A DNA stretch of 64,000 nt from Aureococcus anophagefferens (lineage: Eukaryota > Sar > Pelagophyceae > Pelagomonadales > Pelagomonadaceae): the NCBI RefSeq assembly GCF_000186865.1, contig NW_008705570.1, positions 1,205,203-1,269,202 of the forward strand, written 5' to 3'. This document shows, piece by piece, positions 1 through 64,000 of this stretch. Each line of letters begins with the position of its first letter. The stretch's first letter is position 1. The notes beneath the pieces were generated by a model. It had not been told where the DNA came from. It did not search any database and saw only the letters and a program-made list of their open reading frames with translations. A program made the translations under genes and the position numbers.

Positions 1-1
1 G

Positions 2-379
2 GAGTTCCACAGCGGGCTGACGTCCGTGGGCATCGCGATGTCCAAGGAGAAGGTCCAGGAGAACTTCGAGAAGCTCAAGGATCCCGACACGGGCCGCATC
101 GTCTTCGAGACGTTCCTGCCCTTCATGGAGGCCCACCTCACCGTGCGCGGCGCGAGCCAGAGCGACGTCCTCACGGCCTTCTCGGACCTGCTCCCCAAGG
201 CCGACGGCGACGCGCCCGCGGCGCCCGTCATCTCCATGGGCATGCTCGCGCGCTCCGTCCACGACCACGACCTCCTCGAGTACCTCACGGCGAACATGCC
301 CAAGGCCGAGCCGCCGAAGAACGGCGAGGGCCTCTACTACGACTGCACGGCCTTCGTCGCCGACCTCTTCAAGCAGTGA
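2..379 (+). CDS. C-terminal end of an alpha-actinin-like EF-hand protein (5' truncated)
   Basis: The reading frame is open from the window edge (codons from base 2) to TGA at 377-379, so only the last ~125 residues are seen. The pattern of a helix ending in LTAFSDLLPKA, then VISMGMLARSV, then LLEYLTANM and a final YYDCTAFVADLF matches the C-terminal calcium-insensitive EF-hand pair of alpha-actinin (there ITVDELRREL, then a final DYAAFSSALY). No loop with full Ca ligands is visible, as expected for that domain. If right, the missing upstream part should carry calponin-homology and spectrin repeats and the protein would crosslink actin. It could be another EF-hand protein; the assignment rests on pattern only. 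Confidence 0.55.
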   Translation, partial: EFHSGLTSVGIAMSKEKVQENFEKLKDPDTGRIVFETFLPFMEAHLTVRGASQSDVLTAFSDLLPKADGDAPAAPVISMGMLARSVHDHDLLEYLTANMPKAEPPKNGEGLYYDCTAFVADLFKQ

Positions 380-488
380 GCGCGGCGCGCGCGTCGGAGG
401 GGTAACTTTCCGTCACGGTGCCGCGCTCTCGCTCGATCGATCGAGCCTGGGACTGTGGCTGGACTGTCGAGTGTCGCACCCCGCGCCG

Positions 489-660
489 TCGAAAAAGCGG
501 CTCGACGAGCAGCGCGCCGTGGGACCGTCGCGCGCACAGCATATCAACGTCCGGCGCGCTGCGGCACCGTCGCGCGCACAGCTTCTCGACGAGCAGAGCG
601 CCGCGCGGTCAGTGTTGCGTGCATCGCTTGTCGACGAGCGGCGCGCGCGCGCACGGTCGC
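489..660 (+). repeat. Degenerate ~43-bp tandem repeat upstream of the F-box/histone gene
   Basis: The 312-bp spacer between 379 and 692 holds about three and a half imperfect copies of a unit with core ACCGTCGCGCGCACAGC followed by a TCGACGAGC-like block. Clear copies begin near 530 and 571, with weaker ones near 489 and 615. The repeats are open in several frames and inflate apparent upstream ORFs; they are most likely 5' leader or promoter sequence. No TATA-like motif is seen. Confidence 0.55.
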
Positions 661-691
661 CGCTCCCCGCGCGCGAGCCGCTGGCTCCGCA

Positions 692-1915
692 ATGTCAGCG
701 TTGCCATCGACCGTGCTACGCTCGCCTGATGTGTTGCTCGAAATCCTGCACTACGTCCGCGACGGCGCCGACTTCCTGCAATGCGAGCTCGTGTGCGTCG
801 CGTGGCGCAGAGCCGTCGGCGCGGAGGCGCTCTGGGAGCCGCGGCCCATCCACTATGGAGACTTCCTTCTAATACATGCTGCCGCGGGCAGGCGCAGCGT
901 CCTGGAAACCGCCGCTCTCCATGCGATAGGAGACCTCCAACGCAGCAAAGAATCAGCTTTTGACAGCGTCCTCGGCACCATCAAATTGCGAGGGCTCATC
1001 GAGTCCCTCTACAACCGCTGCTCCCATCATGATTGTCCGCGGCCTCGTTTCACCGACGGCGCCGTTTTGGCCCTGTGCGAGATCGTGGAAGTGTGGATGG
1101 CCAATATGTTGGAGGCCTCTCTGCGTCTTTCCATACACCGCGTGCGTACAATTGAAGGAAATGACGACCCAGAGCTTCCTGCAATGCCAGAGAACGGCGC
1201 CATCGTGGGCGCAGTCGACTTGACCTTACAACTGATACTGTACAAACATAACACTGGGCAGGAATCTGCCAACTCGACGCTCATAAACATTGATAATTGG
1301 CTTGATGGAGTTGAGCAGAGTGCTACTAGCCATGGGATGGATCTGACAGAACATGGCTCCTGCGGGCAGATGACTAAGGAACGTCGCCAGCGGATTCTCG
1401 ACCAGCTTGCCAGTGAATGCTCGAGTTCTGAGTGTACGCGCATCGTGCGGCGTATTGCGCGGCGAGCTGGTGTCGCCGGTATCACCGGAGCCACGATGGA
1501 TTCGGCCTTTTGCTATTGCCTCGGCGCCCTTGGCGCAATTCTCAAGAACGTGTATCACCTCCACGAACCCATCGTTTCTGCATCGGAATTGCCGCCGAGC
1601 GACGATGATGACTACTCGAGCGTAGATGAAACTTCGGACGATGAGGATTCTACGCCTCGCTATCTTCCAGGTCTGGAGCTTGAAAATTGGGTGCAACCAG
1701 AAATTCGCTATCCTCGAAGCTCAGCCGCGCCCCTCACAGTCAACTCCGCCACCGTCGCCTATGCCGCTGCCGCCCTCAAAATCGTCGACAGCTACTATCC
1801 ATCTCGACTTGACGATGACTCAGACTCGGAGGACTCGGGTAGCAGCTCGGACGAACAACCGGACGAGTCAGCTCAACGTCTTCTATCATCAGCTTCTCTT
1901 GCCTGGTTATTTTGA
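692..1915 (+). CDS. F-box protein with consecutive H3-like and H4-like histone-fold segments (407 aa)
   Basis: The ATG at 692 places an F-box at residues 8-50 (LPSTVLRSPDVLLEILHYV, then C.LVC.AWRRAV.....W), the motif that docks proteins on Skp1 of SCF ubiquitin ligases. Residues 98-154 resemble histone H3 through helix 2: F..GAVLALCEIVE followed by ASLRLSIHRVRTI, against AVMALQEACE and CAIHAKRVTI of H3. Residues 250-292 resemble H4: RRIARRAGVAGITG against RRLARRGGVKRISG; after an acidic insert (303-320) residues 347-364 resemble H4 helix 3. No basic histone tails are present, and the C-terminus is acidic/Ser-rich. The DNA is visibly more AT-rich than its neighbours (for example 1140-1420), which may indicate transfer. 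Function unknown; a substrate adaptor for chromatin is inference. Confidence 0.75.
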   Translation: MSALPSTVLRSPDVLLEILHYVRDGADFLQCELVCVAWRRAVGAEALWEPRPIHYGDFLLIHAAAGRRSVLETAALHAIGDLQRSKESAFDSVLGTIKLRGLIESLYNRCSHHDCPRPRFTDGAVLALCEIVEVWMANMLEASLRLSIHRVRTIEGNDDPELPAMPENGAIVGAVDLTLQLILYKHNTGQESANSTLINIDNWLDGVEQSATSHGMDLTEHGSCGQMTKERRQRILDQLASECSSSECTRIVRRIARRAGVAGITGATMDSAFCYCLGALGAILKNVYHLHEPIVSASELPPSDDDDYSSVDETSDDEDSTPRYLPGLELENWVQPEIRYPRSSAAPLTVNSATVAYAAAALKIVDSYYPSRLDDDSDSEDSGSSSDEQPDESAQRLLSSASLAWLF

Positions 1916-2092
1916 CGGCCTAGTACGCAGTAGTTTACTTAAGAGCATTTGAACTCGTGCATCAAGCATGCTTCAACAGCAGGACGTTTCCCTCAAAGAA
2001 AGGAGCAAAACCTCGGGGGCAGCGTCGTCTGGAGAGCTGCGCCGTCGGCGCTTCCGAGTTTCGACCAGACCCGTTCGAACGTACGGAGGACC

Positions 2093-3331
2093 ATGCCGGA
2101 CGAGGACATCTCGCTGGACTGGGAGTCGATCATCCTCAAGCTCGCCGTGCTTCTCTTCTCCTACGTGCTCGTCGTCGTCCTGACCATCGCGCCGCGCGCC
2201 GCCGGCGCCTCCGCAATAAAGCAATTTCCCACCGCTATGGCACACAGGTGGCTCATCATCCGCTGCCGCGCGCGCTACCGGGTCGTGCACCTCGAGTGGA
2301 ACTGCCGCGCGTGCCGCACGGCCCACGCGGCGAGCCACAGCGAGCGCCGCGTCTGCCGCCACTGCGGCAAGCGGCGCCACTTCGTCAACCACGCGCCCCT
2401 CGGCGTGCCCGCGGCCTGCGTGTTGATCGCGCTCTACGGCGCCCTCGCGGGCGTCTTCGGCGGCGTCATGCTGCGCTACGAGGGCGCGCTGAACAAGAAG
2501 CGGCTCGTGAAGCTCGGCGACGTCCAGCTCTCGACGAACTACCAGATGAGCGAGGCCTTCAACGTCCACACCATCGACATGCCCATGACCGTGAAGATCG
2601 AGTACGCCGAGCTTTATACCGATTTACCCGTGCACATCGACCCCATGCTCATCGTCGTCACGTACGTGCGGCGGAGCGAGTACTTCAAGCAGCAGATCGG
2701 CCGCGCGGAGGTGCCGGCGCTGAAGATGTACCCCGGGGACTCGCTGTCCGTGTCCATGACCATGCACGTCGAGATGGAGAGCGACACGCTCGCGTCGATG
2801 ATGCGCGAGATGGCGTCGACGGGCGCGACGCTGGAGATGGGCCCGTCCGTGCTCAACTACGAGATCCGCCCGGGCCGCATGGTGTCCTGGGTCCTGGGGA
2901 ACAGCGACCTCAAGGTCCAGACGACGGCCTACTGCGCCATCGTCTCCACGTTCCAGGACGTCGTCCTCGCAAACTGCTCGGACCAGGGCGAGACGGAGGA
3001 GCAGTTCTCCGAGTTCATGAACCCCTACTTCATCCTGCTCACCGTCGCCGGCTGCGGCGCCTGCGCCCTGGCGACGGCCTTCTTCGAGTGGCACATCCGC
3101 TCCGTGAACGCGGAGTCGGAGGCGCGCATCGCGGAGCACCGGAGCACGAAGCGCGCGAGCCTCGCGCCGGCCGCGGCGCTCAAGCAGCCCGCGGGCCTCC
3201 ACGCCGCGCCGCCGCCCCGGCCTCCACTCGCGCCAGCCGGGGAGATCTCCGTGCGGCGCTTCACGGAGTTCGCGGACCCGGCGCCGCCCGCGCCCGAGCA
3301 GGTCCAGGAGCCCTACTTCTCGCCCGCGTAA
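2093..3331 (+). CDS. Multi-pass membrane protein with a zinc-ribbon-like CxxC/CxxC (412 aa)
   Basis: I chose the ATG at 2093 because the following residues begin a compact acidic leader and then a hydrophobic segment (about 13-34). A cytosolic-looking loop carries C71-x2-C74 and C88-x2-C91 in a basic context, a likely zinc ribbon. A second membrane segment lies at about 104-126, then a beta-rich ~170-residue domain, and a third membrane segment near 305-328 followed by a Pro/Ala-rich tail. The architecture suggests an endomembrane protein whose soluble domain sits between two anchors. I do not recognise the family. Confidence 0.7.
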   Translation: MPDEDISLDWESIILKLAVLLFSYVLVVVLTIAPRAAGASAIKQFPTAMAHRWLIIRCRARYRVVHLEWNCRACRTAHAASHSERRVCRHCGKRRHFVNHAPLGVPAACVLIALYGALAGVFGGVMLRYEGALNKKRLVKLGDVQLSTNYQMSEAFNVHTIDMPMTVKIEYAELYTDLPVHIDPMLIVVTYVRRSEYFKQQIGRAEVPALKMYPGDSLSVSMTMHVEMESDTLASMMREMASTGATLEMGPSVLNYEIRPGRMVSWVLGNSDLKVQTTAYCAIVSTFQDVVLANCSDQGETEEQFSEFMNPYFILLTVAGCGACALATAFFEWHIRSVNAESEARIAEHRSTKRASLAPAAALKQPAGLHAAPPPRPPLAPAGEISVRRFTEFADPAPPAPEQVQEPYFSPA

Positions 3332-3335
3332 CGCG

Positions 3336-5474
3336 TTAGTCCCAGGACACGTCCGCGACGAGGGAGACGTGGTCGCTCGGGAAGGGCGCGGCGGGGAGGG
3401 CCGTGTGGGCCGCCCGCGTCGCCGCGAGGTCCGGCAGCGCCGCGACGTTCCGCGCCGCGAAGCGCCCGTCGCCCAGAATCCAGTCGAGCGTCGCGACGTA
3501 GCCGTCGGCGAGGTTCGTGTAGGGCTCGTCCTCCGGGTACGCCGAGTTCAGCGCGCCGAGCGCGCTGTCGACCCGGAGCCCGGCGCCCACGGGCGTCTCC
3601 GCCGGGTCGTCCTCCGCGGCGGCGACGAGCGCGCGCTGCGCCTCGTGGGCCTCGGCCTTGGCCGCCTCCGCGGCCTGATACAGGGCCTCGATGGCCGCCT
3701 CCGCCTGCGGGATCTCCTCGTCGAGGAGCGCGAGCTCGCCGTCGTCGCGGCGCAGGCCCGCGTCCGCGCGCAGCTGGAACAGCGCGACCAGGGGCGACGT
3801 CTTGTAGGTCTCGCCGCACTCGAGAGCCGCCCGCACGTCCTCGCCCTCGACGCCCTCGCGCAGCACCTTGCGCAGGCTCGCGGCGGCGCGCGTCCGCCGC
3901 TCCGCGGCCGCGTCGCTCGCTTGAGATTCGGCGAAGGCGTCGAGCGCCGCCGCGAACGGGGTCTCCGACGCGCGCGCCGCGACGCACGCGTCGACGTCGT
4001 CGACGGCGCCGGCGTCCGCGCCGCCGAAGGCCGCGATCGCGCGCGCGCGCGCCTTCCGCGACGACGCGTAGCCCCACGAGAACGTGTCGCCGATGATCCA
4101 GTCCAGGTGGTCCGCGGGGACGGTGCCGTCCAGCAACAAACGCAGCGCGCCGTCGTGGGCCTCCGCGTTCAGGTCGCCGCAGAGCACGACGTCGCCGCCG
4201 TGCCGCTCCTTCAGCTCCTTCGCCGCGCGCAACACGCTCGCCAAGAGCACGACGCGCACGTGCGTCGCGCGGCCCGCGAAGAAGAGGTGCGTGTTCGCGA
4301 CGATGAGACGCCTGCCGTCGGCGTTGTTCTCGAGCACCGCGAGCTGGGCCACGCTCCCGATCTTCGCGAGCGCCTCCGCGAGGCGCGGCTTCGCGTCGAC
4401 GAGGCGCGCGACGGGCGCCGCGAGGACCGCCTCCGGGTAGGCCGCGTCGTCGCGGCCGCGGCTCAGGGCGACCTCGCGCCGGTCGACCTCGCGCCAGTCG
4501 GCCGTCTTCCAGAGGAGCGCGGAGCCCTCGAAGGACTTGCCCGACTTCACCGTCAGGAAGCCGTCGTAGACCCCCGCCGTCCGCGGCCTCCAGAGCCGCT
4601 CGAACCACTTGGCGTCGACCTCCTGCAGCGCGACGACGTCCGGCGCAAAGTCCAACACCTCGTCGACGGCGAGCGGCACGCGGTACTCGGCCAACGTCTT
4701 CTCCGGCGGGCAGTGCGTGTGGATGCCCGCGTCCCACGTGTGGCGGTACGCGTCGGCGAGCACGTTGTAGGTCAACACGCGCACGCACTCCTTCGGCTTC
4801 GGGCCGAGCTGGCGGACGCGGCGGTCGTGCTCGGGCCGCGGGACCCGCGCGGCGACGGCGCCGACGGCGAGTGTCATAGGTTCGTCGCTTCCCGGCGCGC
4901 GCGCCTCGACGGTGACCGGTTGTCCCACGTGCGCGTCCGTCGGCACGTAGGCGGCGGCCTCGGAGGCGACGTCGTCGCCGACGCGCCAGCGCCAGGCGAC
5001 GTCCGCCGGCGCGCAGTGCTTGACCGCGACGGTCGCGCGCAGCTCCCGGCCGACCGTCGGCGCCGCGTAGCAGTCCAGGGACGCGACGGACGGCGGGTTG
5101 AGCACGACGGCGAGCTTCTCGTCGCCGAGCTCGAGGAAGGCGGCTCGCTGGAAGGCCGCGAGGAGCTCCGTGGCGCCGTCGAGTGCCGCGCCGGACGCGT
5201 CGAAGAGCCGCGGGGGCGGCGGCGGCGGCGCGGCCGGCGCGCCCTTTTTCTTCTTGGGCGGCTTCGGCCCGAGGCGCGCGAGGCACTTTTCCAAGGCCTC
5301 GCCGCGCTTGCGCTGCAGCGTGCGCTGGCCCACGCTGACGAGCACGCTCTCGCCCTCGCACTCGACGACGACGCGCGCGGCCGCCATGTGCGCGAGGCGC
5401 CGCTGCGCCGCGAGGCTGCTCCGCTGCAGCGCCGCCGCGGTCCAAAGGCCTGTGCAGGCGACGATCAGACGCAT
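3336..5474 (-). CDS. PDE12: PDE12-like 2',5'-phosphodiesterase / CCR4-type EEP nuclease (712 aa)
   Basis: The C-terminal ~450 residues are an exonuclease-endonuclease-phosphatase domain: VRVLTYNVLADAYR at the start, DVVALQEVDAKWFERLW with the metal-binding Glu, GSALLWK, VVLCGDLNAEAHDGAL with the catalytic D-x-N, and a terminal PSDHVSLVADV carrying the conserved Asp-His. An N-terminal domain with a VSVGQRTLQRKRGEALEKCLARL stretch precedes it, as in PDE12, which degrades 2-5A and trims poly(A) on mitochondrial RNAs. The first residues (MRLIVACTGLWTAAALQRSS) are basic/hydrophobic and could target mitochondrion or plastid; an internal Met at residue 30 is an alternative start. An Ala/Glu-rich insert near residues 540-620 is larger than usual. 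The gene is convergent with the membrane protein ending at 3331. Confidence 0.8.
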   Translation of the reverse strand: MRLIVACTGLWTAAALQRSSLAAQRRLAHMAAARVVVECEGESVLVSVGQRTLQRKRGEALEKCLARLGPKPPKKKKGAPAAPPPPPPRLFDASGAALDGATELLAAFQRAAFLELGDEKLAVVLNPPSVASLDCYAAPTVGRELRATVAVKHCAPADVAWRWRVGDDVASEAAAYVPTDAHVGQPVTVEARAPGSDEPMTLAVGAVAARVPRPEHDRRVRQLGPKPKECVRVLTYNVLADAYRHTWDAGIHTHCPPEKTLAEYRVPLAVDEVLDFAPDVVALQEVDAKWFERLWRPRTAGVYDGFLTVKSGKSFEGSALLWKTADWREVDRREVALSRGRDDAAYPEAVLAAPVARLVDAKPRLAEALAKIGSVAQLAVLENNADGRRLIVANTHLFFAGRATHVRVVLLASVLRAAKELKERHGGDVVLCGDLNAEAHDGALRLLLDGTVPADHLDWIIGDTFSWGYASSRKARARAIAAFGGADAGAVDDVDACVAARASETPFAAALDAFAESQASDAAAERRTRAAASLRKVLREGVEGEDVRAALECGETYKTSPLVALFQLRADAGLRRDDGELALLDEEIPQAEAAIEALYQAAEAAKAEAHEAQRALVAAAEDDPAETPVGAGLRVDSALGALNSAYPEDEPYTNLADGYVATLDWILGDGRFAARNVAALPDLAATRAAHTALPAAPFPSDHVSLVADVSWD

Positions 5475-6566
5475 TCACAGAGGGCTCAGCACTGCGTCAC
5501 CATCATGAGCCCGCGGGCAAGAGCTGCAACGTCATCAACAAACGTCAACAAGATAACGCCGAAGCTTATGGGGCGGTCCTCCGGGGTGCGCGGAGGTGGT
5601 TTCGCGCAGCGGCCGGTGGTGGGGCCCGCCGCGTCGGCTCCGGTGGGCGCCCGGGGCGGAGCACCCCGCTGCGCGCGTCGATTGGGCAGCGGGGCGCCGA
5701 GCGCGAGGACTTGCAGGGCTTGGCCATCGGCGCGACGTCGCCCATGGGCCCGGGGGGCTGCCGCGCGCGCTCGCTTCGTTCGGATGCCTTCGACGTGAGT
5801 CTCGGAGGGAGCTGGTGGGGTCGGCGCCCTCGGTGGCTTCGGTGTGCGGGCTTCGATGTGCCCGTGTCCATTCGTTTCTCTGCATTCTGCAGCGTCTCCT
5901 CGTAGCGTGGCGCTCTGTGCGGTTCCGTCGGCGTCGGCGTCTTTGCTCTCTTCGGTCCCGCTGACTACGGGTGTCCTCTTCGGCGGTGCCCTCAGCTAGC
6001 CACTTGTGGTCCTGAGGTTGAATCGGCCTAGTCGAGCCGGACGTCCTGCCCGTCGGGTGCGGGTGCCTTCGTTCTCAACCTCCCCCGGTCCACGGAGAGT
6101 CCGTTGAGTGTCGTCTGAATGAGGCGACTCAGGATGCTACTGCCTTGCGCCAATCCCGGCGTGCTCTCGGCGTGGCGGTCGGTGCCAGGCTTGGCGCGAG
6201 TGTACCGCCGCCACACCTCCGATCCGAGTGCACGCGCGATCTTTGGGTCGGAGGAAGGGGCCGGTGTGGGAACGCCAACCCCCCGGCTACGCCTCCGTCT
6301 GAGCCTCCGGGCGGGGTCTTCGGGTGCGCACCCCCTTCAATAACTTGGTCAACGTCGCGCGCGGCGCTTCACCATCGGTTTTTGACGCCTCTCCGAAGTC
6401 GCGCTCTGCCGTCGAGGTGGCCGTCGTCAGCGCGCCTGCAGAGCGCTCGCGCCGCAATCGGTTCGCGCAGCGCATCGATCGCGGCGCATCGCATTCCGCA
6501 GCTGCCAGCACCAAAGTCGTGCATTCGGCAGCGCATCGCTGCCAGTGTCCCAGCTGCCAGCACCAA
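5475..6566. other. 1.1-kb spacer with no gene recognised
   Basis: This stretch has less extreme GC than the surrounding genes and several short ORFs on both strands (for example 5596-5964 plus and 6028-6216 minus), none with a recognisable protein pattern. CGCATCG and GCCAGCACC words recur at 6470-6560. I see no tRNA, no terminal inverted repeats and no transposase or reverse-transcriptase motif. Confidence 0.5.
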
Positions 6567-6905
6567 ATGGGCCAGCAGCAATCGTCCGAGAAAGCATTGG
6601 ATGACGACGCCTTCTGGCGGCGACAGACCGCAGTGTTCAATAAGTTCGACGCGCTCGTCGACAACTGCGAACTCGAAGTAAAAAACCTGACCGAGTCGAT
6701 GAACAGCCAGAGCGGCGTCGACGGCGCGGTCGCCGCGCTCAAGCGCTGCCAGCAGCGACGCGAAGCGCGGCTCGCGGTCGTCCGCGGCGCGTGCCACGAC
6801 GAATACTTCCGCTACGAGGCCGTCGCGGCCGACGGCAGGGGCGACGCGCGCGTGCTCGACGCCATCGAGGCGCTCCACCGCTGCGCCGTCTCCGCGCTGA
6901 GATAA
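6567..6905 (+). CDS. Small helical protein with an N-myristoylation motif (112 aa)
   Basis: The ATG at 6567 gives MGQQQSSEK, a textbook myristoylation start (Gly2, Ser6). The rest is predicted almost entirely helical, with a run of charged residues (LVDNCELEVKNLTESM, then ALKRCQQRREARLAVV) and few aromatic residues, ending CAVSALR. It ends two bases before the stop of the convergent WW-domain gene at 6908, so the two 3' ends abut or overlap as transcripts. A membrane-tethered adaptor is a reasonable inference; no family was recognised. Confidence 0.6.
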   Translation: MGQQQSSEKALDDDAFWRRQTAVFNKFDALVDNCELEVKNLTESMNSQSGVDGAVAALKRCQQRREARLAVVRGACHDEYFRYEAVAADGRGDARVLDAIEALHRCAVSALR

Positions 6906-6907
6906 TC

Positions 6908-9163
6908 TTACGCCATCGCCTTCTCAGGCGGCCAGACCCAGGACGTCGCGAGCGTCTCCGTGTGGTAGTAGTAGGTGTTGCCCGAGGCCGGATCGACCTG
7001 CGCGGCCCACTTGGAGAAGTCCTGCTCCGCGGCGGCGGCGACGGGCGCCGCGGCGGCGACGACAGGCGCCGCAGCGGCGACGACGGGCGCCGCCATGGCC
7101 GCCGCCTGGTGCTCGGCCTCGGCCACGAGCGCGTCGACGGCCGCGGCCGCCGCGGCCTCGGCCGCGAAGGCCTCGTCCTCGGCCGCGAGCGCGGCCTCGG
7201 CCGCGGACTCGTCATCGCTCGTCATGGCGTCCACGACCGCGGCCTTTTTGGACGCGGCCTCCGCGAGCCCGGCCTTGAAGCCCTGCTTCGCCTCGCGGAG
7301 CTGCTCCTCGGAGATACCCGCCGCGGCGGCCCGGGCGACCTCCGCGGCCTTGACCTCCGCGGCGGCGACCGCGGCGGCCGCGTCGGCCTCGGCGCTGGCC
7401 TCGGCGTCCGCCGCGGCCTCGGCGAGCGCCGCGGCCTTGGCCGCGGCCTTGATCTTCTCCATCGCGGCCGCGCGCGCCTCCGCGGCGTCGGCCTCCGAGT
7501 CGGCCGCTGGCGCGGGCGCGGCGGCCTTCGCCTCCGCAGCGGCCTTCGCATCGGCGGCGGCCTTCGCAGCCTCCGCGGCGGCCTTCGCGTCGGCGGCGGC
7601 CTTCGCATCGGCAGCCGCCTTCGCCTCCGCGGCCGCCTTCGCTTCCGCGGCCGCCTTCGCCTCAGCGGCGGCCTTCGCGTCGGCGGCCGCCTTCGCCTCC
7701 GCGGCCGCCTTCGCCTCCGCGGCCGCCTTTGCCTCGGCGGCCGCCTTCGCGTCGATCTTCGCATCGGCGGGGGCGTTTGGATAGGCGGCCGCCTTCGCCT
7801 CCGCGGCGGCCGCGTCGACGGCGGGCGCGGCGCCGCCGCGCTTGGACTCGAGCGCGTCCATCGTCGGCCGCGACGCGCGGTCCACCCTCGCCTGCGCCGC
7901 GTCCATCAAGCTCAGCTGCCCCGCGCCCAGGGGCCGGTCCTCCTCGGGGTACTTCGTCCGCGCGGCGCGGAGCTCCTTGGCGATGTCGCGCTTGAGCTCC
8001 TCGCGCGCGTCGGCCGCCGCTAATACACGAAGCTCCCGGAGCCGCACGCCCATCTTCGCGGGCGACACGAGCTCGCCGCCGCGGATCATGTAGGGCGACT
8101 CGTCGCGGTAGTCCCAGAGCGCCTCGAAGACGACGTCGGCGTCCGCGCCCGCGTCTTTTGAGCGCGCCTCGCGCATGCCGGGAGGCGGCTTCGACGCGCG
8201 CTTCTCCAGCGCGGAGCGCACGTCGCCCGCCGTCAGCCGCGGCACCCACTCGTCGCAGAACTCGTCGAGGAACTGGAGCGCCGCCGCGCGCGCCGCCGTT
8301 GCTTTCGCCTCTTCATCACCATCAACAAAGCCCGCCTCGCGCTTTGCGCGGCGGGCCTCGCGCCGCTCCGTGATCCGCGCGTCGACCTCGTCCTCGTAGG
8401 CGTCCGCGGCGGCCTCGCGCCGCAGGTAGCCGCACTCGAAGGCCGTCTCCGGCGTGAGAGCCGTCACTTCGTCGTACAGCGCCGCGAGCGCCCGGAGCGT
8501 CGTCAGGCGGTCCATCGCGCGACGGTCGTAGGCGTAGAGCGGCATCTGGTCGTCGCGCGTGTAGGCCGTCTCGCCGCCCTCGGCGAGCAGCGCGTCGCGC
8601 GACATCTGCGGCGTCGGGAGCGCGCCGACGGCCGCTCGGTCGCTGGCGACGCGCTGCGCGTCGCCCTTCTCGAGGAGGTCGAGGTGAAACGACCACGTCT
8701 TCACGAGCGCCTCGGCCGTGTCGAGCACGCGCGCGAGGATGGCCCGCGTGTGGATGGGCTCGTCGTAGAACATGGACTTTTGCACGCGGTTCCGCAGGAA
8801 GGGGTTCGCCTGCTCCCGCGAGCTCAGGCGCTGCGGCGGCGGCGCGAGCTCCACTTCGACGATGCCGTCGGGCTCCTCGCCGAGCGCCGCCAGGTAGGCC
8901 GTGTAGGGCGTCGTCCGCAGCATGCCGAAGGCCGCCGTGTACGTGCCCGGGAAGCCACTCGCGCCCACGTGGCGCCCGACGCTGTCGAGGTGCTCGTGGC
9001 CCTCGAACTTGGCCATCCAGCCGACCTGCGGCTCGTTGCGCAGGCCCGCGCTGTAGTGCAACTGGGTCTGGATCGCCCGCTGGAGCACGAAGTCGCCGAG
9101 GTTCACCGCCGGCGGAGCCAGGGCGCTCGCCGAGGCGACAAGAAGCATGATGGTTGCAGCCAT
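6908..9163 (-). CDS. WW-domain protein with plastid-type leader and hexapeptide AKAAAE/D repeats
   Basis: I prefer the ATG at 9163, which gives a hydrophobic signal peptide (MAATIMLLVASASALAPP); the ASA-LAP junction resembles the ASAFAP cleavage motif of stramenopile plastid proteins. The next ~430 residues form a charged alpha-helical domain I cannot assign. Then comes a long run of EAKAAA/DAKAAA hexapeptides (roughly 7520-7790 in DNA), an extended helix reminiscent of TolA, and further Ala/Glu-rich helix. The C-terminus is a WW domain: W at the start of WAAQVDPASG, NTYYYHTETLATSW and PP before EKAMA. WW domains bind proline motifs, unusual for a plastid-lumen or secreted protein, so location is uncertain. 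Confidence 0.65.
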   Translation of the reverse strand: MAATIMLLVASASALAPPAVNLGDFVLQRAIQTQLHYSAGLRNEPQVGWMAKFEGHEHLDSVGRHVGASGFPGTYTAAFGMLRTTPYTAYLAALGEEPDGIVEVELAPPPQRLSSREQANPFLRNRVQKSMFYDEPIHTRAILARVLDTAEALVKTWSFHLDLLEKGDAQRVASDRAAVGALPTPQMSRDALLAEGGETAYTRDDQMPLYAYDRRAMDRLTTLRALAALYDEVTALTPETAFECGYLRREAAADAYEDEVDARITERREARRAKREAGFVDGDEEAKATAARAAALQFLDEFCDEWVPRLTAGDVRSALEKRASKPPPGMREARSKDAGADADVVFEALWDYRDESPYMIRGGELVSPAKMGVRLRELRVLAAADAREELKRDIAKELRAARTKYPEEDRPLGAGQLSLMDAAQARVDRASRPTMDALESKRGGAAPAVDAAAAEAKAAAYPNAPADAKIDAKAAAEAKAAAEAKAAAEAKAAADAKAAAEAKAAAEAKAAAEAKAAADAKAAADAKAAAEAAKAAADAKAAAEAKAAAPAPAADSEADAAEARAAAMEKIKAAAKAAALAEAAADAEASAEADAAAAVAAAEVKAAEVARAAAAGISEEQLREAKQGFKAGLAEAASKKAAVVDAMTSDDESAAEAALAAEDEAFAAEAAAAAAVDALVAEAEHQAAAMAAPVVAAAAPVVAAAAPVAAAAEQDFSKWAAQVDPASGNTYYYHTETLATSWVWPPEKAMA

Positions 9164-9275
9164 CGCGATCGTACGACAGAGCAAGCAAGGTCGTGCAAGC
9201 TTCGTCAAACGTCGGCCTTGCGCAAAAAACGGCCTCCCGAGCCGCGATTCGACCTCGGACGTCTTACCGCGCCCC

Positions 9276-11243
9276 CTACTTCTTCTTCTTCTTCTTCGCG
9301 CCGCCCTTGGCGGGCTTCTTGGCGGCGGCGGCGGCCTTGGGCTTCTTGTCGCCGCCCTTGGCCTTCTTGTCGCCCTTCTTCTTGCCGCCCTTCTTGCCGC
9401 CCTTCTTCTTGCCGCCCTTCTTGCCCTTCTTGCCGCCCTTCTTCTTCTTGTCCGACACCTTGGGCGTCGGCGCCGTGAGCGCGTAGATGGTCCGCTGGGA
9501 CAGCTCCTCGCGGGCCATCGTCGCGGCCTCCATCTGCTCGAGCGCCGCCGCGCGGCTCGGGAGGAGCCCCAGCGCCACGGACAGGACGGCGCCCAGGACC
9601 TGGACGACGCCGTCGTCGGAGCGCACCATGGCGCCGAGCGTCGGCGCGACGGCGAGCCGCTTCCGCTCGCTCTCCGCGGCGTCCGTGAGCGCGCGCGTCG
9701 CCATGTTCTGGTACAGATTCAGTTCCGAGAAGGGCTGCGCGGCCGCGTGCGCGGCCGCGTCGATGAGCATGGAGATCTGCGTGTTGAGGAACTGGCAGCG
9801 CCGCTCGGCGCGGGCCGCGCGCGCCATCTGCGCCGCGCAGTGCGCCTCGCGGTCGTCGTACCACGCGTAGGACGCGGCGAACGCGGCCTCGGACGCCTCG
9901 CAGCGCCGGAGCATGAAGGCGACGTCGCGCGCGTGGCGGTCGAAGGCCATCTTCGCTAACACCGCGGGCTCGCGCTGGTGGGCGAGGGGGCAGCGCACGG
10001 CGACCGTCGTCCGCACGGACCGCCGCCGCTCGTTTTCGAGTTTCGCTTTCCGCGTTTCTTCCGCGACGAAAAACGCGAAAGCCCGCCGCTCCTCCTCCTC
10101 CTCGGCCTGGAGCTTGAGCTCCTCGGGCGTGAGGTCCGGCGCGTCCTCGTTGGACTGCTGCTCGCCCTCCTCCTCCTCGTCGCCGAGCTTTCCCGTCCCG
10201 AAATCCTCCGAAACCAACCAGGGGTCCCACTCGTCCTCCTCCGGGTCCTCGCCCAGATCCTCGTCCAGCGACGGCAGCTCCACGGGGCAGCCCCGGAGCG
10301 TCATCGTCCCGTCGCCGGGGCCCGGCGTCGCGAGGAAGTAGCGCAAGACTCGTACGATTTGTTGCTCCTCCGTCGCGGGCTCGATGGCGTTGAGCTCCAT
10401 GGAGAAGTGGAGCTCCGCCTCCGTGCGCGCGATCTGCGACACCAACACCTCGGCGCAGCGCTCGTGCTTGAGCTCGAGCTCGCCGAGCTGCTCCGCGGTC
10501 ATCTCCAGGCTCATGTTGTAGTGGTCGATGCGGTCGCGCGCGGCCTCGAGCTCGTGCATGAGGTAGTCGCGCGCGTCGCGCTCGAACTCGTGCAGGGACG
10601 TCGTGTCGGCGAGGAAGCGGATGACGTTGCGGTAGTCCGACTCCTTGCGGATCTTGTTCTCGACGTGCTTCACCGCGAGCTCCTTGGCCTCGACGCCCCG
10701 CAGGATGCCCTCGAGGTCCGCGGCCCGCGGCGCGCCCTTGCCCCGCCGCCGGATGTGGCGCGGCACGTAGTGGGGGCGGAAGACGACGTTGCCGCCGCTG
10801 TTGAACGCCGCGCGCTTCCGCCAGAGCTGCAGCGTGAAGACGCGCGGGTCGATGCGCGCGGACCGCAGGGGCATGCCCTCGGCGCGCAGGTATTCGAAGA
10901 GGATGCCGTCCCACATCATCGCCAGGCAGTCCATGTGCGCCTTCTCCGTGGACCCGTGCCGCGCGCCCTCCAGCGCGACGCGCCGCATGACGCCCGCCTT
11001 CTTCTCCCCGTGCGTGCCGAACTCGCACTCCTCGACGAGGCCCAGGGCGCCGCAGAGCGACCCGAGCTCCGCCGGGTTGTGCATGTCGAGGAGCGTGCTC
11101 AGGCCCTCCCGCAGGTTCTGCGCCAGGCGCTTCTCCTCCTCGACGAGGGGGTCCAGCACCTGGCCCTTGGCGAACTTGTTGAGCTTGTGGAGGTCGAAGC
11201 CCATGCCGGGCGCGTCGCGGTCCGCGCCCTCGCCCCGCCCCAT
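9276..11243 (-). CDS. Coiled-coil protein with a Lys/Gly-rich tail (~655 aa), unknown
   Basis: The start at 11243 (MGRGEGADRD) is favoured; an upstream in-frame Met at 11300 is possible. Residues ~20-330 are charged and helical (VEEEKRLAQNLREGL, VKHVENKIRKESDYRNVIRF, DRIDHYNMSLEMTAEQL), an acidic linker follows (DEDLGEDPEEDEWDPW), then more helices. The last ~70 residues are almost only K, G, P and A in KKGGKKGKKGGKKK style, likely nucleic-acid or microtubule binding. No enzymatic motif is visible. It is divergently transcribed from CLPTM1 with a 131-bp spacer. Confidence 0.65.
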   Translation of the reverse strand: MGRGEGADRDAPGMGFDLHKLNKFAKGQVLDPLVEEEKRLAQNLREGLSTLLDMHNPAELGSLCGALGLVEECEFGTHGEKKAGVMRRVALEGARHGSTEKAHMDCLAMMWDGILFEYLRAEGMPLRSARIDPRVFTLQLWRKRAAFNSGGNVVFRPHYVPRHIRRRGKGAPRAADLEGILRGVEAKELAVKHVENKIRKESDYRNVIRFLADTTSLHEFERDARDYLMHELEAARDRIDHYNMSLEMTAEQLGELELKHERCAEVLVSQIARTEAELHFSMELNAIEPATEEQQIVRVLRYFLATPGPGDGTMTLRGCPVELPSLDEDLGEDPEEDEWDPWLVSEDFGTGKLGDEEEEGEQQSNEDAPDLTPEELKLQAEEEEERRAFAFFVAEETRKAKLENERRRSVRTTVAVRCPLAHQREPAVLAKMAFDRHARDVAFMLRRCEASEAAFAASYAWYDDREAHCAAQMARAARAERRCQFLNTQISMLIDAAAHAAAQPFSELNLYQNMATRALTDAAESERKRLAVAPTLGAMVRSDDGVVQVLGAVLSVALGLLPSRAAALEQMEAATMAREELSQRTIYALTAPTPKVSDKKKKGGKKGKKGGKKKGGKKGGKKKGDKKAKGGDKKPKAAAAAKKPAKGGAKKKKKK

Positions 11244-11374
11244 GATGTCGTCCCGCTGCGACCTTCCGGGTGTGGGGCTAGCGGGGCTGCCGCCGCGCAA
11301 TCATACCGGCTCCGCTACGAGGGTGCAACTTTACTGCTCTTTCGGCCTGACGAGGTGTAAAAAACTCGCAAAAT

Positions 11375-13294
11375 ATGGACGCCCAAAACGCGGGCGCCGC
11401 GGCGGCCGACGAGGCGCCGCAGCAGGACGGCATGATGGGCGGCATGATGCGGTCCATGCTCATGTTCATGGCCCTGCAGTCGGGCACGCGCATGCTCTTC
11501 GGGTCGCCGCAGGAGGCGAGCGTGCGCCCCCGCGGCGCGCCGGCGGCGCCCGGCGCGGCGCCGCCGGCGGCGCCGCGCGAGGAGAGCGCGCTGGAGAAGT
11601 GGGCCAAGGCGCGGCTCCCGCCGCAGCCCAAGCCCGCGCCGAAGTTCGACGCCTACGACTCCAACGGCCGGCGGCTGCCGCCGCAGCGGAACCTCTGGGA
11701 CGAGTCGCAGACCTTCGACGTCCACGTCTACACGTCCTGCGCCGCCAACGCGAGCCAGGGCTCGCTCGAGCCGCTCTGGAGCGAGCGCGGCCTCTCCTAC
11801 GACTACGCGAAAACCAACGGCCGCGCGCGGACGTTCACTTTTACGACGGAGAACGCGACGCGCTGCGTGCGGCGCGCGTGGGAGAACGTGTCCGTCTACG
11901 CGCACGTCTTCGCGACGACGGCCGAGGACTTCGACCCGCGACAGCCCGGGCCGGCGACGCCGGCCTACAGCGCGGCGCTGACCAAATTCCACAAACCGCC
12001 GAAGAACCAGACGGGGCGGTCGCTGCTCTCGAACGAGACCGTCGACGCCGCGCCGGCGGCGAACGCGAGCGACGCGCGGCCCATCCTCTACTGGAAGCCG
12101 ACCCTCGTGGTCCGCGCCGTGTCGCTGCCCGAGTCCTTCCCCCGGGGCAACATCCCGGACCAGATCTCGCGGCTGTTGACGTTCGACAAGTCCGGCGACT
12201 TTTTGCCGCCGGTCCACGTCGACGAGTTCTGGCTGTTGCACAAGTCGCTCGTGCCCGTCAACGACACGCTCGACCGCGTCACGTTGACGGCGTCGCTGGA
12301 CGTCGAGGGGCTCATGAAGTGGCAGATCAAAAAGTCCATGGAGCAGCAGTGGGCGAGCCAGCGGGCGATGGGTTTGCAGTCCGACGGCGAGAGCGACGTG
12401 ATCCGCGAGATGCTGAGCGACACGGAGCCCTGGCTGCTGGCGCTGACGTGCCTCGTGTCCATGCTCCACATGGTCTTCGAGGGGCTCGCCTTCAAGAACA
12501 ACGTCAAGTTCTGGCGGAACAAGAAGACGCTCGAAGGGCTGTCCGCGCGGACGATTGCGCTCAACTGCGTCTTCCAATTGGTCATCCTGCTCTACCTCCT
12601 GGACAACGACACGTCCTGGATGATCCTGATCTCGTCGTCCATGGGTCTCTTTACGGAGGTCTGGAAATTGTCCAAGGCCGTGAAGGTCCGGAGGGACCCG
12701 GACACGGGCCACTGGGGCGTGCACTGCGAGGAGTCGTACGCCGTGTCGGAGACGAAGGAGTACGACGACATCGCGACGCGCCACCTGCTGCGCGTCGTGG
12801 CGCCGCTGCTGCTGGGCTACAGCGCCTACAGCCTCGTGACGGGCCGCCACAAGGGCTGGTACTCGTGGCTCGTGGGCTCGTGCGTCGGCTTCATCTACGC
12901 CTTCGGCTTCGTCATGATGACGCCCCAGCTCTACATCAACTACCGCCTCAAGTCCGTGGAGCACCTGCCCTGGCGCGCCATGGTCTACAAGTCGCTGAAC
13001 ACGTTCATCGACGACCTCTTCGCGTTCATCATCAAGATGCCGACGATGCACCGGCTCTCGTGCCTCCGCGACGACGTCATCTTCGTCGCGACGCTCTACC
13101 AGCGCTACATCTACCGCGTCGACTACACGCGCATCAACGAGTTCGGCCAGGGCGGCGTGGACCCGGACGCGGACAAGGTCGAGGCGGAGAAGGCGGTCGA
13201 CCGCGTGTCCGCGTACGCGTCCGTGGTCGACCAGCCCGACGACGTCGCGCCCGAGCCCGTCGCCGACGACGCCGCCGCCGCGGGTCTCGACTAG
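11375..13294 (+). CDS. CLPTM1: CLPTM1 family transmembrane protein (639 aa)
   Basis: Family hallmarks are clear: an N-terminal soluble domain with VYTSCAANAS and KPTLVVRAVSLPE strands, then a block of membrane segments from about residue 345 containing FEGLAFKNNVKFWRNKK, LEGLSARTIALNC and FTEVWKLSKAVKV, and the near-invariant MMTPQLYINYRLKSVEHLPW with KSLNTFIDDLFAFIIKMPTM. CLPTM1 proteins are ER multi-pass proteins involved in receptor forward trafficking and lipid scrambling in animals. Length is typical. A Met/Ala-rich leader precedes the domain. The acidic C-terminus is cytosolic or luminal by analogy only. Confidence 0.93.
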   Translation: MDAQNAGAAAADEAPQQDGMMGGMMRSMLMFMALQSGTRMLFGSPQEASVRPRGAPAAPGAAPPAAPREESALEKWAKARLPPQPKPAPKFDAYDSNGRRLPPQRNLWDESQTFDVHVYTSCAANASQGSLEPLWSERGLSYDYAKTNGRARTFTFTTENATRCVRRAWENVSVYAHVFATTAEDFDPRQPGPATPAYSAALTKFHKPPKNQTGRSLLSNETVDAAPAANASDARPILYWKPTLVVRAVSLPESFPRGNIPDQISRLLTFDKSGDFLPPVHVDEFWLLHKSLVPVNDTLDRVTLTASLDVEGLMKWQIKKSMEQQWASQRAMGLQSDGESDVIREMLSDTEPWLLALTCLVSMLHMVFEGLAFKNNVKFWRNKKTLEGLSARTIALNCVFQLVILLYLLDNDTSWMILISSSMGLFTEVWKLSKAVKVRRDPDTGHWGVHCEESYAVSETKEYDDIATRHLLRVVAPLLLGYSAYSLVTGRHKGWYSWLVGSCVGFIYAFGFVMMTPQLYINYRLKSVEHLPWRAMVYKSLNTFIDDLFAFIIKMPTMHRLSCLRDDVIFVATLYQRYIYRVDYTRINEFGQGGVDPDADKVEAEKAVDRVSAYASVVDQPDDVAPEPVADDAAAAGLD

Positions 13295-13379
13295 TCTCTG
13301 CTTCTAAAAACGCTCGCTCCGATGCCACCTCGATGCTTACGCGCGCCGACGCGGCGCGGCGCGCCGAAGCGCGCGGCGC

Positions 13380-13645
13380 TCAGTTCCGCTTCTTGCCCTC
13401 CTTGATGCCCTGGTACAGCGTCCAGCCCATCCAGGAGTACATGACCACGACGACCATGGCGGCGAAGAAGATGAGGATGTACATGCCGACGCCGACCTAC
13501 ACTGCTCTCTCAGGGATTGGGGGGACGGCGGCGGCGCGCGCACCTCATCGTCCTCGTCGTCGTCGTCGTCGTCGGCGCGGATCGCGACGAACGACGTCAG
13601 CCAGACGAGCAGGCTCAAGACGGTGCTCCTGGGCGCGGCCAACAT
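13380..13645 (-). CDS. 72-aa single-pass membrane protein, two exons (13645-13544, 13496-13380)
   Basis: Exon 1 (34 codons) encodes a signal peptide (MLAAPRSTVLSLLVWLTSFVAIRA) and a run of acidic residues. A 47-nt GT..AG intron (13543-13497) follows; splicing joins phase-0 codons DDE and VGVG. Exon 2 (38 codons) encodes one transmembrane helix (MYILIFFAAMVVVVMYSWMGW) and a short basic cytosolic tail, TLYQGIKEGKKRN. Without the splice the membrane segment is in another frame. The product would be a tiny type I protein with an acidic luminal part. It is convergent with CLPTM1. No homolog was recognised. Confidence 0.65.
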
Positions 13646-13874
13646 CGTCTCCTTTTGCGCTCTGCGGCCGAGCTCGACTTGGCTTTGCCACAAGGCAACT
13701 CGCTGAAAAGCTGGCACTGAAGTGGGAAGAGCTGTGGCCTTGCAGCGAGCCGAGCCGACGAGGACCGATCGTCGCGGCCTCCGAAGGCGACCTGCACGCG
13801 CGCGCGACGTCGGGCGCCTGCCTTGCAGAGGCCAGGCCGCGCCGCCAGCGCAACCACAAATAACCACAAACGCG

Positions 13875-16800
13875 ATGGCGGACCCGGCCATGCAGGGCCG
13901 CCTCGAGGAGGTGGCGGCGGTGCTCGTCGAGTTCTACGAGGGCGCGGACCACGGTGCGAAGCCCGCGCTGAACGAGCGCCTCGGCGACATGCGGTCGCGC
14001 GCCAACGCCTGGCGCGACGCGCTCTGGTGGCTCGGCGCGACGGCGGACCTCGGCGCGACGCCCGCGACGTACTACGTGTCGTACTTTTCCGCTTCGGTGC
14101 TCGAGGAGGCGGTCCGCGTGGGCTTCGGCAGCGAGCAGCTCGGCCGCGAGGGCCGCGTCGCCGTGCGCGCCGCGCTCTTCGCGCCCGAGGAGCCGCGGAG
14201 CGTGCTCCTGGCCGCCGCGCGGAACCAGCGGGCGACGCTTCCGGCGGCCGTGGCGACGAGATTGCGCAAGGTCGTCGTGGACGTGGGCAAGGCCGCGTGG
14301 CCCGGCGAGATGCCCAACTACCTCCAGGAGATCTGTTTGGCGTCCATGGAGCCCGACGCGGGCACGTCGACGCTGGGGCTCGAGCTGCTCGCGTTGACCG
14401 CGGAGGAATTCTGCGACACCAACGGCAAGGTGGCCATGTCGAGGAGCCGGGAGCTCAAGTCCCACCTCGGGACCCACCTGACGCAGATCGTGGGCCTCTT
14501 GTGCGAAGCGCTGCGGCGGGCCGACGGCCACGACGCCGCGCGCGACGCCGCGCTGCGTTGTTTGTCGACGTTGGTCGCCTGGGCGCCGCTCGCGAGCCAC
14601 ATGACGCCGGACCTCCTGGCGACCCTCTTCGGCATCGTCGAGCGCGACGTCGCGCGGTCGCCGGAGCTGAGCGGCGGGCTCGAGGCCGCGCGGTGCTTGG
14701 ATGCCGTGTTATTAAAACGGCTCGTGCCGCCGAACTTCTCGCAGTTCGTGGTCATGCTCTCGCAGCACACGCTCTCGCTCTTGCGCACCCTGGCCGCCGC
14801 GCTGGAGGCCAAGCCCGCGGGCGACGTCGACGACGACTTCGAGGCGCTCTTCGCCGCCGTGTCGGAGCTCGTCGCGACGTTCGTCGAGCAGCACTTTCCG
14901 CGCGTGGCGACGACGGACTGCGGCTTCCCCGTGGCGGAGCTGCTCGGTCTACTCGCGAAAGTCCTCTTCTCGCCGCCGGCGAACCCGCGGGAGCTGCGGC
15001 GGGGTCTACGGCCCTGGGACACGCTCATCGCGTTCCTCGCGGAGTCCGAGGACGCGTCGCTGGGAGATCCCGGCAACGCGACGGGCGCGGGCGTCGCGTC
15101 GGTGGTCCTCGCCCTCTTCCGGGACCGGCTCCTGTTCGCGACGAACGGCGACGCGTTGTCGTTGCTGGACGAGGAGGAGGCGCCGGAGACGGGCGCGCCC
15201 GCGAAGGCCGACGAGGCCGACTCCGCGGCGGAGCTCGTCGACGAGCTCTCGGGCGGCGCGCCCGACGCGAGGGCGCTCGGCGGGTGCCTCCCGTCGGCCG
15301 CGCACGACGGCGGCGAACTACGGTTGCTCCTCGCCGACGGCCTGAACCTCATGGGCGCCGCGTGCCGGGGCGTGCTGCGGCCGCACGTCGCGGGTCCGCT
15401 GTGCGAGGCCGCGGCGGCCGCGCTGGAGGCGTCGCTCGCGGGCGCCTTCCCGCCGCTCGAGGCCCTGGAGCACGGCGTCCCGCGCTCCTGCGTGCGCTGC
15501 GCCGTCGACGCGGCGACGGCCTGCGGCGTGCTCGGGGCCGCGGCGCCCTTGGCGGGCGACGACGACGCGCTGGCGTCCGCGACGCGCGCGGCGCTCAACG
15601 CGGCGAACGGCTGCCTGCGCGAGCGCGCCCACGCGCTGGGCCCGGCCTACGCGGCCCTGGAGTGCGCGGCGCTCGACGCGCTGCGGGATCTCGTGCCCGC
15701 GGTCTGCTGGCGGAGCCGCGAAGGCCCGGGAGGCGCCGAGGCGCTCGTCGACGGCGCGCTCGACGCGGCCGCGCTGGCGCTGGACTGCGCCGTGAGCCCG
15801 CCGCCGGACCCCGTGGCCCGCGCGGGCGCCTGGCTCATTCTGGCCGTGGCCAAGTGCGCCAAGGGCGCGCCGTGGCTCCTGCGGAACGCGCGGTTGACGA
15901 CGCTCGCGGCGGGCGGCTGCCAGCAGTTCACGCGCAACGCGGGGCCCCGGAGCCGCGCGCTGGTGTACCGCGGCGCCGCGGCCGTCCACCTCCTGTCCGA
16001 GGACCCGGCGGCGGGGCTGCGGGCGCTGCTCGAGCCCGTCGCGGAGCCGGTGCTGCTCGCGGCGCGCGCGCTCGACGCGCTCCGCACGGACGCGGAGCTC
16101 GTCTCGCTGGAGGCTTTGGACGCGGCGGCGCTGTCCGCGGCGCAGCGCGGCTGCCGCGTGCTCGCGGCGCTGGCCGCGGGCGCGACGCGCGACGACTACG
16201 CGCGGTCGCTCGTCTCGCGCGCGTTCTTCCCGGACGGCGGCGGCGCGTTCCACGCGGCGCTCGCCGGGTCGACGCGGCTGCTGGCCCACAGCGCCGCGCG
16301 GGCCCTGGCGACGCCCCAGCTCGGGCGCGACGCGCCGCCCCAGGCCATCCGGGGCGCCGCGGCGCTGCGGGCGCCGCATCTCGCTTTGGCGACGTCCATC
16401 GTCGAGCTGCTCGTCGCGGCGTCGCACGCCTTCGGCCACGCCGCGGGCGGCTGCCACGCGTTGCGCGCCGTCGGCGCGCTCCTCGTCGCCTTCGACGCGA
16501 CGCCGCCGGCGAAGATCCTCCTCGCGAACTCGGCCGCGTACGCGGCGCCGGCCACGTTGGGTTCGCCGCGGCCGCCGGACCGCCGCGGCTCCGCCGTCGC
16601 GCCGCCGCGGGCCGCGGCGCTCTACCTCGTGAAGGCGACCTGCAAGCTCGTGTCCACCGTGGCCGCGGCCCAGGGCGCGGAGGCCGCGCGCGCGGTGCCC
16701 GACGTCTGCGATTTAGCGCTGAACCACGTCGCGCCGCTCGCCGCGGGCGGCCACGCGCCGGAGCTGCTGCCGCCGCTGCTGGACCTGGCGGACCACCTAT

Positions 16801-17363
16801 TATGCCACCAGTGGGCCGCCTTCGTCGCCAAGCCCGAGGCGCCGCCGGGGAGCCCCGCGGGCGTGGCTCTGCAGTACCGGTCCGCGCCGCCGGCGCTCCG
16901 AGACGGCGCGCCCGCGCGCCACTTCCGCACGCTCTGCGACCTGCTCGCCGTGGGCGTCGCGGGCGTGGACCTGCCGCCCCACGCCGTGAAGCGCGCCCTG
17001 CGGGCGCTGTCGAACGCGAACGCGAAGTCGCGGCTCTTCGACTTCGCGGTCTTTTCCGCGGAGTTCCGCGCGAAGCTCTGCGACCGCCTGCTCGACGCGC
17101 TCCTGGACCGGCGCCACGACCTGCTGTGCGATGATCTGGCCGCCGTGCTCCACGCGCTAGCCGCCGCGGATCTCGACGGCTTCTTCGGGAGCTTCGTGCC
17201 CGCGAAGCTGCAGGCCGCGCCGGGCCTGGACGACGCGCAGCGCCGCGCGGTGCTCGCGGGCTGGGGGCGCGCGCCCGACGCGCCGAGCTTCGTCGCCAAC
17301 CTCAACGACGCCGTCAACGACGTCGCCTTCTACCGCCTCCAGAACCTGCACGCCATGGAGTGA
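13875..17363 (+). CDS. XPO6: Exportin-6-like karyopherin (1162 aa)
   Basis: A HEAT-repeat protein of karyopherin-beta length. The N-terminus fits exportin-6: a helix before ANAWRDALWWL, YYVSYFSASVLEEAV, LRKVVVDVGKAAWP, and especially TLGLELLALTAEEF followed by RSRELKSHL, which match the Xpo1-like domain of XPO6 (TLGLIMLKTTSEEL, then KEELRKLL). XPO6 exports profilin-actin from the nucleus with RanGTP. The rest is Ala/Leu-rich helical repeats with little sequence signal. The start ATG is 229 bp from the divergent 72-aa gene. Another exportin class is possible. Confidence 0.7.
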   Translation: MADPAMQGRLEEVAAVLVEFYEGADHGAKPALNERLGDMRSRANAWRDALWWLGATADLGATPATYYVSYFSASVLEEAVRVGFGSEQLGREGRVAVRAALFAPEEPRSVLLAAARNQRATLPAAVATRLRKVVVDVGKAAWPGEMPNYLQEICLASMEPDAGTSTLGLELLALTAEEFCDTNGKVAMSRSRELKSHLGTHLTQIVGLLCEALRRADGHDAARDAALRCLSTLVAWAPLASHMTPDLLATLFGIVERDVARSPELSGGLEAARCLDAVLLKRLVPPNFSQFVVMLSQHTLSLLRTLAAALEAKPAGDVDDDFEALFAAVSELVATFVEQHFPRVATTDCGFPVAELLGLLAKVLFSPPANPRELRRGLRPWDTLIAFLAESEDASLGDPGNATGAGVASVVLALFRDRLLFATNGDALSLLDEEEAPETGAPAKADEADSAAELVDELSGGAPDARALGGCLPSAAHDGGELRLLLADGLNLMGAACRGVLRPHVAGPLCEAAAAALEASLAGAFPPLEALEHGVPRSCVRCAVDAATACGVLGAAAPLAGDDDALASATRAALNAANGCLRERAHALGPAYAALECAALDALRDLVPAVCWRSREGPGGAEALVDGALDAAALALDCAVSPPPDPVARAGAWLILAVAKCAKGAPWLLRNARLTTLAAGGCQQFTRNAGPRSRALVYRGAAAVHLLSEDPAAGLRALLEPVAEPVLLAARALDALRTDAELVSLEALDAAALSAAQRGCRVLAALAAGATRDDYARSLVSRAFFPDGGGAFHAALAGSTRLLAHSAARALATPQLGRDAPPQAIRGAAALRAPHLALATSIVELLVAASHAFGHAAGGCHALRAVGALLVAFDATPPAKILLANSAAYAAPATLGSPRPPDRRGSAVAPPRAAALYLVKATCKLVSTVAAAQGAEAARAVPDVCDLALNHVAPLAAGGHAPELLPPLLDLADHLLCHQWAAFVAKPEAPPGSPAGVALQYRSAPPALRDGAPARHFRTLCDLLAVGVAGVDLPPHAVKRALRALSNANAKSRLFDFAVFSAEFRAKLCDRLLDALLDRRHDLLCDDLAAVLHALAAADLDGFFGSFVPAKLQAAPGLDDAQRRAVLAGWGRAPDAPSFVANLNDAVNDVAFYRLQNLHAME

Positions 17364-17437
17364 GTGGGGAACCTTGAGCTTGTACTCGGCGGGTAAGATG
17401 CAGGGTGCTTGCCCTTTCGAAGTCTCTCCGAGTCGAG

Positions 17438-18226
17438 ATGGCCGAGCTGGAAGCGAGCGCCGGGGCAGCCGCGCCGGCGCCTGCGCCGGAGCGCATCAGC
17501 ATCGACGCGGTGATCTTCGACCTCGACGGCACGCTCCTCGACTACGAGGGCCTGTCGCACGAGCTGCTGAAGGCGCCCCTCGAGGCGCGCGGCGTCGAGG
17601 GCTTCACCTGGGACCTCCAGGCGTCCATCGTCGGCTCGCGGCCCGAGCGCTGGTCGGAGCAGATCCTCGAGGCGCTGGACGTGCCGCGGGACGTGCTGAC
17701 GCCCGAGGCCTACGTGGCGGACTACATGGCCGAGCTCGAGGGCCGCTACGGCGAGATCGAACCGATCGCGGGCGCGCAAAAACTCGTCGACGCGCTCCTC
17801 GCGCGGGGCGTGCCGCTCGCGCTCGCGACGTCGACGCCGCGCGCGTCCTTCGACAAGAAGATGGCGCACCACCCGGAGCTGCTCTACGCCATGTCGGCCG
17901 TCGTGACCGGCGACGACGTCCGACACGGCAAGCCCGCGCCGGACGCGTTCGTCCGGGCCGCGGAGCGGCTCGGCGTGGACCCGGCGCGCTGCGTCGTCTT
18001 CGAGGACTCGCCGTTGGGCATCCGGGGCGCCCGGGCCGCGGGCTGCTTCACCGTGGCGCTGCCTGACGCGCGCATGCCGGCGAACGCGGCGCGCCTCGCG
18101 GGCCTCCGGCCGACCTTCGTCTGCGACCGCCTCGCGGACTTCGACCAGGACGCGCGCCTCGACTTCACGAAGCGCGGCGCCCTCGCCTTCATGGAGGAGG
18201 ACTGCATCCGCTGGCAGGGCGCCTAG
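17438..18226 (+). CDS. HAD-superfamily phosphatase, subfamily IA (262 aa)
   Basis: All four HAD motifs are present: VIFDLDGTLLDYEG (nucleophile and acid Asp), ALATSTPR (motif II), K in RHGKPAPD (motif III) and VVFEDSPLGIRGARAAG (motif IV). The helical cap between motifs I and II marks it as type IA, like pseudouridine-5'-phosphatase, phosphoglycolate phosphatase or riboflavin-pathway phosphatases; the substrate cannot be fixed. The ATG at 17438 is preferred. The 24-residue Ala/Glu-rich leader before the domain looks cytosolic. Confidence 0.85.
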   Translation: MAELEASAGAAAPAPAPERISIDAVIFDLDGTLLDYEGLSHELLKAPLEARGVEGFTWDLQASIVGSRPERWSEQILEALDVPRDVLTPEAYVADYMAELEGRYGEIEPIAGAQKLVDALLARGVPLALATSTPRASFDKKMAHHPELLYAMSAVVTGDDVRHGKPAPDAFVRAAERLGVDPARCVVFEDSPLGIRGARAAGCFTVALPDARMPANAARLAGLRPTFVCDRLADFDQDARLDFTKRGALAFMEEDCIRWQGA

Positions 18227-18382
18227 AAAATAGTTCAATGTGTCAGTTGAAGTAGCAAAGTTTGTCGAGCAGGAACAGAGTATGGGTGGCTGAAGCTGCC
18301 CAGTCGCGCTCTCGACGCTGCCCGCCTGCTCTCCAAGCTGCCCGCTCGCTCGCCGCGAGAACCGGCCGCTCGCCCGTGAAGC

Positions 18383-20131
18383 ATGGTGGCGCACGGCCGG
18401 TCCATCGCGGTGCGTGGCACGAAGAACCTCTTCTTCCAGACGCAGCGCCCCACGCGGCGCGACGCCGACCGCCGCGAGGCCATCGTCGCGGCCTACGAGA
18501 TCGCGAGCCCGGAGATGATCGAGTCCGGCGACTGCGCCGCGCTCCTGGAGGCGCACGCGGCGGACCTCGGGCGCCTCCTCTTCCGCGTGCAGCACAAGTT
18601 CGACCACGTCGCCGCGGACGGCTGCCTCCTCTTCCGCGCGACGGCGCTCTCGCGGTGGCGCGAGGTCTACTGCCAGCTCCACGCGCGCACGGGCGAGCTC
18701 GTCGTCTACCGCTGCGCCGACGCCGAGGCGAAGCGCGCGCTCCGGGCCGCGGCGGCCTTCGGAGTGCTCCCGGAGCACCTGCTGCCGCCCGGCGCCAGGA
18801 TCATCGACGTGCTCGACGTCACGCACCTCGCGTCGGCCACCGTCGTCGAGGACGGCGGCGCCCGGTTCGCCTTCGACGCGACGGCGCCGGCGCTGAGCCT
18901 CTGGGACGCGCTGGGGCTCGCGGGCCGCCGCGCGCTCCGCCTCGCCGCGCGCACCGCGCGCGAGCGGAGCGCCTGGCTCGCGGCGCTCCGGGAGGCGCGG
19001 GCCTTCTTCGCCGAGAAGCGCGACCAGCGCCGGGCGCGCGGCGCCGCCGCGGCCGCCGCGGCGACGCTCGACGCCGCGGAGGGACCCGCGGCGGCGGAGC
19101 TCGCGGCGCGGCTCCGCGACGACGGCGACGGCGTCGCCGAGGCCGCGACGACGGGCGGCGCGCCCGCGGCCCTCGAGGCCTTCCGAAAGCTCCTCGAGGA
19201 GCCCACGGCCGCGGACGCCGGCGGGACCCGCGCCGCCGCGCTCGAGGCCTTCAAGGCGGCGCTCGAGGCGAAACCGACGGACGCCGCGGCGCGCGAGGCG
19301 GAACCGCCGCCGCCGCCCGCCGGGGACGCGGACACGACGCCGCCGCCGTCGCCGCGCACGTTGGCAACGACGCCGCCGCCCGCGGCGCGCGAGACGGCGG
19401 CTCCTTTGGCGCGCGAGGTCGACGCGGACTCGGCGTCGTCGACGTCGACCGCGGCGCCCATCGACGACCTCGGCCTCGAAGAAAACGAGCGCGACGACGG
19501 GCGGCCGAAGTACCGCAAGTCCATCAGCGAGGTCTACTCCGAGGCCGATCCCGCGGAGACGTATACTTTGCGCGTCGTCGACGACGGGCCCCTCGGCATG
19601 GAGCTCCAGTTCTGCGACGAGGGGTTCCGCGTCGAGGCCGTCGTCGGCGGCGCGGCGCTCCGCGAGGGCGTCGCCGCCCAGGATGTTATTGTGGCGATCC
19701 AGGGCAAGTCCTGCGCGCTCCGCGATTGGCCCGAGGCCGCGTACGCGCCCGAGATCTTCTTCGCGCCGCGGCCGCTCGTGCTGACCATGGCCCGCGCCCG
19801 CAAGTTCGCGCCGTCGCCCCGGCGCCCGCCCGCGGGCGACTCGCTCTTAGATGTGGTCCACTCGCTGGAGCTCCTCGACAGCCTCGACGCGCCGCCGCCG
19901 CCGCCGCCGCCGAAGCGGCGCTTCGCGCGGTGGCAGCTCGCGTCCCACGGCCGCTGGGTCCCCGCCGCCGAGGCCGACGACGACGCGCCGAACTCGGTCC
20001 TCTCCGACGACGACGGCGGCGGCGGGGACGACGACGACGAGCCGCCGCCCGACGCGCGCTACGACGACGACGGCGCGTGGTCCGACGCGTCCTGGTCCGA
20101 CGCCGACGAGCTCGGCCCGCGAACCCCCTAA
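18383..20131 (+). CDS. PH-like plus PDZ-like scaffold protein (582 aa)
   Basis: Residues ~88-208 have pleckstrin-homology logic: SRWREVYCQLHARTGELVVY at the first strands and a terminal helix ARTARERSAWLAAL with the conserved Trp. A low-complexity linker follows. Residues ~393-469 look like a PDZ domain: YTLRVVDDGPLGMELQF, VEAVVGGAALREGVAAQDVIVAIQG. The C-terminus is Pro-rich and then acidic. Such proteins tether signalling partners at membranes. The gene is tail-to-tail with the propeller protein at 20141, 9 bp apart. Confidence 0.6.
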   Translation: MVAHGRSIAVRGTKNLFFQTQRPTRRDADRREAIVAAYEIASPEMIESGDCAALLEAHAADLGRLLFRVQHKFDHVAADGCLLFRATALSRWREVYCQLHARTGELVVYRCADAEAKRALRAAAAFGVLPEHLLPPGARIIDVLDVTHLASATVVEDGGARFAFDATAPALSLWDALGLAGRRALRLAARTARERSAWLAALREARAFFAEKRDQRRARGAAAAAAATLDAAEGPAAAELAARLRDDGDGVAEAATTGGAPAALEAFRKLLEEPTAADAGGTRAAALEAFKAALEAKPTDAAAREAEPPPPPAGDADTTPPPSPRTLATTPPPAARETAAPLAREVDADSASSTSTAAPIDDLGLEENERDDGRPKYRKSISEVYSEADPAETYTLRVVDDGPLGMELQFCDEGFRVEAVVGGAALREGVAAQDVIVAIQGKSCALRDWPEAAYAPEIFFAPRPLVLTMARARKFAPSPRRPPAGDSLLDVVHSLELLDSLDAPPPPPPPKRRFARWQLASHGRWVPAAEADDDAPNSVLSDDDGGGGDDDDEPPPDARYDDDGAWSDASWSDADELGPRTP

Positions 20132-20140
20132 GTAGCACGG

Positions 20141-23100
20141 TTAGTCGCCGTCGTCGAGGAAGAAGGCGCCCGCGAAGGCGCGCGGGCTGCCGCGGTGCGA
20201 CGCCGGCGGCGCGAAGGCCGGCGCGGCGACGAGGACGGCGCCGCGGGGCGTCGCGGCGACGACGGCGTCGGGCGCGACGGCCGCCGCGTTGCCCGGCCCG
20301 CGGATCGGCGCCGCGCCGACGTCGAGGACGGCGACGGGCGAGAACGGCGAGCCGACGCCGTGGCCGAAGACGAGGACCGCGGCGCCGACGCGCAGGTACA
20401 AAAACCCGCCCGCGACGGCGACGCCGCAGGTCCGCGGGTCCGCGCCCGCGCGCTCGCGGGGCACGGAGTAGGCCACCGTCGCCTTGGCGACGACCCGGGG
20501 CCCCGCCGCCGGGAAGGCCACGGACGCGGCGACGAGCGCGTCGTCGAACGCCAGGACGTCGCCGGGATCCGCGCCGCGGTGCTCGAGGACGCAGAGGCCC
20601 GCGGCGTCCGGCAGGGGCGCGACGTCGAGCACCACGGTGCGCGCCACGGGACACGGCGCCTCGCGGACGAGGGTCGCGAGGCGGCCCTTCGTGTCGCGCG
20701 TCGCCGCGAGCCGCGCCGCGCCGGAGGCGTAGCGCGCCTCCGAGCCGCGCGCGCCCAAGCTCCGGTCCTCGGCGACGTCGTACGTCGCCGCGAGGCAGCG
20801 CTGACAGGCGTCGCCGCGAACATCGTCGGCCGCGTGGGCGGCGTCGAAGAGCACGGCCGCCGTCGCCGTCGGCGGCGCGGACGCGGCGCCGTCGAGGGCC
20901 GCGGCCGCGGCGGGGAACGCGCGCGGCCACGCGTCGGCCTGGACCGTCCAGTCGAGGTCGTCCGCCGGCGGTCTGGGGTCCCAGAGCGCCAGAGTGCCCG
21001 CGGGTTCGACGGTGGCGAGCCGCGCGCCGACGTACGCGTGGCGCGACGGCGGGCTCTCGTGAAACCGCAGCGCGCCGACGAGGACGCCCCTGTCCGTCGG
21101 CACGGGCTCCGGCGGCGCCGGCGCCGCCTTTTTTTTGGAAGATCCAAACCAGCCCTTTTTTGGCTTCTCCGGCGGCGGCGGCGGCGGCGGCAGCACGCAC
21201 TGCCACCGCGCGAGCGGCCCGCCGCGCGTCGAGATCCACAGCCGCGGCGCGTCGTCGCGCCGCGCCCACGCGTCGTCGTCGTCGAGGGCGCCCGGCGCGC
21301 GGCCGCCGTCGTCGACGCGCGCGGCCACGGGGAAGACGTCGGGCCAGACGTCCGCGGGCGCGCGGCCCCGGAGCGCGCGCTCGTCTAAAAGCGTCTCGAG
21401 CGACACGGAGTTGACCGACAAAGCCGCGGTGACCTCGACGAGCCAAACACAAACAACACCAGCGGCGTCGACGGAGACGGCGCGCCGCCCGGCGGCGTCC
21501 AAAGCGACGTCGGCGATGGGCGCCGGGAAGCGCGTCGTCGCCATGACGGCGCCGGCCGTCGCGGCGCCGTCGAAGGCCCAGGACGCCGCGCCGCCGTCCT
21601 CCGGGAGGCGTTCTTCCTCGTCGTCGGTTCGCCCGCCGCCGCCGCAGGGCGCCGCGGCGACGCCGACGCCGCCCGCCGCCGTGCCGAGCGCGACGACGAC
21701 GACGTCCGTCGGCAGGCCGGCGCGGTCCGCGAGGCGCGCCGCGTCGACCGCCGAAACGACGTCCCCCGCCGGGACCTCGAGCCGCGCGGACCGGCGGCCC
21801 GGCCCCCGCGCCCAGCAGCGCCGCAGCGCCTCCTGCTCCACTTGCATATCGCCGTCCTGGTCCGCGAGGCGCGGCGCCGGCGCCGCGAGCCGCGCGGGCT
21901 TTAGATTCTGGTCGAGCGCGGCCGTGAATTCCCCAAATGGCACTTTTGGCCCGCCCGCGTCGCGCGCGGCGAGCTGCCGTTTTGCGGCGACGAGCGCGTC
22001 AAAATCATCATCGTCGTCGCCGCCGCCGAGGAGCGCGTGGGCGACGAGCTTCGCCGACGCGTCGCGCGCGGCCGCCGATTCGCCGGCGACTTGGTACAAC
22101 GCCTCTCGCACGGCCTCGTCCGCGACGTCGTCCGCGGCGTCGCGCGCGGCCAGCTCCAACACGCCGCCCCGCGACGCCCACTCGCCCGCGCGGCCGCGGT
22201 CGAAGATGGCGTCGTAGGCCTCGAGGCGGTCCAGGTCGCGCGCCTTCGCGGCCGCCGCGTCTTTCGCGGCGGCGAGCGCCGCGGCGTCCGCTTTCGCGAC
22301 GCGCGACACCGCCGCGGGCGTCAGCGGGTCCCAGGGCCCGCCCGCGGCCCAGGCGACCTCCTCGCCCGACGCCTCGACGTCGCGCGCCAGCGCGTCGAGC
22401 GTTTCGGTCGTCGACCCCGCGAGCCAGCCCTCGGCCTCGCGGAGCACGTCGCCGCCGTCGGGCGTCGCGGGCCGCTCGGCCATGGTTTCCGCGGCCGCCG
22501 CCGGGTAGGGCGGCGCGGCCACGTCGTCGACGCGCGGCGTGAAGTCGCCCTCGACGACGTCGGCGAACATGGCCTGCTCGACGTCGTCGTCCGCGGCGGA
22601 CGGCGTCGACAGCGTCGGCAGCGTCGGCAGCGCGGACGACGGGCCCAGCACGAGCCGCTCCAGGGCCTCGCGCGCGTCGTCGTCGCCCGCATCGCCGGCC
22701 TTGAGCTCCGCCTCGACGAGCCGCGCGCGGCTCAGGCGGCCCTTCGCGTCGACGGCGCGCCGCCGGAGCGCCAGGGCGTCGCGCTCGCCTTCGAGCGCGG
22801 CGCGCTCGCCCCGCAGCGCGCGGCGCCGCGCCTCGCCGGCGGCGAGGGACGACGCGCGGCCCGCCTCGCGCGCCGCGTCCTCGCGCTCCCGGGCCTCCGT
22901 GCGGTACGCGCGCGCCTCGCCGTCCTTCGGCTCCGTGAGAAGCTCGAGCGCGAGCCGCGCGCGCCGCCGCGCGTCGTCGACGTCGTCCAGCTTCTTCTGC
23001 GCGCGCTCGAGCTCGAGGCGCCGCGCGGCGATCTGCGCGCAGCGCCACTCCCGGTCCAGGTCCGCCGCGCGCCGCGACCGGGCGCGCGCCTCCTCGCGGG

Positions 23101-23233
23101 CCTTGGTGAGCTTGCGCCGCAGGGACAGCTGGGCCTCGCGCTCCTGCTTCGTCGCGTCGTCGACGGATTTCAGCTTCTCGAGCACGGCGAGCCGCTTCTT
23201 GGCCGTGTCCGTCATGGGTGGCGGCTCCGTCAT
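20141..23233 (-). CDS. Coiled-coil plus beta-propeller-like protein (1030 aa)
   Basis: Residues ~8-185 are a continuous coiled coil rich in Arg, Glu and Ala (KKRLAVLEKLKSVDDATKQE and onward). An acidic low-complexity region follows, then a helical segment around 300-460. From about residue 590 the sequence is strand-rich with WD-like endings (AVSVDAAGVVCVWLVEV, ATVEPAGTLALWDPRP, GGFLYLRVGAAVLVFGHG), suggesting a degenerate beta-propeller. A Pro/Lys linker with PKKGWFGSSKKK interrupts it. This layout occurs in cilium and intracellular-transport proteins, but I cannot name the family. A second Met six codons in is an alternative start. Confidence 0.55.
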   Translation of the reverse strand: MTEPPPMTDTAKKRLAVLEKLKSVDDATKQEREAQLSLRRKLTKAREEARARSRRAADLDREWRCAQIAARRLELERAQKKLDDVDDARRRARLALELLTEPKDGEARAYRTEAREREDAAREAGRASSLAAGEARRRALRGERAALEGERDALALRRRAVDAKGRLSRARLVEAELKAGDAGDDDAREALERLVLGPSSALPTLPTLSTPSAADDDVEQAMFADVVEGDFTPRVDDVAAPPYPAAAAETMAERPATPDGGDVLREAEGWLAGSTTETLDALARDVEASGEEVAWAAGGPWDPLTPAAVSRVAKADAAALAAAKDAAAAKARDLDRLEAYDAIFDRGRAGEWASRGGVLELAARDAADDVADEAVREALYQVAGESAAARDASAKLVAHALLGGGDDDDDFDALVAAKRQLAARDAGGPKVPFGEFTAALDQNLKPARLAAPAPRLADQDGDMQVEQEALRRCWARGPGRRSARLEVPAGDVVSAVDAARLADRAGLPTDVVVVALGTAAGGVGVAAAPCGGGGRTDDEEERLPEDGGAASWAFDGAATAGAVMATTRFPAPIADVALDAAGRRAVSVDAAGVVCVWLVEVTAALSVNSVSLETLLDERALRGRAPADVWPDVFPVAARVDDGGRAPGALDDDDAWARRDDAPRLWISTRGGPLARWQCVLPPPPPPPEKPKKGWFGSSKKKAAPAPPEPVPTDRGVLVGALRFHESPPSRHAYVGARLATVEPAGTLALWDPRPPADDLDWTVQADAWPRAFPAAAAALDGAASAPPTATAAVLFDAAHAADDVRGDACQRCLAATYDVAEDRSLGARGSEARYASGAARLAATRDTKGRLATLVREAPCPVARTVVLDVAPLPDAAGLCVLEHRGADPGDVLAFDDALVAASVAFPAAGPRVVAKATVAYSVPRERAGADPRTCGVAVAGGFLYLRVGAAVLVFGHGVGSPFSPVAVLDVGAAPIRGPGNAAAVAPDAVVAATPRGAVLVAAPAFAPPASHRGSPRAFAGAFFLDDGD

Positions 23234-23381
23234 ATTTCAATCAGGTGGGCTGCCCATCGTGTCCGACGAACGGCACGGCACCATTCAAGAATCAAGCAGC
23301 CCACTTTTTCAACGCGCCGTGGCAGCTCTCTGGGAGAGCGTCGTCCCGCGTCGGAAGGGCGCGCCGCGTCGTCGGTCGACG

Positions 23382-24053
23382 ATGGGCCCCATCCTCGAGC
23401 CCGGCGCCATGCGCTGGAAGCAGGACTCGCGCACGCCCGGGCGCCAGGGGTCGAACACGTTCCTGGACATTGGGGAGGACCGCTTCCACTGGCAGAAGCC
23501 CACGAGCGACGTCGACGCCTTCTACAACCTGCCGGACACGCTGGGGAAGATCAGCACGCCCTTCGGGTCGAGCACGCGCACGGACTGGGAGGGCACGGTG
23601 AAGAACAAGCGCGACGGCGTCAACCCCTACGCGGGCCCGGGCAACTACAACACGAACAACTTCACGTGCCTCAGCACGTGCCGCGCGGCGCCGAACAACA
23701 AGTTCGGCTTCAGCAGCCGCCAGGCGAACCACCAGACGTCGAGCCCCGGGCCGACCTACGACATCGAGGGCATCTGGACGCGCGGCAAGGACCGGACCGT
23801 CGGCATCGGCTTCAACAAGGACAACCGGAAGCCCATGATCATCAACACGACGGACGCCCAGTACTACCCCAAGCTCGCCAAGACGTCGTCGGTGAAGATG
23901 GGCACGAAGCTCAAGACGGGCTCCGCCTGGGGCAGCGGCACCGCGCGGTCGCCGGGCCCGATCTACGACGTCCAGAAGTACGACTTCCGCACGGGGCCCC
24001 AGTTCAGCTTCGGCGGCTCCAAGTCCGACCGCTTCAAGGGCGGCTGCATCTGA
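23382..24053 (+). CDS. SHIPPO/STPG-repeat protein (sperm-tail PG-rich type, 223 aa)
   Basis: The protein carries repeated PGP-x-Y motifs: AGPGNYN, SSPGPTYDIE and RSPGPIYDVQKYDF, the last followed by FSFGGSKSDRFKGG, typical of ODF3/STPG proteins that line axonemal microtubules. The ATG at 23382 gives a clean start at MGPILEPGAMRW. The reading frame stays open upstream into the divergent coiled-coil gene, so a longer form cannot be excluded. Together with IFT43 and p25-alpha in this window it implies the organism makes or recently made a flagellum. Confidence 0.75.
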   Translation: MGPILEPGAMRWKQDSRTPGRQGSNTFLDIGEDRFHWQKPTSDVDAFYNLPDTLGKISTPFGSSTRTDWEGTVKNKRDGVNPYAGPGNYNTNNFTCLSTCRAAPNNKFGFSSRQANHQTSSPGPTYDIEGIWTRGKDRTVGIGFNKDNRKPMIINTTDAQYYPKLAKTSSVKMGTKLKTGSAWGSGTARSPGPIYDVQKYDFRTGPQFSFGGSKSDRFKGGCI

Positions 24054-24218
24054 GGCGGGGAGCGTAACTTTTCCGAGGGTGTCTTTTCCCTGAACTTCAT
24101 CATATTTCTTGAAGCGTGTGGCATTGATGTTGAACCTCATTTCCATCGATTGCGAGCCATCGTCGTCGTCGAGCTGTGCAGCGTCGCGTCGCGTACCAGC
24201 CCTCTGCACGTTGCAACG

Positions 24219-25254
24219 ATGCGCAGCACTATGCGCGTGCTCGCAATGACCATAGCAACAATGGCCACAGCGCTGCGCGCGCCGCGGCGCCTCGCGACGC
24301 TCCCAAAGCGCCTCGCGCGACCGTCGCTGACCATGCGCGCGCCGTGGGAGAAGTTCGCGGCGTCGGCGGACGCGCTGGCGCCGCGCGCGCTCCAGGGCGG
24401 CGCCGACCCGACGACGCTCGGCGAGGCCTGGCGCTGGGCGAAGAGCTACCGCTTCCCGGAGGACGTCTGCGAGTACGCGGGCGGCGACGCGGCGGCAGCC
24501 GTCGGCGCGGCGCTCGACCCGTCCGCCGCGGCCGTGCTCGTCTACACGGTCGCCCAGCTCGTCTTCGTGCTCCGCGCCGTGTCCCGCGTCCGCGCGCACG
24601 CGAACGGCGCCGCCGCGGCGCGCGCCGCGGGCGCCGGCGCGCCGCGGCGCGAGGCCGCGCTCGCGCGGGGCTTCGGGTGCCTGCTCGCGTGGCACGCGAG
24701 CCACTTCCTCGCCCACGAGTTCGAGGCAGCGTCCTGCGGCCGCGACACCTTTTGACCGGGAAAACGAAGCCAAAATTGTCACCGGCGCGCTCGGTAGGTT
24801 CAAGACGCCCTTCGCCTGGTTCGGGTCGCACTACTTCTACGTGCTCGGCATGTGGCAGCTCGCCGCGGCGCTGAACAGCCGGCGCGCCGGCGCGTCGCGC
24901 TTCGGCGCCTACGTCGTCGGCGACGGCGTCCTCACAACCTGGGGCGGCGACTACATTGGCCTCGTGTCCGGCGTGGCATACGGCGCGCACGCGATCCGCG
25001 GCTGCGACACGGGCGACGCGCGCACGGACCGGCGCGTGCGGCGGCTCATCACGTTCCTCTCCGTCGCGTCCGCGTCGCTCTTCGGCCTCGTGGAGATCCT
25101 CTTCTGCCACCGGCTCCAGCGCGTCCGCGGCGGCTTCGGGTCCGCGCACCTCTTCATCGAGGCCTTCGTCATCTTCGCGTCGATCAGCTTCAGCCGCGCG
25201 GCGGAGACCGTCGTCCGCCGCATCCCGGCGGCGAAGGCCGTAGGAGGCGTGTAA
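24219..25254 (+). CDS. Multi-pass membrane protein with N-terminal targeting leader, two exons (24219-24718, 24798-25254; 318 aa)
   Basis: The leader (from MRSTMRVLAMTIATMATALRAP) is basic/hydrophobic and suits organelle import. The intron 24719-24797 starts inside a 5' GTTCGAGG and ends GGTAG before GTTCAAGA; splicing gives LAHEFKTPFAWFG in phase 2. The mature part has about five or six membrane segments (VLVYTVAQLVFVL, FYVLGMWQLAAAL, YIGLVSGVAYGAHAI, LITFLSVASASLFGLVEILF, FIEAFVIFASISFS). I do not recognise the family. It ends 11 bp before the stop of the convergent methyltransferase-like gene. Confidence 0.65.
24719..24797 (+). repeat. Intron of repeated family 2, copy A (79 nt)
   Basis: The intron shares its core with another intron at 26058-26141 (minus strand): AGCGTCCTG near the left, then TTTTGACCGGGAAAACGAAG, a variable 15 nt, and the right end CTCGGTAG. 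It is flanked by GTTCGAGG and GTTCAAGA, six of eight matching, with the 5' splice GT being the first two bases of the left repeat. No convincing terminal inverted repeats are seen. The shared non-coding sequence in unrelated genes argues for recent spread by copying. Confidence 0.7.
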
Positions 25255-25265
25255 CACGACGGCCG

Positions 25266-26971
25266 TTAGCCAAAGTCGCCCGGCCGGAGGAAGGCCGCGA
25301 GCGTCGAGAACCAGGTCGCGCCGGCGTCCGCGTACGCGCGCTCGAAGCCCGCGGCGGTCCGCAGGCCGGCGTGCCAGTCCGCGAGGGGCAGCGGCCCCGG
25401 GCCGTGGGTCGGTGAGAAGTCGTGGACGAGGAGCACGGCGCGCGGCCTCAGAAACGGCGCGATCGCCGCGGCGTAGGCGAAGCGGTTCACGTGGTCGATG
25501 AGCACGAGGTCCGCGCGCGCGACGGCGTCGAGCGCGGCGCGCGACGGCGCGAGCGACTCGTCGCCGAGGTGGAAGGCCATGTTGGGCAGCCAGGCCCGCC
25601 TGACGTCCTCGCCGCGCGCGTCGACGACGTCGAAGGTGTCGAGCGCGCCCCCGCGGAGCCGCGCGGCGACGCCGAGGTAGAGCGACGTGACGCCGCCGGC
25701 CGTCCCGAACTCGACGATAGACGCGAGGTCCGTATGCCGCGCGAGGATCCAGTCGACCTACCATTTCTTTGGGTCGGATTTCTCGCCAAAAAACGTCGCG
25801 GGCGCCGCGTCGCGACGAAGATGCGGTCGCCGTGGCCGAACTCCTGCGCCGCGTAGGGCACGCCGAAGGACCCCCGCGCCGCGGACGTCGCGAAGAGCGT
25901 CGATACCACGTTGTAGTAGCCCGGCAGGAGGCCACGCGACGTGTCGTAGTCGTCGCGCGGGCCCGCGCCGCCCGCGACGTCGCCGAGGCCCCGCGCGCCG
26001 TAGCAGAGAGGCGCGTCCTCGAGGATGATGTAGGTGTCGCTGCCCTCGCGCCCGGACCTACCGAGTGCGTCGGTAAAGATGTTCCTTCGTTTTCCCGGTC
26101 CAAAAGCTCTCGAAATTCGTCACAGGACGCTGGCCCCGGACTCGCCCCAGGTCACCGCGTCGAGCGCGTCGTCCTCCTTGATCAGGTCGCGGTACGTCCG
26201 TGCCTTCTCCGTGAAGCGCGCGTCGCAGCCGTTCTTGAGATGCGCGAACTCGAAGGCGACGGTCCGCGATTCGACGACGACGGCGCCCGCGGCGCCCAGG
26301 ACGCGCGGGACGACGCGGAGCACGACCTCGTAGGCGCCGTTCGCGTGCCACTCGACGCTCGTCGGCCGCACGGCGCCGTCCGGATCCACGGCCGTGCAGT
26401 CGCCGACGGCCCCGAGGGACGCGTGGCTCATCTGCCAGCAGACCTCGCACTCGGCGACGTCCAGGACGCCCTCGATGGTGCCTCGGACGAGCGCCTCGCG
26501 GCCGGCGACGGCGAAGCGGTCGCCCGCGGGCGTCGCGCCGTCCGGCGGCGAGATGCGCGGCGTGAAGGCGCCGCAGGGGTGTTCTCGGAACGCGAACGCG
26601 ACGACGTTCGATCGGGCGGCGACGGCGCTCGTGCGCCGCGCCACGACGACGAGCTCCGCGGCGTAGGCGCCGCCGTCGTCGCCGTCGCGCGACACGGACG
26701 TGTCCGTGGACCCGTCGGCCGCGGGCGCGAGGCACTCGCCGACGACGCCCCGCGCGGGATGCGAGATCTGCCAGCAGAGGTCGCAGCGGGCGCCGTCGAA
26801 GCCGGCGTCGACGCGGCCGCGGATGTAGGCGGCGTGGCTGTAGAGCGCGTGGTGGCCATCGCCGCTCGCGACGGCGCCGTCCGGCGGGAACACCTCGGGC
26901 GCCGCGCCGCCGCAGTCGTCGGCCGCGGCGCGCGCAGCGACGAGGGCCCACGCCCACGTGCGCAGCGCCAT
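25266..26971 (-). CDS. Secreted protein: tandem Cys domain duplicated, then methyltransferase-like domain; three exons (520 aa)
   Basis: Exons on the minus strand are 26971-26142, 26057-25817 and 25757-25266, in phases that join cleanly. A signal peptide (MALRTWAWALVAARAAA) is followed by two related ~100-residue modules, each beginning near PPDGA, containing a C-x2-CWQ-S/M-SH core and ending in a strand VAFxF. The third part has VEFGTAGGVTSLYLGVAARL and, further on, VLIDHVNRFAYAA and AVLLVHDFSP, the layout of a SAM-dependent methyltransferase of the cephalosporin-hydroxylase/rhamnosyl-O-methyltransferase type. A role in extracellular or Golgi glycan modification is inference. Confidence 0.65.
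25758..25816 (-). other. Intron 2 of the secreted methyltransferase-like gene (59 nt)
   Basis: On the minus strand it begins GTCGCGAC and ends AAATGGTAG before GTCGACTG. Splicing joins RIF to VDWILARH and restores the frame that leads into the VEFGTAGG motif. Only GTCG is shared between the two ends, so a target duplication is not supported here, unlike intron 1. Confidence 0.6.
26058..26141 (-). repeat. Intron of repeated family 2, copy B (84 nt)
   Basis: Read on the minus strand it starts GTCCGGGG and ends CACTCGGTAG before GTCCGGGC, seven of eight flanking bases matching. The body contains AGCGTCCTG and TTTTGGACCGGGAAAACGAAG, shared with the intron at 24719-24797. Splicing in phase 2 joins TWGE to SGREGSDTY, and the flanking copy supplies the same codons. 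Both copies lie in sense orientation in two convergent neighbouring genes. Confidence 0.7.
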
Positions 26972-27160
26972 CTTTAAGAGCTCACTCGGGCAGCGAGGGC
27001 AGCGGCATCGTACATCCAAGATGGCAACTCTCCTTCAATTACTGTGCAAATGGGCAGCCAAATCAGATGAAACCAATCATGGGTGCGATCCCAGCGTGAT
27101 CCAAAACGTCGAGCTTCGCCGCCAGTCTTGGACCGACCCAGCCCAAGGCCTCCAAGGACG

Positions 27161-28366
27161 ATGGTGGGCTGCGCGCGATGGCTGGGCCTCGCCGCCCTGG
27201 TCGCCGCGTCGTCGACGGCCGACGACGGCGCCTGCGGAGAAAAAGACGCGTGCGCCTACGCCATCGACGCGCCGCGGCTCCGCGTCACGGGCTGCGTCGC
27301 CCGCGGCCGCCCCGCGCCCATCGGCGGCACGACGGCGTTCTGGGTCAGGACCGAGGGGGGCATCGACGGCGGCGCGCCCGCGGGCACGGCGGGTTTGGGG
27401 CGCGAGCACGACGCGGCCGCGCTCCTGGAGCGCTTCGGCGCGCTCCGGGGCGGCGTCGTCGTCGACGTCGGCGCGGGCCGCGGCCGCCTCGAGGCCGCGC
27501 TCGGCGACGGCGTCGCCTACGCGGCCTTCGACGTGGCGTCCTACGACGGCGCGCCGCGGCCGTCGACCTACTGCGACGTCAACAAGCGCGAGTTCCCCCT
27601 GTTCCTGACGCCGGACGACGACCGCGACGGCGCGGACGCGTTCGCGTTCCTGGGCTCCTTCGAGTACGTGCTCGACAAGATGCTCGTCTTCCACCTCATC
27701 CGGCAGCACCGGGGCGCCCACGCCGTCTTCCAGTACAACTTCCGCGGGTCGACGGCGACGGCGACGACGGAGTGGGTCGCGCCGCTGAGCTTCCGCGCGT
27801 TCGCGGAAGCGGCGCATCTCGCGGACCTCGACGCGATCTTCTTCGAGGCGCCCGACGGGCCCGGCCTGAACTGGATGCAGTGCGTCGACAAGGGTTTGGA
27901 CTGGGCCAACGCCTACGTCATGCCGCGCGACGGCAGCGCCGGCACCGACCTCGTGGACCTCGTCAAAGAAAGGCTCGCGGCGAAGCACAAGGACTCGTTC
28001 TTCGTGCGGCCGGGCGAGGTCGCGGCCAAGGTCGCGGCCGTCGTCGCGGCGGACCTGGCGCGGGGCCAGGAGCCCTGCGTGCTCGAGCTCGACCCCGACG
28101 GCCATTCCTACATCATGAACGGCGAGTTCGACCGGGCGACGTGCCTCTGGGCCCACGGCGTCGACCACGCGAACACGCGCGTGCGCGCCACGCACTGGCC
28201 CGCGACGAACGAGACGACCCTCTTCCGCAGCCAGCACGTGTCCGTCGACGAAAAAACGCCGCGGCTCGTCGCGCCGCTGGAGTTCGTCGTGCCGTCGCCG
28301 GCGTCTCTGTCCGCGTCCCTCGAGGCCGCGCGCCTCGCGTACCGGCGGGATATGGTAGGCGGTTAG
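27161..28366 (+). CDS. Secreted SAM-methyltransferase-like protein (401 aa)
   Basis: A signal peptide (MVGCARWLGLAALVAASSTA) leads into a Cys-containing segment and then VVVDVGAGRGRLEAALGDGV, a SAM-binding motif I (D-x-G-x-G-x-G), followed by YAAFDVASYD. Later VFQYNFRGSTAT and strands follow the class I methyltransferase order loosely. The C-terminal third is unassigned. The gene is divergent from the secreted methyltransferase-like gene (190 bp between starts) and could share a promoter and a role in secreted-molecule modification. Confidence 0.6.
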   Translation: MVGCARWLGLAALVAASSTADDGACGEKDACAYAIDAPRLRVTGCVARGRPAPIGGTTAFWVRTEGGIDGGAPAGTAGLGREHDAAALLERFGALRGGVVVDVGAGRGRLEAALGDGVAYAAFDVASYDGAPRPSTYCDVNKREFPLFLTPDDDRDGADAFAFLGSFEYVLDKMLVFHLIRQHRGAHAVFQYNFRGSTATATTEWVAPLSFRAFAEAAHLADLDAIFFEAPDGPGLNWMQCVDKGLDWANAYVMPRDGSAGTDLVDLVKERLAAKHKDSFFVRPGEVAAKVAAVVAADLARGQEPCVLELDPDGHSYIMNGEFDRATCLWAHGVDHANTRVRATHWPATNETTLFRSQHVSVDEKTPRLVAPLEFVVPSPASLSASLEAARLAYRRDMVGG

Positions 28367-28402
28367 GCTCGCGGTCGGGGGTGTGGGGTGGCGCCGGCGC
28401 GC

Positions 28403-29359
28403 CTACTTCTCGTCGGGCTGGATGTCGTCGTCGTCGGAGTCGTCGCCGGCCTTGGACTCCGCGCGGCGCTCGGGCTTCGCGGCGTCGTCGTTCGGCTCCT
28501 TGGCGCGGGACCGGCCGCCGCGGGGCCGGGACGCGCGGTCGCGGCCCTCGGCGGGCGGCGCGGCGGCGAGGCTCGCCGCCTCGGGCCGCTCCGCGCGGCG
28601 GCCGCCCGTGGCTTTGCGGCGCGGCTCCGGCGGGGGCTCGGCCTCGCGCGCGGCGTTCGCGGCGGCCGTCTCGGCCTTGAGGGCCGCGCCGGCCTCGTCG
28701 TCGGCGATGAACTCCTGGGTGACGGCCTGGAGGAGCGCGTCGAAGGTCCAGGGCTCGTTCGTCTCCTCGACCAGCGCCGGCGGCACGAGGCGGCGGCTCA
28801 ACGCCGACAGGTCGATGCGCCGGCCCACGCCGCCCTTGGCGCCGCGCTGCGTCGGCGACGCCGCGCTCGGCGTGATGACGAGCTCCGCGTCGAGCTCGTG
28901 GAGCGGCGGCGGCTTGCGGCTCCGGTTCCGCGGCGCTTCCGCGACCTGCAGGGTGATGTCCTCCTCGAGCTGCTCGTCGAGATCGGGGATGATCAGGATC
29001 TCCGTGAGCTCGTCGCCGCCGCCGTTCTCGTCGGCCATGGTGCGCCGCCGGGACTTGCCCGCGTCCTCGAGCGACCCGCCGTCGCCGTCGTCGTCGTCGC
29101 CGTCGCCGCCGGCGACGCGCGACTTGCGCTCGGGCGCGCCGACGCCCCAGCCCTCCTCGACGTGCTTCCGCGCGCGCGGGGACCGGTCGCCCCGCTCGCC
29201 CTTGCTGTCGCCGCCCCGCTTCTCCTCGTTGTTCTCGTCCTCGTCGTAGGCGCGCCTAGGCCGCCGCTTCTTCGGCTTCGCGTCCGCGTCGTCGCCGCCC
29301 TTGGCCTCGCCGCCGCCGTCGAGCCAGCCGCCGCCCCCCTCGGCCTTGGCGCCGCTCAT
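28403..29359 (-). CDS. IFT43: Intraflagellar transport protein 43 (IFT-A complex, 318 aa)
   Basis: After a charged low-complexity N-terminus the conserved C-terminal core is present: ILIIPDLDEQLEEDITLQVAEAP, LHELDAELVI, and RIDLSALSRRLVPPALVEE with EPWTFDALLQAVTQEFI. This order and spacing match IFT43, which links IFT121/139 in the retrograde IFT-A particle. The start MSGAKAEGG (29359) is preferred over an upstream Met. A basic Ser/Arg-poor tail after the core is longer than in animals. Convergent with the gene ending at 28366. Confidence 0.85.
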   Translation of the reverse strand: MSGAKAEGGGGWLDGGGEAKGGDDADAKPKKRRPRRAYDEDENNEEKRGGDSKGERGDRSPRARKHVEEGWGVGAPERKSRVAGGDGDDDDGDGGSLEDAGKSRRRTMADENGGGDELTEILIIPDLDEQLEEDITLQVAEAPRNRSRKPPPLHELDAELVITPSAASPTQRGAKGGVGRRIDLSALSRRLVPPALVEETNEPWTFDALLQAVTQEFIADDEAGAALKAETAAANAAREAEPPPEPRRKATGGRRAERPEAASLAAAPPAEGRDRASRPRGGRSRAKEPNDDAAKPERRAESKAGDDSDDDDIQPDEK

Positions 29360-29669
29360 GGCTCTCGTGAGGACGCGAGCGCCGCGACGGAGCGCCGGCG
29401 GCGGCGACGGCGGGCAGCTATGCGCGAGGTTCGAATGGGGCTGCCGGCACTGGCAGCATCCACGGGGCACGATCCACTGCACGGCACCGTGCGGTGCAAG
29501 GTGCAAGCATCCCGGGAGTTTTTGGCATCAGCTCCGCCACGATTGGGCTGCAGTACTCCGAAGCCTGCGCCAGCAGAGCGCGTTCGGTCGTGACCCGCGA
29601 CCCGGCGGCCCTCGCGCGCGGCCCGGCGGCCCGGCGCGAAAGCCGCCCCCGCTGCCCCGACCGCGAGCC

Positions 29670-32039
29670 ATGGGCCGGTCAGCCGCCGCGGCCCTCGCCG
29701 CCCTGGGCCTCGGCGCGGCCCACGAGGTCGTGGTCTACGAGTACGTCGCCGACAAGCTGAGCTTCGCCGAGGTGGGCGCCTCCCGCGACCCCCTCCCGGA
29801 AACTCGTCGCCGTCCGAAACTCGTCCGTCGAACCCGTAGGCCGAGGCGAACTGCGCGGCGAAAGGCGGCAAGATCGCGGACGTCGACGACCCGACGACGC
29901 TGGCGCAGATCTACCAGGAGTACGTGCCGTCGACGTCCTGCGCGCCGGCGTGGATCGACGCCGTCGACGAGGAGGCCGAGGCCGCGGCGGCCCGCGCCGA
30001 GGAGATCGCCGAGCAGCTCTGCCTGATGGACGTCGAGGAGTACGCGGCCGACGACTGCGCGTACATCGGCCGCAAGTGCGTCTACGGCCACGAGGACATC
30101 CCGCCCTGGGGCAACGACGTGTCCATGGTGAACTGCAACGCGGGCATCCCCTCCATCTGCGAGTACCCGCCCGCGACGGACAACCACGACCACCTGCCGC
30201 GGCGCACGCGGGACGCGCTCGAGCGGCCGCCGCCGGACGTCGCGCGCGTCCGGCGGTCCCTCGTGGTCGTCGACGGGCACGACGATCGCGCGCCGCGTCT
30301 CTTGGAGGACGACTGCCCCGGGGGCTGGCTGAGCTACGGCGGCCGCTGCTACCAGGCCGTCGGCAACAACCAGTACTTCAGCCAGTGCCTGGAGACCTGC
30401 GCCTGCGCCGGCGGCACCCTGGCCTGCCCGCGGGACAAGGGCACGAACACGTTCCTGAAGAACATGGTCAAGCCGCCGAAGAACCGCGCGTGGCTCGGCG
30501 TGTCCGACGCGTTCTCCGACAAGGACGGGTCCTGGCAGTGCGTCGGCGACGGCGAGCTGAACCGCCTGACGTACACGAACTGGGACAACTCGCTGGGCAA
30601 CGGCATGGACCGGGGCGCCAACTGCGCGTCCATGGACGAGGACGGCACGTGGGACGACGACTCCTGCAACGGCGACTACAACAACGACGACTACTCGTGC
30701 CTCTGCGAGCACGGCGGCGAGACGGCGGAGCGCTTCGTCTACCACTTCGCCGAGCAATTGATCGAGCTCAACGAGTGGCAGGACTGGCGCTTCACGGCCG
30801 ACGGCGAGTCCAAGGTCTGGCCGTGCTGCGCGGGGCGGGAAAGGGTGCGAAATTCAAAGGCTCTCTTATCTCGGCCGTTTTCCACTCGTTTTGGCTGATT
30901 TTTGGACGAGCGATCATCTCTCGGAGCGCTCTCAAGCGTAGATGCTCTTTTACGGAACGCGCGCGCGCGGAAAACGCACGTTGAAGCGACGTTGAATCAC
31001 CCTTCGCCTCAGGTGCTGCGCGACGTGCCAGAACGGCTGCGGCGGCGCGGGCTCCGACGAGTGCATGGACGCGGCCCACAGCGCCGTCATCGACGGCGTC
31101 GCCTACGGCGTCTGCGACAGCAACGGCGTCACGCCCTACGACGGCCAGCCCTGCCAGCGCGAGTGCGAGGAGGCGCGGTCGTGGTCCGACTTCGAGTTCG
31201 AGGAGGTGCGCCTCATGCCGCGCGGGTCGCCCTGCGGGCCGGGCTGGGCGCTGCCGGGCACGGCGGAGTCCTGCCGGTCTGCCCTGGCCCTCGTGGGGCG
31301 GTCCATGCAGACCGCGGGGCCGCTGGCGGGCTCCGCGCCGACGTGCGCGTGGTCGCTCGCGGACGGGTCCGCGGGCGCGTTCCTGCGGGACACGACCTGC
31401 GACGAGGCGACGGCGGCGGACTGGGACCGGGGCGCCGTCTGCGTGCCCTGCGACGACTGCGACGGCGTCGGCAGCCGGTGCGCGCGGCTCCGCGTCGACG
31501 ACCCGCAGAAATACGCGTACGCGTCCGCGGCCGACGACGCGTCCGCCGGGTCCTCGAAGAAGGACGGCGGCCAGACCTGCAACCTCCACTGCCTCCTCCT
31601 CGTGGGCGTCATCTTCATGTTGGTGTTGTTGACGACGTGCACGTGCATCGGCAACTACTTCCTCACGAAGGAGCGGCGCAAGTTCTCACCGACGCGCGGC
31701 AACCGCATCCCCAACGCCGTCTGGTCCGACGTCGAGCTCCAGGACGCCCACGCCATCCCCGCGGAGGCGCTCGAGGTGGGGTCCGTGCAGATGGTCGGCC
31801 GGGGCGGCTACGTGGCCGCGACGGCGGCGGACCCCGCGGACACGGCGTCGGACGCGGCCATCGCCGCGGCCGTCGGGCGCATCGACGCCGCCTGCGACCG
31901 CAGCGGCGACGACCCGGAGGCCGGCGCGCTCAAGGCCGACGGCGTCGAGGTCGACGACGGCGGCGCGCCCATGCCGCCCGTCGCGGACGTCGCGCCCGTC
32001 GTCGCGTCCGAGGTCTCCGGCGCCGAGATCTGCATCTAG
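29670..32039 (+). CDS. C-type-lectin-domain type I membrane protein, three exons, second intron is an introner element (703 aa)
   Basis: Exons: 29670-29771, 29840-30822, 31013-32039. Exon 1 encodes a signal peptide (MGRSAAAALAALGLGAAHE). A C-type lectin fold spans about residues 190-326: CPGGWLSYGGRCYQ, AWLGVSD, GSWQCV, LTYTNWD, NCASMDEDGTWDDDSC, CLCE. The canonical Ca-binding tripeptides EPN/QPD are not evident, so sugar binding is uncertain. A Cys-rich region follows, then one membrane helix (CLLLVGVIFMLVLLTTCTCIGNYF, about 552-575) and a ~130-residue acidic cytosolic tail. The 190-nt second intron interrupts codons between the lectin fold and the Cys-rich region (WP-CCATCQNG after splicing). 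Confidence 0.75.
29772..29839 (+). other. Intron 1 of the lectin gene, flanked by a 7-bp direct repeat
   Basis: GTGGGCGCC...CCCGTAG, 68 nt, phase 0, joining FAE to AEANCAAK. GCCGAGG occurs both at 29766-29772 and at 29840-29846. The transcript could therefore also be spliced as a GC..AG intron from 29766, removing one of the duplicated Ala-Glu pairs. The flanking duplication resembles a target-site duplication. Confidence 0.6.
30831..31012 (+). mobile_element. Introner element copy 1 (182 bp) forming intron 30823-31012
   Basis: The element starts CGGGGCGGGAAAGGGTG and ends CACCCTTCGCCTCAG, imperfect terminal inverted repeats. It is flanked by perfect 8-bp repeats GTGCTGCG (30823-30830 and 31013-31020). 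Its body shares TCTCGGCCGTTTTCCACTCG and TTTTTGGACGAGCGATCATC with the copies at 39366 and 58617. The intron is the left repeat plus the element: GT of the left repeat and terminal AG of the element. Splicing restores WPCCATC in frame. This copy is the most diverged of the three. Confidence 0.9.
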
Positions 32040-32173
32040 CCCTCCTCTTTTTAATTTTAAGCTGCCTATCGTCTAAACTTGGGTGCTGCGGCGCGCGGCC
32101 GCTTTTTTGCGGATTTGCGCTGCTCGATCCCTTCAATAAGACTTCACCGTCAGCCAGGCCGCCGTCCACAGCA

Positions 32174-32203
32174 ATGAGCATCGTCCCAATGAACACCACC
32201 TAG
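32174..32203 (+). promoter_or_regulatory. Possible 9-codon upstream ORF just before the BT1 transporter start
   Basis: ATG at 32174 opens MSIVPMNTT and stops at TAG 32201-32203, two bases before the main ATG at 32206. If this lies on the mRNA it would force reinitiation or leaky scanning. The transcript start is unknown. Confidence 0.3.
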
Positions 32204-32205
32204 AC

Positions 32206-33967
32206 ATGGACTCCAACGACGCGCTGATGCAACAGGACGTCACGGATGCTGCGCAAGAGGAGCCGGACGCCGCGCCGGACACGCCGCGCAGCGATCACAG
32301 CCTGAGCATCGACCCGCCCAGCGACCCCGAGCCGCAGCCCTGGCGCGCGCCCTGGACCCAGCTGCGATGCTTCTACGGGCGCCTCGGCGGCGCCTTTGGC
32401 TGGCGCTACGTGGCGACGGTGTCGCTGACCTACGGCGTGAACCAGGGCGTCGGCGAGGCGCTGCTCTTCGGCGCGCAGAAGTACTTCTTCCTCGACGACC
32501 TCGGGCTCAGCGCCGCGCGCGCGAGCCAGCTCGACGGCTTCTCCAACATCCCTTGGCAGATCAAGGCCGTCTACGGCATGGCCTCCGATAGTTACGCGCT
32601 CTGGGGCGGCCTGCGCAAGGCGCCCTACATGGTCTGCGCGGGCGTCGGCGGCGTGCTGGCCGCTTTGGCGCTCGGCGCGGCCCGCACGCGCAACGTCGGC
32701 GCCGTCGCGCTGCTCCTCGTCGTCGCGAACCTGTCCATCGCGTCGCCGGACGTCATGGTCGACGGCGCGACGGCGGAGCGGTGCCGGACGCACCCAAAGC
32801 TCGCCGCGGATCTCCAATCGTTGAGCTGGGGCAGTCTCTACGCGACGTCGCTTTTGGCGAACGTCGCCATGGGCTACCTCGTCCAGCCGGACGTTCTAGG
32901 AGCGCGCGGCTGCTTCGGGCTCATGACGCTGACGTCGCTCGCCGTGCTCCTCCCCGCGGCGGCGGGCTGGCTCGGCGAGGTTCCCGACGCGGCGCGGCCG
33001 GCGCGCGCGCGGCGCCCCCGAAGCTCGACGCGCAGCGGTCCGCGGTGTTCCGCTGCGCGGGCGCGACCTGCGCGACGTCGCTCGCCATCGGGAACCTGCA
33101 GGCGTTCTACCGGCGCGACGACGCGGACGCGGTCGTCGGCTCGCTGACCGTCGGCCTCGGCCTCTGCCTCTCGCTCTTCATCTTCCGCGGTTGAAGACGA
33201 TCTCGCGGGACCTCGCGTCGGCGGCGGTCTTCATCTTCCTCAGCGGCGCGCTGAGCCCGGCGACGGAGGTCATGTTCGCCTGGTTCCACGACGACGAGAA
33301 GGACGACGGGAATTGCGCGAAGCGGTGCGCCGAGGGCGACGAGGACTGCGGCTGGGCCCGGGACCGCGGCTACCCGTGCATCGGCAGCGTCTACTACGGC
33401 TACATGCGCGCGACGGGCCGCGTCTTCGGCCTCGTGGGCATCATTCTGTACAACAAGTACCTGAGCCGGTGGCCGTACCGGCGCGTCTTCGCGCTCGGGT
33501 ACCTCGTGACGTTTTTGGCGAACCTGTTGGATCTGGTCTGGGTGACGCGGACGAACCTGGCGCTCGGCCTCGACGACGAGTTCTTTTTGCTGGGGTTGGA
33601 GGTGGTCCAGCCCGTCGTGTCGCGCCTCGCGTCCATGCCCATGTTCGTGCTGGCCGCGAAGCTGTGTCCCGCGAACGTCGAAGCGACGCTCTTCGCGCTG
33701 CTCATGGGGCTGTCGAATTTTGGGAGCGTCGTCGGCATCTACAACGGCGTCGCGCTGCTCCACCTCTTCGGCGGCGTCGACGCGCCGGAATTCCCGCGCC
33801 TGTCGGCCTTCGTGGCGACGCGGACGCTGTGCTACCTCGCGCCGTTCGCGCTCGTGTTTGTCTTGGTGCCCGCGGGCGGGCCGGACGACGACGCGGACGA
33901 CGACGACGGGCCCGCGGCGCTCGAGCTCGTGGGGACGGACAGCGCGGAGGAGCGCGCGCTCGTGTAA
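32206..33967 (+). CDS. Folate-biopterin (BT1) family transporter, with two apparent 1-base deletions
   Basis: The N-terminal half shows the BT1 signature: GVNQGVGEALLFGAQKYFF and SNIPWQIKAVYGMASDSY followed by GLRKAPYM. The frame moves by one base near 32995-33015 (from WLGEVPDAA into PPKLDAQRSAVF) and again at about 33193 (LFIFRG into LKTISRDL). Both shifts are of the missing-base type in G/C runs, which fits sequencing error better than decay, because all three segments keep family residues. The C-terminal half includes CPANVEATLFALLMGLSNFGS, another BT1 hallmark. About 12 membrane segments in total. Substrates in the family are folates, pterins or SAM. Confidence 0.8.
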
Positions 33968-34207
33968 TATTTAGTCAGTCCAAGGAGAAATTAGACCTTA
34001 CTCGTAAGGCTGTCTGCCTGTCGCCCCCCGCAACGCTAACCCCGCGCCGAACCTGCCGGCAGCCTAACGTGCGGCTAAGTGTGCGGCTCGGCTTTAAGCA
34101 AGTCTTTAAGCTCGGCTGGTACCGGCCGGAGAAGCCAGAGATGCCGGCAAGATCCGCCCGGTGGGTGGGCGCTGGGTGGCGCATCTGACTTGCCCGAGCA
34201 GCCCGCT
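33968..34207. other. Spacer, no gene seen
   Basis: 240 bp between the transporter and the next start. It contains repeated GGCTAAGTGTGCGGCT-like words at about 34068-34095 and AAGTCTTTAAGCTCGGCT-like words at about 34096-34118. The frame of the downstream gene is open here from 34079, but the ATG at 34208 is the better start. Confidence 0.4.
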
Positions 34208-35770
34208 ATGGAGACTCCGAAGGTGAAGGCTGAATTCGACCAAGCGGACTACGACGCGCTGCTGAAGCATTACTACGAGCCCATCGTGCAGCACAACGTC
34301 GAGCTGCCCGGCGGCCGGACGCTCCGGCGGCAAACATCGCCGCCGCGAATTAATCAAGAATCACCTGGTTTCAGGGCGCTGCGGAAGACGATTGAGGGTC
34401 TCAAGAAATCAAACGCTGTCAGCAAGATCTACCAGCTGCTCCGCGAGCTCAACGCGTGGGAGACGCGACCGCCGTCGCTCGGGGGCGCGCTGCCGTCGTG
34501 GCAACGCGGCTTGGCGGAGGAGAGCGCCGTGACGGAGACGATCGACCTCACGGCGGAAGAAACCGTTATAGATGTCGACACGTACATCATCGACGTGTTG
34601 CTCGTGGGCGTCGTCCGGCCCAAGCCCGACCCCGACGGCGGCGCCCCGCGCATGGTCGCGGTCGCCGAACCGGCGCCGTTCCAGGTAAAGCGCGAGGCTG
34701 ACGGAGGCGAACAGTCCGGCGCCGAGACCGACGACTACGAGGCCGCGCCCCTGGTCGCTTCTCAAGATGGCGACTCTCAAGATGAAGAACCTCGGCCGCG
34801 CGCGGCCGGTAACGCCGCAACGGCGCCCACGCCCGCGTCAGCCACGATGTCGGCGCGCTACAATCCGGAGCCGCCCGCGGGCGCCATGCTTGACAAGGCG
34901 GTGGCGTGGGACGGCGAATGGTACCACAGCGGTTCCAAGAAGCTCCGGCCGCTGTGGGTGGTGAAGGATCCGGACGGCTTCCGCGTGCGCTGGAGCGACC
35001 GCACGGAGTGCGTCGTGGACAAGGACGAGGTGCGGCAGCACGGCAAGCGCATGAAACCCGTCCCCGCGTCGCCTGCGCCCGCGCCCACGCGGGGGAAGCC
35101 CGCGGCTGCCAAGGCACCATCCAAGAAGGCGACCGTCGCCAAGGCCGCGCCGACCAAGGCGAAGACAAAGGCGCCGGTCAAGGCCTCGGTGACGAAGAAA
35201 AAGGCGTCCAAGCCCAAGCGCAAACCAACGATCGAGTTCCTCGAGTTCCGCGTCATCCTCCATTCCTTCGACGAGGAGGACGACGCGGACGAAGAGGAAC
35301 TCATTCGGGTCGCCATGCCCGGCCTGCTACGTTGCGACAATGAGCACAAGTTCCGGGCGCGGGCGGCGAAGGAGAGCGACTGGTTCGACATCAACGAGGA
35401 TCAGGCGCTCGACGTGGGATGGAACATCGGCTTGGCCGACGAGTTCGAAGAGCTGAATCACGAAGAGCTGGGGGGCGAGGTTCAGTGGGGTGACTGCGCT
35501 GACTCCATCGAGGCCTTCGAGCGGGGGGAAGATCGCTTGGACAAGGGATGCTCCTACCTCTGGTGGTGGGGGATTGGGCTACAGACGCGGCGAAAACCGG
35601 GCTACACACCGCCGCCGCAAACGCCGGGCACGCGCGAGCGGGCGGTCCGCGGCACGGTGCAATTCCGGGTCCTCGACGCCGAATTCCGGGTCCCCTCCAA
35701 GGCAGAACTTCGGGACGGCGACGCCTGTCGCGTTGACTACTGGCCCACTCGGTCACACTGGTTAGTATAG
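34208..35770 (+). CDS. Nuclear-type protein with SUMO-interaction motif and H1-like Lys/Ala tail (~520 aa)
   Basis: From METPKVKAEF the N-terminus is helical, then TETIDLTAEETVIDVDTY contains two hydrophobic-acidic patches like SUMO-interaction motifs (IDLT, VIDVD). A compact segment WDGEWYHSGSKKLRPLWV, DGFRVRWSDRTECVVDKDEV resembles a Tudor or chromo-barrel. A Lys/Ala/Pro-rich stretch (AKAPSKKATVAKAAP and on) resembles linker histone tails. The C-terminal ~190 residues are acidic and Trp-rich (LWWWGIGLQ). Base composition is less GC-extreme than neighbours. No family is recognised; chromatin association is inference. Confidence 0.6.
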   Translation: METPKVKAEFDQADYDALLKHYYEPIVQHNVELPGGRTLRRQTSPPRINQESPGFRALRKTIEGLKKSNAVSKIYQLLRELNAWETRPPSLGGALPSWQRGLAEESAVTETIDLTAEETVIDVDTYIIDVLLVGVVRPKPDPDGGAPRMVAVAEPAPFQVKREADGGEQSGAETDDYEAAPLVASQDGDSQDEEPRPRAAGNAATAPTPASATMSARYNPEPPAGAMLDKAVAWDGEWYHSGSKKLRPLWVVKDPDGFRVRWSDRTECVVDKDEVRQHGKRMKPVPASPAPAPTRGKPAAAKAPSKKATVAKAAPTKAKTKAPVKASVTKKKASKPKRKPTIEFLEFRVILHSFDEEDDADEEELIRVAMPGLLRCDNEHKFRARAAKESDWFDINEDQALDVGWNIGLADEFEELNHEELGGEVQWGDCADSIEAFERGEDRLDKGCSYLWWWGIGLQTRRKPGYTPPPQTPGTRERAVRGTVQFRVLDAEFRVPSKAELRDGDACRVDYWPTRSHWLV

Positions 35771-35813
35771 TAATTTACATGCCGTGGTAACGTACATGGA
35801 GTACACCCACGAG

Positions 35814-37085
35814 TCACCGCGTCCCGTTGGCCCACTTGGCGTCGGACTCGTTGTGGACGACGGCGACGAGGTCGCGCTGGGTGTCGCTGAGGCGCATGGC
35901 CGCCCGGTAGGCGAGGTCGAGGCGCCGCGCCTCCGGCGACTCGGAGAACTGGGCCGCGGCGGGCCCCGCGCGGTGCTTCTTCGCGTGCTTGGACGGGATC
36001 ACGGGCCGGAGGCCGATCAAATCCGCGATGGCCGCGGCGACGCGGTCCAGCGACCCCTTGTCCGTGGACCCCCAGTCGAGCTCGACGAGCGCCGCGACGT
36101 CGGGCGATGAGCGCTTGAGCACCTGCCACCGCGCCTCGACCTCGTCGACGAACCAGAGCGCGCGCTGGAAGGAGACAAAAGTCCGCTCCCAGAGGTCGCT
36201 CGCGTCGGCGCTCGCGCCGCAGGACGTCGCCTCCGAACTTTTCCCCCGCGCGGGCAGCCGCAACAGCACGCGGTCGCAGTTGAGCCAGGGCGCGAACCAG
36301 AACCAGCCCGGGCTCTCGCGCTCGAGCGCCCCCCGCACCTTCTCGTAGGCGTAGTTCTCGCGCCAGGAGTCGGCGGTCTCGTAGCGCGCGCGCCGGATGC
36401 GCACGACGGCGACGTTCCGCTCGGCCCGGATGGCGCCCGCGTACCAGTAGAGCGTCTCGTGGCCGAGCACGAGCGCGACCCGCCGTTTCGCCCACGTGGC
36501 CTCGTAGCTCCGCCGCACGAGGGCGGCCTCGTCGTCGACGGACCGGTCGCAGCCGTACCACTCCGTGAACTCGAGCTCGTGGGGCACGGTCTTGAAGTGG
36601 GCCAGGTCCACGTGCGCCTCGAAATCCGCGCGGCTCGCTTTGGTGCCTTTCGCAAAGTCCGCGGGCACCTGCTCGAAGAAGAAGTTCACCGTCGACTTCT
36701 TGCAGGCGCCGTCGGTCCAGGACGCCGCCGACGTGAGCGTCGTCGTCCCCACGTGGCCGTTGGAGAAGCCCATGACGAGCGCGGGGCGGTCGCCGCACGA
36801 CAACGCGCGCCGCTGCGCGGCGGACGCGTTCGCCGGCGCCGCGGCCGTCGACGCATTGTTTGAAGCCGGCGCGCCGGGCGGCGCCGGCGGGCTCCGGTTC
36901 CGGCGGATGGGCACCCAGATGCGGGGCTGTTCCGCCGCCGTCGGCGCCGGGGCAGCGTGGCGCCAGAGTTCGAAGTAGTGGACGGCGTAGATGGCCCCGA
37001 CGATGACGCCGGGCGGCAGGAACAGCGCGACGATGAGCGACAGGAGCGTGAAGACCTTGAATTTGCCGCGGCCGCCGCGCGCCAT
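35814..37085 (-). CDS. Type II membrane protein, possible Golgi sulfotransferase-like enzyme (423 aa)
   Basis: A short basic N-terminus (MARGGRGKFK) precedes one membrane anchor (VFTLLSLIVALFLPPGVIVGAIYAV) and a Pro/Ala stem. The luminal domain opens with ALVMGFSNGHVGTTTLTSAASW, where G-x2-G-TTTL resembles the phosphosulfate-binding loop of carbohydrate sulfotransferases, and VALVLGHETLYW and VVRIRRARYETADSW could form the later blocks. This is weak evidence; a glycosyltransferase or other nucleotide-binding enzyme is possible. Several NAS/NGT sequons are present. Confidence 0.5.
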   Translation of the reverse strand: MARGGRGKFKVFTLLSLIVALFLPPGVIVGAIYAVHYFELWRHAAPAPTAAEQPRIWVPIRRNRSPPAPPGAPASNNASTAAAPANASAAQRRALSCGDRPALVMGFSNGHVGTTTLTSAASWTDGACKKSTVNFFFEQVPADFAKGTKASRADFEAHVDLAHFKTVPHELEFTEWYGCDRSVDDEAALVRRSYEATWAKRRVALVLGHETLYWYAGAIRAERNVAVVRIRRARYETADSWRENYAYEKVRGALERESPGWFWFAPWLNCDRVLLRLPARGKSSEATSCGASADASDLWERTFVSFQRALWFVDEVEARWQVLKRSSPDVAALVELDWGSTDKGSLDRVAAAIADLIGLRPVIPSKHAKKHRAGPAAAQFSESPEARRLDLAYRAAMRLSDTQRDLVAVVHNESDAKWANGTR

Positions 37086-37106
37086 GTCGTTCGCGCAAGT
37101 ATTATT

Positions 37107-37687
37107 CTAGCAGACCTCCATCGGCATGTGGCGGCGCTTCAGGATCCCTGCAACGGCAAACAAATTACATGGCGAGCGCGGTCTTGACCACGACTGTGTC
37201 AAGGCCGCGAGGCCGCCCGGCCGCTTCCGCTTCCGCCGCCGCACGCGCGTGACGTTCGCCGCCGGCCGCGGCCGCGGCGCCGCGCGGGTTCTCGGCGCCG
37301 CCGCGGCGAGGGGCTCGCCGCGCGCGAGCCGGTCGACGCAGGTCTCGTCGAGCGCCGCCCGGAGCGCCGCGTTGCCCGCGTCCGTGAGGTGGAGGCCGTC
37401 CTCGCGGAGGTAGCCGCCCCAGTGCGCGCCCCACTGCATCTGGCCCCGGACGTCGCAGAACGGGATCTCCAAGCGCCCCGCGAGCGACCGCTGCCGCGCG
37501 TTGAGGTGCTCCGTGTGCACCTTGTGCGCCGGCAACAGCGACTGGAGCACGACCGTCGCCCCCGTGCACCGTTTCATGTATTTCAAAGCAAAGGCCGCGA
37601 TGTCAACGTGTCCGCCGCGCGGGCCGCCGGTGCTGCACGTCGTGACGCCGAGCAGCACGAAGACGAGCCGCGGCTTAGCGGCGCAGG
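37107..37687 (-). CDS. SGNH/GDSL-like hydrolase, N-terminal part lost in the gap
   Basis: The visible 190 residues begin inside the assembly gap. VFVLLGVTTCSTGG, a segment with ATVVLQSLLP and finally EDGLHLTDAGNAAL carry the block III-V pattern of SGNH hydrolases; D and H of DGLHLT would be the catalytic pair. The nucleophile Ser block lies in the missing part. The last ~60 residues are basic (RVRRRKRKRPGG) and may be unspliced or genuine tail. Esterase activity on acylated glycans or lipids is typical of the family. Confidence 0.55.
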
Positions 37688-38029
37688 NNNNNNNNNNNNN
37701 NNNNNNNNNNNNNNNNNNNNNNNNNNNNNNNNNNNNNNNNNNNNNNNNNNNNNNNNNNNNNNNNNNNNNNNNNNNNNNNNNNNNNNNNNNNNNNNNNNNN
37801 NNNNNNNNNNNNNNNNNNNNNNNNNNNNNNNNNNNNNNNNNNNNNNNNNNNNNNNNNNNNNNNNNNNNNNNNNNNNNNNNNNNNNNNNNNNNNNNNNNNN
37901 NNNNNNNNNNNNNNNNNNNNNNNNNNNNNNNNNNNNNNNNNNNNNNNNNNNNNNNNNNNNNNNNNNNNNNNNNNNNNNNNNNNNNNNNNNNNNNNNNNNN
38001 NNNNNNNNNNNNNNNNNNNNNNNNNNNNN
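37688..38029. other. Assembly gap (342 N)
   Basis: A run of 342 undetermined bases removes the 5' ends of both flanking genes (SGNH hydrolase on minus, karyopherin on plus). Their starts, and any shared promoter, probably lie inside it. Confidence 0.98.
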
Positions 38030-40999
38030 CGCGCTCCAGGCCGAGGACGCGGACGACGGCGCGTCCCAATCGCTGGAGAACTGCGCGCGCGCGGCGCTCG
38101 ACGTCTGCGAGGCCGGCCGCGCGCGGAGCGGCCTGGGCCTGCTGCGGTCTTTAGCAGACGAGCTCGACGCCGTCGACTGCGCGCCGCGGCGGCGCTACGA
38201 CCTCGAGGCGCGCGCGCGCGGCGTCGCGCGGCGCGCGGCGCTGCCCGCTTTATCGCGCGCGCTCGCGGCCGCGCGCGACGGCGACCAGGCCCTCCTTTTA
38301 CTGAACTGCGCCAAGTCCTGGCTCGGCCGCGCCGAGGCGACGCTCGTGGATCTGGTGACGGGCGCGGACTTTGAATTGGGACGGTTCCTCGAGCGCTGCG
38401 TGAGCGCGGACTGCGGCTCCGACGAGACGCGGTGGCAGCTCGCGGGCGTCGCGGCGACGACCTTCGCCGAGGCCTGCCGGAGGGGCCGCGAGGGCGAGGA
38501 CGACGCCGACGGGCCGGCCCTCGCGAGCTGCGAGCGCTTCTGCGCGCGATGCCGATCGCTCGTGGACCGATCCGCGGAGCTCACGCGGTCGGGGACGCTC
38601 GACGGCGAGGCCGCGGCGTCGGAGTGCGCGAAACATGTAGCGAGCGTCGCGGCGGCGCTGTCGTCGTCGATCCACGGGGCCCAGCTCTGTCTGTCCTTCG
38701 GGGTCTGGGAGCTCGCGCTCGCGGCGACGGCGCATCCGAGGCGGTCCGTGGGCGTCGTCGCGTTGGACGCGTGGCTCGACCTCCAGGACGTGCCCGTGGA
38801 CCAGCGCCACGCGAGTTTAGGCGCACCGACCTACCGGCGCGTGCTCGACGCGTTGGTGGCCCAGTGCGCGGCGTCGCGCAACGACTACGACGAGGACGAG
38901 GCCGACGCGTTGCACTCCTTCCGCGAGAGCTCGCAGGACGTCTTGGTCGCGACCTACTTTTTGCTCCGGGGCGAGTACTCGGCGACGCTCGGGCGGGCTT
39001 TGGGCAACGCGCTCCAGGCCGTCGCCGCGGGCGACGCGGCGGCCGTCGCCTTGGCGGAGTCCGCGCTCTTCGCGTTGCGGGCCGCGAAGCGCGAGATCCT
39101 GGCGGACCTCGCCAAGGCGGGGAAGGCGGCGGCGGACCCGGCCGTGCGCGACGCGCTGGAGACGACGCTGGGCTTCTGCATGTGCCCCGCGTTCGGCGAA
39201 TTGTTCGGCGCGGGCCGCGGCTTCGTCTTCTGCTGCGGCGCGGCGGATCTGCTGGGCGCCTTCGCGTCCCTGCTGAGCGCGTCGGCCGACGGCGCCAAGC
39301 CGACGCTCGTGGCCGTCGCCGTGCGCTTCCTGGGCGGCGCGCTCGACGCGTCGCGGGGCAAGGACCGGGGCAGGACAAGAGAGCGAAATTCCCAACTTCA
39401 AAGCCTCCTATCTCGGCCGTTTCCCACTCGTTTCGGCTGATTTTTGGACGAGCGATCATCTCTTGGAACGGTCTCGAAGCGTGGATGCTTTCTCCGGAAC
39501 GCGCGCGCGCGGAACACTCACGTTGAAGCGACGTTGAATCTCTCTTGTCCTGCCCAGGCAAAGACGAGGCGCTCGCGACGTCGTGCGCGGCCGCGGTGCG
39601 GTCCATCTGCGTCGCCCACGCCAAGGAGCTCTGGCGCGACGACGGCGCGCGCGCGGCGCTCGTCGACGCCCACGCGAACGCCGTGCGGCGCAGGGAGGAT
39701 GCACCGACACTCCTCGCCGCGCGCCACGCGGTCGAAGGCGCGGTCCGCGTCGTCGCGGCCGCGTCCAAGAGCGTGCGCGGTTTAGAAACGACGGACGAGG
39801 CGGCCGTCGCCGTCGCCTTCGACCCCGTGCTGGCGGCGTTGAGCGCCGCCGTCGACCGCGCGCGCGCCGCGGGGCCGGACGACCCGGGACGTTTCCGGGG
39901 CGTCGCGGACGCGCTGGGCCTCGTCGAGGTCGCGGCGAACTTCGCCACGGAGAAGCTCCGCACGCTGCTGGGCACGCGGCTCTGGCCGCTGCTGGGCCCC
40001 TGCCACGAGGCGCCGCTCCGCGACGACTACGACGTCGTCGCGCGCGCGCTCGCAACGCACGGCGCCGTCGCGCTCCCGCGGCCCTCGGAGCGGAGCCCGC
40101 CGGCGGCCGTGGGCTTCGCGAGCCCGCCGTCGAGCCCGACGTCGCCGGCGTCGGCGCGGTCCGCCGCGGCGCTGCGCCACGCGTCGGAGCTCGCGGATTT
40201 GAGCCTCCGCTATTTCGAGCGCGGCGGTTGGGCGTGCGCGCTGGACGCGCTGGGAGCGACGGTGGAGGCCCTGGCGCCGCCGAAGCAGGCCTACGGGCCC
40301 GACGGCGCCGTGGGCGGGAGCGACGAGCGGGCGGCGCTGGAGCTGCTGAACGGGGTGGCGACGCGCGCGGTCGTGAAGGGGCGGGATCTATTGTCGTCGG
40401 GCGCGGCGGGCGCGCACGCGTCCCAGCTCTTCGAGTTCCTCAAGCGCTATCTGCTGCTGTGCCCGGCGGCCCTCTTCGCGCCGCCGCAGCTCCTGGCGCT
40501 CGTCTGGGACCTATCGCTCGCGCACCTCGAGGCGTCGGACGTTTCTCTAGGGAGCGACGGCGCGAAGGAGAACGTCGTCTTCCTGGGCCACCTGGCGAAG
40601 AAGGCCGAGGCGGCGCCGGGGGCCTTCGCGGCGCCCTTCGTCCAGGCGAACCTGGGCCACCTGCGCGCGCGCGGCGCCGCGGCCGTCCGGGGGCTCGTGG
40701 CGAAGCTCGCCGGACCCGCGCCGTCGACGCTGCGGCCGGCGCTCGCGGAGTGCCTCCACGCGGTCTGCGCGCCGGCGCCGGATCTGGCGCGCGACTGGCT
40801 CGGCGGCGCCCTCGCCGACGCGGCGCTCTTCGACGCGCGGACGCTGCCCCTCGAGGAGCGCGGCCGCGTCCACGCCGCGCTCTGCGGGCTGCTGCCGGAG
40901 AAGCCCAAGTTCAAGGCCCTCGCCGTGGACCTCGCGAAGATCGCCTGCGGCGAGGCGTCCGTCGACGCCCTCCTCGCCTACGAGATCCCCGCGCACTAG
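38030..40999 (+). CDS. Transportin-3/importin-13-like karyopherin, 5' cut by gap; intron is an introner element
   Basis: Exons visible: 38030-39357 and 39558-40999 (codons from 38031). The product is a long series of amphipathic helices typical of HEAT-repeat karyopherins. DALHSFRESSQDVLVATYFLLRGEY matches the central Exportin-1-like region of the TNPO3/IPO13 group (FR.. .. DVL..), and the C-terminus KFKALAVDLAKIACGE resembles their last repeats. The N-terminal Ran-binding repeats are lost in the gap. The 200-nt intron has a GC 5' site and splices ASRG to KDEALATSC in frame. Family is clear, subfamily tentative. Confidence 0.65.
39366..39557 (+). mobile_element. Introner element copy 2 (192 bp) forming GC-AG intron 39358-39557
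   Basis: Ends CGGGGCAGGACAAGAG and CTCTTGTCCTGCCCAG are near-perfect inverted repeats. Flanks are GCAAGGAC (39358-39365) and GCAAAGAC (39558-39565), seven of eight identical. The body shares long blocks with copy 3 (CTCGTTTCGGCTGATTTTTG and others). As the left duplication begins GC, the host uses a GC..AG intron; the element itself supplies the terminal CCCAG. Splicing recreates Gly-Lys-Asp exactly. Confidence 0.93.
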
Positions 41000-41012
41000 G
41001 TTCGGGGGTGTA

Positions 41013-41672
41013 CTAACAGGGGCCCGCGCGCTCGATGCTGTCGGCGACGTGGGCGACGTCGCCGGCGACGGCGCGCAGCTCGCCGCAGAGCGCCGCGCGC
41101 GCGTCGGGTCCGTCGTCGACGCTCAGCAGGTCCGCGGCGATGGTCGCGAGGTTTTTCAGCGCGACGAGGAGGTCCCGGTGGTGGTGGCCCGCGCGGACCG
41201 TCCGCGGCGACGCGGCGCCGTGCGGCGGCGCGCGGCTCCCGTCGGACTTGGCCGGCGACGACGCGGCCGGCGCCGTGTGCGCCTTGGTGGCCGTCGGCGC
41301 CTTGGCGTCGAGGGCCGAGATGGTCTCGTAGAGGACCTCGACCTCGATTTTGGCGCGCGTGCCGATCTCGAGGAGCGCGTCCTCGAACTGGTGGAAGGTG
41401 ATGGTGCGGTCGCCGCCGTTGCCCCGCACGTGGCGCGTGAAGACGAGGTCGAGCACGAGCGGCGTGACGCGCTGCTCGAGGCGCGCGTCGCGCCAGAGCT
41501 TCATGTAGTTGTTGTTCGACAGGCGGAGCTGCCGGTCCTTCGTGGACTGGAGCGCGCCGCCGAGCTTGGCGCAGTAGCAGTCGAAGACGCTGCGCAGCGC
41601 GGGCCGCGCGTCGGCGAGCGCCGCGACGCCCTCGCGGCTGCCGCGCATGTCCTGCTCCACCTGAACTGCCAT
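41013..41672 (-). CDS. p25-alpha (TPPP) family protein (219 aa)
   Basis: Residues ~28-110 follow the p25-alpha pattern: FDCYCAKLGGALQSTKDR, NNNYMKLWRDARLE, TPLVLDLVFTRHVRGNGG and RTITFHQFEDALLEIG, matching the F..F, KLCKD, VDIVF.K and I.Y.EF..AL positions of TPPP. These proteins bind and bundle microtubules and are common in flagellated protists. A Ala/Ser/Pro linker and a C-terminal helical segment (LLVALKNLATIAADLLSV) follow, not typical of the family. It is divergent from the MYND gene; an 18-bp direct repeat lies between them. Confidence 0.7.
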   Translation of the reverse strand: MAVQVEQDMRGSREGVAALADARPALRSVFDCYCAKLGGALQSTKDRQLRLSNNNYMKLWRDARLEQRVTPLVLDLVFTRHVRGNGGDRTITFHQFEDALLEIGTRAKIEVEVLYETISALDAKAPTATKAHTAPAASSPAKSDGSRAPPHGAASPRTVRAGHHHRDLLVALKNLATIAADLLSVDDGPDARAALCGELRAVAGDVAHVADSIERAGPC

Positions 41673-41680
41673 CGGCGTTC

Positions 41681-41736
41681 GACGGCAACACCAGCGGGAT
41701 TAGTAGGAACAGAACATTGACGGCAACACCAGCGGG
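41681..41736 (+). repeat. 18-bp direct repeat between divergent p25-alpha and MYND genes
   Basis: GACGGCAACACCAGCGGG occurs at 41681-41698 and again at 41719-41736, 38 bp apart, within the 82-bp bidirectional spacer. It could be a paired regulatory site or a small duplication. Confidence 0.6.
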
Positions 41737-41754
41737 GCAGCCTCTCTGCAGCCG

Positions 41755-42936
41755 ATGCCGCTCGTCGTGCCGCGCCTCGAGGCGCACCCGAACGAGCGCG
41801 TGCGCGACGGCACGATCTTCGTCGACGGCGCGCCCAAGTCCATCCCGCGGCGCCTGCCGCTCGGCGTCGCCGAGGACTGGCACTGGGTCCGCGCCGTCGC
41901 CGTGGAGTGCCACTCCCAGCACCAGATCCCCGGCGTGCCGCAGAACAAGGCCGGCGCCGACCGCTTCCGCAAGGAGTTGCACGCCCAGACCTGCTGGCGG
42001 GGGCTGCCCCGCGTCCTGCGCGAGATGCAGACCATCGCCGTCGCGCGCGGCGTCCCGGCTCGAGGCTCGAGACCGCGACTCGAAAGACGACGGCGCGCGC
42101 AGGTCGCGCTCTTCGTCAACGAGACGTCGGTGCTGAGCCCCTACGAGTTCGGGCTGCTCCTCGAGTTCGGCCTCGCGCGCGAGGACACGGGCTACAAGGG
42201 CGTCGAGCTCGTGGAAAACGCGCACGCGTTCCCGGCGCTCGTGCCCGTCTTCGCGACGTGCCTGCGGCCCGTCAACCAGCCCATGCGCCTCTACGAGCGG
42301 TGCCGCGCGTGGTGCCGGGAGAAGCTCGTCGAGGAGGCGGAGCTCGCGACGCGCGCGCGCGCGGGCGGCCACCGAAAAAGGCTCACGACGTGGCTCCAGA
42401 TGGAGGCCGTGCACCGGTCCGTCGCGGAGCCCGAGGCGCAGCTCGTCTGCACCGCGGCGGCGCGCTGCGAGGCCCTGCGCGAGGAGCCCTGGGAACTGGG
42501 CGTCCGCGAGCGGCACGCGCGCGTCGACGACGTCTTTGGCATTTCGGCGGACGTCGTGCTCGGCGAGCAGGAGAGCCTCACGCTCCGGAGCGTCTTCGTG
42601 CCCGCGGCGCTGTTCGGCAAGGACCCCCAGACCTGCAAGCGCTGCGGCAAGGCCGACGCGCGCTTCAAGTGCTCCCGGTGCAAGCGCGCGCACTACTGCG
42701 GCGCGGACTGCTTCCGCGCGGACTGGAAGGCCGTGCACCGCCGCGTCTGCGGCAAGGCGCCGGCGCCGAAGCGGCCCGTGGCGACGTTCACGGCTGAGGA
42801 GGAGCGCGCCATCAACGAGCTCGCGGATGGCAGCTGGAACCCGAACCACGAGTGGGGCATCTCCGACGAGGCCATGGCCGAGGCCGCCGCGCGCGAGTTC
42901 CAGGACTTCCGGCCCGCTGAACATACGTTTTCCTAA
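41755..42936 (+). CDS. MYND zinc-finger protein, probably with one 63-nt intron
   Basis: A C-terminal MYND finger is clear: CKRCGKADARFKCSRCKRAHYC, then CFRADWKAVHRRVC, all eight zinc ligands present. The N-terminal ~290 residues are unassigned (LPLGVAEDWHWVRAVAVECHSQHQ, VALFVNETSVLSPYEFGLLLEFG). A 63-nt segment 42040-42102 is open in frame but looks like an intron: it begins GTCGCGCG, ends GCGCAG and is followed by GTCGCGCT; removing it changes TIAVARGVPARG..QVALF to TIAVALFVNET, which reads as a smoother strand. Spliced length 372 aa, unspliced 393. MYND fingers recruit proline-containing partners; nothing here marks a SET domain. Confidence 0.7.
   Translation: MPLVVPRLEAHPNERVRDGTIFVDGAPKSIPRRLPLGVAEDWHWVRAVAVECHSQHQIPGVPQNKAGADRFRKELHAQTCWRGLPRVLREMQTIAVARGVPARGSRPRLERRRRAQVALFVNETSVLSPYEFGLLLEFGLAREDTGYKGVELVENAHAFPALVPVFATCLRPVNQPMRLYERCRAWCREKLVEEAELATRARAGGHRKRLTTWLQMEAVHRSVAEPEAQLVCTAAARCEALREEPWELGVRERHARVDDVFGISADVVLGEQESLTLRSVFVPAALFGKDPQTCKRCGKADARFKCSRCKRAHYCGADCFRADWKAVHRRVCGKAPAPKRPVATFTAEEERAINELADGSWNPNHEWGISDEAMAEAAAREFQDFRPAEHTFS
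42040..42102 (+). other. Probable 63-nt intron in the MYND gene flanked by GTCGCGC repeats
   Basis: Frame-neutral (63 nt, no stop), so gene finders may keep it as coding. The 7-bp GTCGCGC is present at both 42040 and 42103, with the 5' GT in the left copy and AG directly before the right copy, the same geometry as the introner elements. Confidence 0.5.
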
Positions 42937-42978
42937 GGGCTCGCTTTCCCTCGAGGTTCCCTTCACAACGTCGGACTG

Positions 42979-43437
42979 TTACAGGAGCCCGGCCGGGTCC
43001 TCCTCAAAGTAGGACGCGCTCGCGACGTCCGACTCCTTCACGGTGATCTCGAGGCGCGACACGGGCGCGCAGGCGCCGGAGCCCATGGCCTTGATCGCGG
43101 CGACGTAGCGGTCGAAGATGCCCCTGGCGACGACCTCGACCGTCGTGTTCTTGCCCCGGAAGTCGTCGACGGCGTCGAGGTCCCGGTGGTCGTAGGCCTC
43201 GAGCACGTCCTTGAGCGCGCGCCTGCGACGGAGCGCGAGGTCGCGCGCGCGCGGCGCGGCGCGCGGCACGCACTGGGCGACGGTGATGTCGATGAGCACG
43301 CCGTCGTCCGTCAGCGCGCCGCCCGTGAAGACCGCGTCGACGACGGCCGTGCAACCGGTGCGGAAGCCGTCGCCGTCGCCGAACTTGAGCGTGTGCGAGT
43401 ACATGCAGCGGTCGCGCACGGTGACCGTGTAGGGCAT
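42979..43437 (-). CDS. 6-pyruvoyl-tetrahydropterin synthase-like protein with degenerate zinc site (152 aa)
   Basis: The PTPS/QueD fold is suggested by an initial strand YTVTVRDRCMYSHTLKF, GVLIDITVAQ, and the well-conserved YDHRDLDAV, FRGKNTTVEVVARGIFDRY (T-x-E helix) and LEITVKESD. In PTPS three His bind catalytic zinc; here one His (SHTL) remains, but the HGHNY strand is replaced by TGCTAVVDAVF, so zinc binding is probably lost or altered. A non-catalytic or changed-substrate paralog is likely. MPYTV at 43437 is preferred over an upstream Met. Confidence 0.65.
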   Translation of the reverse strand: MPYTVTVRDRCMYSHTLKFGDGDGFRTGCTAVVDAVFTGGALTDDGVLIDITVAQCVPRAAPRARDLALRRRRALKDVLEAYDHRDLDAVDDFRGKNTTVEVVARGIFDRYVAAIKAMGSGACAPVSRLEITVKESDVASASYFEEDPAGLL

Positions 43438-43639
43438 GGTTGCGGCAAGCGTTGGCGGCAGCGTGCAGCGCGGCAGCGCGTCGAGAGCGTCGAGGTAGCA
43501 GTCGGCTTGCTGCGGCAATCGGCGACTTGAGGAGATCTTGAAGATACAAAGTCATGTTGCACAGCTAGTGTACACGACGTCGACATTCGAGACAGAAAGC
43601 AAACAGAGCTTCTTGCCGTCGACGCGCACCTCGCGCCCA

Positions 43640-43881
43640 CCCGCCTCTCCGTGCACCACCCGGCCTCCTCCTCTCCCCCCACTCCTCTCCTTCCTCTCCG
43701 CGCACCGCACCACCACCCGTGCACGTCGCGCACCGCAGCCCCTCGGCCGCCGTCCCATCCCACCACCACCACATCGTCCCCGGTGCCCGCCGCGCGCCGC
43801 CGCCGCAGCCCCTCGGCCGCCGCCCCACGCACCTCCACCACCGCCTCTGCCTCGCACCCCATCACGCACCACCACCGCACC
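43640..43881 (+). promoter_or_regulatory. Pyrimidine/CA-rich leader of the FG-GAP gene
   Basis: The 240 bp upstream of the ATG are almost purine-free on the plus strand (CCTCCTCCTCTCCCCCC near 43663, CACCACC and CCACCACCACC words) and contain CGCAGCCCCTCGGCCGCCG twice (43732 and 43801). A polypyrimidine leader like this is unique in the window and may mark a strong promoter or 5' UTR. Confidence 0.45.
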
Positions 43882-46800
43882 ATGGGCCTCCACCGCGCGC
43901 TCGCCGCGCTCCTCGTCCTCGCCCTCGGCGCCGCGGCCTCCGAGGACTTCTCCCAGGTCGCCAAGCTCGTCGCGTCCGACGGCGCGGCGGGCGACGAATT
44001 CGGTTGGTCCGTCGCCTCGAGCGGCGACTTCGTCGTCGTCGGCGCATATCTCGACGACGACGCCGGCACCTCTTCGGGCTCGGCCTACGTGTTCCGCACC
44101 GTCGACGGCGTCACGGAGCAGATCGCGAAGCTCGTCTCCTCGGACGCCGCGGCGCAAGACCAGTTCGGCGCCTCCGTCGCCATCCACAACGACATCATCG
44201 TCGTCGGCGCGAATCACGACGACGACGCCGGCTACGATTCGGGCTCGGCCTACATCTTCAAGACATCCGACGGCGGCGCGACCTGGCCCCAGGTCGCCAA
44301 GCTCGTCGCGTCCGACGGCGCGGCGGGCGACGAATTCGGTTGGTCCATCGCCTCGAGCGGCGACTTCGTCGTCGTCGGCGCGAATCTCGACGACGACGCC
44401 GGCACCTCTTCGGGCTCGGCCTACGTGTTCCGCACCGTCGACGGCGTCACGGAGCAGATCGCGAAGCTCGTCTCCTCGGACGCCGCGGCGCAAGACCAGT
44501 TCGGCGTCTCCGTCGCCATCCACAACGACATCATCGTCGTCGGGGCGGCCTGGAACGACGACGCCGGCTCCAACTCGGGCTCGGCCTACATCTTCAAGAC
44601 ATCCGACGGCGGCGCGACCTGGCCCCAGGTGGCCAAGCTCGTGGCTGACGACGCCGAGGCGTACGACCTCTTCGGCTGGTCCGTCGCCGTCGAGGGCAAC
44701 CTCGTCGTCGTCGGCGCATTGCAGGACGACACCAACGCGGGCTCGGCGTACGCGTTCCGCACGACGGACGGCGGTGCGACCTGGACCCAAGCGGCCAAGC
44801 TCGCCCCAGGCTCGGCAGCCTATCACTTCGGCACGAGTCTCTCCATTAGTGGCAACACACTCGCCGTCGGCGCGTATGAGGCCAACAGCTTCGCTGGCGG
44901 TGCTTACCTCTTCTCAACGACGGACAACGGCGCGAGCTGGACCCAAGACGCGTATTTGCAGGCTAGCGATTACGCGTCTGCCGACCGCTTCTATGAAGCC
45001 CTCGTCCTCAGTGGCAACCGACTCGTCGTCGGGGCAACCTACGACAACGACATGGGCGGCAACTCAGGTTCGGTCTACATCTTCGAGGCCCCCCAGCCCG
45101 CGCCCAGCCCGACGGACTCCGCGCCGACCCCCCGCCCCGTCGCGACCCCGATCTCCGCGTCCAGTGACGGCGTCGTGACCCACCTCGAGTCCCTCTCCTG
45201 CCTCGGCAACGACGCCTGCCCGAGCGCGTTCACCCTCGACGAGTCCGGCATCGCGTCCGAGGTCACGCCGTCGTCGACGTTCGGCTCCGACGGCACGGTC
45301 ACGCTCGTCATGGACGTCGTCACGACGGGCAGCAGCTCCGAGCTCACCGGGACGCTCTCCGTCGGCGTGGACTGCATCGACTTCCAGCTCGCGGCCGGCT
45401 TCTGCCAGGAGGCCGATTCGGCGTCGTCGTGCGCGGAGCACTCGACCGTGTCGCGGACGCTCGACCCGACGACGCTCGTCGAGGCGTGCCCCGGCAGCGC
45501 GGTCCAGGACGAGAACGGCATCATCACGCTCACGCTCGGCGTCACGATCGGCGTCGGCCACTCGGACCCCTTCGACGCGCTCGCGTCCTTCGAGCACGAG
45601 GTGACGTACACCATCGACGTCGTGGACCGGGTCGTCATGTCCTCGTCCACGGCCGGCATCGACACGCAGACGGTCTCGGAGAGCCTCGACCTCGGCGTCG
45701 CCGCGCACCGCGTCGCCCTCGCCTCGAGCTCCACGGCGCCCTGCGACATCTACTCCGCGTCCGCCAGCGCGACCATGGACGCGAACTCGCGCGTCTGCCT
45801 CATGCTCAACACGACGGACGAGGACTCGGAGTCCTACGTCGCGTTCCTGAAGACCGCGACCGTGCGGAACCTCGACTCGGGCCTCGAGTACGCGCTCGTC
45901 TCGAACCGGAAATTCGGCCAGTCCGCCCCCGGCTACAAGTACGCCGGAGCCTGGCTCAACGACGCCCACGCGGACCTCGCGGAGCTGACCAAGGCCTACC
46001 ACGACTACTTCACGTTCTTCCTCCCCCCGGGGCTCCGCCCCGGCGAGGGCGCCACGGCGAACCTCGAAGTCCAAATGGTCGTCGAGTACCACCACGTCGA
46101 CACCGGCGCGCGCAAGCTCCGCCGCGCGACGCGCGAGCTCCAAGTCGCCGCGAACGAAGACGCGGCGGTCCTCCAGCTCGGAGCCTCGAACCCGTCGCTC
46201 GCGGAGGAGGGCACGGCCGGCGTGGACCTGAAGCTCGAGCTCGACGGACTTCCCCTGGACGACTACCTGGCCTCCGGCGACGTCGACGAGAGCCTCGTCG
46301 CGAGCACCGTGGACGCGGCCCGGGTCATCACGGGGGACCAGGTCGAGCTCACGGGCGTCGCCGCGTCCGCCGACGGCATCTTCGTGCAGATCCACGTCTC
46401 CGGCATCGACGACGCCGGCGCGCGCTCCGTCTCGGCCGCCGTCGCGGCGGACGTGACGTCGGGCAACTTCTACTTCCGCCTCGCGTCGAACGGCCTCGTC
46501 GTGAACACCGTGGTCCTCGCCGGCGACGTCGTCGCCTACGAGGAGGCCGCGCCCATCTCCGTCGTGGACCTCGAGGTCGAGAGCGCGATCGCGTTCGAGA
46601 ACCTCGACGTCTCGGCGTTCAACGACGACGCGCGCGCGCGGCTCCAGTTCAAGAAGGCCATCGTCGCGTCCGTCGCCGACGTCACGAGCACGGACCAAGT
46701 CAAGAACGTCCGCGCCGTCGAGGCTTCGCGCCGCCGCAAGCTCGAGGCGGGCGCCCTCGTCGAGTACACGGTCGTCGTCACGCAGACCCTGCGCGACGCC

Positions 46801-47172
46801 GGCGCCGACTACGCGGCGACCTACCTGTCCGAGTTCGTCGCCGGCGTCGCCGCGGCCGCCGACGACGGTCTCTTCGTCCAAGTCCTGCAGCAGGGTGGCC
46901 AAGTCTTCGCGGGCGTCGCGGTGGACGTCGAGGCCACGTCCGCGGTCCTCGAAGGTACGACCGTCGCCGCCGAGGAGCGCTCCGAGGCCTCCTCCTCTTC
47001 CGATGACGACGACGGCACCGAGTCCGCGAGCGCGGACGTGCCCATGTTCATCGGCATCGCCGGCGTCGTCGTCCTCGCCGTCGGCCTCGGCGCGCTCTAC
47101 AAGGCCCGCAAGACCAACGCGGCGGTGCCTCCCGTCGTCGAGGCCGAGACCGCCAAGGCCCCCGAAGTCTGA
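43882..47172 (+). CDS. FG-GAP beta-propeller type I membrane protein (1096 aa)
   Basis: A signal peptide (MGLHRALAALLVLALGAAASE) is followed by seven or eight FG-GAP blades, each with an EFGWSVA / FG.SVAI start, a VVVGA strand, a D-D-D-AG loop (Ca-binding type) and SGSAYVF. Blades 1-2 and 3-4 are near-identical (see the 336-bp duplication). After a Pro-rich hinge come ~630 residues of Ser/Thr-rich beta domain with paired Cys, then one membrane helix (MFIGIAGVVVLAVGLGALY, about 1052-1070) and a short tail. The layout resembles integrin-alpha-like adhesion proteins of protists. Surface adhesion or cell covering is inference. Confidence 0.8.
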   Translation: MGLHRALAALLVLALGAAASEDFSQVAKLVASDGAAGDEFGWSVASSGDFVVVGAYLDDDAGTSSGSAYVFRTVDGVTEQIAKLVSSDAAAQDQFGASVAIHNDIIVVGANHDDDAGYDSGSAYIFKTSDGGATWPQVAKLVASDGAAGDEFGWSIASSGDFVVVGANLDDDAGTSSGSAYVFRTVDGVTEQIAKLVSSDAAAQDQFGVSVAIHNDIIVVGAAWNDDAGSNSGSAYIFKTSDGGATWPQVAKLVADDAEAYDLFGWSVAVEGNLVVVGALQDDTNAGSAYAFRTTDGGATWTQAAKLAPGSAAYHFGTSLSISGNTLAVGAYEANSFAGGAYLFSTTDNGASWTQDAYLQASDYASADRFYEALVLSGNRLVVGATYDNDMGGNSGSVYIFEAPQPAPSPTDSAPTPRPVATPISASSDGVVTHLESLSCLGNDACPSAFTLDESGIASEVTPSSTFGSDGTVTLVMDVVTTGSSSELTGTLSVGVDCIDFQLAAGFCQEADSASSCAEHSTVSRTLDPTTLVEACPGSAVQDENGIITLTLGVTIGVGHSDPFDALASFEHEVTYTIDVVDRVVMSSSTAGIDTQTVSESLDLGVAAHRVALASSSTAPCDIYSASASATMDANSRVCLMLNTTDEDSESYVAFLKTATVRNLDSGLEYALVSNRKFGQSAPGYKYAGAWLNDAHADLAELTKAYHDYFTFFLPPGLRPGEGATANLEVQMVVEYHHVDTGARKLRRATRELQVAANEDAAVLQLGASNPSLAEEGTAGVDLKLELDGLPLDDYLASGDVDESLVASTVDAARVITGDQVELTGVAASADGIFVQIHVSGIDDAGARSVSAAVAADVTSGNFYFRLASNGLVVNTVVLAGDVVAYEEAAPISVVDLEVESAIAFENLDVSAFNDDARARLQFKKAIVASVADVTSTDQVKNVRAVEASRRRKLEAGALVEYTVVVTQTLRDAGADYAATYLSEFVAGVAAAADDGLFVQVLQQGGQVFAGVAVDVEATSAVLEGTTVAAEERSEASSSSDDDDGTESASADVPMFIGIAGVVVLAVGLGALYKARKTNAAVPPVVEAETAKAPEV
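43954..44625 (+). repeat. 336-bp internal tandem duplication of two FG-GAP blades
   Basis: 43954-44289 and 44290-44625 align at an exact offset of 336 bp (112 codons) with only scattered differences, for example GTC/ATC at the start and AATCACGAC/GCCTGGAAC near the second loop. The near-identity at third positions indicates a recent duplication or gene conversion. Confidence 0.85.
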
Positions 47173-47184
47173 GCGCCCAGCGCT

Positions 47185-47305
47185 CCCGCCGAGACCAGCA
47201 CGCCCTCGCGTTGCAGTGCGGCTCCGCGAAAAAAGTCCCCACCAACCCGCCGAGACCAGCACGCCCCCGCGCGCAGTGCGGCTCCGCGCCTTTTTGCCCC
47301 GCCAA
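47185..47305 (+). repeat. 61-bp tandem duplication in the 3' flank of the FG-GAP gene
   Basis: CCCGCCGAGACCAGCACGCC begins at 47185 and again at 47246; both copies continue to CAGTGCGGCTCCGCG. Differences are limited to a few bases and the A/T-run after the shared block. It lies in the convergent 3' spacer. Confidence 0.8.
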
Positions 47306-47390
47306 GTCCCCGCCTCCACAAGTCCCACCGTGTCGAGCCCGACGCCGTCCCGACGACGCGCCGTCCGTAGCTCTCCCCCGATAATGTGCT

Positions 47391-48773
47391 TTACGCCGCG
47401 GTCCGCTTCGGCACGGGCCGATACAGCGTGCACGTGCGCGTGCTCAGGGACGCCGTCGTCTGCTGGGAATTGTCCTTGCGGCCCACGCGGACCTTGACCT
47501 TTTTCTTCTTCTTCGGCGGCGCCTTCTGCTTCTTGACGTGTCCCTCGTCCTCGTCTTCGCCGTCGGCCGTCGGCGCGGCCCAGGCCGCGAGGTTCTCCTC
47601 CGTCGCCAGGCGCTCGAGTGCCGCGACCGCGTCGGCCGCGTCGCGGCCGTCCCAGAGCGCGTGCGCGATCGCGTCGTGCGCGTCGCCCGCCGCGCAGCGG
47701 AGGAGCCGCTCGAGCGGCGGCAGGTCCGGGCCCTCGAGGTCCCGGAGGCGCGCGTCGACGTCGCGGCCGCTCTGGATGAGCGGCGCGCGCGCCGCGAGGT
47801 CGCCGAAGGCCGCCTCGGGCAGCGGCCGCCAGCGGTGGAGGAAGTTGAAGTGGAACGGCAAGAAGTAGAACGCCGCGTTTTTGCCGCGCGCGTCGTCGCC
47901 GAACTGGGTCCGGTAGTTCGCCGCGAGCTCGTAGTAGACCGCCGCGCGCTCCTCGGCCGTCGGGAGCCACGTCGACCCGCTTCTGATCTCGTCGAAGAGC
48001 CAGGGCGTGACGAGCGCGCCGCGGCCGACCATGAGCCCCGCGGCCGCGGGCGCCGCGGCGCGGCGCGCCGCGGCCTCGTAGTGCGTGAGCACGTCGCCGT
48101 TGCCCACGAGGGGCACGGCGCCCGCGGCGCCCGCGGCGGCCTCGATGGCGGCCCAGTCCGCGGGTTTGCCGTAGCGCTGCGTCGCCGTGCGCCCGTGGAG
48201 CGTCAGGAACGCCGGGCCTTCCTCGCCGAGGTCGCGGAGCGCGGCGACGTGGTCGAGGTAGTTGGCGTCGTTCGGACCCGCGGGCGACAGGCGCAGCTTC
48301 ACGGACACGGGCACGGGCGACGCCTCGCAGATGCCGCCGACGAGCCGCGCGAGCTTCCGCGGCGACCGGAGGAGCGCGGACCCCAAACCCCGCCGCGTCG
48401 CCTCGTAGATGGGGCAGCCGCAGTTCAGGTCGACCCAGTCCGCGCCGGCGTCCGCCGCGGCCGCGCACGCCGCGGCGCCCTCGGCGATGGTGTTCGTCGC
48501 GATCTGCGCGCCGAAGAGCGGCTCGCTGTCGTGGCGCCGGAGCCGCGCCTTCTCGCGGCGGTCGCCCTTGCGCAGGTACTTGGCGAAGATCATCTCGCCC
48601 ATGGTCGCCTCGCAGCCGTGCGCGACGCAGAGGGCGCGGAAGGGAGGCGTGGACGCGCGCGTGAGCGGGGCGAGGATCGCCGGCGACGCGCGCAGCTTTT
48701 CTAGGAGTTCATGTCGCATGATGGCGGACGACGGGCGCAGCAGCGACGCCAGGACGGCGATGCGGTACCACAT
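47391..48773 (-). CDS. DUS3L: tRNA-dihydrouridine synthase, DUS3-like (~460 aa)
   Basis: FMN-binding TIM barrel of the Dus family: ILAPLTRASTPPFRALC, EMIFAKYL, RHDSEPLFGAQIA, then WVDLNCGCPIYEATRRGLGSALL with the catalytic Cys of C-G-C-P, VSVKLRLSP, LTLHGRTATQRY (phosphate site), VPLVGNGDVLTH and GLMVGRGALVTPWLF. The order fits DUS3, which modifies U47 in tRNA variable loops, better than DUS1/2. The zinc-finger N-terminus of animal DUS3L is absent. The C-terminal ~50 residues are Lys-rich (PPKKKKKVKVRV). Possible starts: 48860, 48773 and 48719; 48773 gives a hydrophobic leader. Confidence 0.85.
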   Translation of the reverse strand: MWYRIAVLASLLRPSSAIMRHELLEKLRASPAILAPLTRASTPPFRALCVAHGCEATMGEMIFAKYLRKGDRREKARLRRHDSEPLFGAQIATNTIAEGAAACAAAADAGADWVDLNCGCPIYEATRRGLGSALLRSPRKLARLVGGICEASPVPVSVKLRLSPAGPNDANYLDHVAALRDLGEEGPAFLTLHGRTATQRYGKPADWAAIEAAAGAAGAVPLVGNGDVLTHYEAAARRAAAPAAAGLMVGRGALVTPWLFDEIRSGSTWLPTAEERAAVYYELAANYRTQFGDDARGKNAAFYFLPFHFNFLHRWRPLPEAAFGDLAARAPLIQSGRDVDARLRDLEGPDLPPLERLLRCAAGDAHDAIAHALWDGRDAADAVAALERLATEENLAAWAAPTADGEDEDEGHVKKQKAPPKKKKKVKVRVGRKDNSQQTTASLSTRTCTLYRPVPKRTAA

Positions 48774-49049
48774 GCGGCGGACGGTCCCGGCGCGCGAGCA
48801 GAGTTCCCTGCGACCGACGGAATTTGCTACCACGCCTGCCGACGACGGAGATGCTAACACCCCTTCTTCAGCAGCACGTCGCAGCGTGTGATGCGGAATT
48901 GCGACTTCAGCTCGGGCACATCGATGCCTTGCGAAAAGTACAACGTGAAGTTGCTAAACTACAACATTGAGGAGTTATTCACGGAGAGCGCCATGTTGTA
49001 ACCCCCAGCCACCCACGATGTGCGCCTAGACGAGCCGCAAGGAGCAACC

Positions 49050-52000
49050 ATGACGAAGACGAAGCGCTGGGAGAAGGCGCGGACGCGCCACAAGATCCGC
49101 GAGCTGCGCGAGGAGCTCGCGGCGGCGCCCGACGACTTTGCGGCCATGGGCGCGCTCGGCGTGCTGCTCGCCGAGTCCGAGTGCTTGGACCGCGGCGCCG
49201 TCGTCGCGGCCTTCGGGCTGTTGGAGCACATCGAGGACCGGAGCGACTGGGACGCGCGCCACTGGCGCGCCTACGGCGACGCCGCGCACCGGCTCTGGGA
49301 GCATTTGGGCGCGAAGGCGCCCGGGTCCTTGGCCGAGAAGGCGGAGCTCGGCTGGGAGCGCGCGGAGGCGGGCGGCGGCGCCACCTGCCACGACCACGCC
49401 ATGCGCCGGGGCACGGTGAAGCTCGCGCTCGGCGACCACGGCAAAGCCGCGGAGCTGCTCCACGCCGTCGCCGACGGCTCCGGCGGCCGCGGCGCGGCCG
49501 TCGCCGCGCTCCGCGTCGCGGGCATGTACCAGCACGAGCTGCACCGCCACGACGAGGCCGTGACCCTATTATTTCGCCTCTTCGCGGCGCCGGGCGGCGT
49601 CGAGGGCTTCCGGAGCGACGAGATCTTCTTTTTACTGGCGCGGTGCTACGACGACTGGTCGAGCCGCGACGGCTACGACGACGCCGCGCGCGCGCGCGCG
49701 CGCCGCGTCGCCGAGGGCCTCTACGCGAAGCTGCTCTCCGTCGTCCAGCACATGGGCGCGGCGCCCGCGGGGGCCGACGCGGCCGCGTGGCTCGACGACG
49801 AGGAGACGTGGCGGAAATTGGGCGACAAGTGCGCGTTCGTCGGTTTGAACCACTTCGCGGCGGACCTCTACGGCGAGGGCCTGCGGCGGGACCCGGGGAG
49901 CGCGACGCGGGCGACGTACCTCCGCGCCGCCAAGGCCGAGCGGTCCTGCGGCCGCGGCGACGCCGCGGCGTCGCTCCTCGCGCGCGCGGGCGACGACGGC
50001 CAGATCCGGGGGTTGGCGGACGCGTGGGACGCGGCGGACTACGAGAACCCGCCCGTGGCCGCGCTTCTAGCGAAGCTCAACGAGGACCACGAGCACGACG
50101 CCGCGGCGACGAAACTCGCGGCGGCGACGCGGAGCCGGCTCAGCCGCACGGGCCGGTCGCCGACGGCGCCGAGGCGCGAGACGCCCGCGGCCGTGCCCGA
50201 GTCGCCGGTCATCGTCGCGAGCCCGGACGTGCCCGTGTCGACGCAGATGCACGACGAGGCCCTGGCCATCTCCGCGGTGCAGGTGACGACGTGCGCGGCG
50301 GCCATCTCCGCGGCCGTCGCCGTCGCGGACCGCCGCGCGGCCGTCGTCACGCCGCCCGCGGCCGCGTCGCCGCCCGCCGGCGCGCCGCTGACGCTCTGCT
50401 TCGACGGGCCCGAGGACCTCGCGCCGCTCTGCGACTCGCCGCGGACCTACCGGGATACGGAAGCCGACGACGACGAGCCGGAGGAGCCGTCGATTCTGGC
50501 GTCGCTCATGGCCCTCGACGACAAGCGCCGGTCCGACAAGTTCGCCTTCGCCGCGCCGCGGCCGGAGAACGTCGTCTGCGAGGCGCCGGCGCCCGAGGGG
50601 TCGCCGACGCCCGCCGACTCCGAGGCCGACGTGGCCACTACCCCGAACTTCGACGGCGCGCTGGCCGAGGGCATGGAGCCGTCCTACGACGCCTTCGAGA
50701 CCGAGGAGCTCCGCAGCCTCGCCCTGGAGGTCGCGACGCTCGAAGAAACGGCGGCGCCCGAGTGCGAGACGCCGCTGGGCGGCGCGCAGCTCCGCGTGCC
50801 CTTCCCCTCGGAAGCGGGCGACGGCGGGCGCCTCGAGGCGGTCCGGGGCCTGCTGGAGCAGTTGCTGGAGCGCTACGACCTCTTCCACGCCGTCGCCCAG
50901 GGCGAGGCCCAGGCCGGCGACGCGCGCGCGGACGCGAAGCGGCTCCGCGAGGAGAACGAGTCGCTCCGCCGCGACGTCGAGCGGCTGACGCGCGACGCCG
51001 CGAGCCACAAGGCTCTGGCCGAGGCCGCGGCGAGCGCCGCCGAGGACGCCGCGGCCAACGCTTTTACGACGGAGAACCGCGCGGTCTGCGCCGAGGCCGC
51101 GCGGCTCGCCGCGGAGGCGCGCCTCGTCGCGGCCACGGACAACGGCGTCGTCCGCGCGGTCGGCGAGGAGCGGGACCGGGCCGTCGCGCGCAACACGATC
51201 GTCGAGAGCCAGCTCGCGCGGGCGCTCGACGAGCTCGAGACGAGGCGCGCGCCCGTGGACGTCGTCGCGGCCGTCGTCGCCGCGTCGGCGGTGGGCTCCG
51301 CGCTCGACCGGCTCCAGCGATCCTCCAAAGCCGCGGCGGCGAGCGCCCAGGCGAGCCGCGCCGAGGCGCTGCGCGAGGCCGCGGACCACCACCGGGACAC
51401 GATCATGAAGTACCAGTTCGACAAGGCCACGGACGACGAGGAGATCGCCGGTCTGAAATCTACGGTCGCGGCGCGCGACGTGGCCCTCGCCAAGGCCAAG
51501 GGGGACCTCGCCAAGGCGGCCCAGGAGAACGCGGAGCTCGAGGCGAATTCCGAGATCTGGCACTCCAAGTACTGCGACGCCGCGGACGCCGCGTCGCGGT
51601 GCGCGTCCAGGCTAGAAGCGTGCGAGCGCGCGCTCGTCGACAGCGAGGCGGCGCTCCGCGCGGGCGAGACGAAGCTCCAGGAGACGTCCACGGCCTTCGC
51701 CGCCGCCGAGACTGCCGCGAAGCGCGCCGAGGCCGCGCTCGACGCGTCCGAGGCGCGGCGCGCGGACGCGGAAAAGAGACACGGCGAGGCCAAGGCGGGC
51801 CTCGAGGCCGCCGTCGACCGGGCCGAGCACCTCAATCTCGCCCTCGACAAGGCCTGGCAGCTCAAGAACCGGGCCGTCGAGCGCCTGGAGAACGAGGCCG
51901 CCGCGAAGCGCGAGGCCCTGGCGTTGGTCGACCAGTACGGCCGCCAGCTCCGGGAGTCCGCGCTGGCCCTGGCCCACACGAAGGAGCTGAACGCGGCGCT

Positions 52001-53019
52001 CGCGCGGGACGTCGCGCGCGAGGTCGGCAAGACGGAGCAGGCGCGGCGCCAGCGCGACGCGGCCTTCGCGGCGGCGTTCAAGGCGTCGCTCGCGCACGAG
52101 GCCGCGAACGTCGCCTGCAGCGCGGCGCTCCACGAGGTCCACTACGGCGAGCTCATGTCGCCGAAGAAGATCGTCTACTCGACGTCCTTCGAGTCCTTCA
52201 ACATCTGGACGGGCGACGAGGTCAACGACCGCGTGACGGATTCCCGGGGCGCGGCCGTGCCGCGTCTGCTCCGGCCCACGCTTTCCGCGAAGAGCCGCGT
52301 CGCCTACCTCGACGTGCTCCCGAAGCTCCACGCGGGCCGGGCCAAGTCCGCGGACCGCATGCGGCGCTTCCGGCCCGGTACGTCCGGGAGCCTCGGGGGG
52401 AGAGCGGCGACGGCCCAGAAGCGGCGGCGGCCGCGCACGGGCCAGCGGCCGCTCAAGCGCGACGGCTCCGACGTGTCCGCGCTCACGGCGGCGACGCTCG
52501 CCGCGGCGCCGCCGGACGAGGGCGGTCTCGACGAGGTCCGCTACGGGAAGTCGCTCACCGACGGGGGCGCCCCGGAGGGCGCGCCGTCGCTCGTCGACTC
52601 GCTCCCGTCCGCGGGCGAGACCGCGGAGGCGCCCCTGCCGCCGCCGGAGGCCACGGAGCCGCCGCGGCTCCTGCCGCGCGTGCCGAGCCCGCGCGCGTCC
52701 GTGGCGTCGCCGCGGGCCCGCGCGGCCGCGAAGCGCGACGCGAGCCGCGGCGGGTCCCGGCATCGCGCGGCGCCGACGATGCTCTGCCAGACCATGCGCT
52801 CCACGAGCCCCCGGCCCAAGCCACAAACCCTCGCCGCGCAAGGCCGACGGCTCGCCGCGGCCGAGCCGCCTCGAGTCGCTCTCGCAGCCGCGGTCCCCGC
52901 GCGCGCCGAGCCGCCGCGGCGGGCCGGCCGCGAAGAAGAAGAAGACGCCCGTGGGCTTCGGCAGCTCCAGCGCGAGCGTCTACCTCAACGCGAAGCTGCC
53001 CGCGAACCACGCCGTGTGA
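49050..53019 (+). CDS. TPR plus coiled-coil protein, one apparent 1-base insertion near its end
   Basis: The first ~330 residues contain TPR-like helix pairs (MRRGTVKLALGDHGKAAELL, RVAGMYQHELHRHDEAVTLLF). A disordered acidic stretch follows. From roughly residue 610 to 1030 there is an unbroken Ala/Glu/Arg coiled coil (LREENESLRRDVERLTRDA and onward). A short conserved-looking block (MSPKKIVYSTSFESFNIWTGDE) comes next. Near 52824 one extra base breaks the frame; past it the third frame reads KPSPRKADGSPRPSRLESLS and ends KKKKTPVGFGSSSASVYLNAKL, stop at 53017-53019. The uncorrected frame runs on into the next gene. Cytoskeletal scaffolding is likely, family unknown. Confidence 0.65.
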
Positions 53020-53221
53020 GGTTTAAGGCTTTGGACAGGGCGGTTTTGCCGGCGTGTGCGTCCATCGTCGAGGCCTTCGTCGCGCGCTGCCTGAAACCGT
53101 CACGGTCGACCTTCGCGCGCTTCGAACACAAGCTTCGCCGAGATCCAAACCATCCGGAAGGCGACGTCGCGCCCGCACAAGTGCGCGCGCACCTGAACCA
53201 CCAACTCAAACGCACCGAGCA

Positions 53222-56203
53222 ATGGATCTCAACGACGCGGAGCGCGAGCGCGAGCCGAGCGAGGACATCGACGAGGTGCCGCCGGGCGTCATCACCGCCG
53301 ACCAGGTCCTCGCCGCGCTGCGCAGCGTCGACGTGCCGCACAACGAGGACCGGAAGAACGTCAAGAGCGACGAGAGCGCGCTCGTGCGCTCCCTGACGCT
53401 GGGCGCGCTGTCGCGGAGCCACGCGCCCGCGCGCGTGTCCGCGTGGGCGCGGCGGCGGCCGCGCCTCGCGCGGCTCCTCGCGACGTACGGGTGCCAGCAG
53501 CTGCCGGCGGGCTTCCCCTTCGCGTCCATCCAGCTCAACAGCGACTACGCGTCCGCCATGCACTGCGACCGGTCCAACGACGGGCCGAGCGCGATCATCG
53601 CGCTCGGCGACTTCGAGCACGGCGAGCTCTGGAGCTACGACCGCGGCGTGCTCCCCTGCAAGGGCGAGGTCAAGCTCTTCAACGGCAACCAGCCCCACTG
53701 CACGCTCCCTTTTAAGGGCGAGCGCTTCAGCCTCATCTTCTTCTCCTCCAGCGGCCACGACCGCATGGCGCCGAAGGAGGCGAGTTGGTTGGAAGCGCTG
53801 GGCTTCGCGCGCCTGCCGACGGGCACTTTGAGCCACAGCTACCGCGCCGACGAGTTCGCGAGCCCCCACATGGAGCACCCCTACACCTTCGGCTTCCACG
53901 TCACGACGGAGGAGCGCTGCGCGTACGCGACGAAGTCGCTCGAGGCCTGGCGCGAGGATTGGACGCCCGGCGTCGACGACATGGCCGCGGCCTGCGCGGC
54001 GCGGCGCAAGCCCGGCGAGGTGCTCGGGCCCGACTCCGTCTGCCCGGGCTTGAAATTAGGTTATGCACGGTTGCGGTCGCCGACGCTCCGCGGCGACGAC
54101 CGCGACGGCGCGGGCCCTTCCGGCCAGGCGGAGTGCCCGCGCGTCGTCGCGGGCGAGGACCTGCGGGGTCCTCTGGTCGGCGTCGTCATGAGCCTCGAGC
54201 GGAGCCGCGAGGCCATGATCAAGCAGGACGGGACCGTCGGCGACCAGCTCGCCATCTTCCAGGTCTTCTACCAGAACGGCCAGGCCGAGGAGATGGAGCT
54301 CCACGAGATCGCGAGATGCCTCGAGCCGACGGCCGACGTCCGCGAGGACGACTTCTCCGCGCCCCACCTCGCGCGCCGGGCGCTGCGCGCGCGGGGCCTC
54401 GGGCTGGACCTCGGGCCGCTGACGTCGGACCCGCGCTACGCCGTCGACGCGGCCGTCGTCGCCGCGCGGCGGGCCAGGCACGCCACAATCCGCGCGACCT
54501 TCGAGGCCGCGGAGGTCGCCGGCGACCTCGTCCTCCCCTCGGCCGTCGCCTTCGTGCAGTCGGGCCAGCGCTTCGACGTCGAGGATCTGGTGTGCGCTTT
54601 ACGCCTCGTCACGCGGACGTACGGCGGCGCGGAGGACCTGAAGAACCTGGCGATCTTCTGCAAGGCGGCGGGCGCGGCCGACGACGCGAGCCTCAAGGCG
54701 TTGGCGTCCCTGCCGGGCGAGCCCCAGCGCGCGGCGGCGCTCATGCTCGCGCTCGATTTGCGCCTGCACCGCCTCGGCTTCTCCGAGAAGATGGCGGCGT
54801 ACGCGCCGACGGTGGACGACCTGTGCCTCGACCGCGAGGCCATGAACGACAAGTTCGAGGAGTTCGGCCCGCCGCCGCGGCCGACCCTCGGCGTGAAGCG
54901 CCTCGTGCTCGACCTCGCGGCCGCGGCGGTTTCGGGAGACCAACTTCCCAAGGAGGCCGCTCAGTTCCGCAAGGAGTGCCGGGACGAGCTCGAGCGCGAG
55001 AAGCCGCCGGCGAGCTACCTCGACGAGATCGGCGGCGCCGTCTGGGTCGCTTTCAACGACGTCGTGGCGCCCGACGGCGCTGTGGCCGCCGCCGCGGAAG
55101 AGCACAAGGCCGCGGGCGTCGTCCAGAACCACCGCGCGCACCTCGTCAACGCGCGCTTCCAGAGCGGCGACGACGACGACGTGGCCCTCGGCGCCACGGT
55201 GCGCAAGAGCTTCCTCGGCCACGGCGTCTTGGAGGGCGTCGTCGCGGAGAAGACGGCGACGCCCGCGCTCAAGTACCTCGTGAATTGGCACTCGGAGAAG
55301 CCCGAGTGGTACACGCCGGCGCAGCTGCGCCCCCTCGTCGTCCGCGAGGAGGCGGCGCCGCAGATCACCGGCGCGACGGCGCCCGCGGTGGTCCTGCCCC
55401 TGAGCGCCGCGGTCGCCGGCGACGCGCGGCTCCTCTACTGCCTCGCGCGGCGCGGGCCGACGGCGTGGCACCGCGTCGGCGCGCCGCGCGGCGCCAAGGA
55501 CGAGGCCGACGCGAGCGCCCTCGTGCCGCTGAGGCTGCTCGACGCGTCGCGGCCCGACGGCGGCGCCGTCGTCCTCGCGCGCCGCGACCGCCTCGTCGCG
55601 TGGGAGGACGGCGACGCGGCCGCGGCGACCGTCGCCGACGCGACGGTCGCGGCCGCGGCGGCGCGCGCGGCGGCGCACGCGGCGGCGGCGCGCAAGCGCG
55701 AGGCGGCGGCCGCGCCGCCGCCCGAGCCCGTCGTGACGACGACGTCCTCGGGCCGGCGCAAGCGGTCCGTCGCGCGCGCGTCGTACGCCGAGGACGACGA
55801 CGACTTCGACGAGGCGGCGCCCCGCGAGAAGAAGCCGCGCTGGATGGACGCGTCGGACCTCCTGCTCAACGACGCGCGCATCGCCGTGCGCCAGGACAAC
55901 CCGAAGAAGGCGGGGTCCAAGTCGGCCCTGCGCTACGACGCGTACAAGGCCGCGACGACGGCGTCCGAGTTCCTCCGGCTCGGCGGCTCCAAGGCGGACC
56001 TCGCCCACGACTGCACCAAGGGCTTCGTCACCGTCCTCGACGACGACGGCGGCGCCGGCAAGGGCCCCGAGGACGCGACGGCGAAGCCCCCGAGGCCGTC
56101 GACGGCAAGGTCGAGGAGAACTAAGAATGTGCATAGAAGTGCCAGTCACGGTGCGCGGCGCATGGGCATTTGCATATCTAGCGCTGAGGTCGAGGAGACT
56201 TAA
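53222..56203 (+). CDS. 2OG-Fe(II) oxygenase with C-terminal Tudor-like segment (~993 aa)
   Basis: Residues ~95-180 carry the double-stranded beta-helix signature: ASIQLNSDYASAMHCDRSN with H114-x-D116, PSAIIALGDFEHGELW, FNGNQPHCTLPF with the distal His159, and GERFSLIFFSSS with Arg168 for 2-oxoglutarate. This resembles the protist oxygenases related to the TET/JBP class; nucleic acid or protein may be the substrate. A segment at about 655-705 (ATVRKSFLGHGVLEGVV, KYLVNWHSEKPEWY) looks like a Tudor/chromo barrel. The C-terminus is basic and acidic patches (GRRKRSVARASY, EEDDDDFDE). The last ~30 residues are uncertain: another frame ends EAVDGKVEEN at 56124. Confidence 0.7.
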   Translation: MDLNDAEREREPSEDIDEVPPGVITADQVLAALRSVDVPHNEDRKNVKSDESALVRSLTLGALSRSHAPARVSAWARRRPRLARLLATYGCQQLPAGFPFASIQLNSDYASAMHCDRSNDGPSAIIALGDFEHGELWSYDRGVLPCKGEVKLFNGNQPHCTLPFKGERFSLIFFSSSGHDRMAPKEASWLEALGFARLPTGTLSHSYRADEFASPHMEHPYTFGFHVTTEERCAYATKSLEAWREDWTPGVDDMAAACAARRKPGEVLGPDSVCPGLKLGYARLRSPTLRGDDRDGAGPSGQAECPRVVAGEDLRGPLVGVVMSLERSREAMIKQDGTVGDQLAIFQVFYQNGQAEEMELHEIARCLEPTADVREDDFSAPHLARRALRARGLGLDLGPLTSDPRYAVDAAVVAARRARHATIRATFEAAEVAGDLVLPSAVAFVQSGQRFDVEDLVCALRLVTRTYGGAEDLKNLAIFCKAAGAADDASLKALASLPGEPQRAAALMLALDLRLHRLGFSEKMAAYAPTVDDLCLDREAMNDKFEEFGPPPRPTLGVKRLVLDLAAAAVSGDQLPKEAAQFRKECRDELEREKPPASYLDEIGGAVWVAFNDVVAPDGAVAAAAEEHKAAGVVQNHRAHLVNARFQSGDDDDVALGATVRKSFLGHGVLEGVVAEKTATPALKYLVNWHSEKPEWYTPAQLRPLVVREEAAPQITGATAPAVVLPLSAAVAGDARLLYCLARRGPTAWHRVGAPRGAKDEADASALVPLRLLDASRPDGGAVVLARRDRLVAWEDGDAAAATVADATVAAAAARAAAHAAAARKREAAAAPPPEPVVTTTSSGRRKRSVARASYAEDDDDFDEAAPREKKPRWMDASDLLLNDARIAVRQDNPKKAGSKSALRYDAYKAATTASEFLRLGGSKADLAHDCTKGFVTVLDDDGGAGKGPEDATAKPPRPSTARSRRTKNVHRSASHGARRMGICISSAEVEET

Positions 56204-56280
56204 AGGACGGGCGCTCTGGGTGGTCGCGCCGCGGGGCCGAGGAGTGGCGCCCGCGGCGGTCATGGTCGCGCCCGCGTCCC
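56204..56280 (-). promoter_or_regulatory. SECIS-like hairpin in the 3' UTR of the selenothioredoxin
   Basis: On the minus strand, ATGAC (56263-56259) is followed by CGCCGCGGG, a loop of ~14 nt, the exact complement CCCGCGGCG, and CGAC, giving the UGA/GA non-canonical quartet of a eukaryotic SECIS. GACGCGGGCGC before and GCGCCCGTC after can form the lower helix. The apical loop has CC at about 12 nt from the quartet where most SECIS have AA; CC variants are known. It lies about 35 nt past the TAG stop. Confidence 0.65.
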
Positions 56281-56314
56281 GCGGTCTCCTGCGATCCTGC
56301 TCGCCGGTCCTTCC

Positions 56315-56771
56315 CTAGCCGCCGGACGCCCAGACCTCGAACTTGGCCTGGTCGACGCCCTCCATCTTGCCCGCCTCCTTGCCGTCCTTGATGACGACGA
56401 CCGTGGGCATGCAGGAGACGCCGTGCTTCTGGCAGAGCGACTGCGTCTCCGGGTTCTCGACGTCGACCTTGCAGAGGAGCGCGGCCGCGGTGGCGGCGCG
56501 CGCGTCGTACTTGGGGCCGAACGTCTTGCACGGCGGTCACCACGACGCCGTGAAGAGGATCACGACCTGCGGCGTCGCGCGCGGCGTCGAGGCGGCGCGC
56601 GGGACGCGCGCGCGCGGCTTCGAGGCGGCGCGCGGGACGCGCGCGCTCGCGGCGCGGTGCGGGGAGCGCGAGACGCGCGCGCGCGCGCGCTCGAGGCGCC
56701 GGAGTGCTCGCGTTCTTGCCGGATTTGATGGCGGTCTCGTAATCGGCGACGGTCTTGATCTCCGTCGACAT
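56315..56771 (-). CDS. Thioredoxin selenoprotein (Trx with U-P-P-C), two exons (56771-56712, 56566-56315; 103 aa)
   Basis: Exon 1 (20 codons, MSTEIKTVADYETAIKSGKN) splices through a 145-nt GC..AG intron to VVILFTASW. The next codon is UGA (56539-56537), then PPCKTFGPKYDA. In thioredoxins this is the W-C-G/P-P-C active site, so UGA stands exactly where the nucleophilic Cys belongs; the frame continues through KVDVENPETQSL and the cis-Pro strand SCMPTVVVIKDG to GVDQAKFEVWASGG and TAG. Total length is the thioredoxin norm. A SECIS-like hairpin follows, so the UGA is read as selenocysteine. A nonsense mutation is the alternative but would be a strange coincidence. Role: cytosolic disulfide reduction. 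Confidence 0.8.
56567..56711 (-). other. GC-AG intron with ~33-bp tandem repeats in the selenothioredoxin gene
   Basis: The intron starts GCGAGCAC and ends CGCCGCAG on the minus strand. It contains CGAGGCGGCGCGCGGGACGC (plus-strand sense) at 56588 and 56621, 33 bp apart, with a weaker third copy, and a GC dinucleotide run. The boundaries were chosen because SGKN-VVILF reproduces the thioredoxin strand; no GT alternative gives this. Confidence 0.6.
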
Positions 56772-56936
56772 GTTGGACGGCGGTTCCTGCGCAGCGGTTC
56801 TCATCTCTCAGTAGCGCGGTCAGGCGCTCATGGGGCGTCTTCTGTGTGGGTGATTCGGACGAGCAAGTGGCTGGCACGGAGCTGAGGTGCAAGCTTGTGG
56901 CAGTTTCGGCCTCAAACGGCGATTTTTACAACTCGC

Positions 56937-57300
56937 GCGCGCCCGCGCATGTCGCGGCGTCGGCGGTCGGCGCGAGGTCGAGGAGCGCCCGTTCCCAGGA
57001 CCGCACGGCGGCCTCCTGCTCGAAGAGGCGCACGACGTTCTCGCGGACGCGGCGCCGGAGGTCGCGGCGCGCGTCAACGTCCGTCGCGAAACGGACGGCG
57101 AGGCGCACGTAGTCCGCCGCCGAGGACGCGATGGTGTCCTCGACGCCGATGTGCTTCAGGTAGGCGTAGGACCAGCGGCCGCTCCTTGACGACGCCCCGC
57201 ACCTTCGCCATGTTGTCGCGGAACCGCGCCTGCCGCCGCGCCCACGAGCGCGCCGGAGACGTCGCGCAGGACGACCGCGATAGGCGTCGGCGAAGTAGCA
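56937..57300 (-). pseudogene. Disrupted C-terminal fragment resembling a GT41 (O-GlcNAc/SPINDLY-type) glycosyltransferase
   Basis: On the minus strand YAYLKHIGVEDTIASSAADY, VRLAVRFATDVDARRDLRRR and RENVVRLFEQEAAVRSWERA match the last helices of TPR-linked glycosyltransferases. Upstream pieces (YFADAYR, then RQARFRDNMAKVRGVV) are in other frames, needing at least two shifts. No catalytic part is present. Either an old gene remnant or a poorly assembled tail. Another ~85-codon ORF fragment (VVAFDGFRVRQTGDRELRVE near 57430-57480) lies just upstream. Confidence 0.4.
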
Positions 57301-57582
57301 CATGTAGCGCAGAGGACCTTGGTGTGCACCTCCATCGTCCTCCCTCCGTGCTCCTTGTTTACTAGCGCTGCCATCTCCGGCGGCGCCGAGGCCAACCCCT
57401 GGGACGCTAAGGACCATATCTTGCCGTCCTTCTCGACGCGCAGCTCGCGGTCGCCCGTCTGGCGCACCCGAAAGCCGTCAAAGGCGACGACGAGAGTTCG
57501 AAGTCCTAGCGGTCGGCATGACTCCGTGGTGCGCCGTCGCTTACGCGGCGGCATCAGAACCCGCTCCACACCGCCGCAGCTG

Positions 57583-57741
57583 TCACGAACGCGGCTCCTC
57601 AGATAAGGCCACTCCAAAAGCGCGTTCGATCTCTGCGAGCCACTCGTCTCGTTGCAGGGTAACGTTTGGCCGACCCCCGGCGAGAACAAGAAGCCGGGGA
57701 TCCGCATCGGCTCGCCGTATGTATTTGGTTCCGCTCGACAT
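57583..57741 (-). CDS. Possible 52-aa ORF, hypothetical
   Basis: MSSGTKYIRRADADPRLLVL to FGVALSEEPRS* has protein-like composition and no unusual codons. It lies in a 1.1 kb stretch (about 57.05-58.17 kb) that is otherwise broken and less GC-rich. An overlapping frame continues upstream as LFRLDDTIFPPVRRPEGQF, so it may be a decayed larger gene with a frameshift rather than a complete small gene. Confidence 0.25.
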   Translation of the reverse strand: MSSGTKYIRRADADPRLLVLAGGRPNVTLQRDEWLAEIERAFGVALSEEPRS

Positions 57742-58167
57742 GCTTATGGACCGCGAATTGACCTTCCGGCCGCCGGACCGGTGGGAAGATCGTGTCGTCC
57801 AGACGAAACAAGTACTCGGAACTGCCCCTCGTCGACGGGGTCACGCGCCTGCAGTACACGTCTTCCGAAAGCTGATTTCACATAGCAAATAAGTGAAAAT
57901 ACTAGTACGCGTTCCTTTAGCACCTCCGGACCGCGGTCTCGATGGTGTACTTCCCATCGAAATCGGCGTCGATAGGGCTGCAAAACGCCGGCCGGCAAGT
58001 TGCTCTTTCTCTGGTTTGTTATTGTCCAGAGGAGGCGCATGATGTCGAAAGGCGAAGCCCGGGCTCTAAGATGTCTCGGGCCGCAGAGCTGACTCCGCTC
58101 GCCGAAAAACTGCCTCTCGATTCGTGTCCTCGACGCGATTTCTCGTCAATCGAGCCCCTGAGTCCTT
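57742..58167. other. Spacer with no gene recognised
   Basis: About 425 bp of mixed composition between the OGT debris and the first methyltransferase paralog. Only short ORFs are present on either strand; the minus-strand piece described for the 52-aa ORF extends into its left end. Confidence 0.35.
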
Positions 58168-59399
58168 ATGGCGACGCGTCGATTTGGGCCGTTGCGTCGC
58201 GGCTTTGTGGTCGCCGCGGTCTGCGTCGGGCTCTCGCTCCATCCCGGCGCCTGCGGCGACCTCGCGACGCCCGGGGACGGCGTCTACGACGCGGCGTTCT
58301 TCGAGCAGCACCGCGCGAACGCCGACGTCTACGGGCCGCTCGTCGCCGCGATAGCCGCGGCGGCGGGCGGCCTGCCGGACTCGGCGCTCGACGTCGGCTG
58401 CGGCCACGGGCTCCTCGTCGAGGCCTGGCGCGAGGCGGGCGTCGCGCGGAGCTTCGGGCTCGAGGGGTCGCCCGCGGCCGCGGCGATGTGGCCCGAGGCG
58501 TTCCGCGACGAGTTCTACAAAGTCCAGAACCTGACCCTGCCCGGCGCGGCCGCCACGGCCGAGGCGACGGCCCTCGTCACGAGCTTCGAGGTCGCTGAGC
58601 ACCTGCCCGTCGAGGACAGGGCAGGAAAAGAGAGCGAAATTCCCAACTTCAAAGGCTCCGATCTCGGCCGTTTTCCACTCGTTTCGGCTGATTTTTGGAC
58701 GAGCGATCATCTCTCGGAACGGTCTCGAAGCATGGATGCTTTTTCCGGAACGCGCGCGCGCGGAACACTCATGTTGAAGAGAACTTGAATCACCCTTTTC
58801 CTGCCCAGGTCGAGGACGCGGACGAATTCGTCGCGGTCGTCGTCGCGAAAAGCCCGCGCCACGTCTTCTTCGGCGCCGCGACGCCGTCCCAGGACCGCGG
58901 GGGAAATCCCACGCCCTTGAACGAGAACACCTTCGCGTTCTGGCTCGACCGCTTCGAGGCCGCGGGCTACGTCTTCGACGCGGCGCGCACCGCGCGCGTG
59001 CGCCAGCTGCTCTTGGGGACGCCCGCGGCGCGGCCGGTCCTCCGCAAGAGCTGGTGGTACCCCAAGAACATCCTCGCCTTCGCCCCCGCGAGCGCGCGGC
59101 CGGAGCTCGACGCGGCGGTGGCCAAGCACCCGGACGCGGCGGACATGCGCGCGGAGGCGTACCTCGCCGCCGGCGGGTCCGCGGCGGACGTCTTCGGCGA
59201 CATGTGGCGCCGGGACTGGCTCGCCTTCGCCGACCTCTTCTACGCCGAGCGGGCCGCGGCGCGGCGCCGCCTCGTCGCCGCCCACGGCCCCGTCGACGTG
59301 TCAAGTGCAGGCCTCCTCTACTCCCGCCGCCCCGCCACACCCGCGGCCCCGCCGCCGCCGCCGCCTCGCCACACCCGCGGCCCCGCCGCCGAGCTGTAA
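58168..59399 (+). CDS. Methyltransferase-like paralog A, intron is an introner element (343 aa)
   Basis: Exons 58168-58608 and 58809-59399, phase 0. A signal-like leader (RRGFVVAAVCVGLSLHPGACG) precedes a class I SAM-binding motif ALDVGCGHGLLVEAW, then ARSFGLEGSPAAA (acidic strand-2 end), TSFEVAEHLP and HVFFGAATPSQD. The rest includes FWLDRFEAAGYVFD and RKSWWYPKNILAF. The C-terminus is Pro/Ala-rich. It is a head-to-tail duplicate of the gene at 59596; nearly identical over the catalytic part. It keeps 15 residues (DAAFFEQHRANADVY) lost in paralog B. Secreted or organelle methyltransferase; substrate unknown. Confidence 0.75.
58617..58808 (+). mobile_element. Introner element copy 3 (192 bp) forming intron 58609-58808
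   Basis: Ends CAGGGCAGGAAAAG and CTTTTCCTGCCCAG are inverted repeats differing mainly at the second base. Target duplications GTCGAGGA at 58609-58616 and 58809-58816 are perfect. GT of the left duplication and AG of the right end give the splice sites. The paralog at 60000 has a single GTCGAGGACGC at the same codons, so the empty site is preserved nearby. The body is closely similar to copy 2. Confidence 0.95.
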
Positions 59400-59595
59400 T
59401 GAGAGGCGACCTACTCTAGATCTCGGTAGAGGCCGCGGCGCGAGGTCCGCGAGCTAGCCCTGCAAAATGACTCGCTAAAATATTGCCTCGCGAGATTTGG
59501 GGGCTAATCGATCGGGCTCGCCGGCGAGCACTGGTCATCGAGGGTCCCCGGCTAGTCAAGCTCAATCAAACACTCCGTTCCAGGGCCTATCCCAT

Positions 59596-60555
59596 ATGGC
59601 GACGCGTCGATTTGGGCCGTTGCGTCGCGGCTTTGCGGCCGGGGTCGCCGCGGTCTGTTTCGGGCTCTCGCTCCATCCCGGCGCCCGCGGCGACCTCGCG
59701 ACGCCCGGGGACGGCGTCTACGGGCCGCTCGTGGCCGCGATAGCCGCGGCGACGGGCGGCCTGCCGGACTCGGCGCTCGACGTCGGCTGCGGCCACGGGC
59801 TCCTCGTCGAGGCCTGGCGCGAGGCGGGCGTCGCGCGGAGCTTCGGGCTCGAGGGGTCGCCCGCGGCCGCGGCGATGTGGCCCGAGGCGTTCCGCGACGA
59901 GTTCTACAAAGTCCAGAACCTGAGCCTGCCTGGCGCGGCCGCCGCGGCCGAGGCGACGGCCCTCGTCACGAGCTTCGAGGTCGGCGAGCACCTGCCCGTC
60001 GAGGACGCGGCCAAATTCGTCGCGGTCGTCGTCGCGAAAAGCCCGCGCCACGTGTTCTTCGGCGCCGCGACGCCGTTCCAGGACCGCGGCGGGAACCCGA
60101 CGCCCTTGAACGAGAACACCTTCGCGTTCTGGCTCGAGCGCTTCGAGGCCGCGGGCTACGTCTTCGACGCGGCGCGCACCGCGCGCGTGCGCCAGCTGCT
60201 CTTGGGGACGCCCGCGGCGCGGCCCGTCCTCCGCAAGAGCTGGTGGTACCCCAAGAACATCCTCGCCTTCGCCCCCGCGAGCGCGCGGCCGGAGCTCGAC
60301 GCGGCGGTGGCGAAGCACCCGGACGCGGCGGACATGCGCGCGGAGGCGTACCTCGCCGCCGGCGGGTCCGCGTCGGACGTCTTCGGCGACATGTGGCGCC
60401 GGGACTGGCTCGCCTTCGCCGACCTCTTCTACGCCGAGCGGGCCGCGGCGCGTCGCCGCCTCGTCGACGGCCACGGCCCCGTCGACGTGTCAAACATAGC
60501 CCCCCACCTCTACTCCCCCCGCTTCGCCGCACCCGGCGGCCCCGCCGAGCTGTGA
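59596..60555 (+). CDS. Methyltransferase-like paralog B, intronless (319 aa)
   Basis: Same leader, SAM motif (ALDVGCGHGLLVEAW) and body as paralog A. Differences: it has no introner element at HLP-VED, lacks a 45-bp segment between two GTCTACG repeats near its residue 45, and has a divergent C-terminus (SNIAPHLYSPRFAAPGG). Homology to paralog A starts close to the ATG and runs to the stop, so the duplication includes the coding region and little flank. Both copies appear intact and probably work on the same kind of substrate. Confidence 0.75.
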   Translation: MATRRFGPLRRGFAAGVAAVCFGLSLHPGARGDLATPGDGVYGPLVAAIAAATGGLPDSALDVGCGHGLLVEAWREAGVARSFGLEGSPAAAAMWPEAFRDEFYKVQNLSLPGAAAAAEATALVTSFEVGEHLPVEDAAKFVAVVVAKSPRHVFFGAATPFQDRGGNPTPLNENTFAFWLERFEAAGYVFDAARTARVRQLLLGTPAARPVLRKSWWYPKNILAFAPASARPELDAAVAKHPDAADMRAEAYLAAGGSASDVFGDMWRRDWLAFADLFYAERAAARRRLVDGHGPVDVSNIAPHLYSPRFAAPGGPAEL

Positions 60556-60615
60556 TGAGCCGCCCATGGGCGGTCGTCAAAGTCCCCACGTCAAAGTACC
60601 CATAATAATGAGACG

Positions 60616-61434
60616 TTACCTCGGCCGGCCCAGCGCGGCCGCGGCGACCGCGAGGCCCGCCCAGCAGGCGGTCTCCGCGCGGAGGATGCCGGCGCCGAGG
60701 CTGACGAAGGTCGCGTCCGGGTTCGACGCGCGCACGGCGGCGAGGTCCGCGTCGGAGAAGCCGCCCTCGGGCCCCACGAGCAACGCGGCGCCGTCGCCGA
60801 GCTCCGCGCCTAGGAGCGCGTCGAGGAGCCGCGGCGACGCCCCGTCCGCGCGCTCGGCGCAGACGAAGAGCGGCAGGTCTCCGAGCGGCGACGCGAGATC
60901 CACGACGTCCTCGACGACGGGCACCCGCAGCCGCTCGCACTGCTCCGCCGCCTCGACCGCGCTCGCGTGGATCCCCGCTCCGAGCGCCGCGAGCGACGCC
61001 CGCTCGACGCGCTCCGTCTTCACGGGCGCGAGCCGCGTCGCGCCCAGCTCCACGGCCTTCTCGATGAGCAGCGACGTCCGCTTCTTCCGCAGGGGCGCGA
61101 AGTAGAGGTCGAGACGCGGCGTCTCGTCGCCCGGCGGCGGCCGCGTCTGGACCGCGGCCGCGACCGTCGTGCCCCGGCGCGTCGTCGTTTCCACGGCGCA
61201 CGCCCACTCGCCCATGGCCGCGCCGAAGCAGCGCAGGGCGTCGCCCTCGCGCAGGCGCATGACCGTGGCCACGTAGCGGTGCTGCGCCGGCGACAGCTCC
61301 CAGACGCTCGCCGCGTCCGCCGTGCGGTCGTCGCCGAGCCAGAGCCGCGGCGCGTTGGTGTGTGGTGCTGGCGCGAGCGCGACGGCGACGGTGCAGCACC
61401 AGGCGGCTGCGAGGGCGCGCCGAGGCAATGCCAT
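60616..61434 (-). CDS. rsmE: RsmE-family 16S rRNA m3U1498 methyltransferase, organelle-targeted (272 aa)
   Basis: The SPOUT-fold C-terminus is diagnostic: LVGPEGGFSDADLAAVRAS and VSLGAGILRAETA, the knotted SAM site. LYFAPLRKKRTSLLIEKAVE and LGATRLAPVKTERV match the family middle, and an N-terminal PUA-like part (PAQHRYVATVMRLREGDAL) precedes. The leader (ALAAAWCCTVAVALAPAPH) is signal peptide plus an ALAP motif, suiting import into a secondary plastid, where it would modify plastid 16S rRNA. Bacterial RsmE is ~240 aa, so the extra length is the leader. Confidence 0.88.
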   Translation of the reverse strand: MALPRRALAAAWCCTVAVALAPAPHTNAPRLWLGDDRTADAASVWELSPAQHRYVATVMRLREGDALRCFGAAMGEWACAVETTTRRGTTVAAAVQTRPPPGDETPRLDLYFAPLRKKRTSLLIEKAVELGATRLAPVKTERVERASLAALGAGIHASAVEAAEQCERLRVPVVEDVVDLASPLGDLPLFVCAERADGASPRLLDALLGAELGDGAALLVGPEGGFSDADLAAVRASNPDATFVSLGAGILRAETACWAGLAVAAAALGRPR

Positions 61435-61888
61435 AACTCAGGGTTGAAAGTCAACAAACCTTCAACGCCGCAGCATGTCTCGTTGACGTGGCTGGTATGG
61501 AGGCAGCCATCTGAGGCAGCCATCTGAAGCAGCCCCAATTCCTCGTCGCGGTCGAAACCTGACAGAGAAGAAGCCCAAGCTGCATGGACCTCCGAGTCGA
61601 AATCATCACCGCCGCAGCCCGGTGCGACATCGATGGGCTGGCGAACCTCCTCGACGGCCGCCGCGTCGAGGAGGACTGCTGCGGAGGGACTCTATATAGG
61701 AGCGAGGGAGGAGTCGTGCGGGGCGCGCTGCCGCGGCCGCTCTGATTTCGCCTGGGGTCCTCGCGAGATGTGCCTCGCTGTCGACGAGGAGCGTCGCGGC
61801 TCAAACCTGAGCCGAGGCGCCTCGACCGAGTCGAAACTCGCGCTCGACGCGCGCCCGGAGACTGCGCGCGAGGCCCGCGCACGCCAAC
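61435..61888 (+). promoter_or_regulatory. Upstream region of ISWI with a TATATA element at 61693-61698
   Basis: In otherwise GC-rich DNA, GACTCTATATAGGAGCG gives a TATA-like site ~190 bp before the ATG; a transcription start near 61725 is plausible. GAGGCAGCCATCTGA-like words are repeated at about 61499-61527. No other gene was seen in this spacer. Confidence 0.45.
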
Positions 61889-64000
61889 ATGGCCGACAAC
61901 GACGACAGCGACGTGGAGATGGACGGCGTCGACATGGAGGCCGACGACGCGGTGCAGGAGGAGGAGGAGGACTACGAGGAGGTGGCGCCCGCGCCGCCGG
62001 CGCCGTCGTCGTCCATGGGGACGCGGGGCGGCGGCGGGACCGTCGTGGCGCCGCCGCCGAAGAAGGCGCCGAAGAAGCAGGACGCCGCCTTCGAGGCCGC
62101 GCGCGCGGCGCAGAAGGAGCGTTTGGCGAACATGAAGGAGTTCGGGACGACGATGGAGGGCGTCGACGTGCAGCAGCAGCGCGACAAGCGGCTCAACTAC
62201 CTCATGGCCCAGTCCGAGGTCTTCAGCCACTTCATGGAGGAGAACTCCGACGGCGGCTTCAAGCGCGCCAAGGCCAAGGCCGGGCGGACGCGGATGACGG
62301 AGTCGGCCGAGGACGCGAATTTGATGAAGACGGCCCAGTCGAAGCTCCGCGTGACGCGCGTCCAGACGCAGCCGAGCATCATCACGGCGAAGATGCGGCC
62401 CTACCAGCTCGAGGGGTTGAACTGGCTCGTGAAGCTGCACGACAACGGCATCAACGGCATTTTAGCCGACGAGATGGGTTTCGGCAAGACGCTCCAGTCC
62501 ATCTCGCTATTGGCCTACCTCCACGAGACGCGGGGCATCACGGGCCCCCACATCTGCATCGTGCCCAAGAGCGTGACGAACAACTGGATGCGCGAGCTCC
62601 GGAAGTGGTGCCCGACGCTCCGGCCCGTGAAGCTCCTAGGGTCCAAAGACGAGCGCGCGCGCGTGCTCCGCGAGGACCTGCGCCCGGGCACCTTCGACGT
62701 CCTCGTGACGTCCTACGAGGGCATCCTCAAGGAGAAGGCGGGCCTCATGAAGATCCAGTGGCAGTACCTCCTCATCGACGAGGCGCACCGCATCAAGAAC
62801 CCGAATTCGTCCCTGTCGAAGATCGTGCGCCTCATCCCGACGCAGTTCCGCCTCCTCATCACGGGCACGCCCCTCCAGAACAACCTCAACGAGCTCTGGG
62901 CGCTGCTCAACTTCCTCCTGCCCGACATCTTCGCGTCCGAGGCCGACTTCGAGACGTGGTTCAGTCTGGGCGACGCGGACGCGAAGGACAACGTCGTCAA
63001 GAAATTACATACCGTGCTCCGGCCCTTCATGCTCCGGCGCATCAAGAAGGACGTCGAGAAGGACCTGCCCCCGAAGCGCGAGGTCAAGCTCTACATCGGC
63101 ATGACGGAGATGCAGCGCCTCTGGTACACGAAGATCCTCTCCAAGGACGCGCACACGCTCAACGCGCTCGGCGGGCCGGACCGCGTCCAGCTCCTCAACA
63201 TCCTCATGCAGCTCCGCAAGGTCTGCAACCACCCCTACCTCTTCGAGGGCGCCGAGCCCGGCCCGCCCTTCATGGACGGCCCCCACCTCTGGGAGAACAC
63301 GGGCAAGCTCGTGCTCATGTCCAAGCTGCTCCCGAAACTCATGGCGCAGGACTCGCGCGTCCTGATCTTCTCCCAGATGACGCGCATGCTCGACATCCTC
63401 GAGGACTACATGCGCCTCAACCAGTACAAGTACTGCCGCATCGACGGCTCCACGTCCGGCGACGACCGCGACTCGCAGATGGACGTCTTCAACGCGCCCG
63501 GCTCCGAGAAGTTCGCGTTCCTGTTGTCGACGCGGGCCGGCGGCCTGGGCATCAACCTGGCGACGGCGGACATCGTCGTGCTCTACGACAGCGACTGGAA
63601 CCCGCAGGTGGACCTGCAGGCCATGGACCGCGCGCACCGCATCGGCCAGACGAAGCCCGTGACCGTCTTCCGCTTCGTCACCGAGGGCACGGTCGAGGAG
63701 AAGATCATCGAGCGCGCGGACCGCAAGCTCTTCCTCGACGCGGCCGTCATCCAGCAGGGCCGCCTCGCGGAGCAGAACGCGGCCCTGGGCAAGAACGACC
63801 TCATGGCCATGGTCCGCTTCGGCGCCGACGAGATCTTCGCGTCGAAAGCCAAGACCATCACGGACGAGGACATCGACACGCTCCTCAAGCGCGGCGAGGA
63901 GCGGACCCAGGAGCAGGCGTCGAAGATCCAGTCCGACGTCCAGCACAACCTCGCCAACTTCTCGCTGACGACGATGGAGGAGCCCGAGGGGTCGCTCTTC
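61889..64000 (+). CDS. ISWI: ISWI-class chromatin remodeling ATPase (SMARCA1/5 type), 3' truncated
   Basis: The frame runs from ATG 61889 to the window end (704 codons). An acidic N-terminus and a segment ANLMKTAQSK lead into MRPYQLEGLNWLVKLHDNGI, Walker A ADEMGFGKTLQS, DEAH (LLIDEAHRIKN), LITGTPLQNNLNELWALLNF, and the second RecA lobe with RVLIFSQMTRMLDILEDYM, YKYCRIDGST, LLSTRAGGLGINLATAD, and the Q-x2-DRAHRIGQ box. The ISWI NegC-like tail begins at KTITDEDIDTLLKRGEERT. HAND-SANT-SLIDE should lie beyond the window. The usual DEMGLGKT has Phe for Leu. ISWI proteins slide and space nucleosomes. Confidence 0.95.
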   Translation, partial: MADNDDSDVEMDGVDMEADDAVQEEEEDYEEVAPAPPAPSSSMGTRGGGGTVVAPPPKKAPKKQDAAFEAARAAQKERLANMKEFGTTMEGVDVQQQRDKRLNYLMAQSEVFSHFMEENSDGGFKRAKAKAGRTRMTESAEDANLMKTAQSKLRVTRVQTQPSIITAKMRPYQLEGLNWLVKLHDNGINGILADEMGFGKTLQSISLLAYLHETRGITGPHICIVPKSVTNNWMRELRKWCPTLRPVKLLGSKDERARVLREDLRPGTFDVLVTSYEGILKEKAGLMKIQWQYLLIDEAHRIKNPNSSLSKIVRLIPTQFRLLITGTPLQNNLNELWALLNFLLPDIFASEADFETWFSLGDADAKDNVVKKLHTVLRPFMLRRIKKDVEKDLPPKREVKLYIGMTEMQRLWYTKILSKDAHTLNALGGPDRVQLLNILMQLRKVCNHPYLFEGAEPGPPFMDGPHLWENTGKLVLMSKLLPKLMAQDSRVLIFSQMTRMLDILEDYMRLNQYKYCRIDGSTSGDDRDSQMDVFNAPGSEKFAFLLSTRAGGLGINLATADIVVLYDSDWNPQVDLQAMDRAHRIGQTKPVTVFRFVTEGTVEEKIIERADRKLFLDAAVIQQGRLAEQNAALGKNDLMAMVRFGADEIFASKAKTITDEDIDTLLKRGEERTQEQASKIQSDVQHNLANFSLTTMEEPEGSLF

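Follow-up and report, generated by a model that had tools for sequence, protein, structure and literature searches.

Introners of Aureococcus anophagefferens, as described by Huff, Zilberman and Roy in 2016, are reportedly short non-autonomous DNA transposons. One splice site is said to lie in the element and the other to be co-opted from the duplicated target, with exact removal of the insertion. The core introner mechanism is, on that account, already established, and the mechanism proposed here for three copies in the window (the whole 64,000-nucleotide stretch of A. anophagefferens DNA that was analysed) is the same. Transposons of the hAT superfamily make 8-bp duplications and start with CAGGG. 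Our copies resemble them in both features but end at the acceptor side in CCCAG, not CCCTG, and the symmetric target of that superfamily is only weakly seen.

The mechanism is also established in the accessible part of Gozashti et al. 2022 (PMC9860276), where the type of Fig. 2B, from Symbiodinium, has a target-site duplication (TSD) of 4 bp, terminal inverted repeats (TIR), a 3' splice site within the element and a 5' splice site taken from the TSD. The copies described here share the TSD, the TIR and the splice-site layout, with a duplication of 8 bp versus the 4-bp TSD of that type. The same part of the source (PMC9860276) describes an Aureococcus sp. family (Fig. 2F) in which both splice sites lie in the element and 12 bp are added, a layout that our data do not favour. 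In Pelagomonas calceolata, according to the accessible text of PMC9481584, intron lengths peak near 210 bp, which its authors liken to introner elements; the elements here are 182-192 bp and the introns about 190-200 bp, a comparison made by length only. The G+C content of the window, 71.5%, is compatible with the published A. anophagefferens genome, for which the accessible part of PMC3033335 gives 69.5% G+C and 39.6% GC-AG introns, and the comparison goes no further than compatibility. At its core the observation is a clean instance of a known route from transposon to intron.

Re-inspection of the sequence agrees with the initial annotation, which had placed three copies with common bodies, inverted ends and flanking duplications in the window (Table 1). 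The left/right 8-mers are GTGCTGCG/GTGCTGCG in copy A, GCAAGGAC/GCAAAGAC in copy B and GTCGAGGA/GTCGAGGA in copy C. The duplication length of 8 bp given earlier holds for copies B and C; that of copy A is really 10 bp, with GTGCTGCGCG on both sides. The element is 182 bp in A and 192 bp in B and C, where the initial annotation spoke of a 192-bp consensus. Ungapped identity to copy B is 93% for copy C and 69% for copy A. The three host genes look unrelated by domain content, as had been claimed: a Pfam scan found a C-type lectin domain in gene A, a methyltransferase domain in gene C, and no family in the 616 residues scanned of gene B. The window contains no match to RNA families at gathering scores.

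Table 1. Element copies and the paralogous empty site, in window positions
Feature	Position	Strand	Remarks
Copy A, putative intron	30823..31012	+	left duplication 30823-30830 and element 30831-31012 (182 bp); GT donor, AG acceptor
Copy A, right duplication GTGCTGCG	31013..31020	+	identity extends to 31022, giving a 10-bp duplication
Copy B, putative intron	39358..39557	+	left duplication 39358-39365 and element 39366-39557 (192 bp); GC donor, AG acceptor
Copy B, right duplication GCAAAGAC	39558..39565	+	one mismatch to the left one
Copy B, left inverted end GGGCAGGACAAGAGAG	39368..39383	+	
Copy B, right inverted end CTCTCTTGTCCTGCCC	39540..39555	+	
Copy C, putative intron	58609..58808	+	left duplication 58609-58616 and element 58617-58808 (192 bp); GT donor, AG acceptor
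Copy C, right duplication GTCGAGGA	58809..58816	+	
Empty (pre-insertion) site GTCGAGGA	59998..60005	+	in tandem paralogue of copy C gene; from direct repeats D5/D6 and alignment
Tandem paralogue without element, aligned part	59643..60340	+	97% identity in both 300-bp blocks that flank copy C

When the left duplication and the element are cut out, the coding frame is open in all three genes, and when the element is kept there is at least one stop in every forward-strand frame of each gene (300-bp flanks in both cases). Homologous proteins also run across the three junctions. Nine homologues were aligned to gene C, including the transcriptome-derived P0003 and P0013 (organism name beginning 'Odontel'); eight have no gap at the junction, and the ninth, P0004, lacks two residues just past it. 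At the gene A junction a homologue that is 42% identical (P0039) is gapless, with a 7-residue gap about 5 residues upstream, and at the gene B junction a 99% identical protein (P0040) is identical across it. All these proteins may derive from alleles that lack the element, and they indicate what splicing would restore, not that splicing occurs. The open frames and the homologues agree with the earlier prediction that removal of the left duplication plus the element would restore the original codons.

Gene C has a tandem paralogue that is about 97% identical, exactly 200 bp shorter (8 + 192) and carries the target 8-mer once. The direct-repeat offsets between gene C and this paralogue, around copy C, are 1389 and 1189. 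As judged from the alignment, this one paralogue in the window is an empty site free of the duplication, such as belongs to introners of the DNA-transposon type. The empty site was absent from the initial annotation. Together the occupied and empty genes form a compact natural pair for testing transposon-made introns. Precise loss of an intron through cDNA would give the same paralogue sequence. We nevertheless regard intron loss in the paralogue, or reverse splicing at the RNA level, as very improbable compared with DNA insertion: locus-specific 8-mers enclosing inverted ends are predicted by DNA insertion and not by reverse splicing, and copies occur on many contigs among the matches listed.

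In the whole genome, which comprises 49.05 Mb in 86 contigs, a 22-bp core of the element has 1,006 + 1,043 = 2,049 matches when up to 2 mismatches are allowed, and a reversed control has 0. On these counts the family is not due to chance. The density is 2.7 core matches per 64 kb, so the window, with three copies, is average. The 2,049 core matches and the three domain-distinct genes of the window fit the description of introners as near-identical putative introns dispersed in unrelated genes. Ninety-seven copies were parsed, from 88 loci (102 raw matches) and the window, after matches too close to the end of a locus and repeated hits on one copy had been removed. Loci L001-L008 were chosen by similarity to copy A and L009-L038 by similarity to copy B, and lean to those types; L039-L088 are exact core matches taken in contig order on contig 1 and are less biased. 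Duplicated flanking 8-mers recur in these other copies, as the initial annotation would lead one to expect, with 80 of the 97 perfect, 9 having one mismatch and 8 having two, the most that the parser allowed. The family has both the target-site duplications and the terminal inverted repeats of a DNA-transposon type introner. Carriage by viruses was considered and rejected: viral contigs contain no exact match to the 22-bp core and 4 to a 16-bp part of it, and at these 4 the similarity to copy B extends over only 16-20 bp at best, so they are not the element.

A class could be assigned to 94 of the parsed copies. Parsing had gone wrong in the remaining three, each of which reads by eye as AG followed by GY. 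Among the 94, the duplication starts with GC (56) or GT (35) in 91, compared with 20% GY among dinucleotides of the flanks. Two of the three exceptions read AG|GT after the boundary is moved one base by hand. In the third (L056) the gene is on the other strand, and the element apparently lies inside a resident intron. A donor from the left duplication and an AG from the element, proposed initially for the three window copies, therefore describe 91/94 copies as parsed. Duplication positions 3-8 are near background, so the GY start more likely comes from selection than from target preference. The base just 5' of the duplication is T in only 2% of copies; the bases adjoining the duplication are slightly biased, and some target preference is conceivable. 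A palindromic target preference was weak (RC at positions 7-8 in 30/94 copies versus a background of 21.5%, p 0.017) and was not adopted. GC donors are below the background expectation (56/91 versus 79%, p 0.00016), and intron phases 0/1/2 are represented by 41/28/25 copies.

The frame across the predicted removal, read on the AG strand, is kept in 91 of 93 testable copies and broken in 2. Scored separately and on both strands, the two flanks agree in strand and frame in 85/89 cases. Full retention would bring a stop or frameshift in 94/94 copies, and removal leaves a stop near the junction in 0/94. Joined 600-bp flanks contain a stop in the chosen frame in 10/97 copies, perhaps where a gene ends or another intron lies. 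Low coding scores also occur (8 copies listed within L039-L088), and the position of such copies in low-scoring sequence would suit unspliced insertions in pseudogenes or wrongly assembled exons. The kept frame, the AG and GY found on the coding strand nearly without exception, and the long ORFs on both sides of the copies in the window genes make that explanation extremely improbable.

A further alternative places both splice sites in the element, with the donor being a GC at element position 5; the mRNA would then retain 12 nt in frame, made up of the left duplication and 4 nt of the element. The accessible part of Gozashti et al. 2022 (PMC9860276) reports such a layout for its Aureococcus sp. 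family, where exactly 4 + 8 bp are added. GC is indeed present at element positions 5-6 in 91/94 copies, and this donor would leave a stop near the junction in 0/94. An internal donor leaves the GY at duplication positions 1-2 unexplained; we consider it improbable because of this constraint only, and not because of stops.

The duplications, the one empty paralogue, the frame, the GY constraint and the AG on the coding strand are all features read from sequence, and they argue that the copies are very probably non-autonomous MITE-like introners inserted in exons, with the donor coming from the duplication, the acceptor from the element, and a precise predicted removal. Each copy would be a DNA transposon with inverted ends, lacking its own transposase and moved by one acting in trans. 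It would enter an exon at a staggered cut, giving the 8-bp duplication. The first two bases of the left duplication (GT or GC) would become the 5' splice site, the AG at the element end would be the 3' splice site, and removal of one duplication and the element, presumably by the spliceosome, would restore the pre-insertion mRNA. Insertions on the wrong strand or at non-GY targets would mostly be purged. In the pre-mRNA the inverted ends would pair, with a mismatch at the second base leaving the A of the AG unpaired. A single family search, for the hAT transposase PF05699, gave no match here and likewise none in any control genome.

The initial annotation spoke of one splicing logic. That rule needs a supplement, as 23/94 copies have the AG at the opposite end of the body. 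In the sense class (n=71) the body starts with CA, CG or CC (GC in one degenerate copy) and ends with AG. In the antisense class (n=23) it starts with CT (two were parsed as CC) and ends with TG or GG; this class equals the sense class with mirrored ends and a reversed body. Read on the AG strand, both typically have the form GYN6 + CA-GGG ... CCC-AG + GYN6. Gene strand was taken from a codon model trained iteratively, starting with the three window genes. By its joint codon score the gene lies on the AG strand in 71/71 sense and 22/23 antisense copies; the last antisense copy is marginal. Inspection showed L056, counted among the 71, to be the wrong way round, which gives AG on the gene strand in 92/94. 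The less biased set L039-L088 holds 31 sense, 20 antisense and 3 unclassed copies. The orientation of the ends relative to the gene may be new. Searches limited to open-access literature gave passages with no mention of end polarity, of the rare T or of the 10-bp duplications described below; all three are possibly already in Huff et al. 2016.

Genome-wide, with an exact core, CT..TG ends give 275 matches and CT..AG ends, which would offer an AG on both strands, give 24. Only six of the 24 span about 192 bp; the other 18 are longer and are probably chance matches in the flank. On inspection five of the six have CT..AG-type ends (L093 with one extra base) and one has CA..AG. Among the five, L089 and L090 are sense copies in coding sequence, L093 is antisense, and the remaining two have low coding scores. 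On a tree of 91 bodies the polarity label has to change 6 times (bootstrap 5-7), and strongly supported branches force only 1 of these changes; after trimming of the ends and omission of 2 divergent rows (89 rows) the number is 7. On these 89 rows a tree constrained to keep the 22 antisense ones in a single clade is not rejected (AU p 0.0745). Repeated switching of polarity is suggested by these trees. Starting from a symmetric CA..TG element, one mutation at either end would give each class; inversion of the body between its ends would do so too.

The folding of 90 copies, each as an intron with short exon flanks, was predicted for isolated RNA; the inverted ends pair with a mean probability of 0.88 and the acceptor A of the AG is unpaired at 0.88. 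The base opposite this A is A in 68 copies, G in 17, C in 5 and T in 0. Setting it to T lowers the predicted unpaired probability to 0.05, and in 90/90 copies the probability with T is below that with A. L089 and L090 have T at the donor side and are intron-like in coding sequence, so T there is rare rather than excluded. Its rarity could also reflect common descent from a CA end.

A donor-side pair other than CA tends to equal bases 9 and 10 of the target itself. These match in 5/6 CC copies (5/5 without the mis-parsed L042) versus 3/69 CA copies (p 3.5e-6), in 10/18 CG copies versus 16/69 CA copies (p 0.018), and also in the degenerate GC copy (n=1). Up to 16 copies, including copy A, would have a 10-bp duplication, although about 4 of the CG ones are expected by chance. 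On the body tree the 16 rows with G need 16 changes, and therefore the donor-side base does not follow the body in descent.

These observations allow a tentative reading of the two polarities, to which we give less than even weight. The body may be inserted either way, with the acceptor end bases following the gene strand and one AG on one strand as the usual state; the form with AG on both strands would be rare since its ends would pair perfectly and enclose the AG in an RNA hairpin. The base on the donor side does not descend with the body and may in part be taken over from the target; this hints that repair or conversion remakes that end at or after insertion. If the end polarity and the rare T prove to be genome-wide, they would mean that a selected RNA structure is at work in new introns, and that one transposon body has a route to supply introns in both directions.

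The window was also scanned for other introner families, using the pattern GYN6...AG+GYN6 with inverted ends. There are 11 matches on the + strand and 13 on the - strand; only copies B and C match at 12/12, and copy A was missed. The other 9 matches on the + strand exceed a block-shuffle control (0 in two shuffles, + strand only) and so are not chance matches as measured by that control. The sequence that holds them is GC-rich, repetitive and coding-like.

Only one of the 94 classed copies, at a locus outside the window (L056), was clearly a wrong-way copy, its orientation being opposite to that of its gene. It was apparently inserted where a short resident intron begins. At another outside locus (L081), two copies of the antisense type, a class set by body direction relative to the AG-bearing element end, lie 245 bp apart core to core, with very short sequence separating them.

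Within the window, the methyltransferase gene that holds copy C is duplicated in tandem; the second gene lacks the element and, by alignment, is also about 45 bp short near its start. The predicted spliced ORF with copy B contains a run of Ns, and a separate tandem repeat includes two 260-bp stretches with 98% identity.

Positions of the features (window coordinates unless a locus is named)
Feature	Position	Detail
Wrong-way copy	L056, ~1392	reverse strand
Paired copies	L081, 1430 and 1675	
N run	37688-38029	342 N
Tandem repeat	43883-44730	units ~165-171 bp
Methyltransferase gene pair	58162-60900	
Short tandem repeat, copy C gene end	59323-59391	GC-rich, 17/34-bp unit
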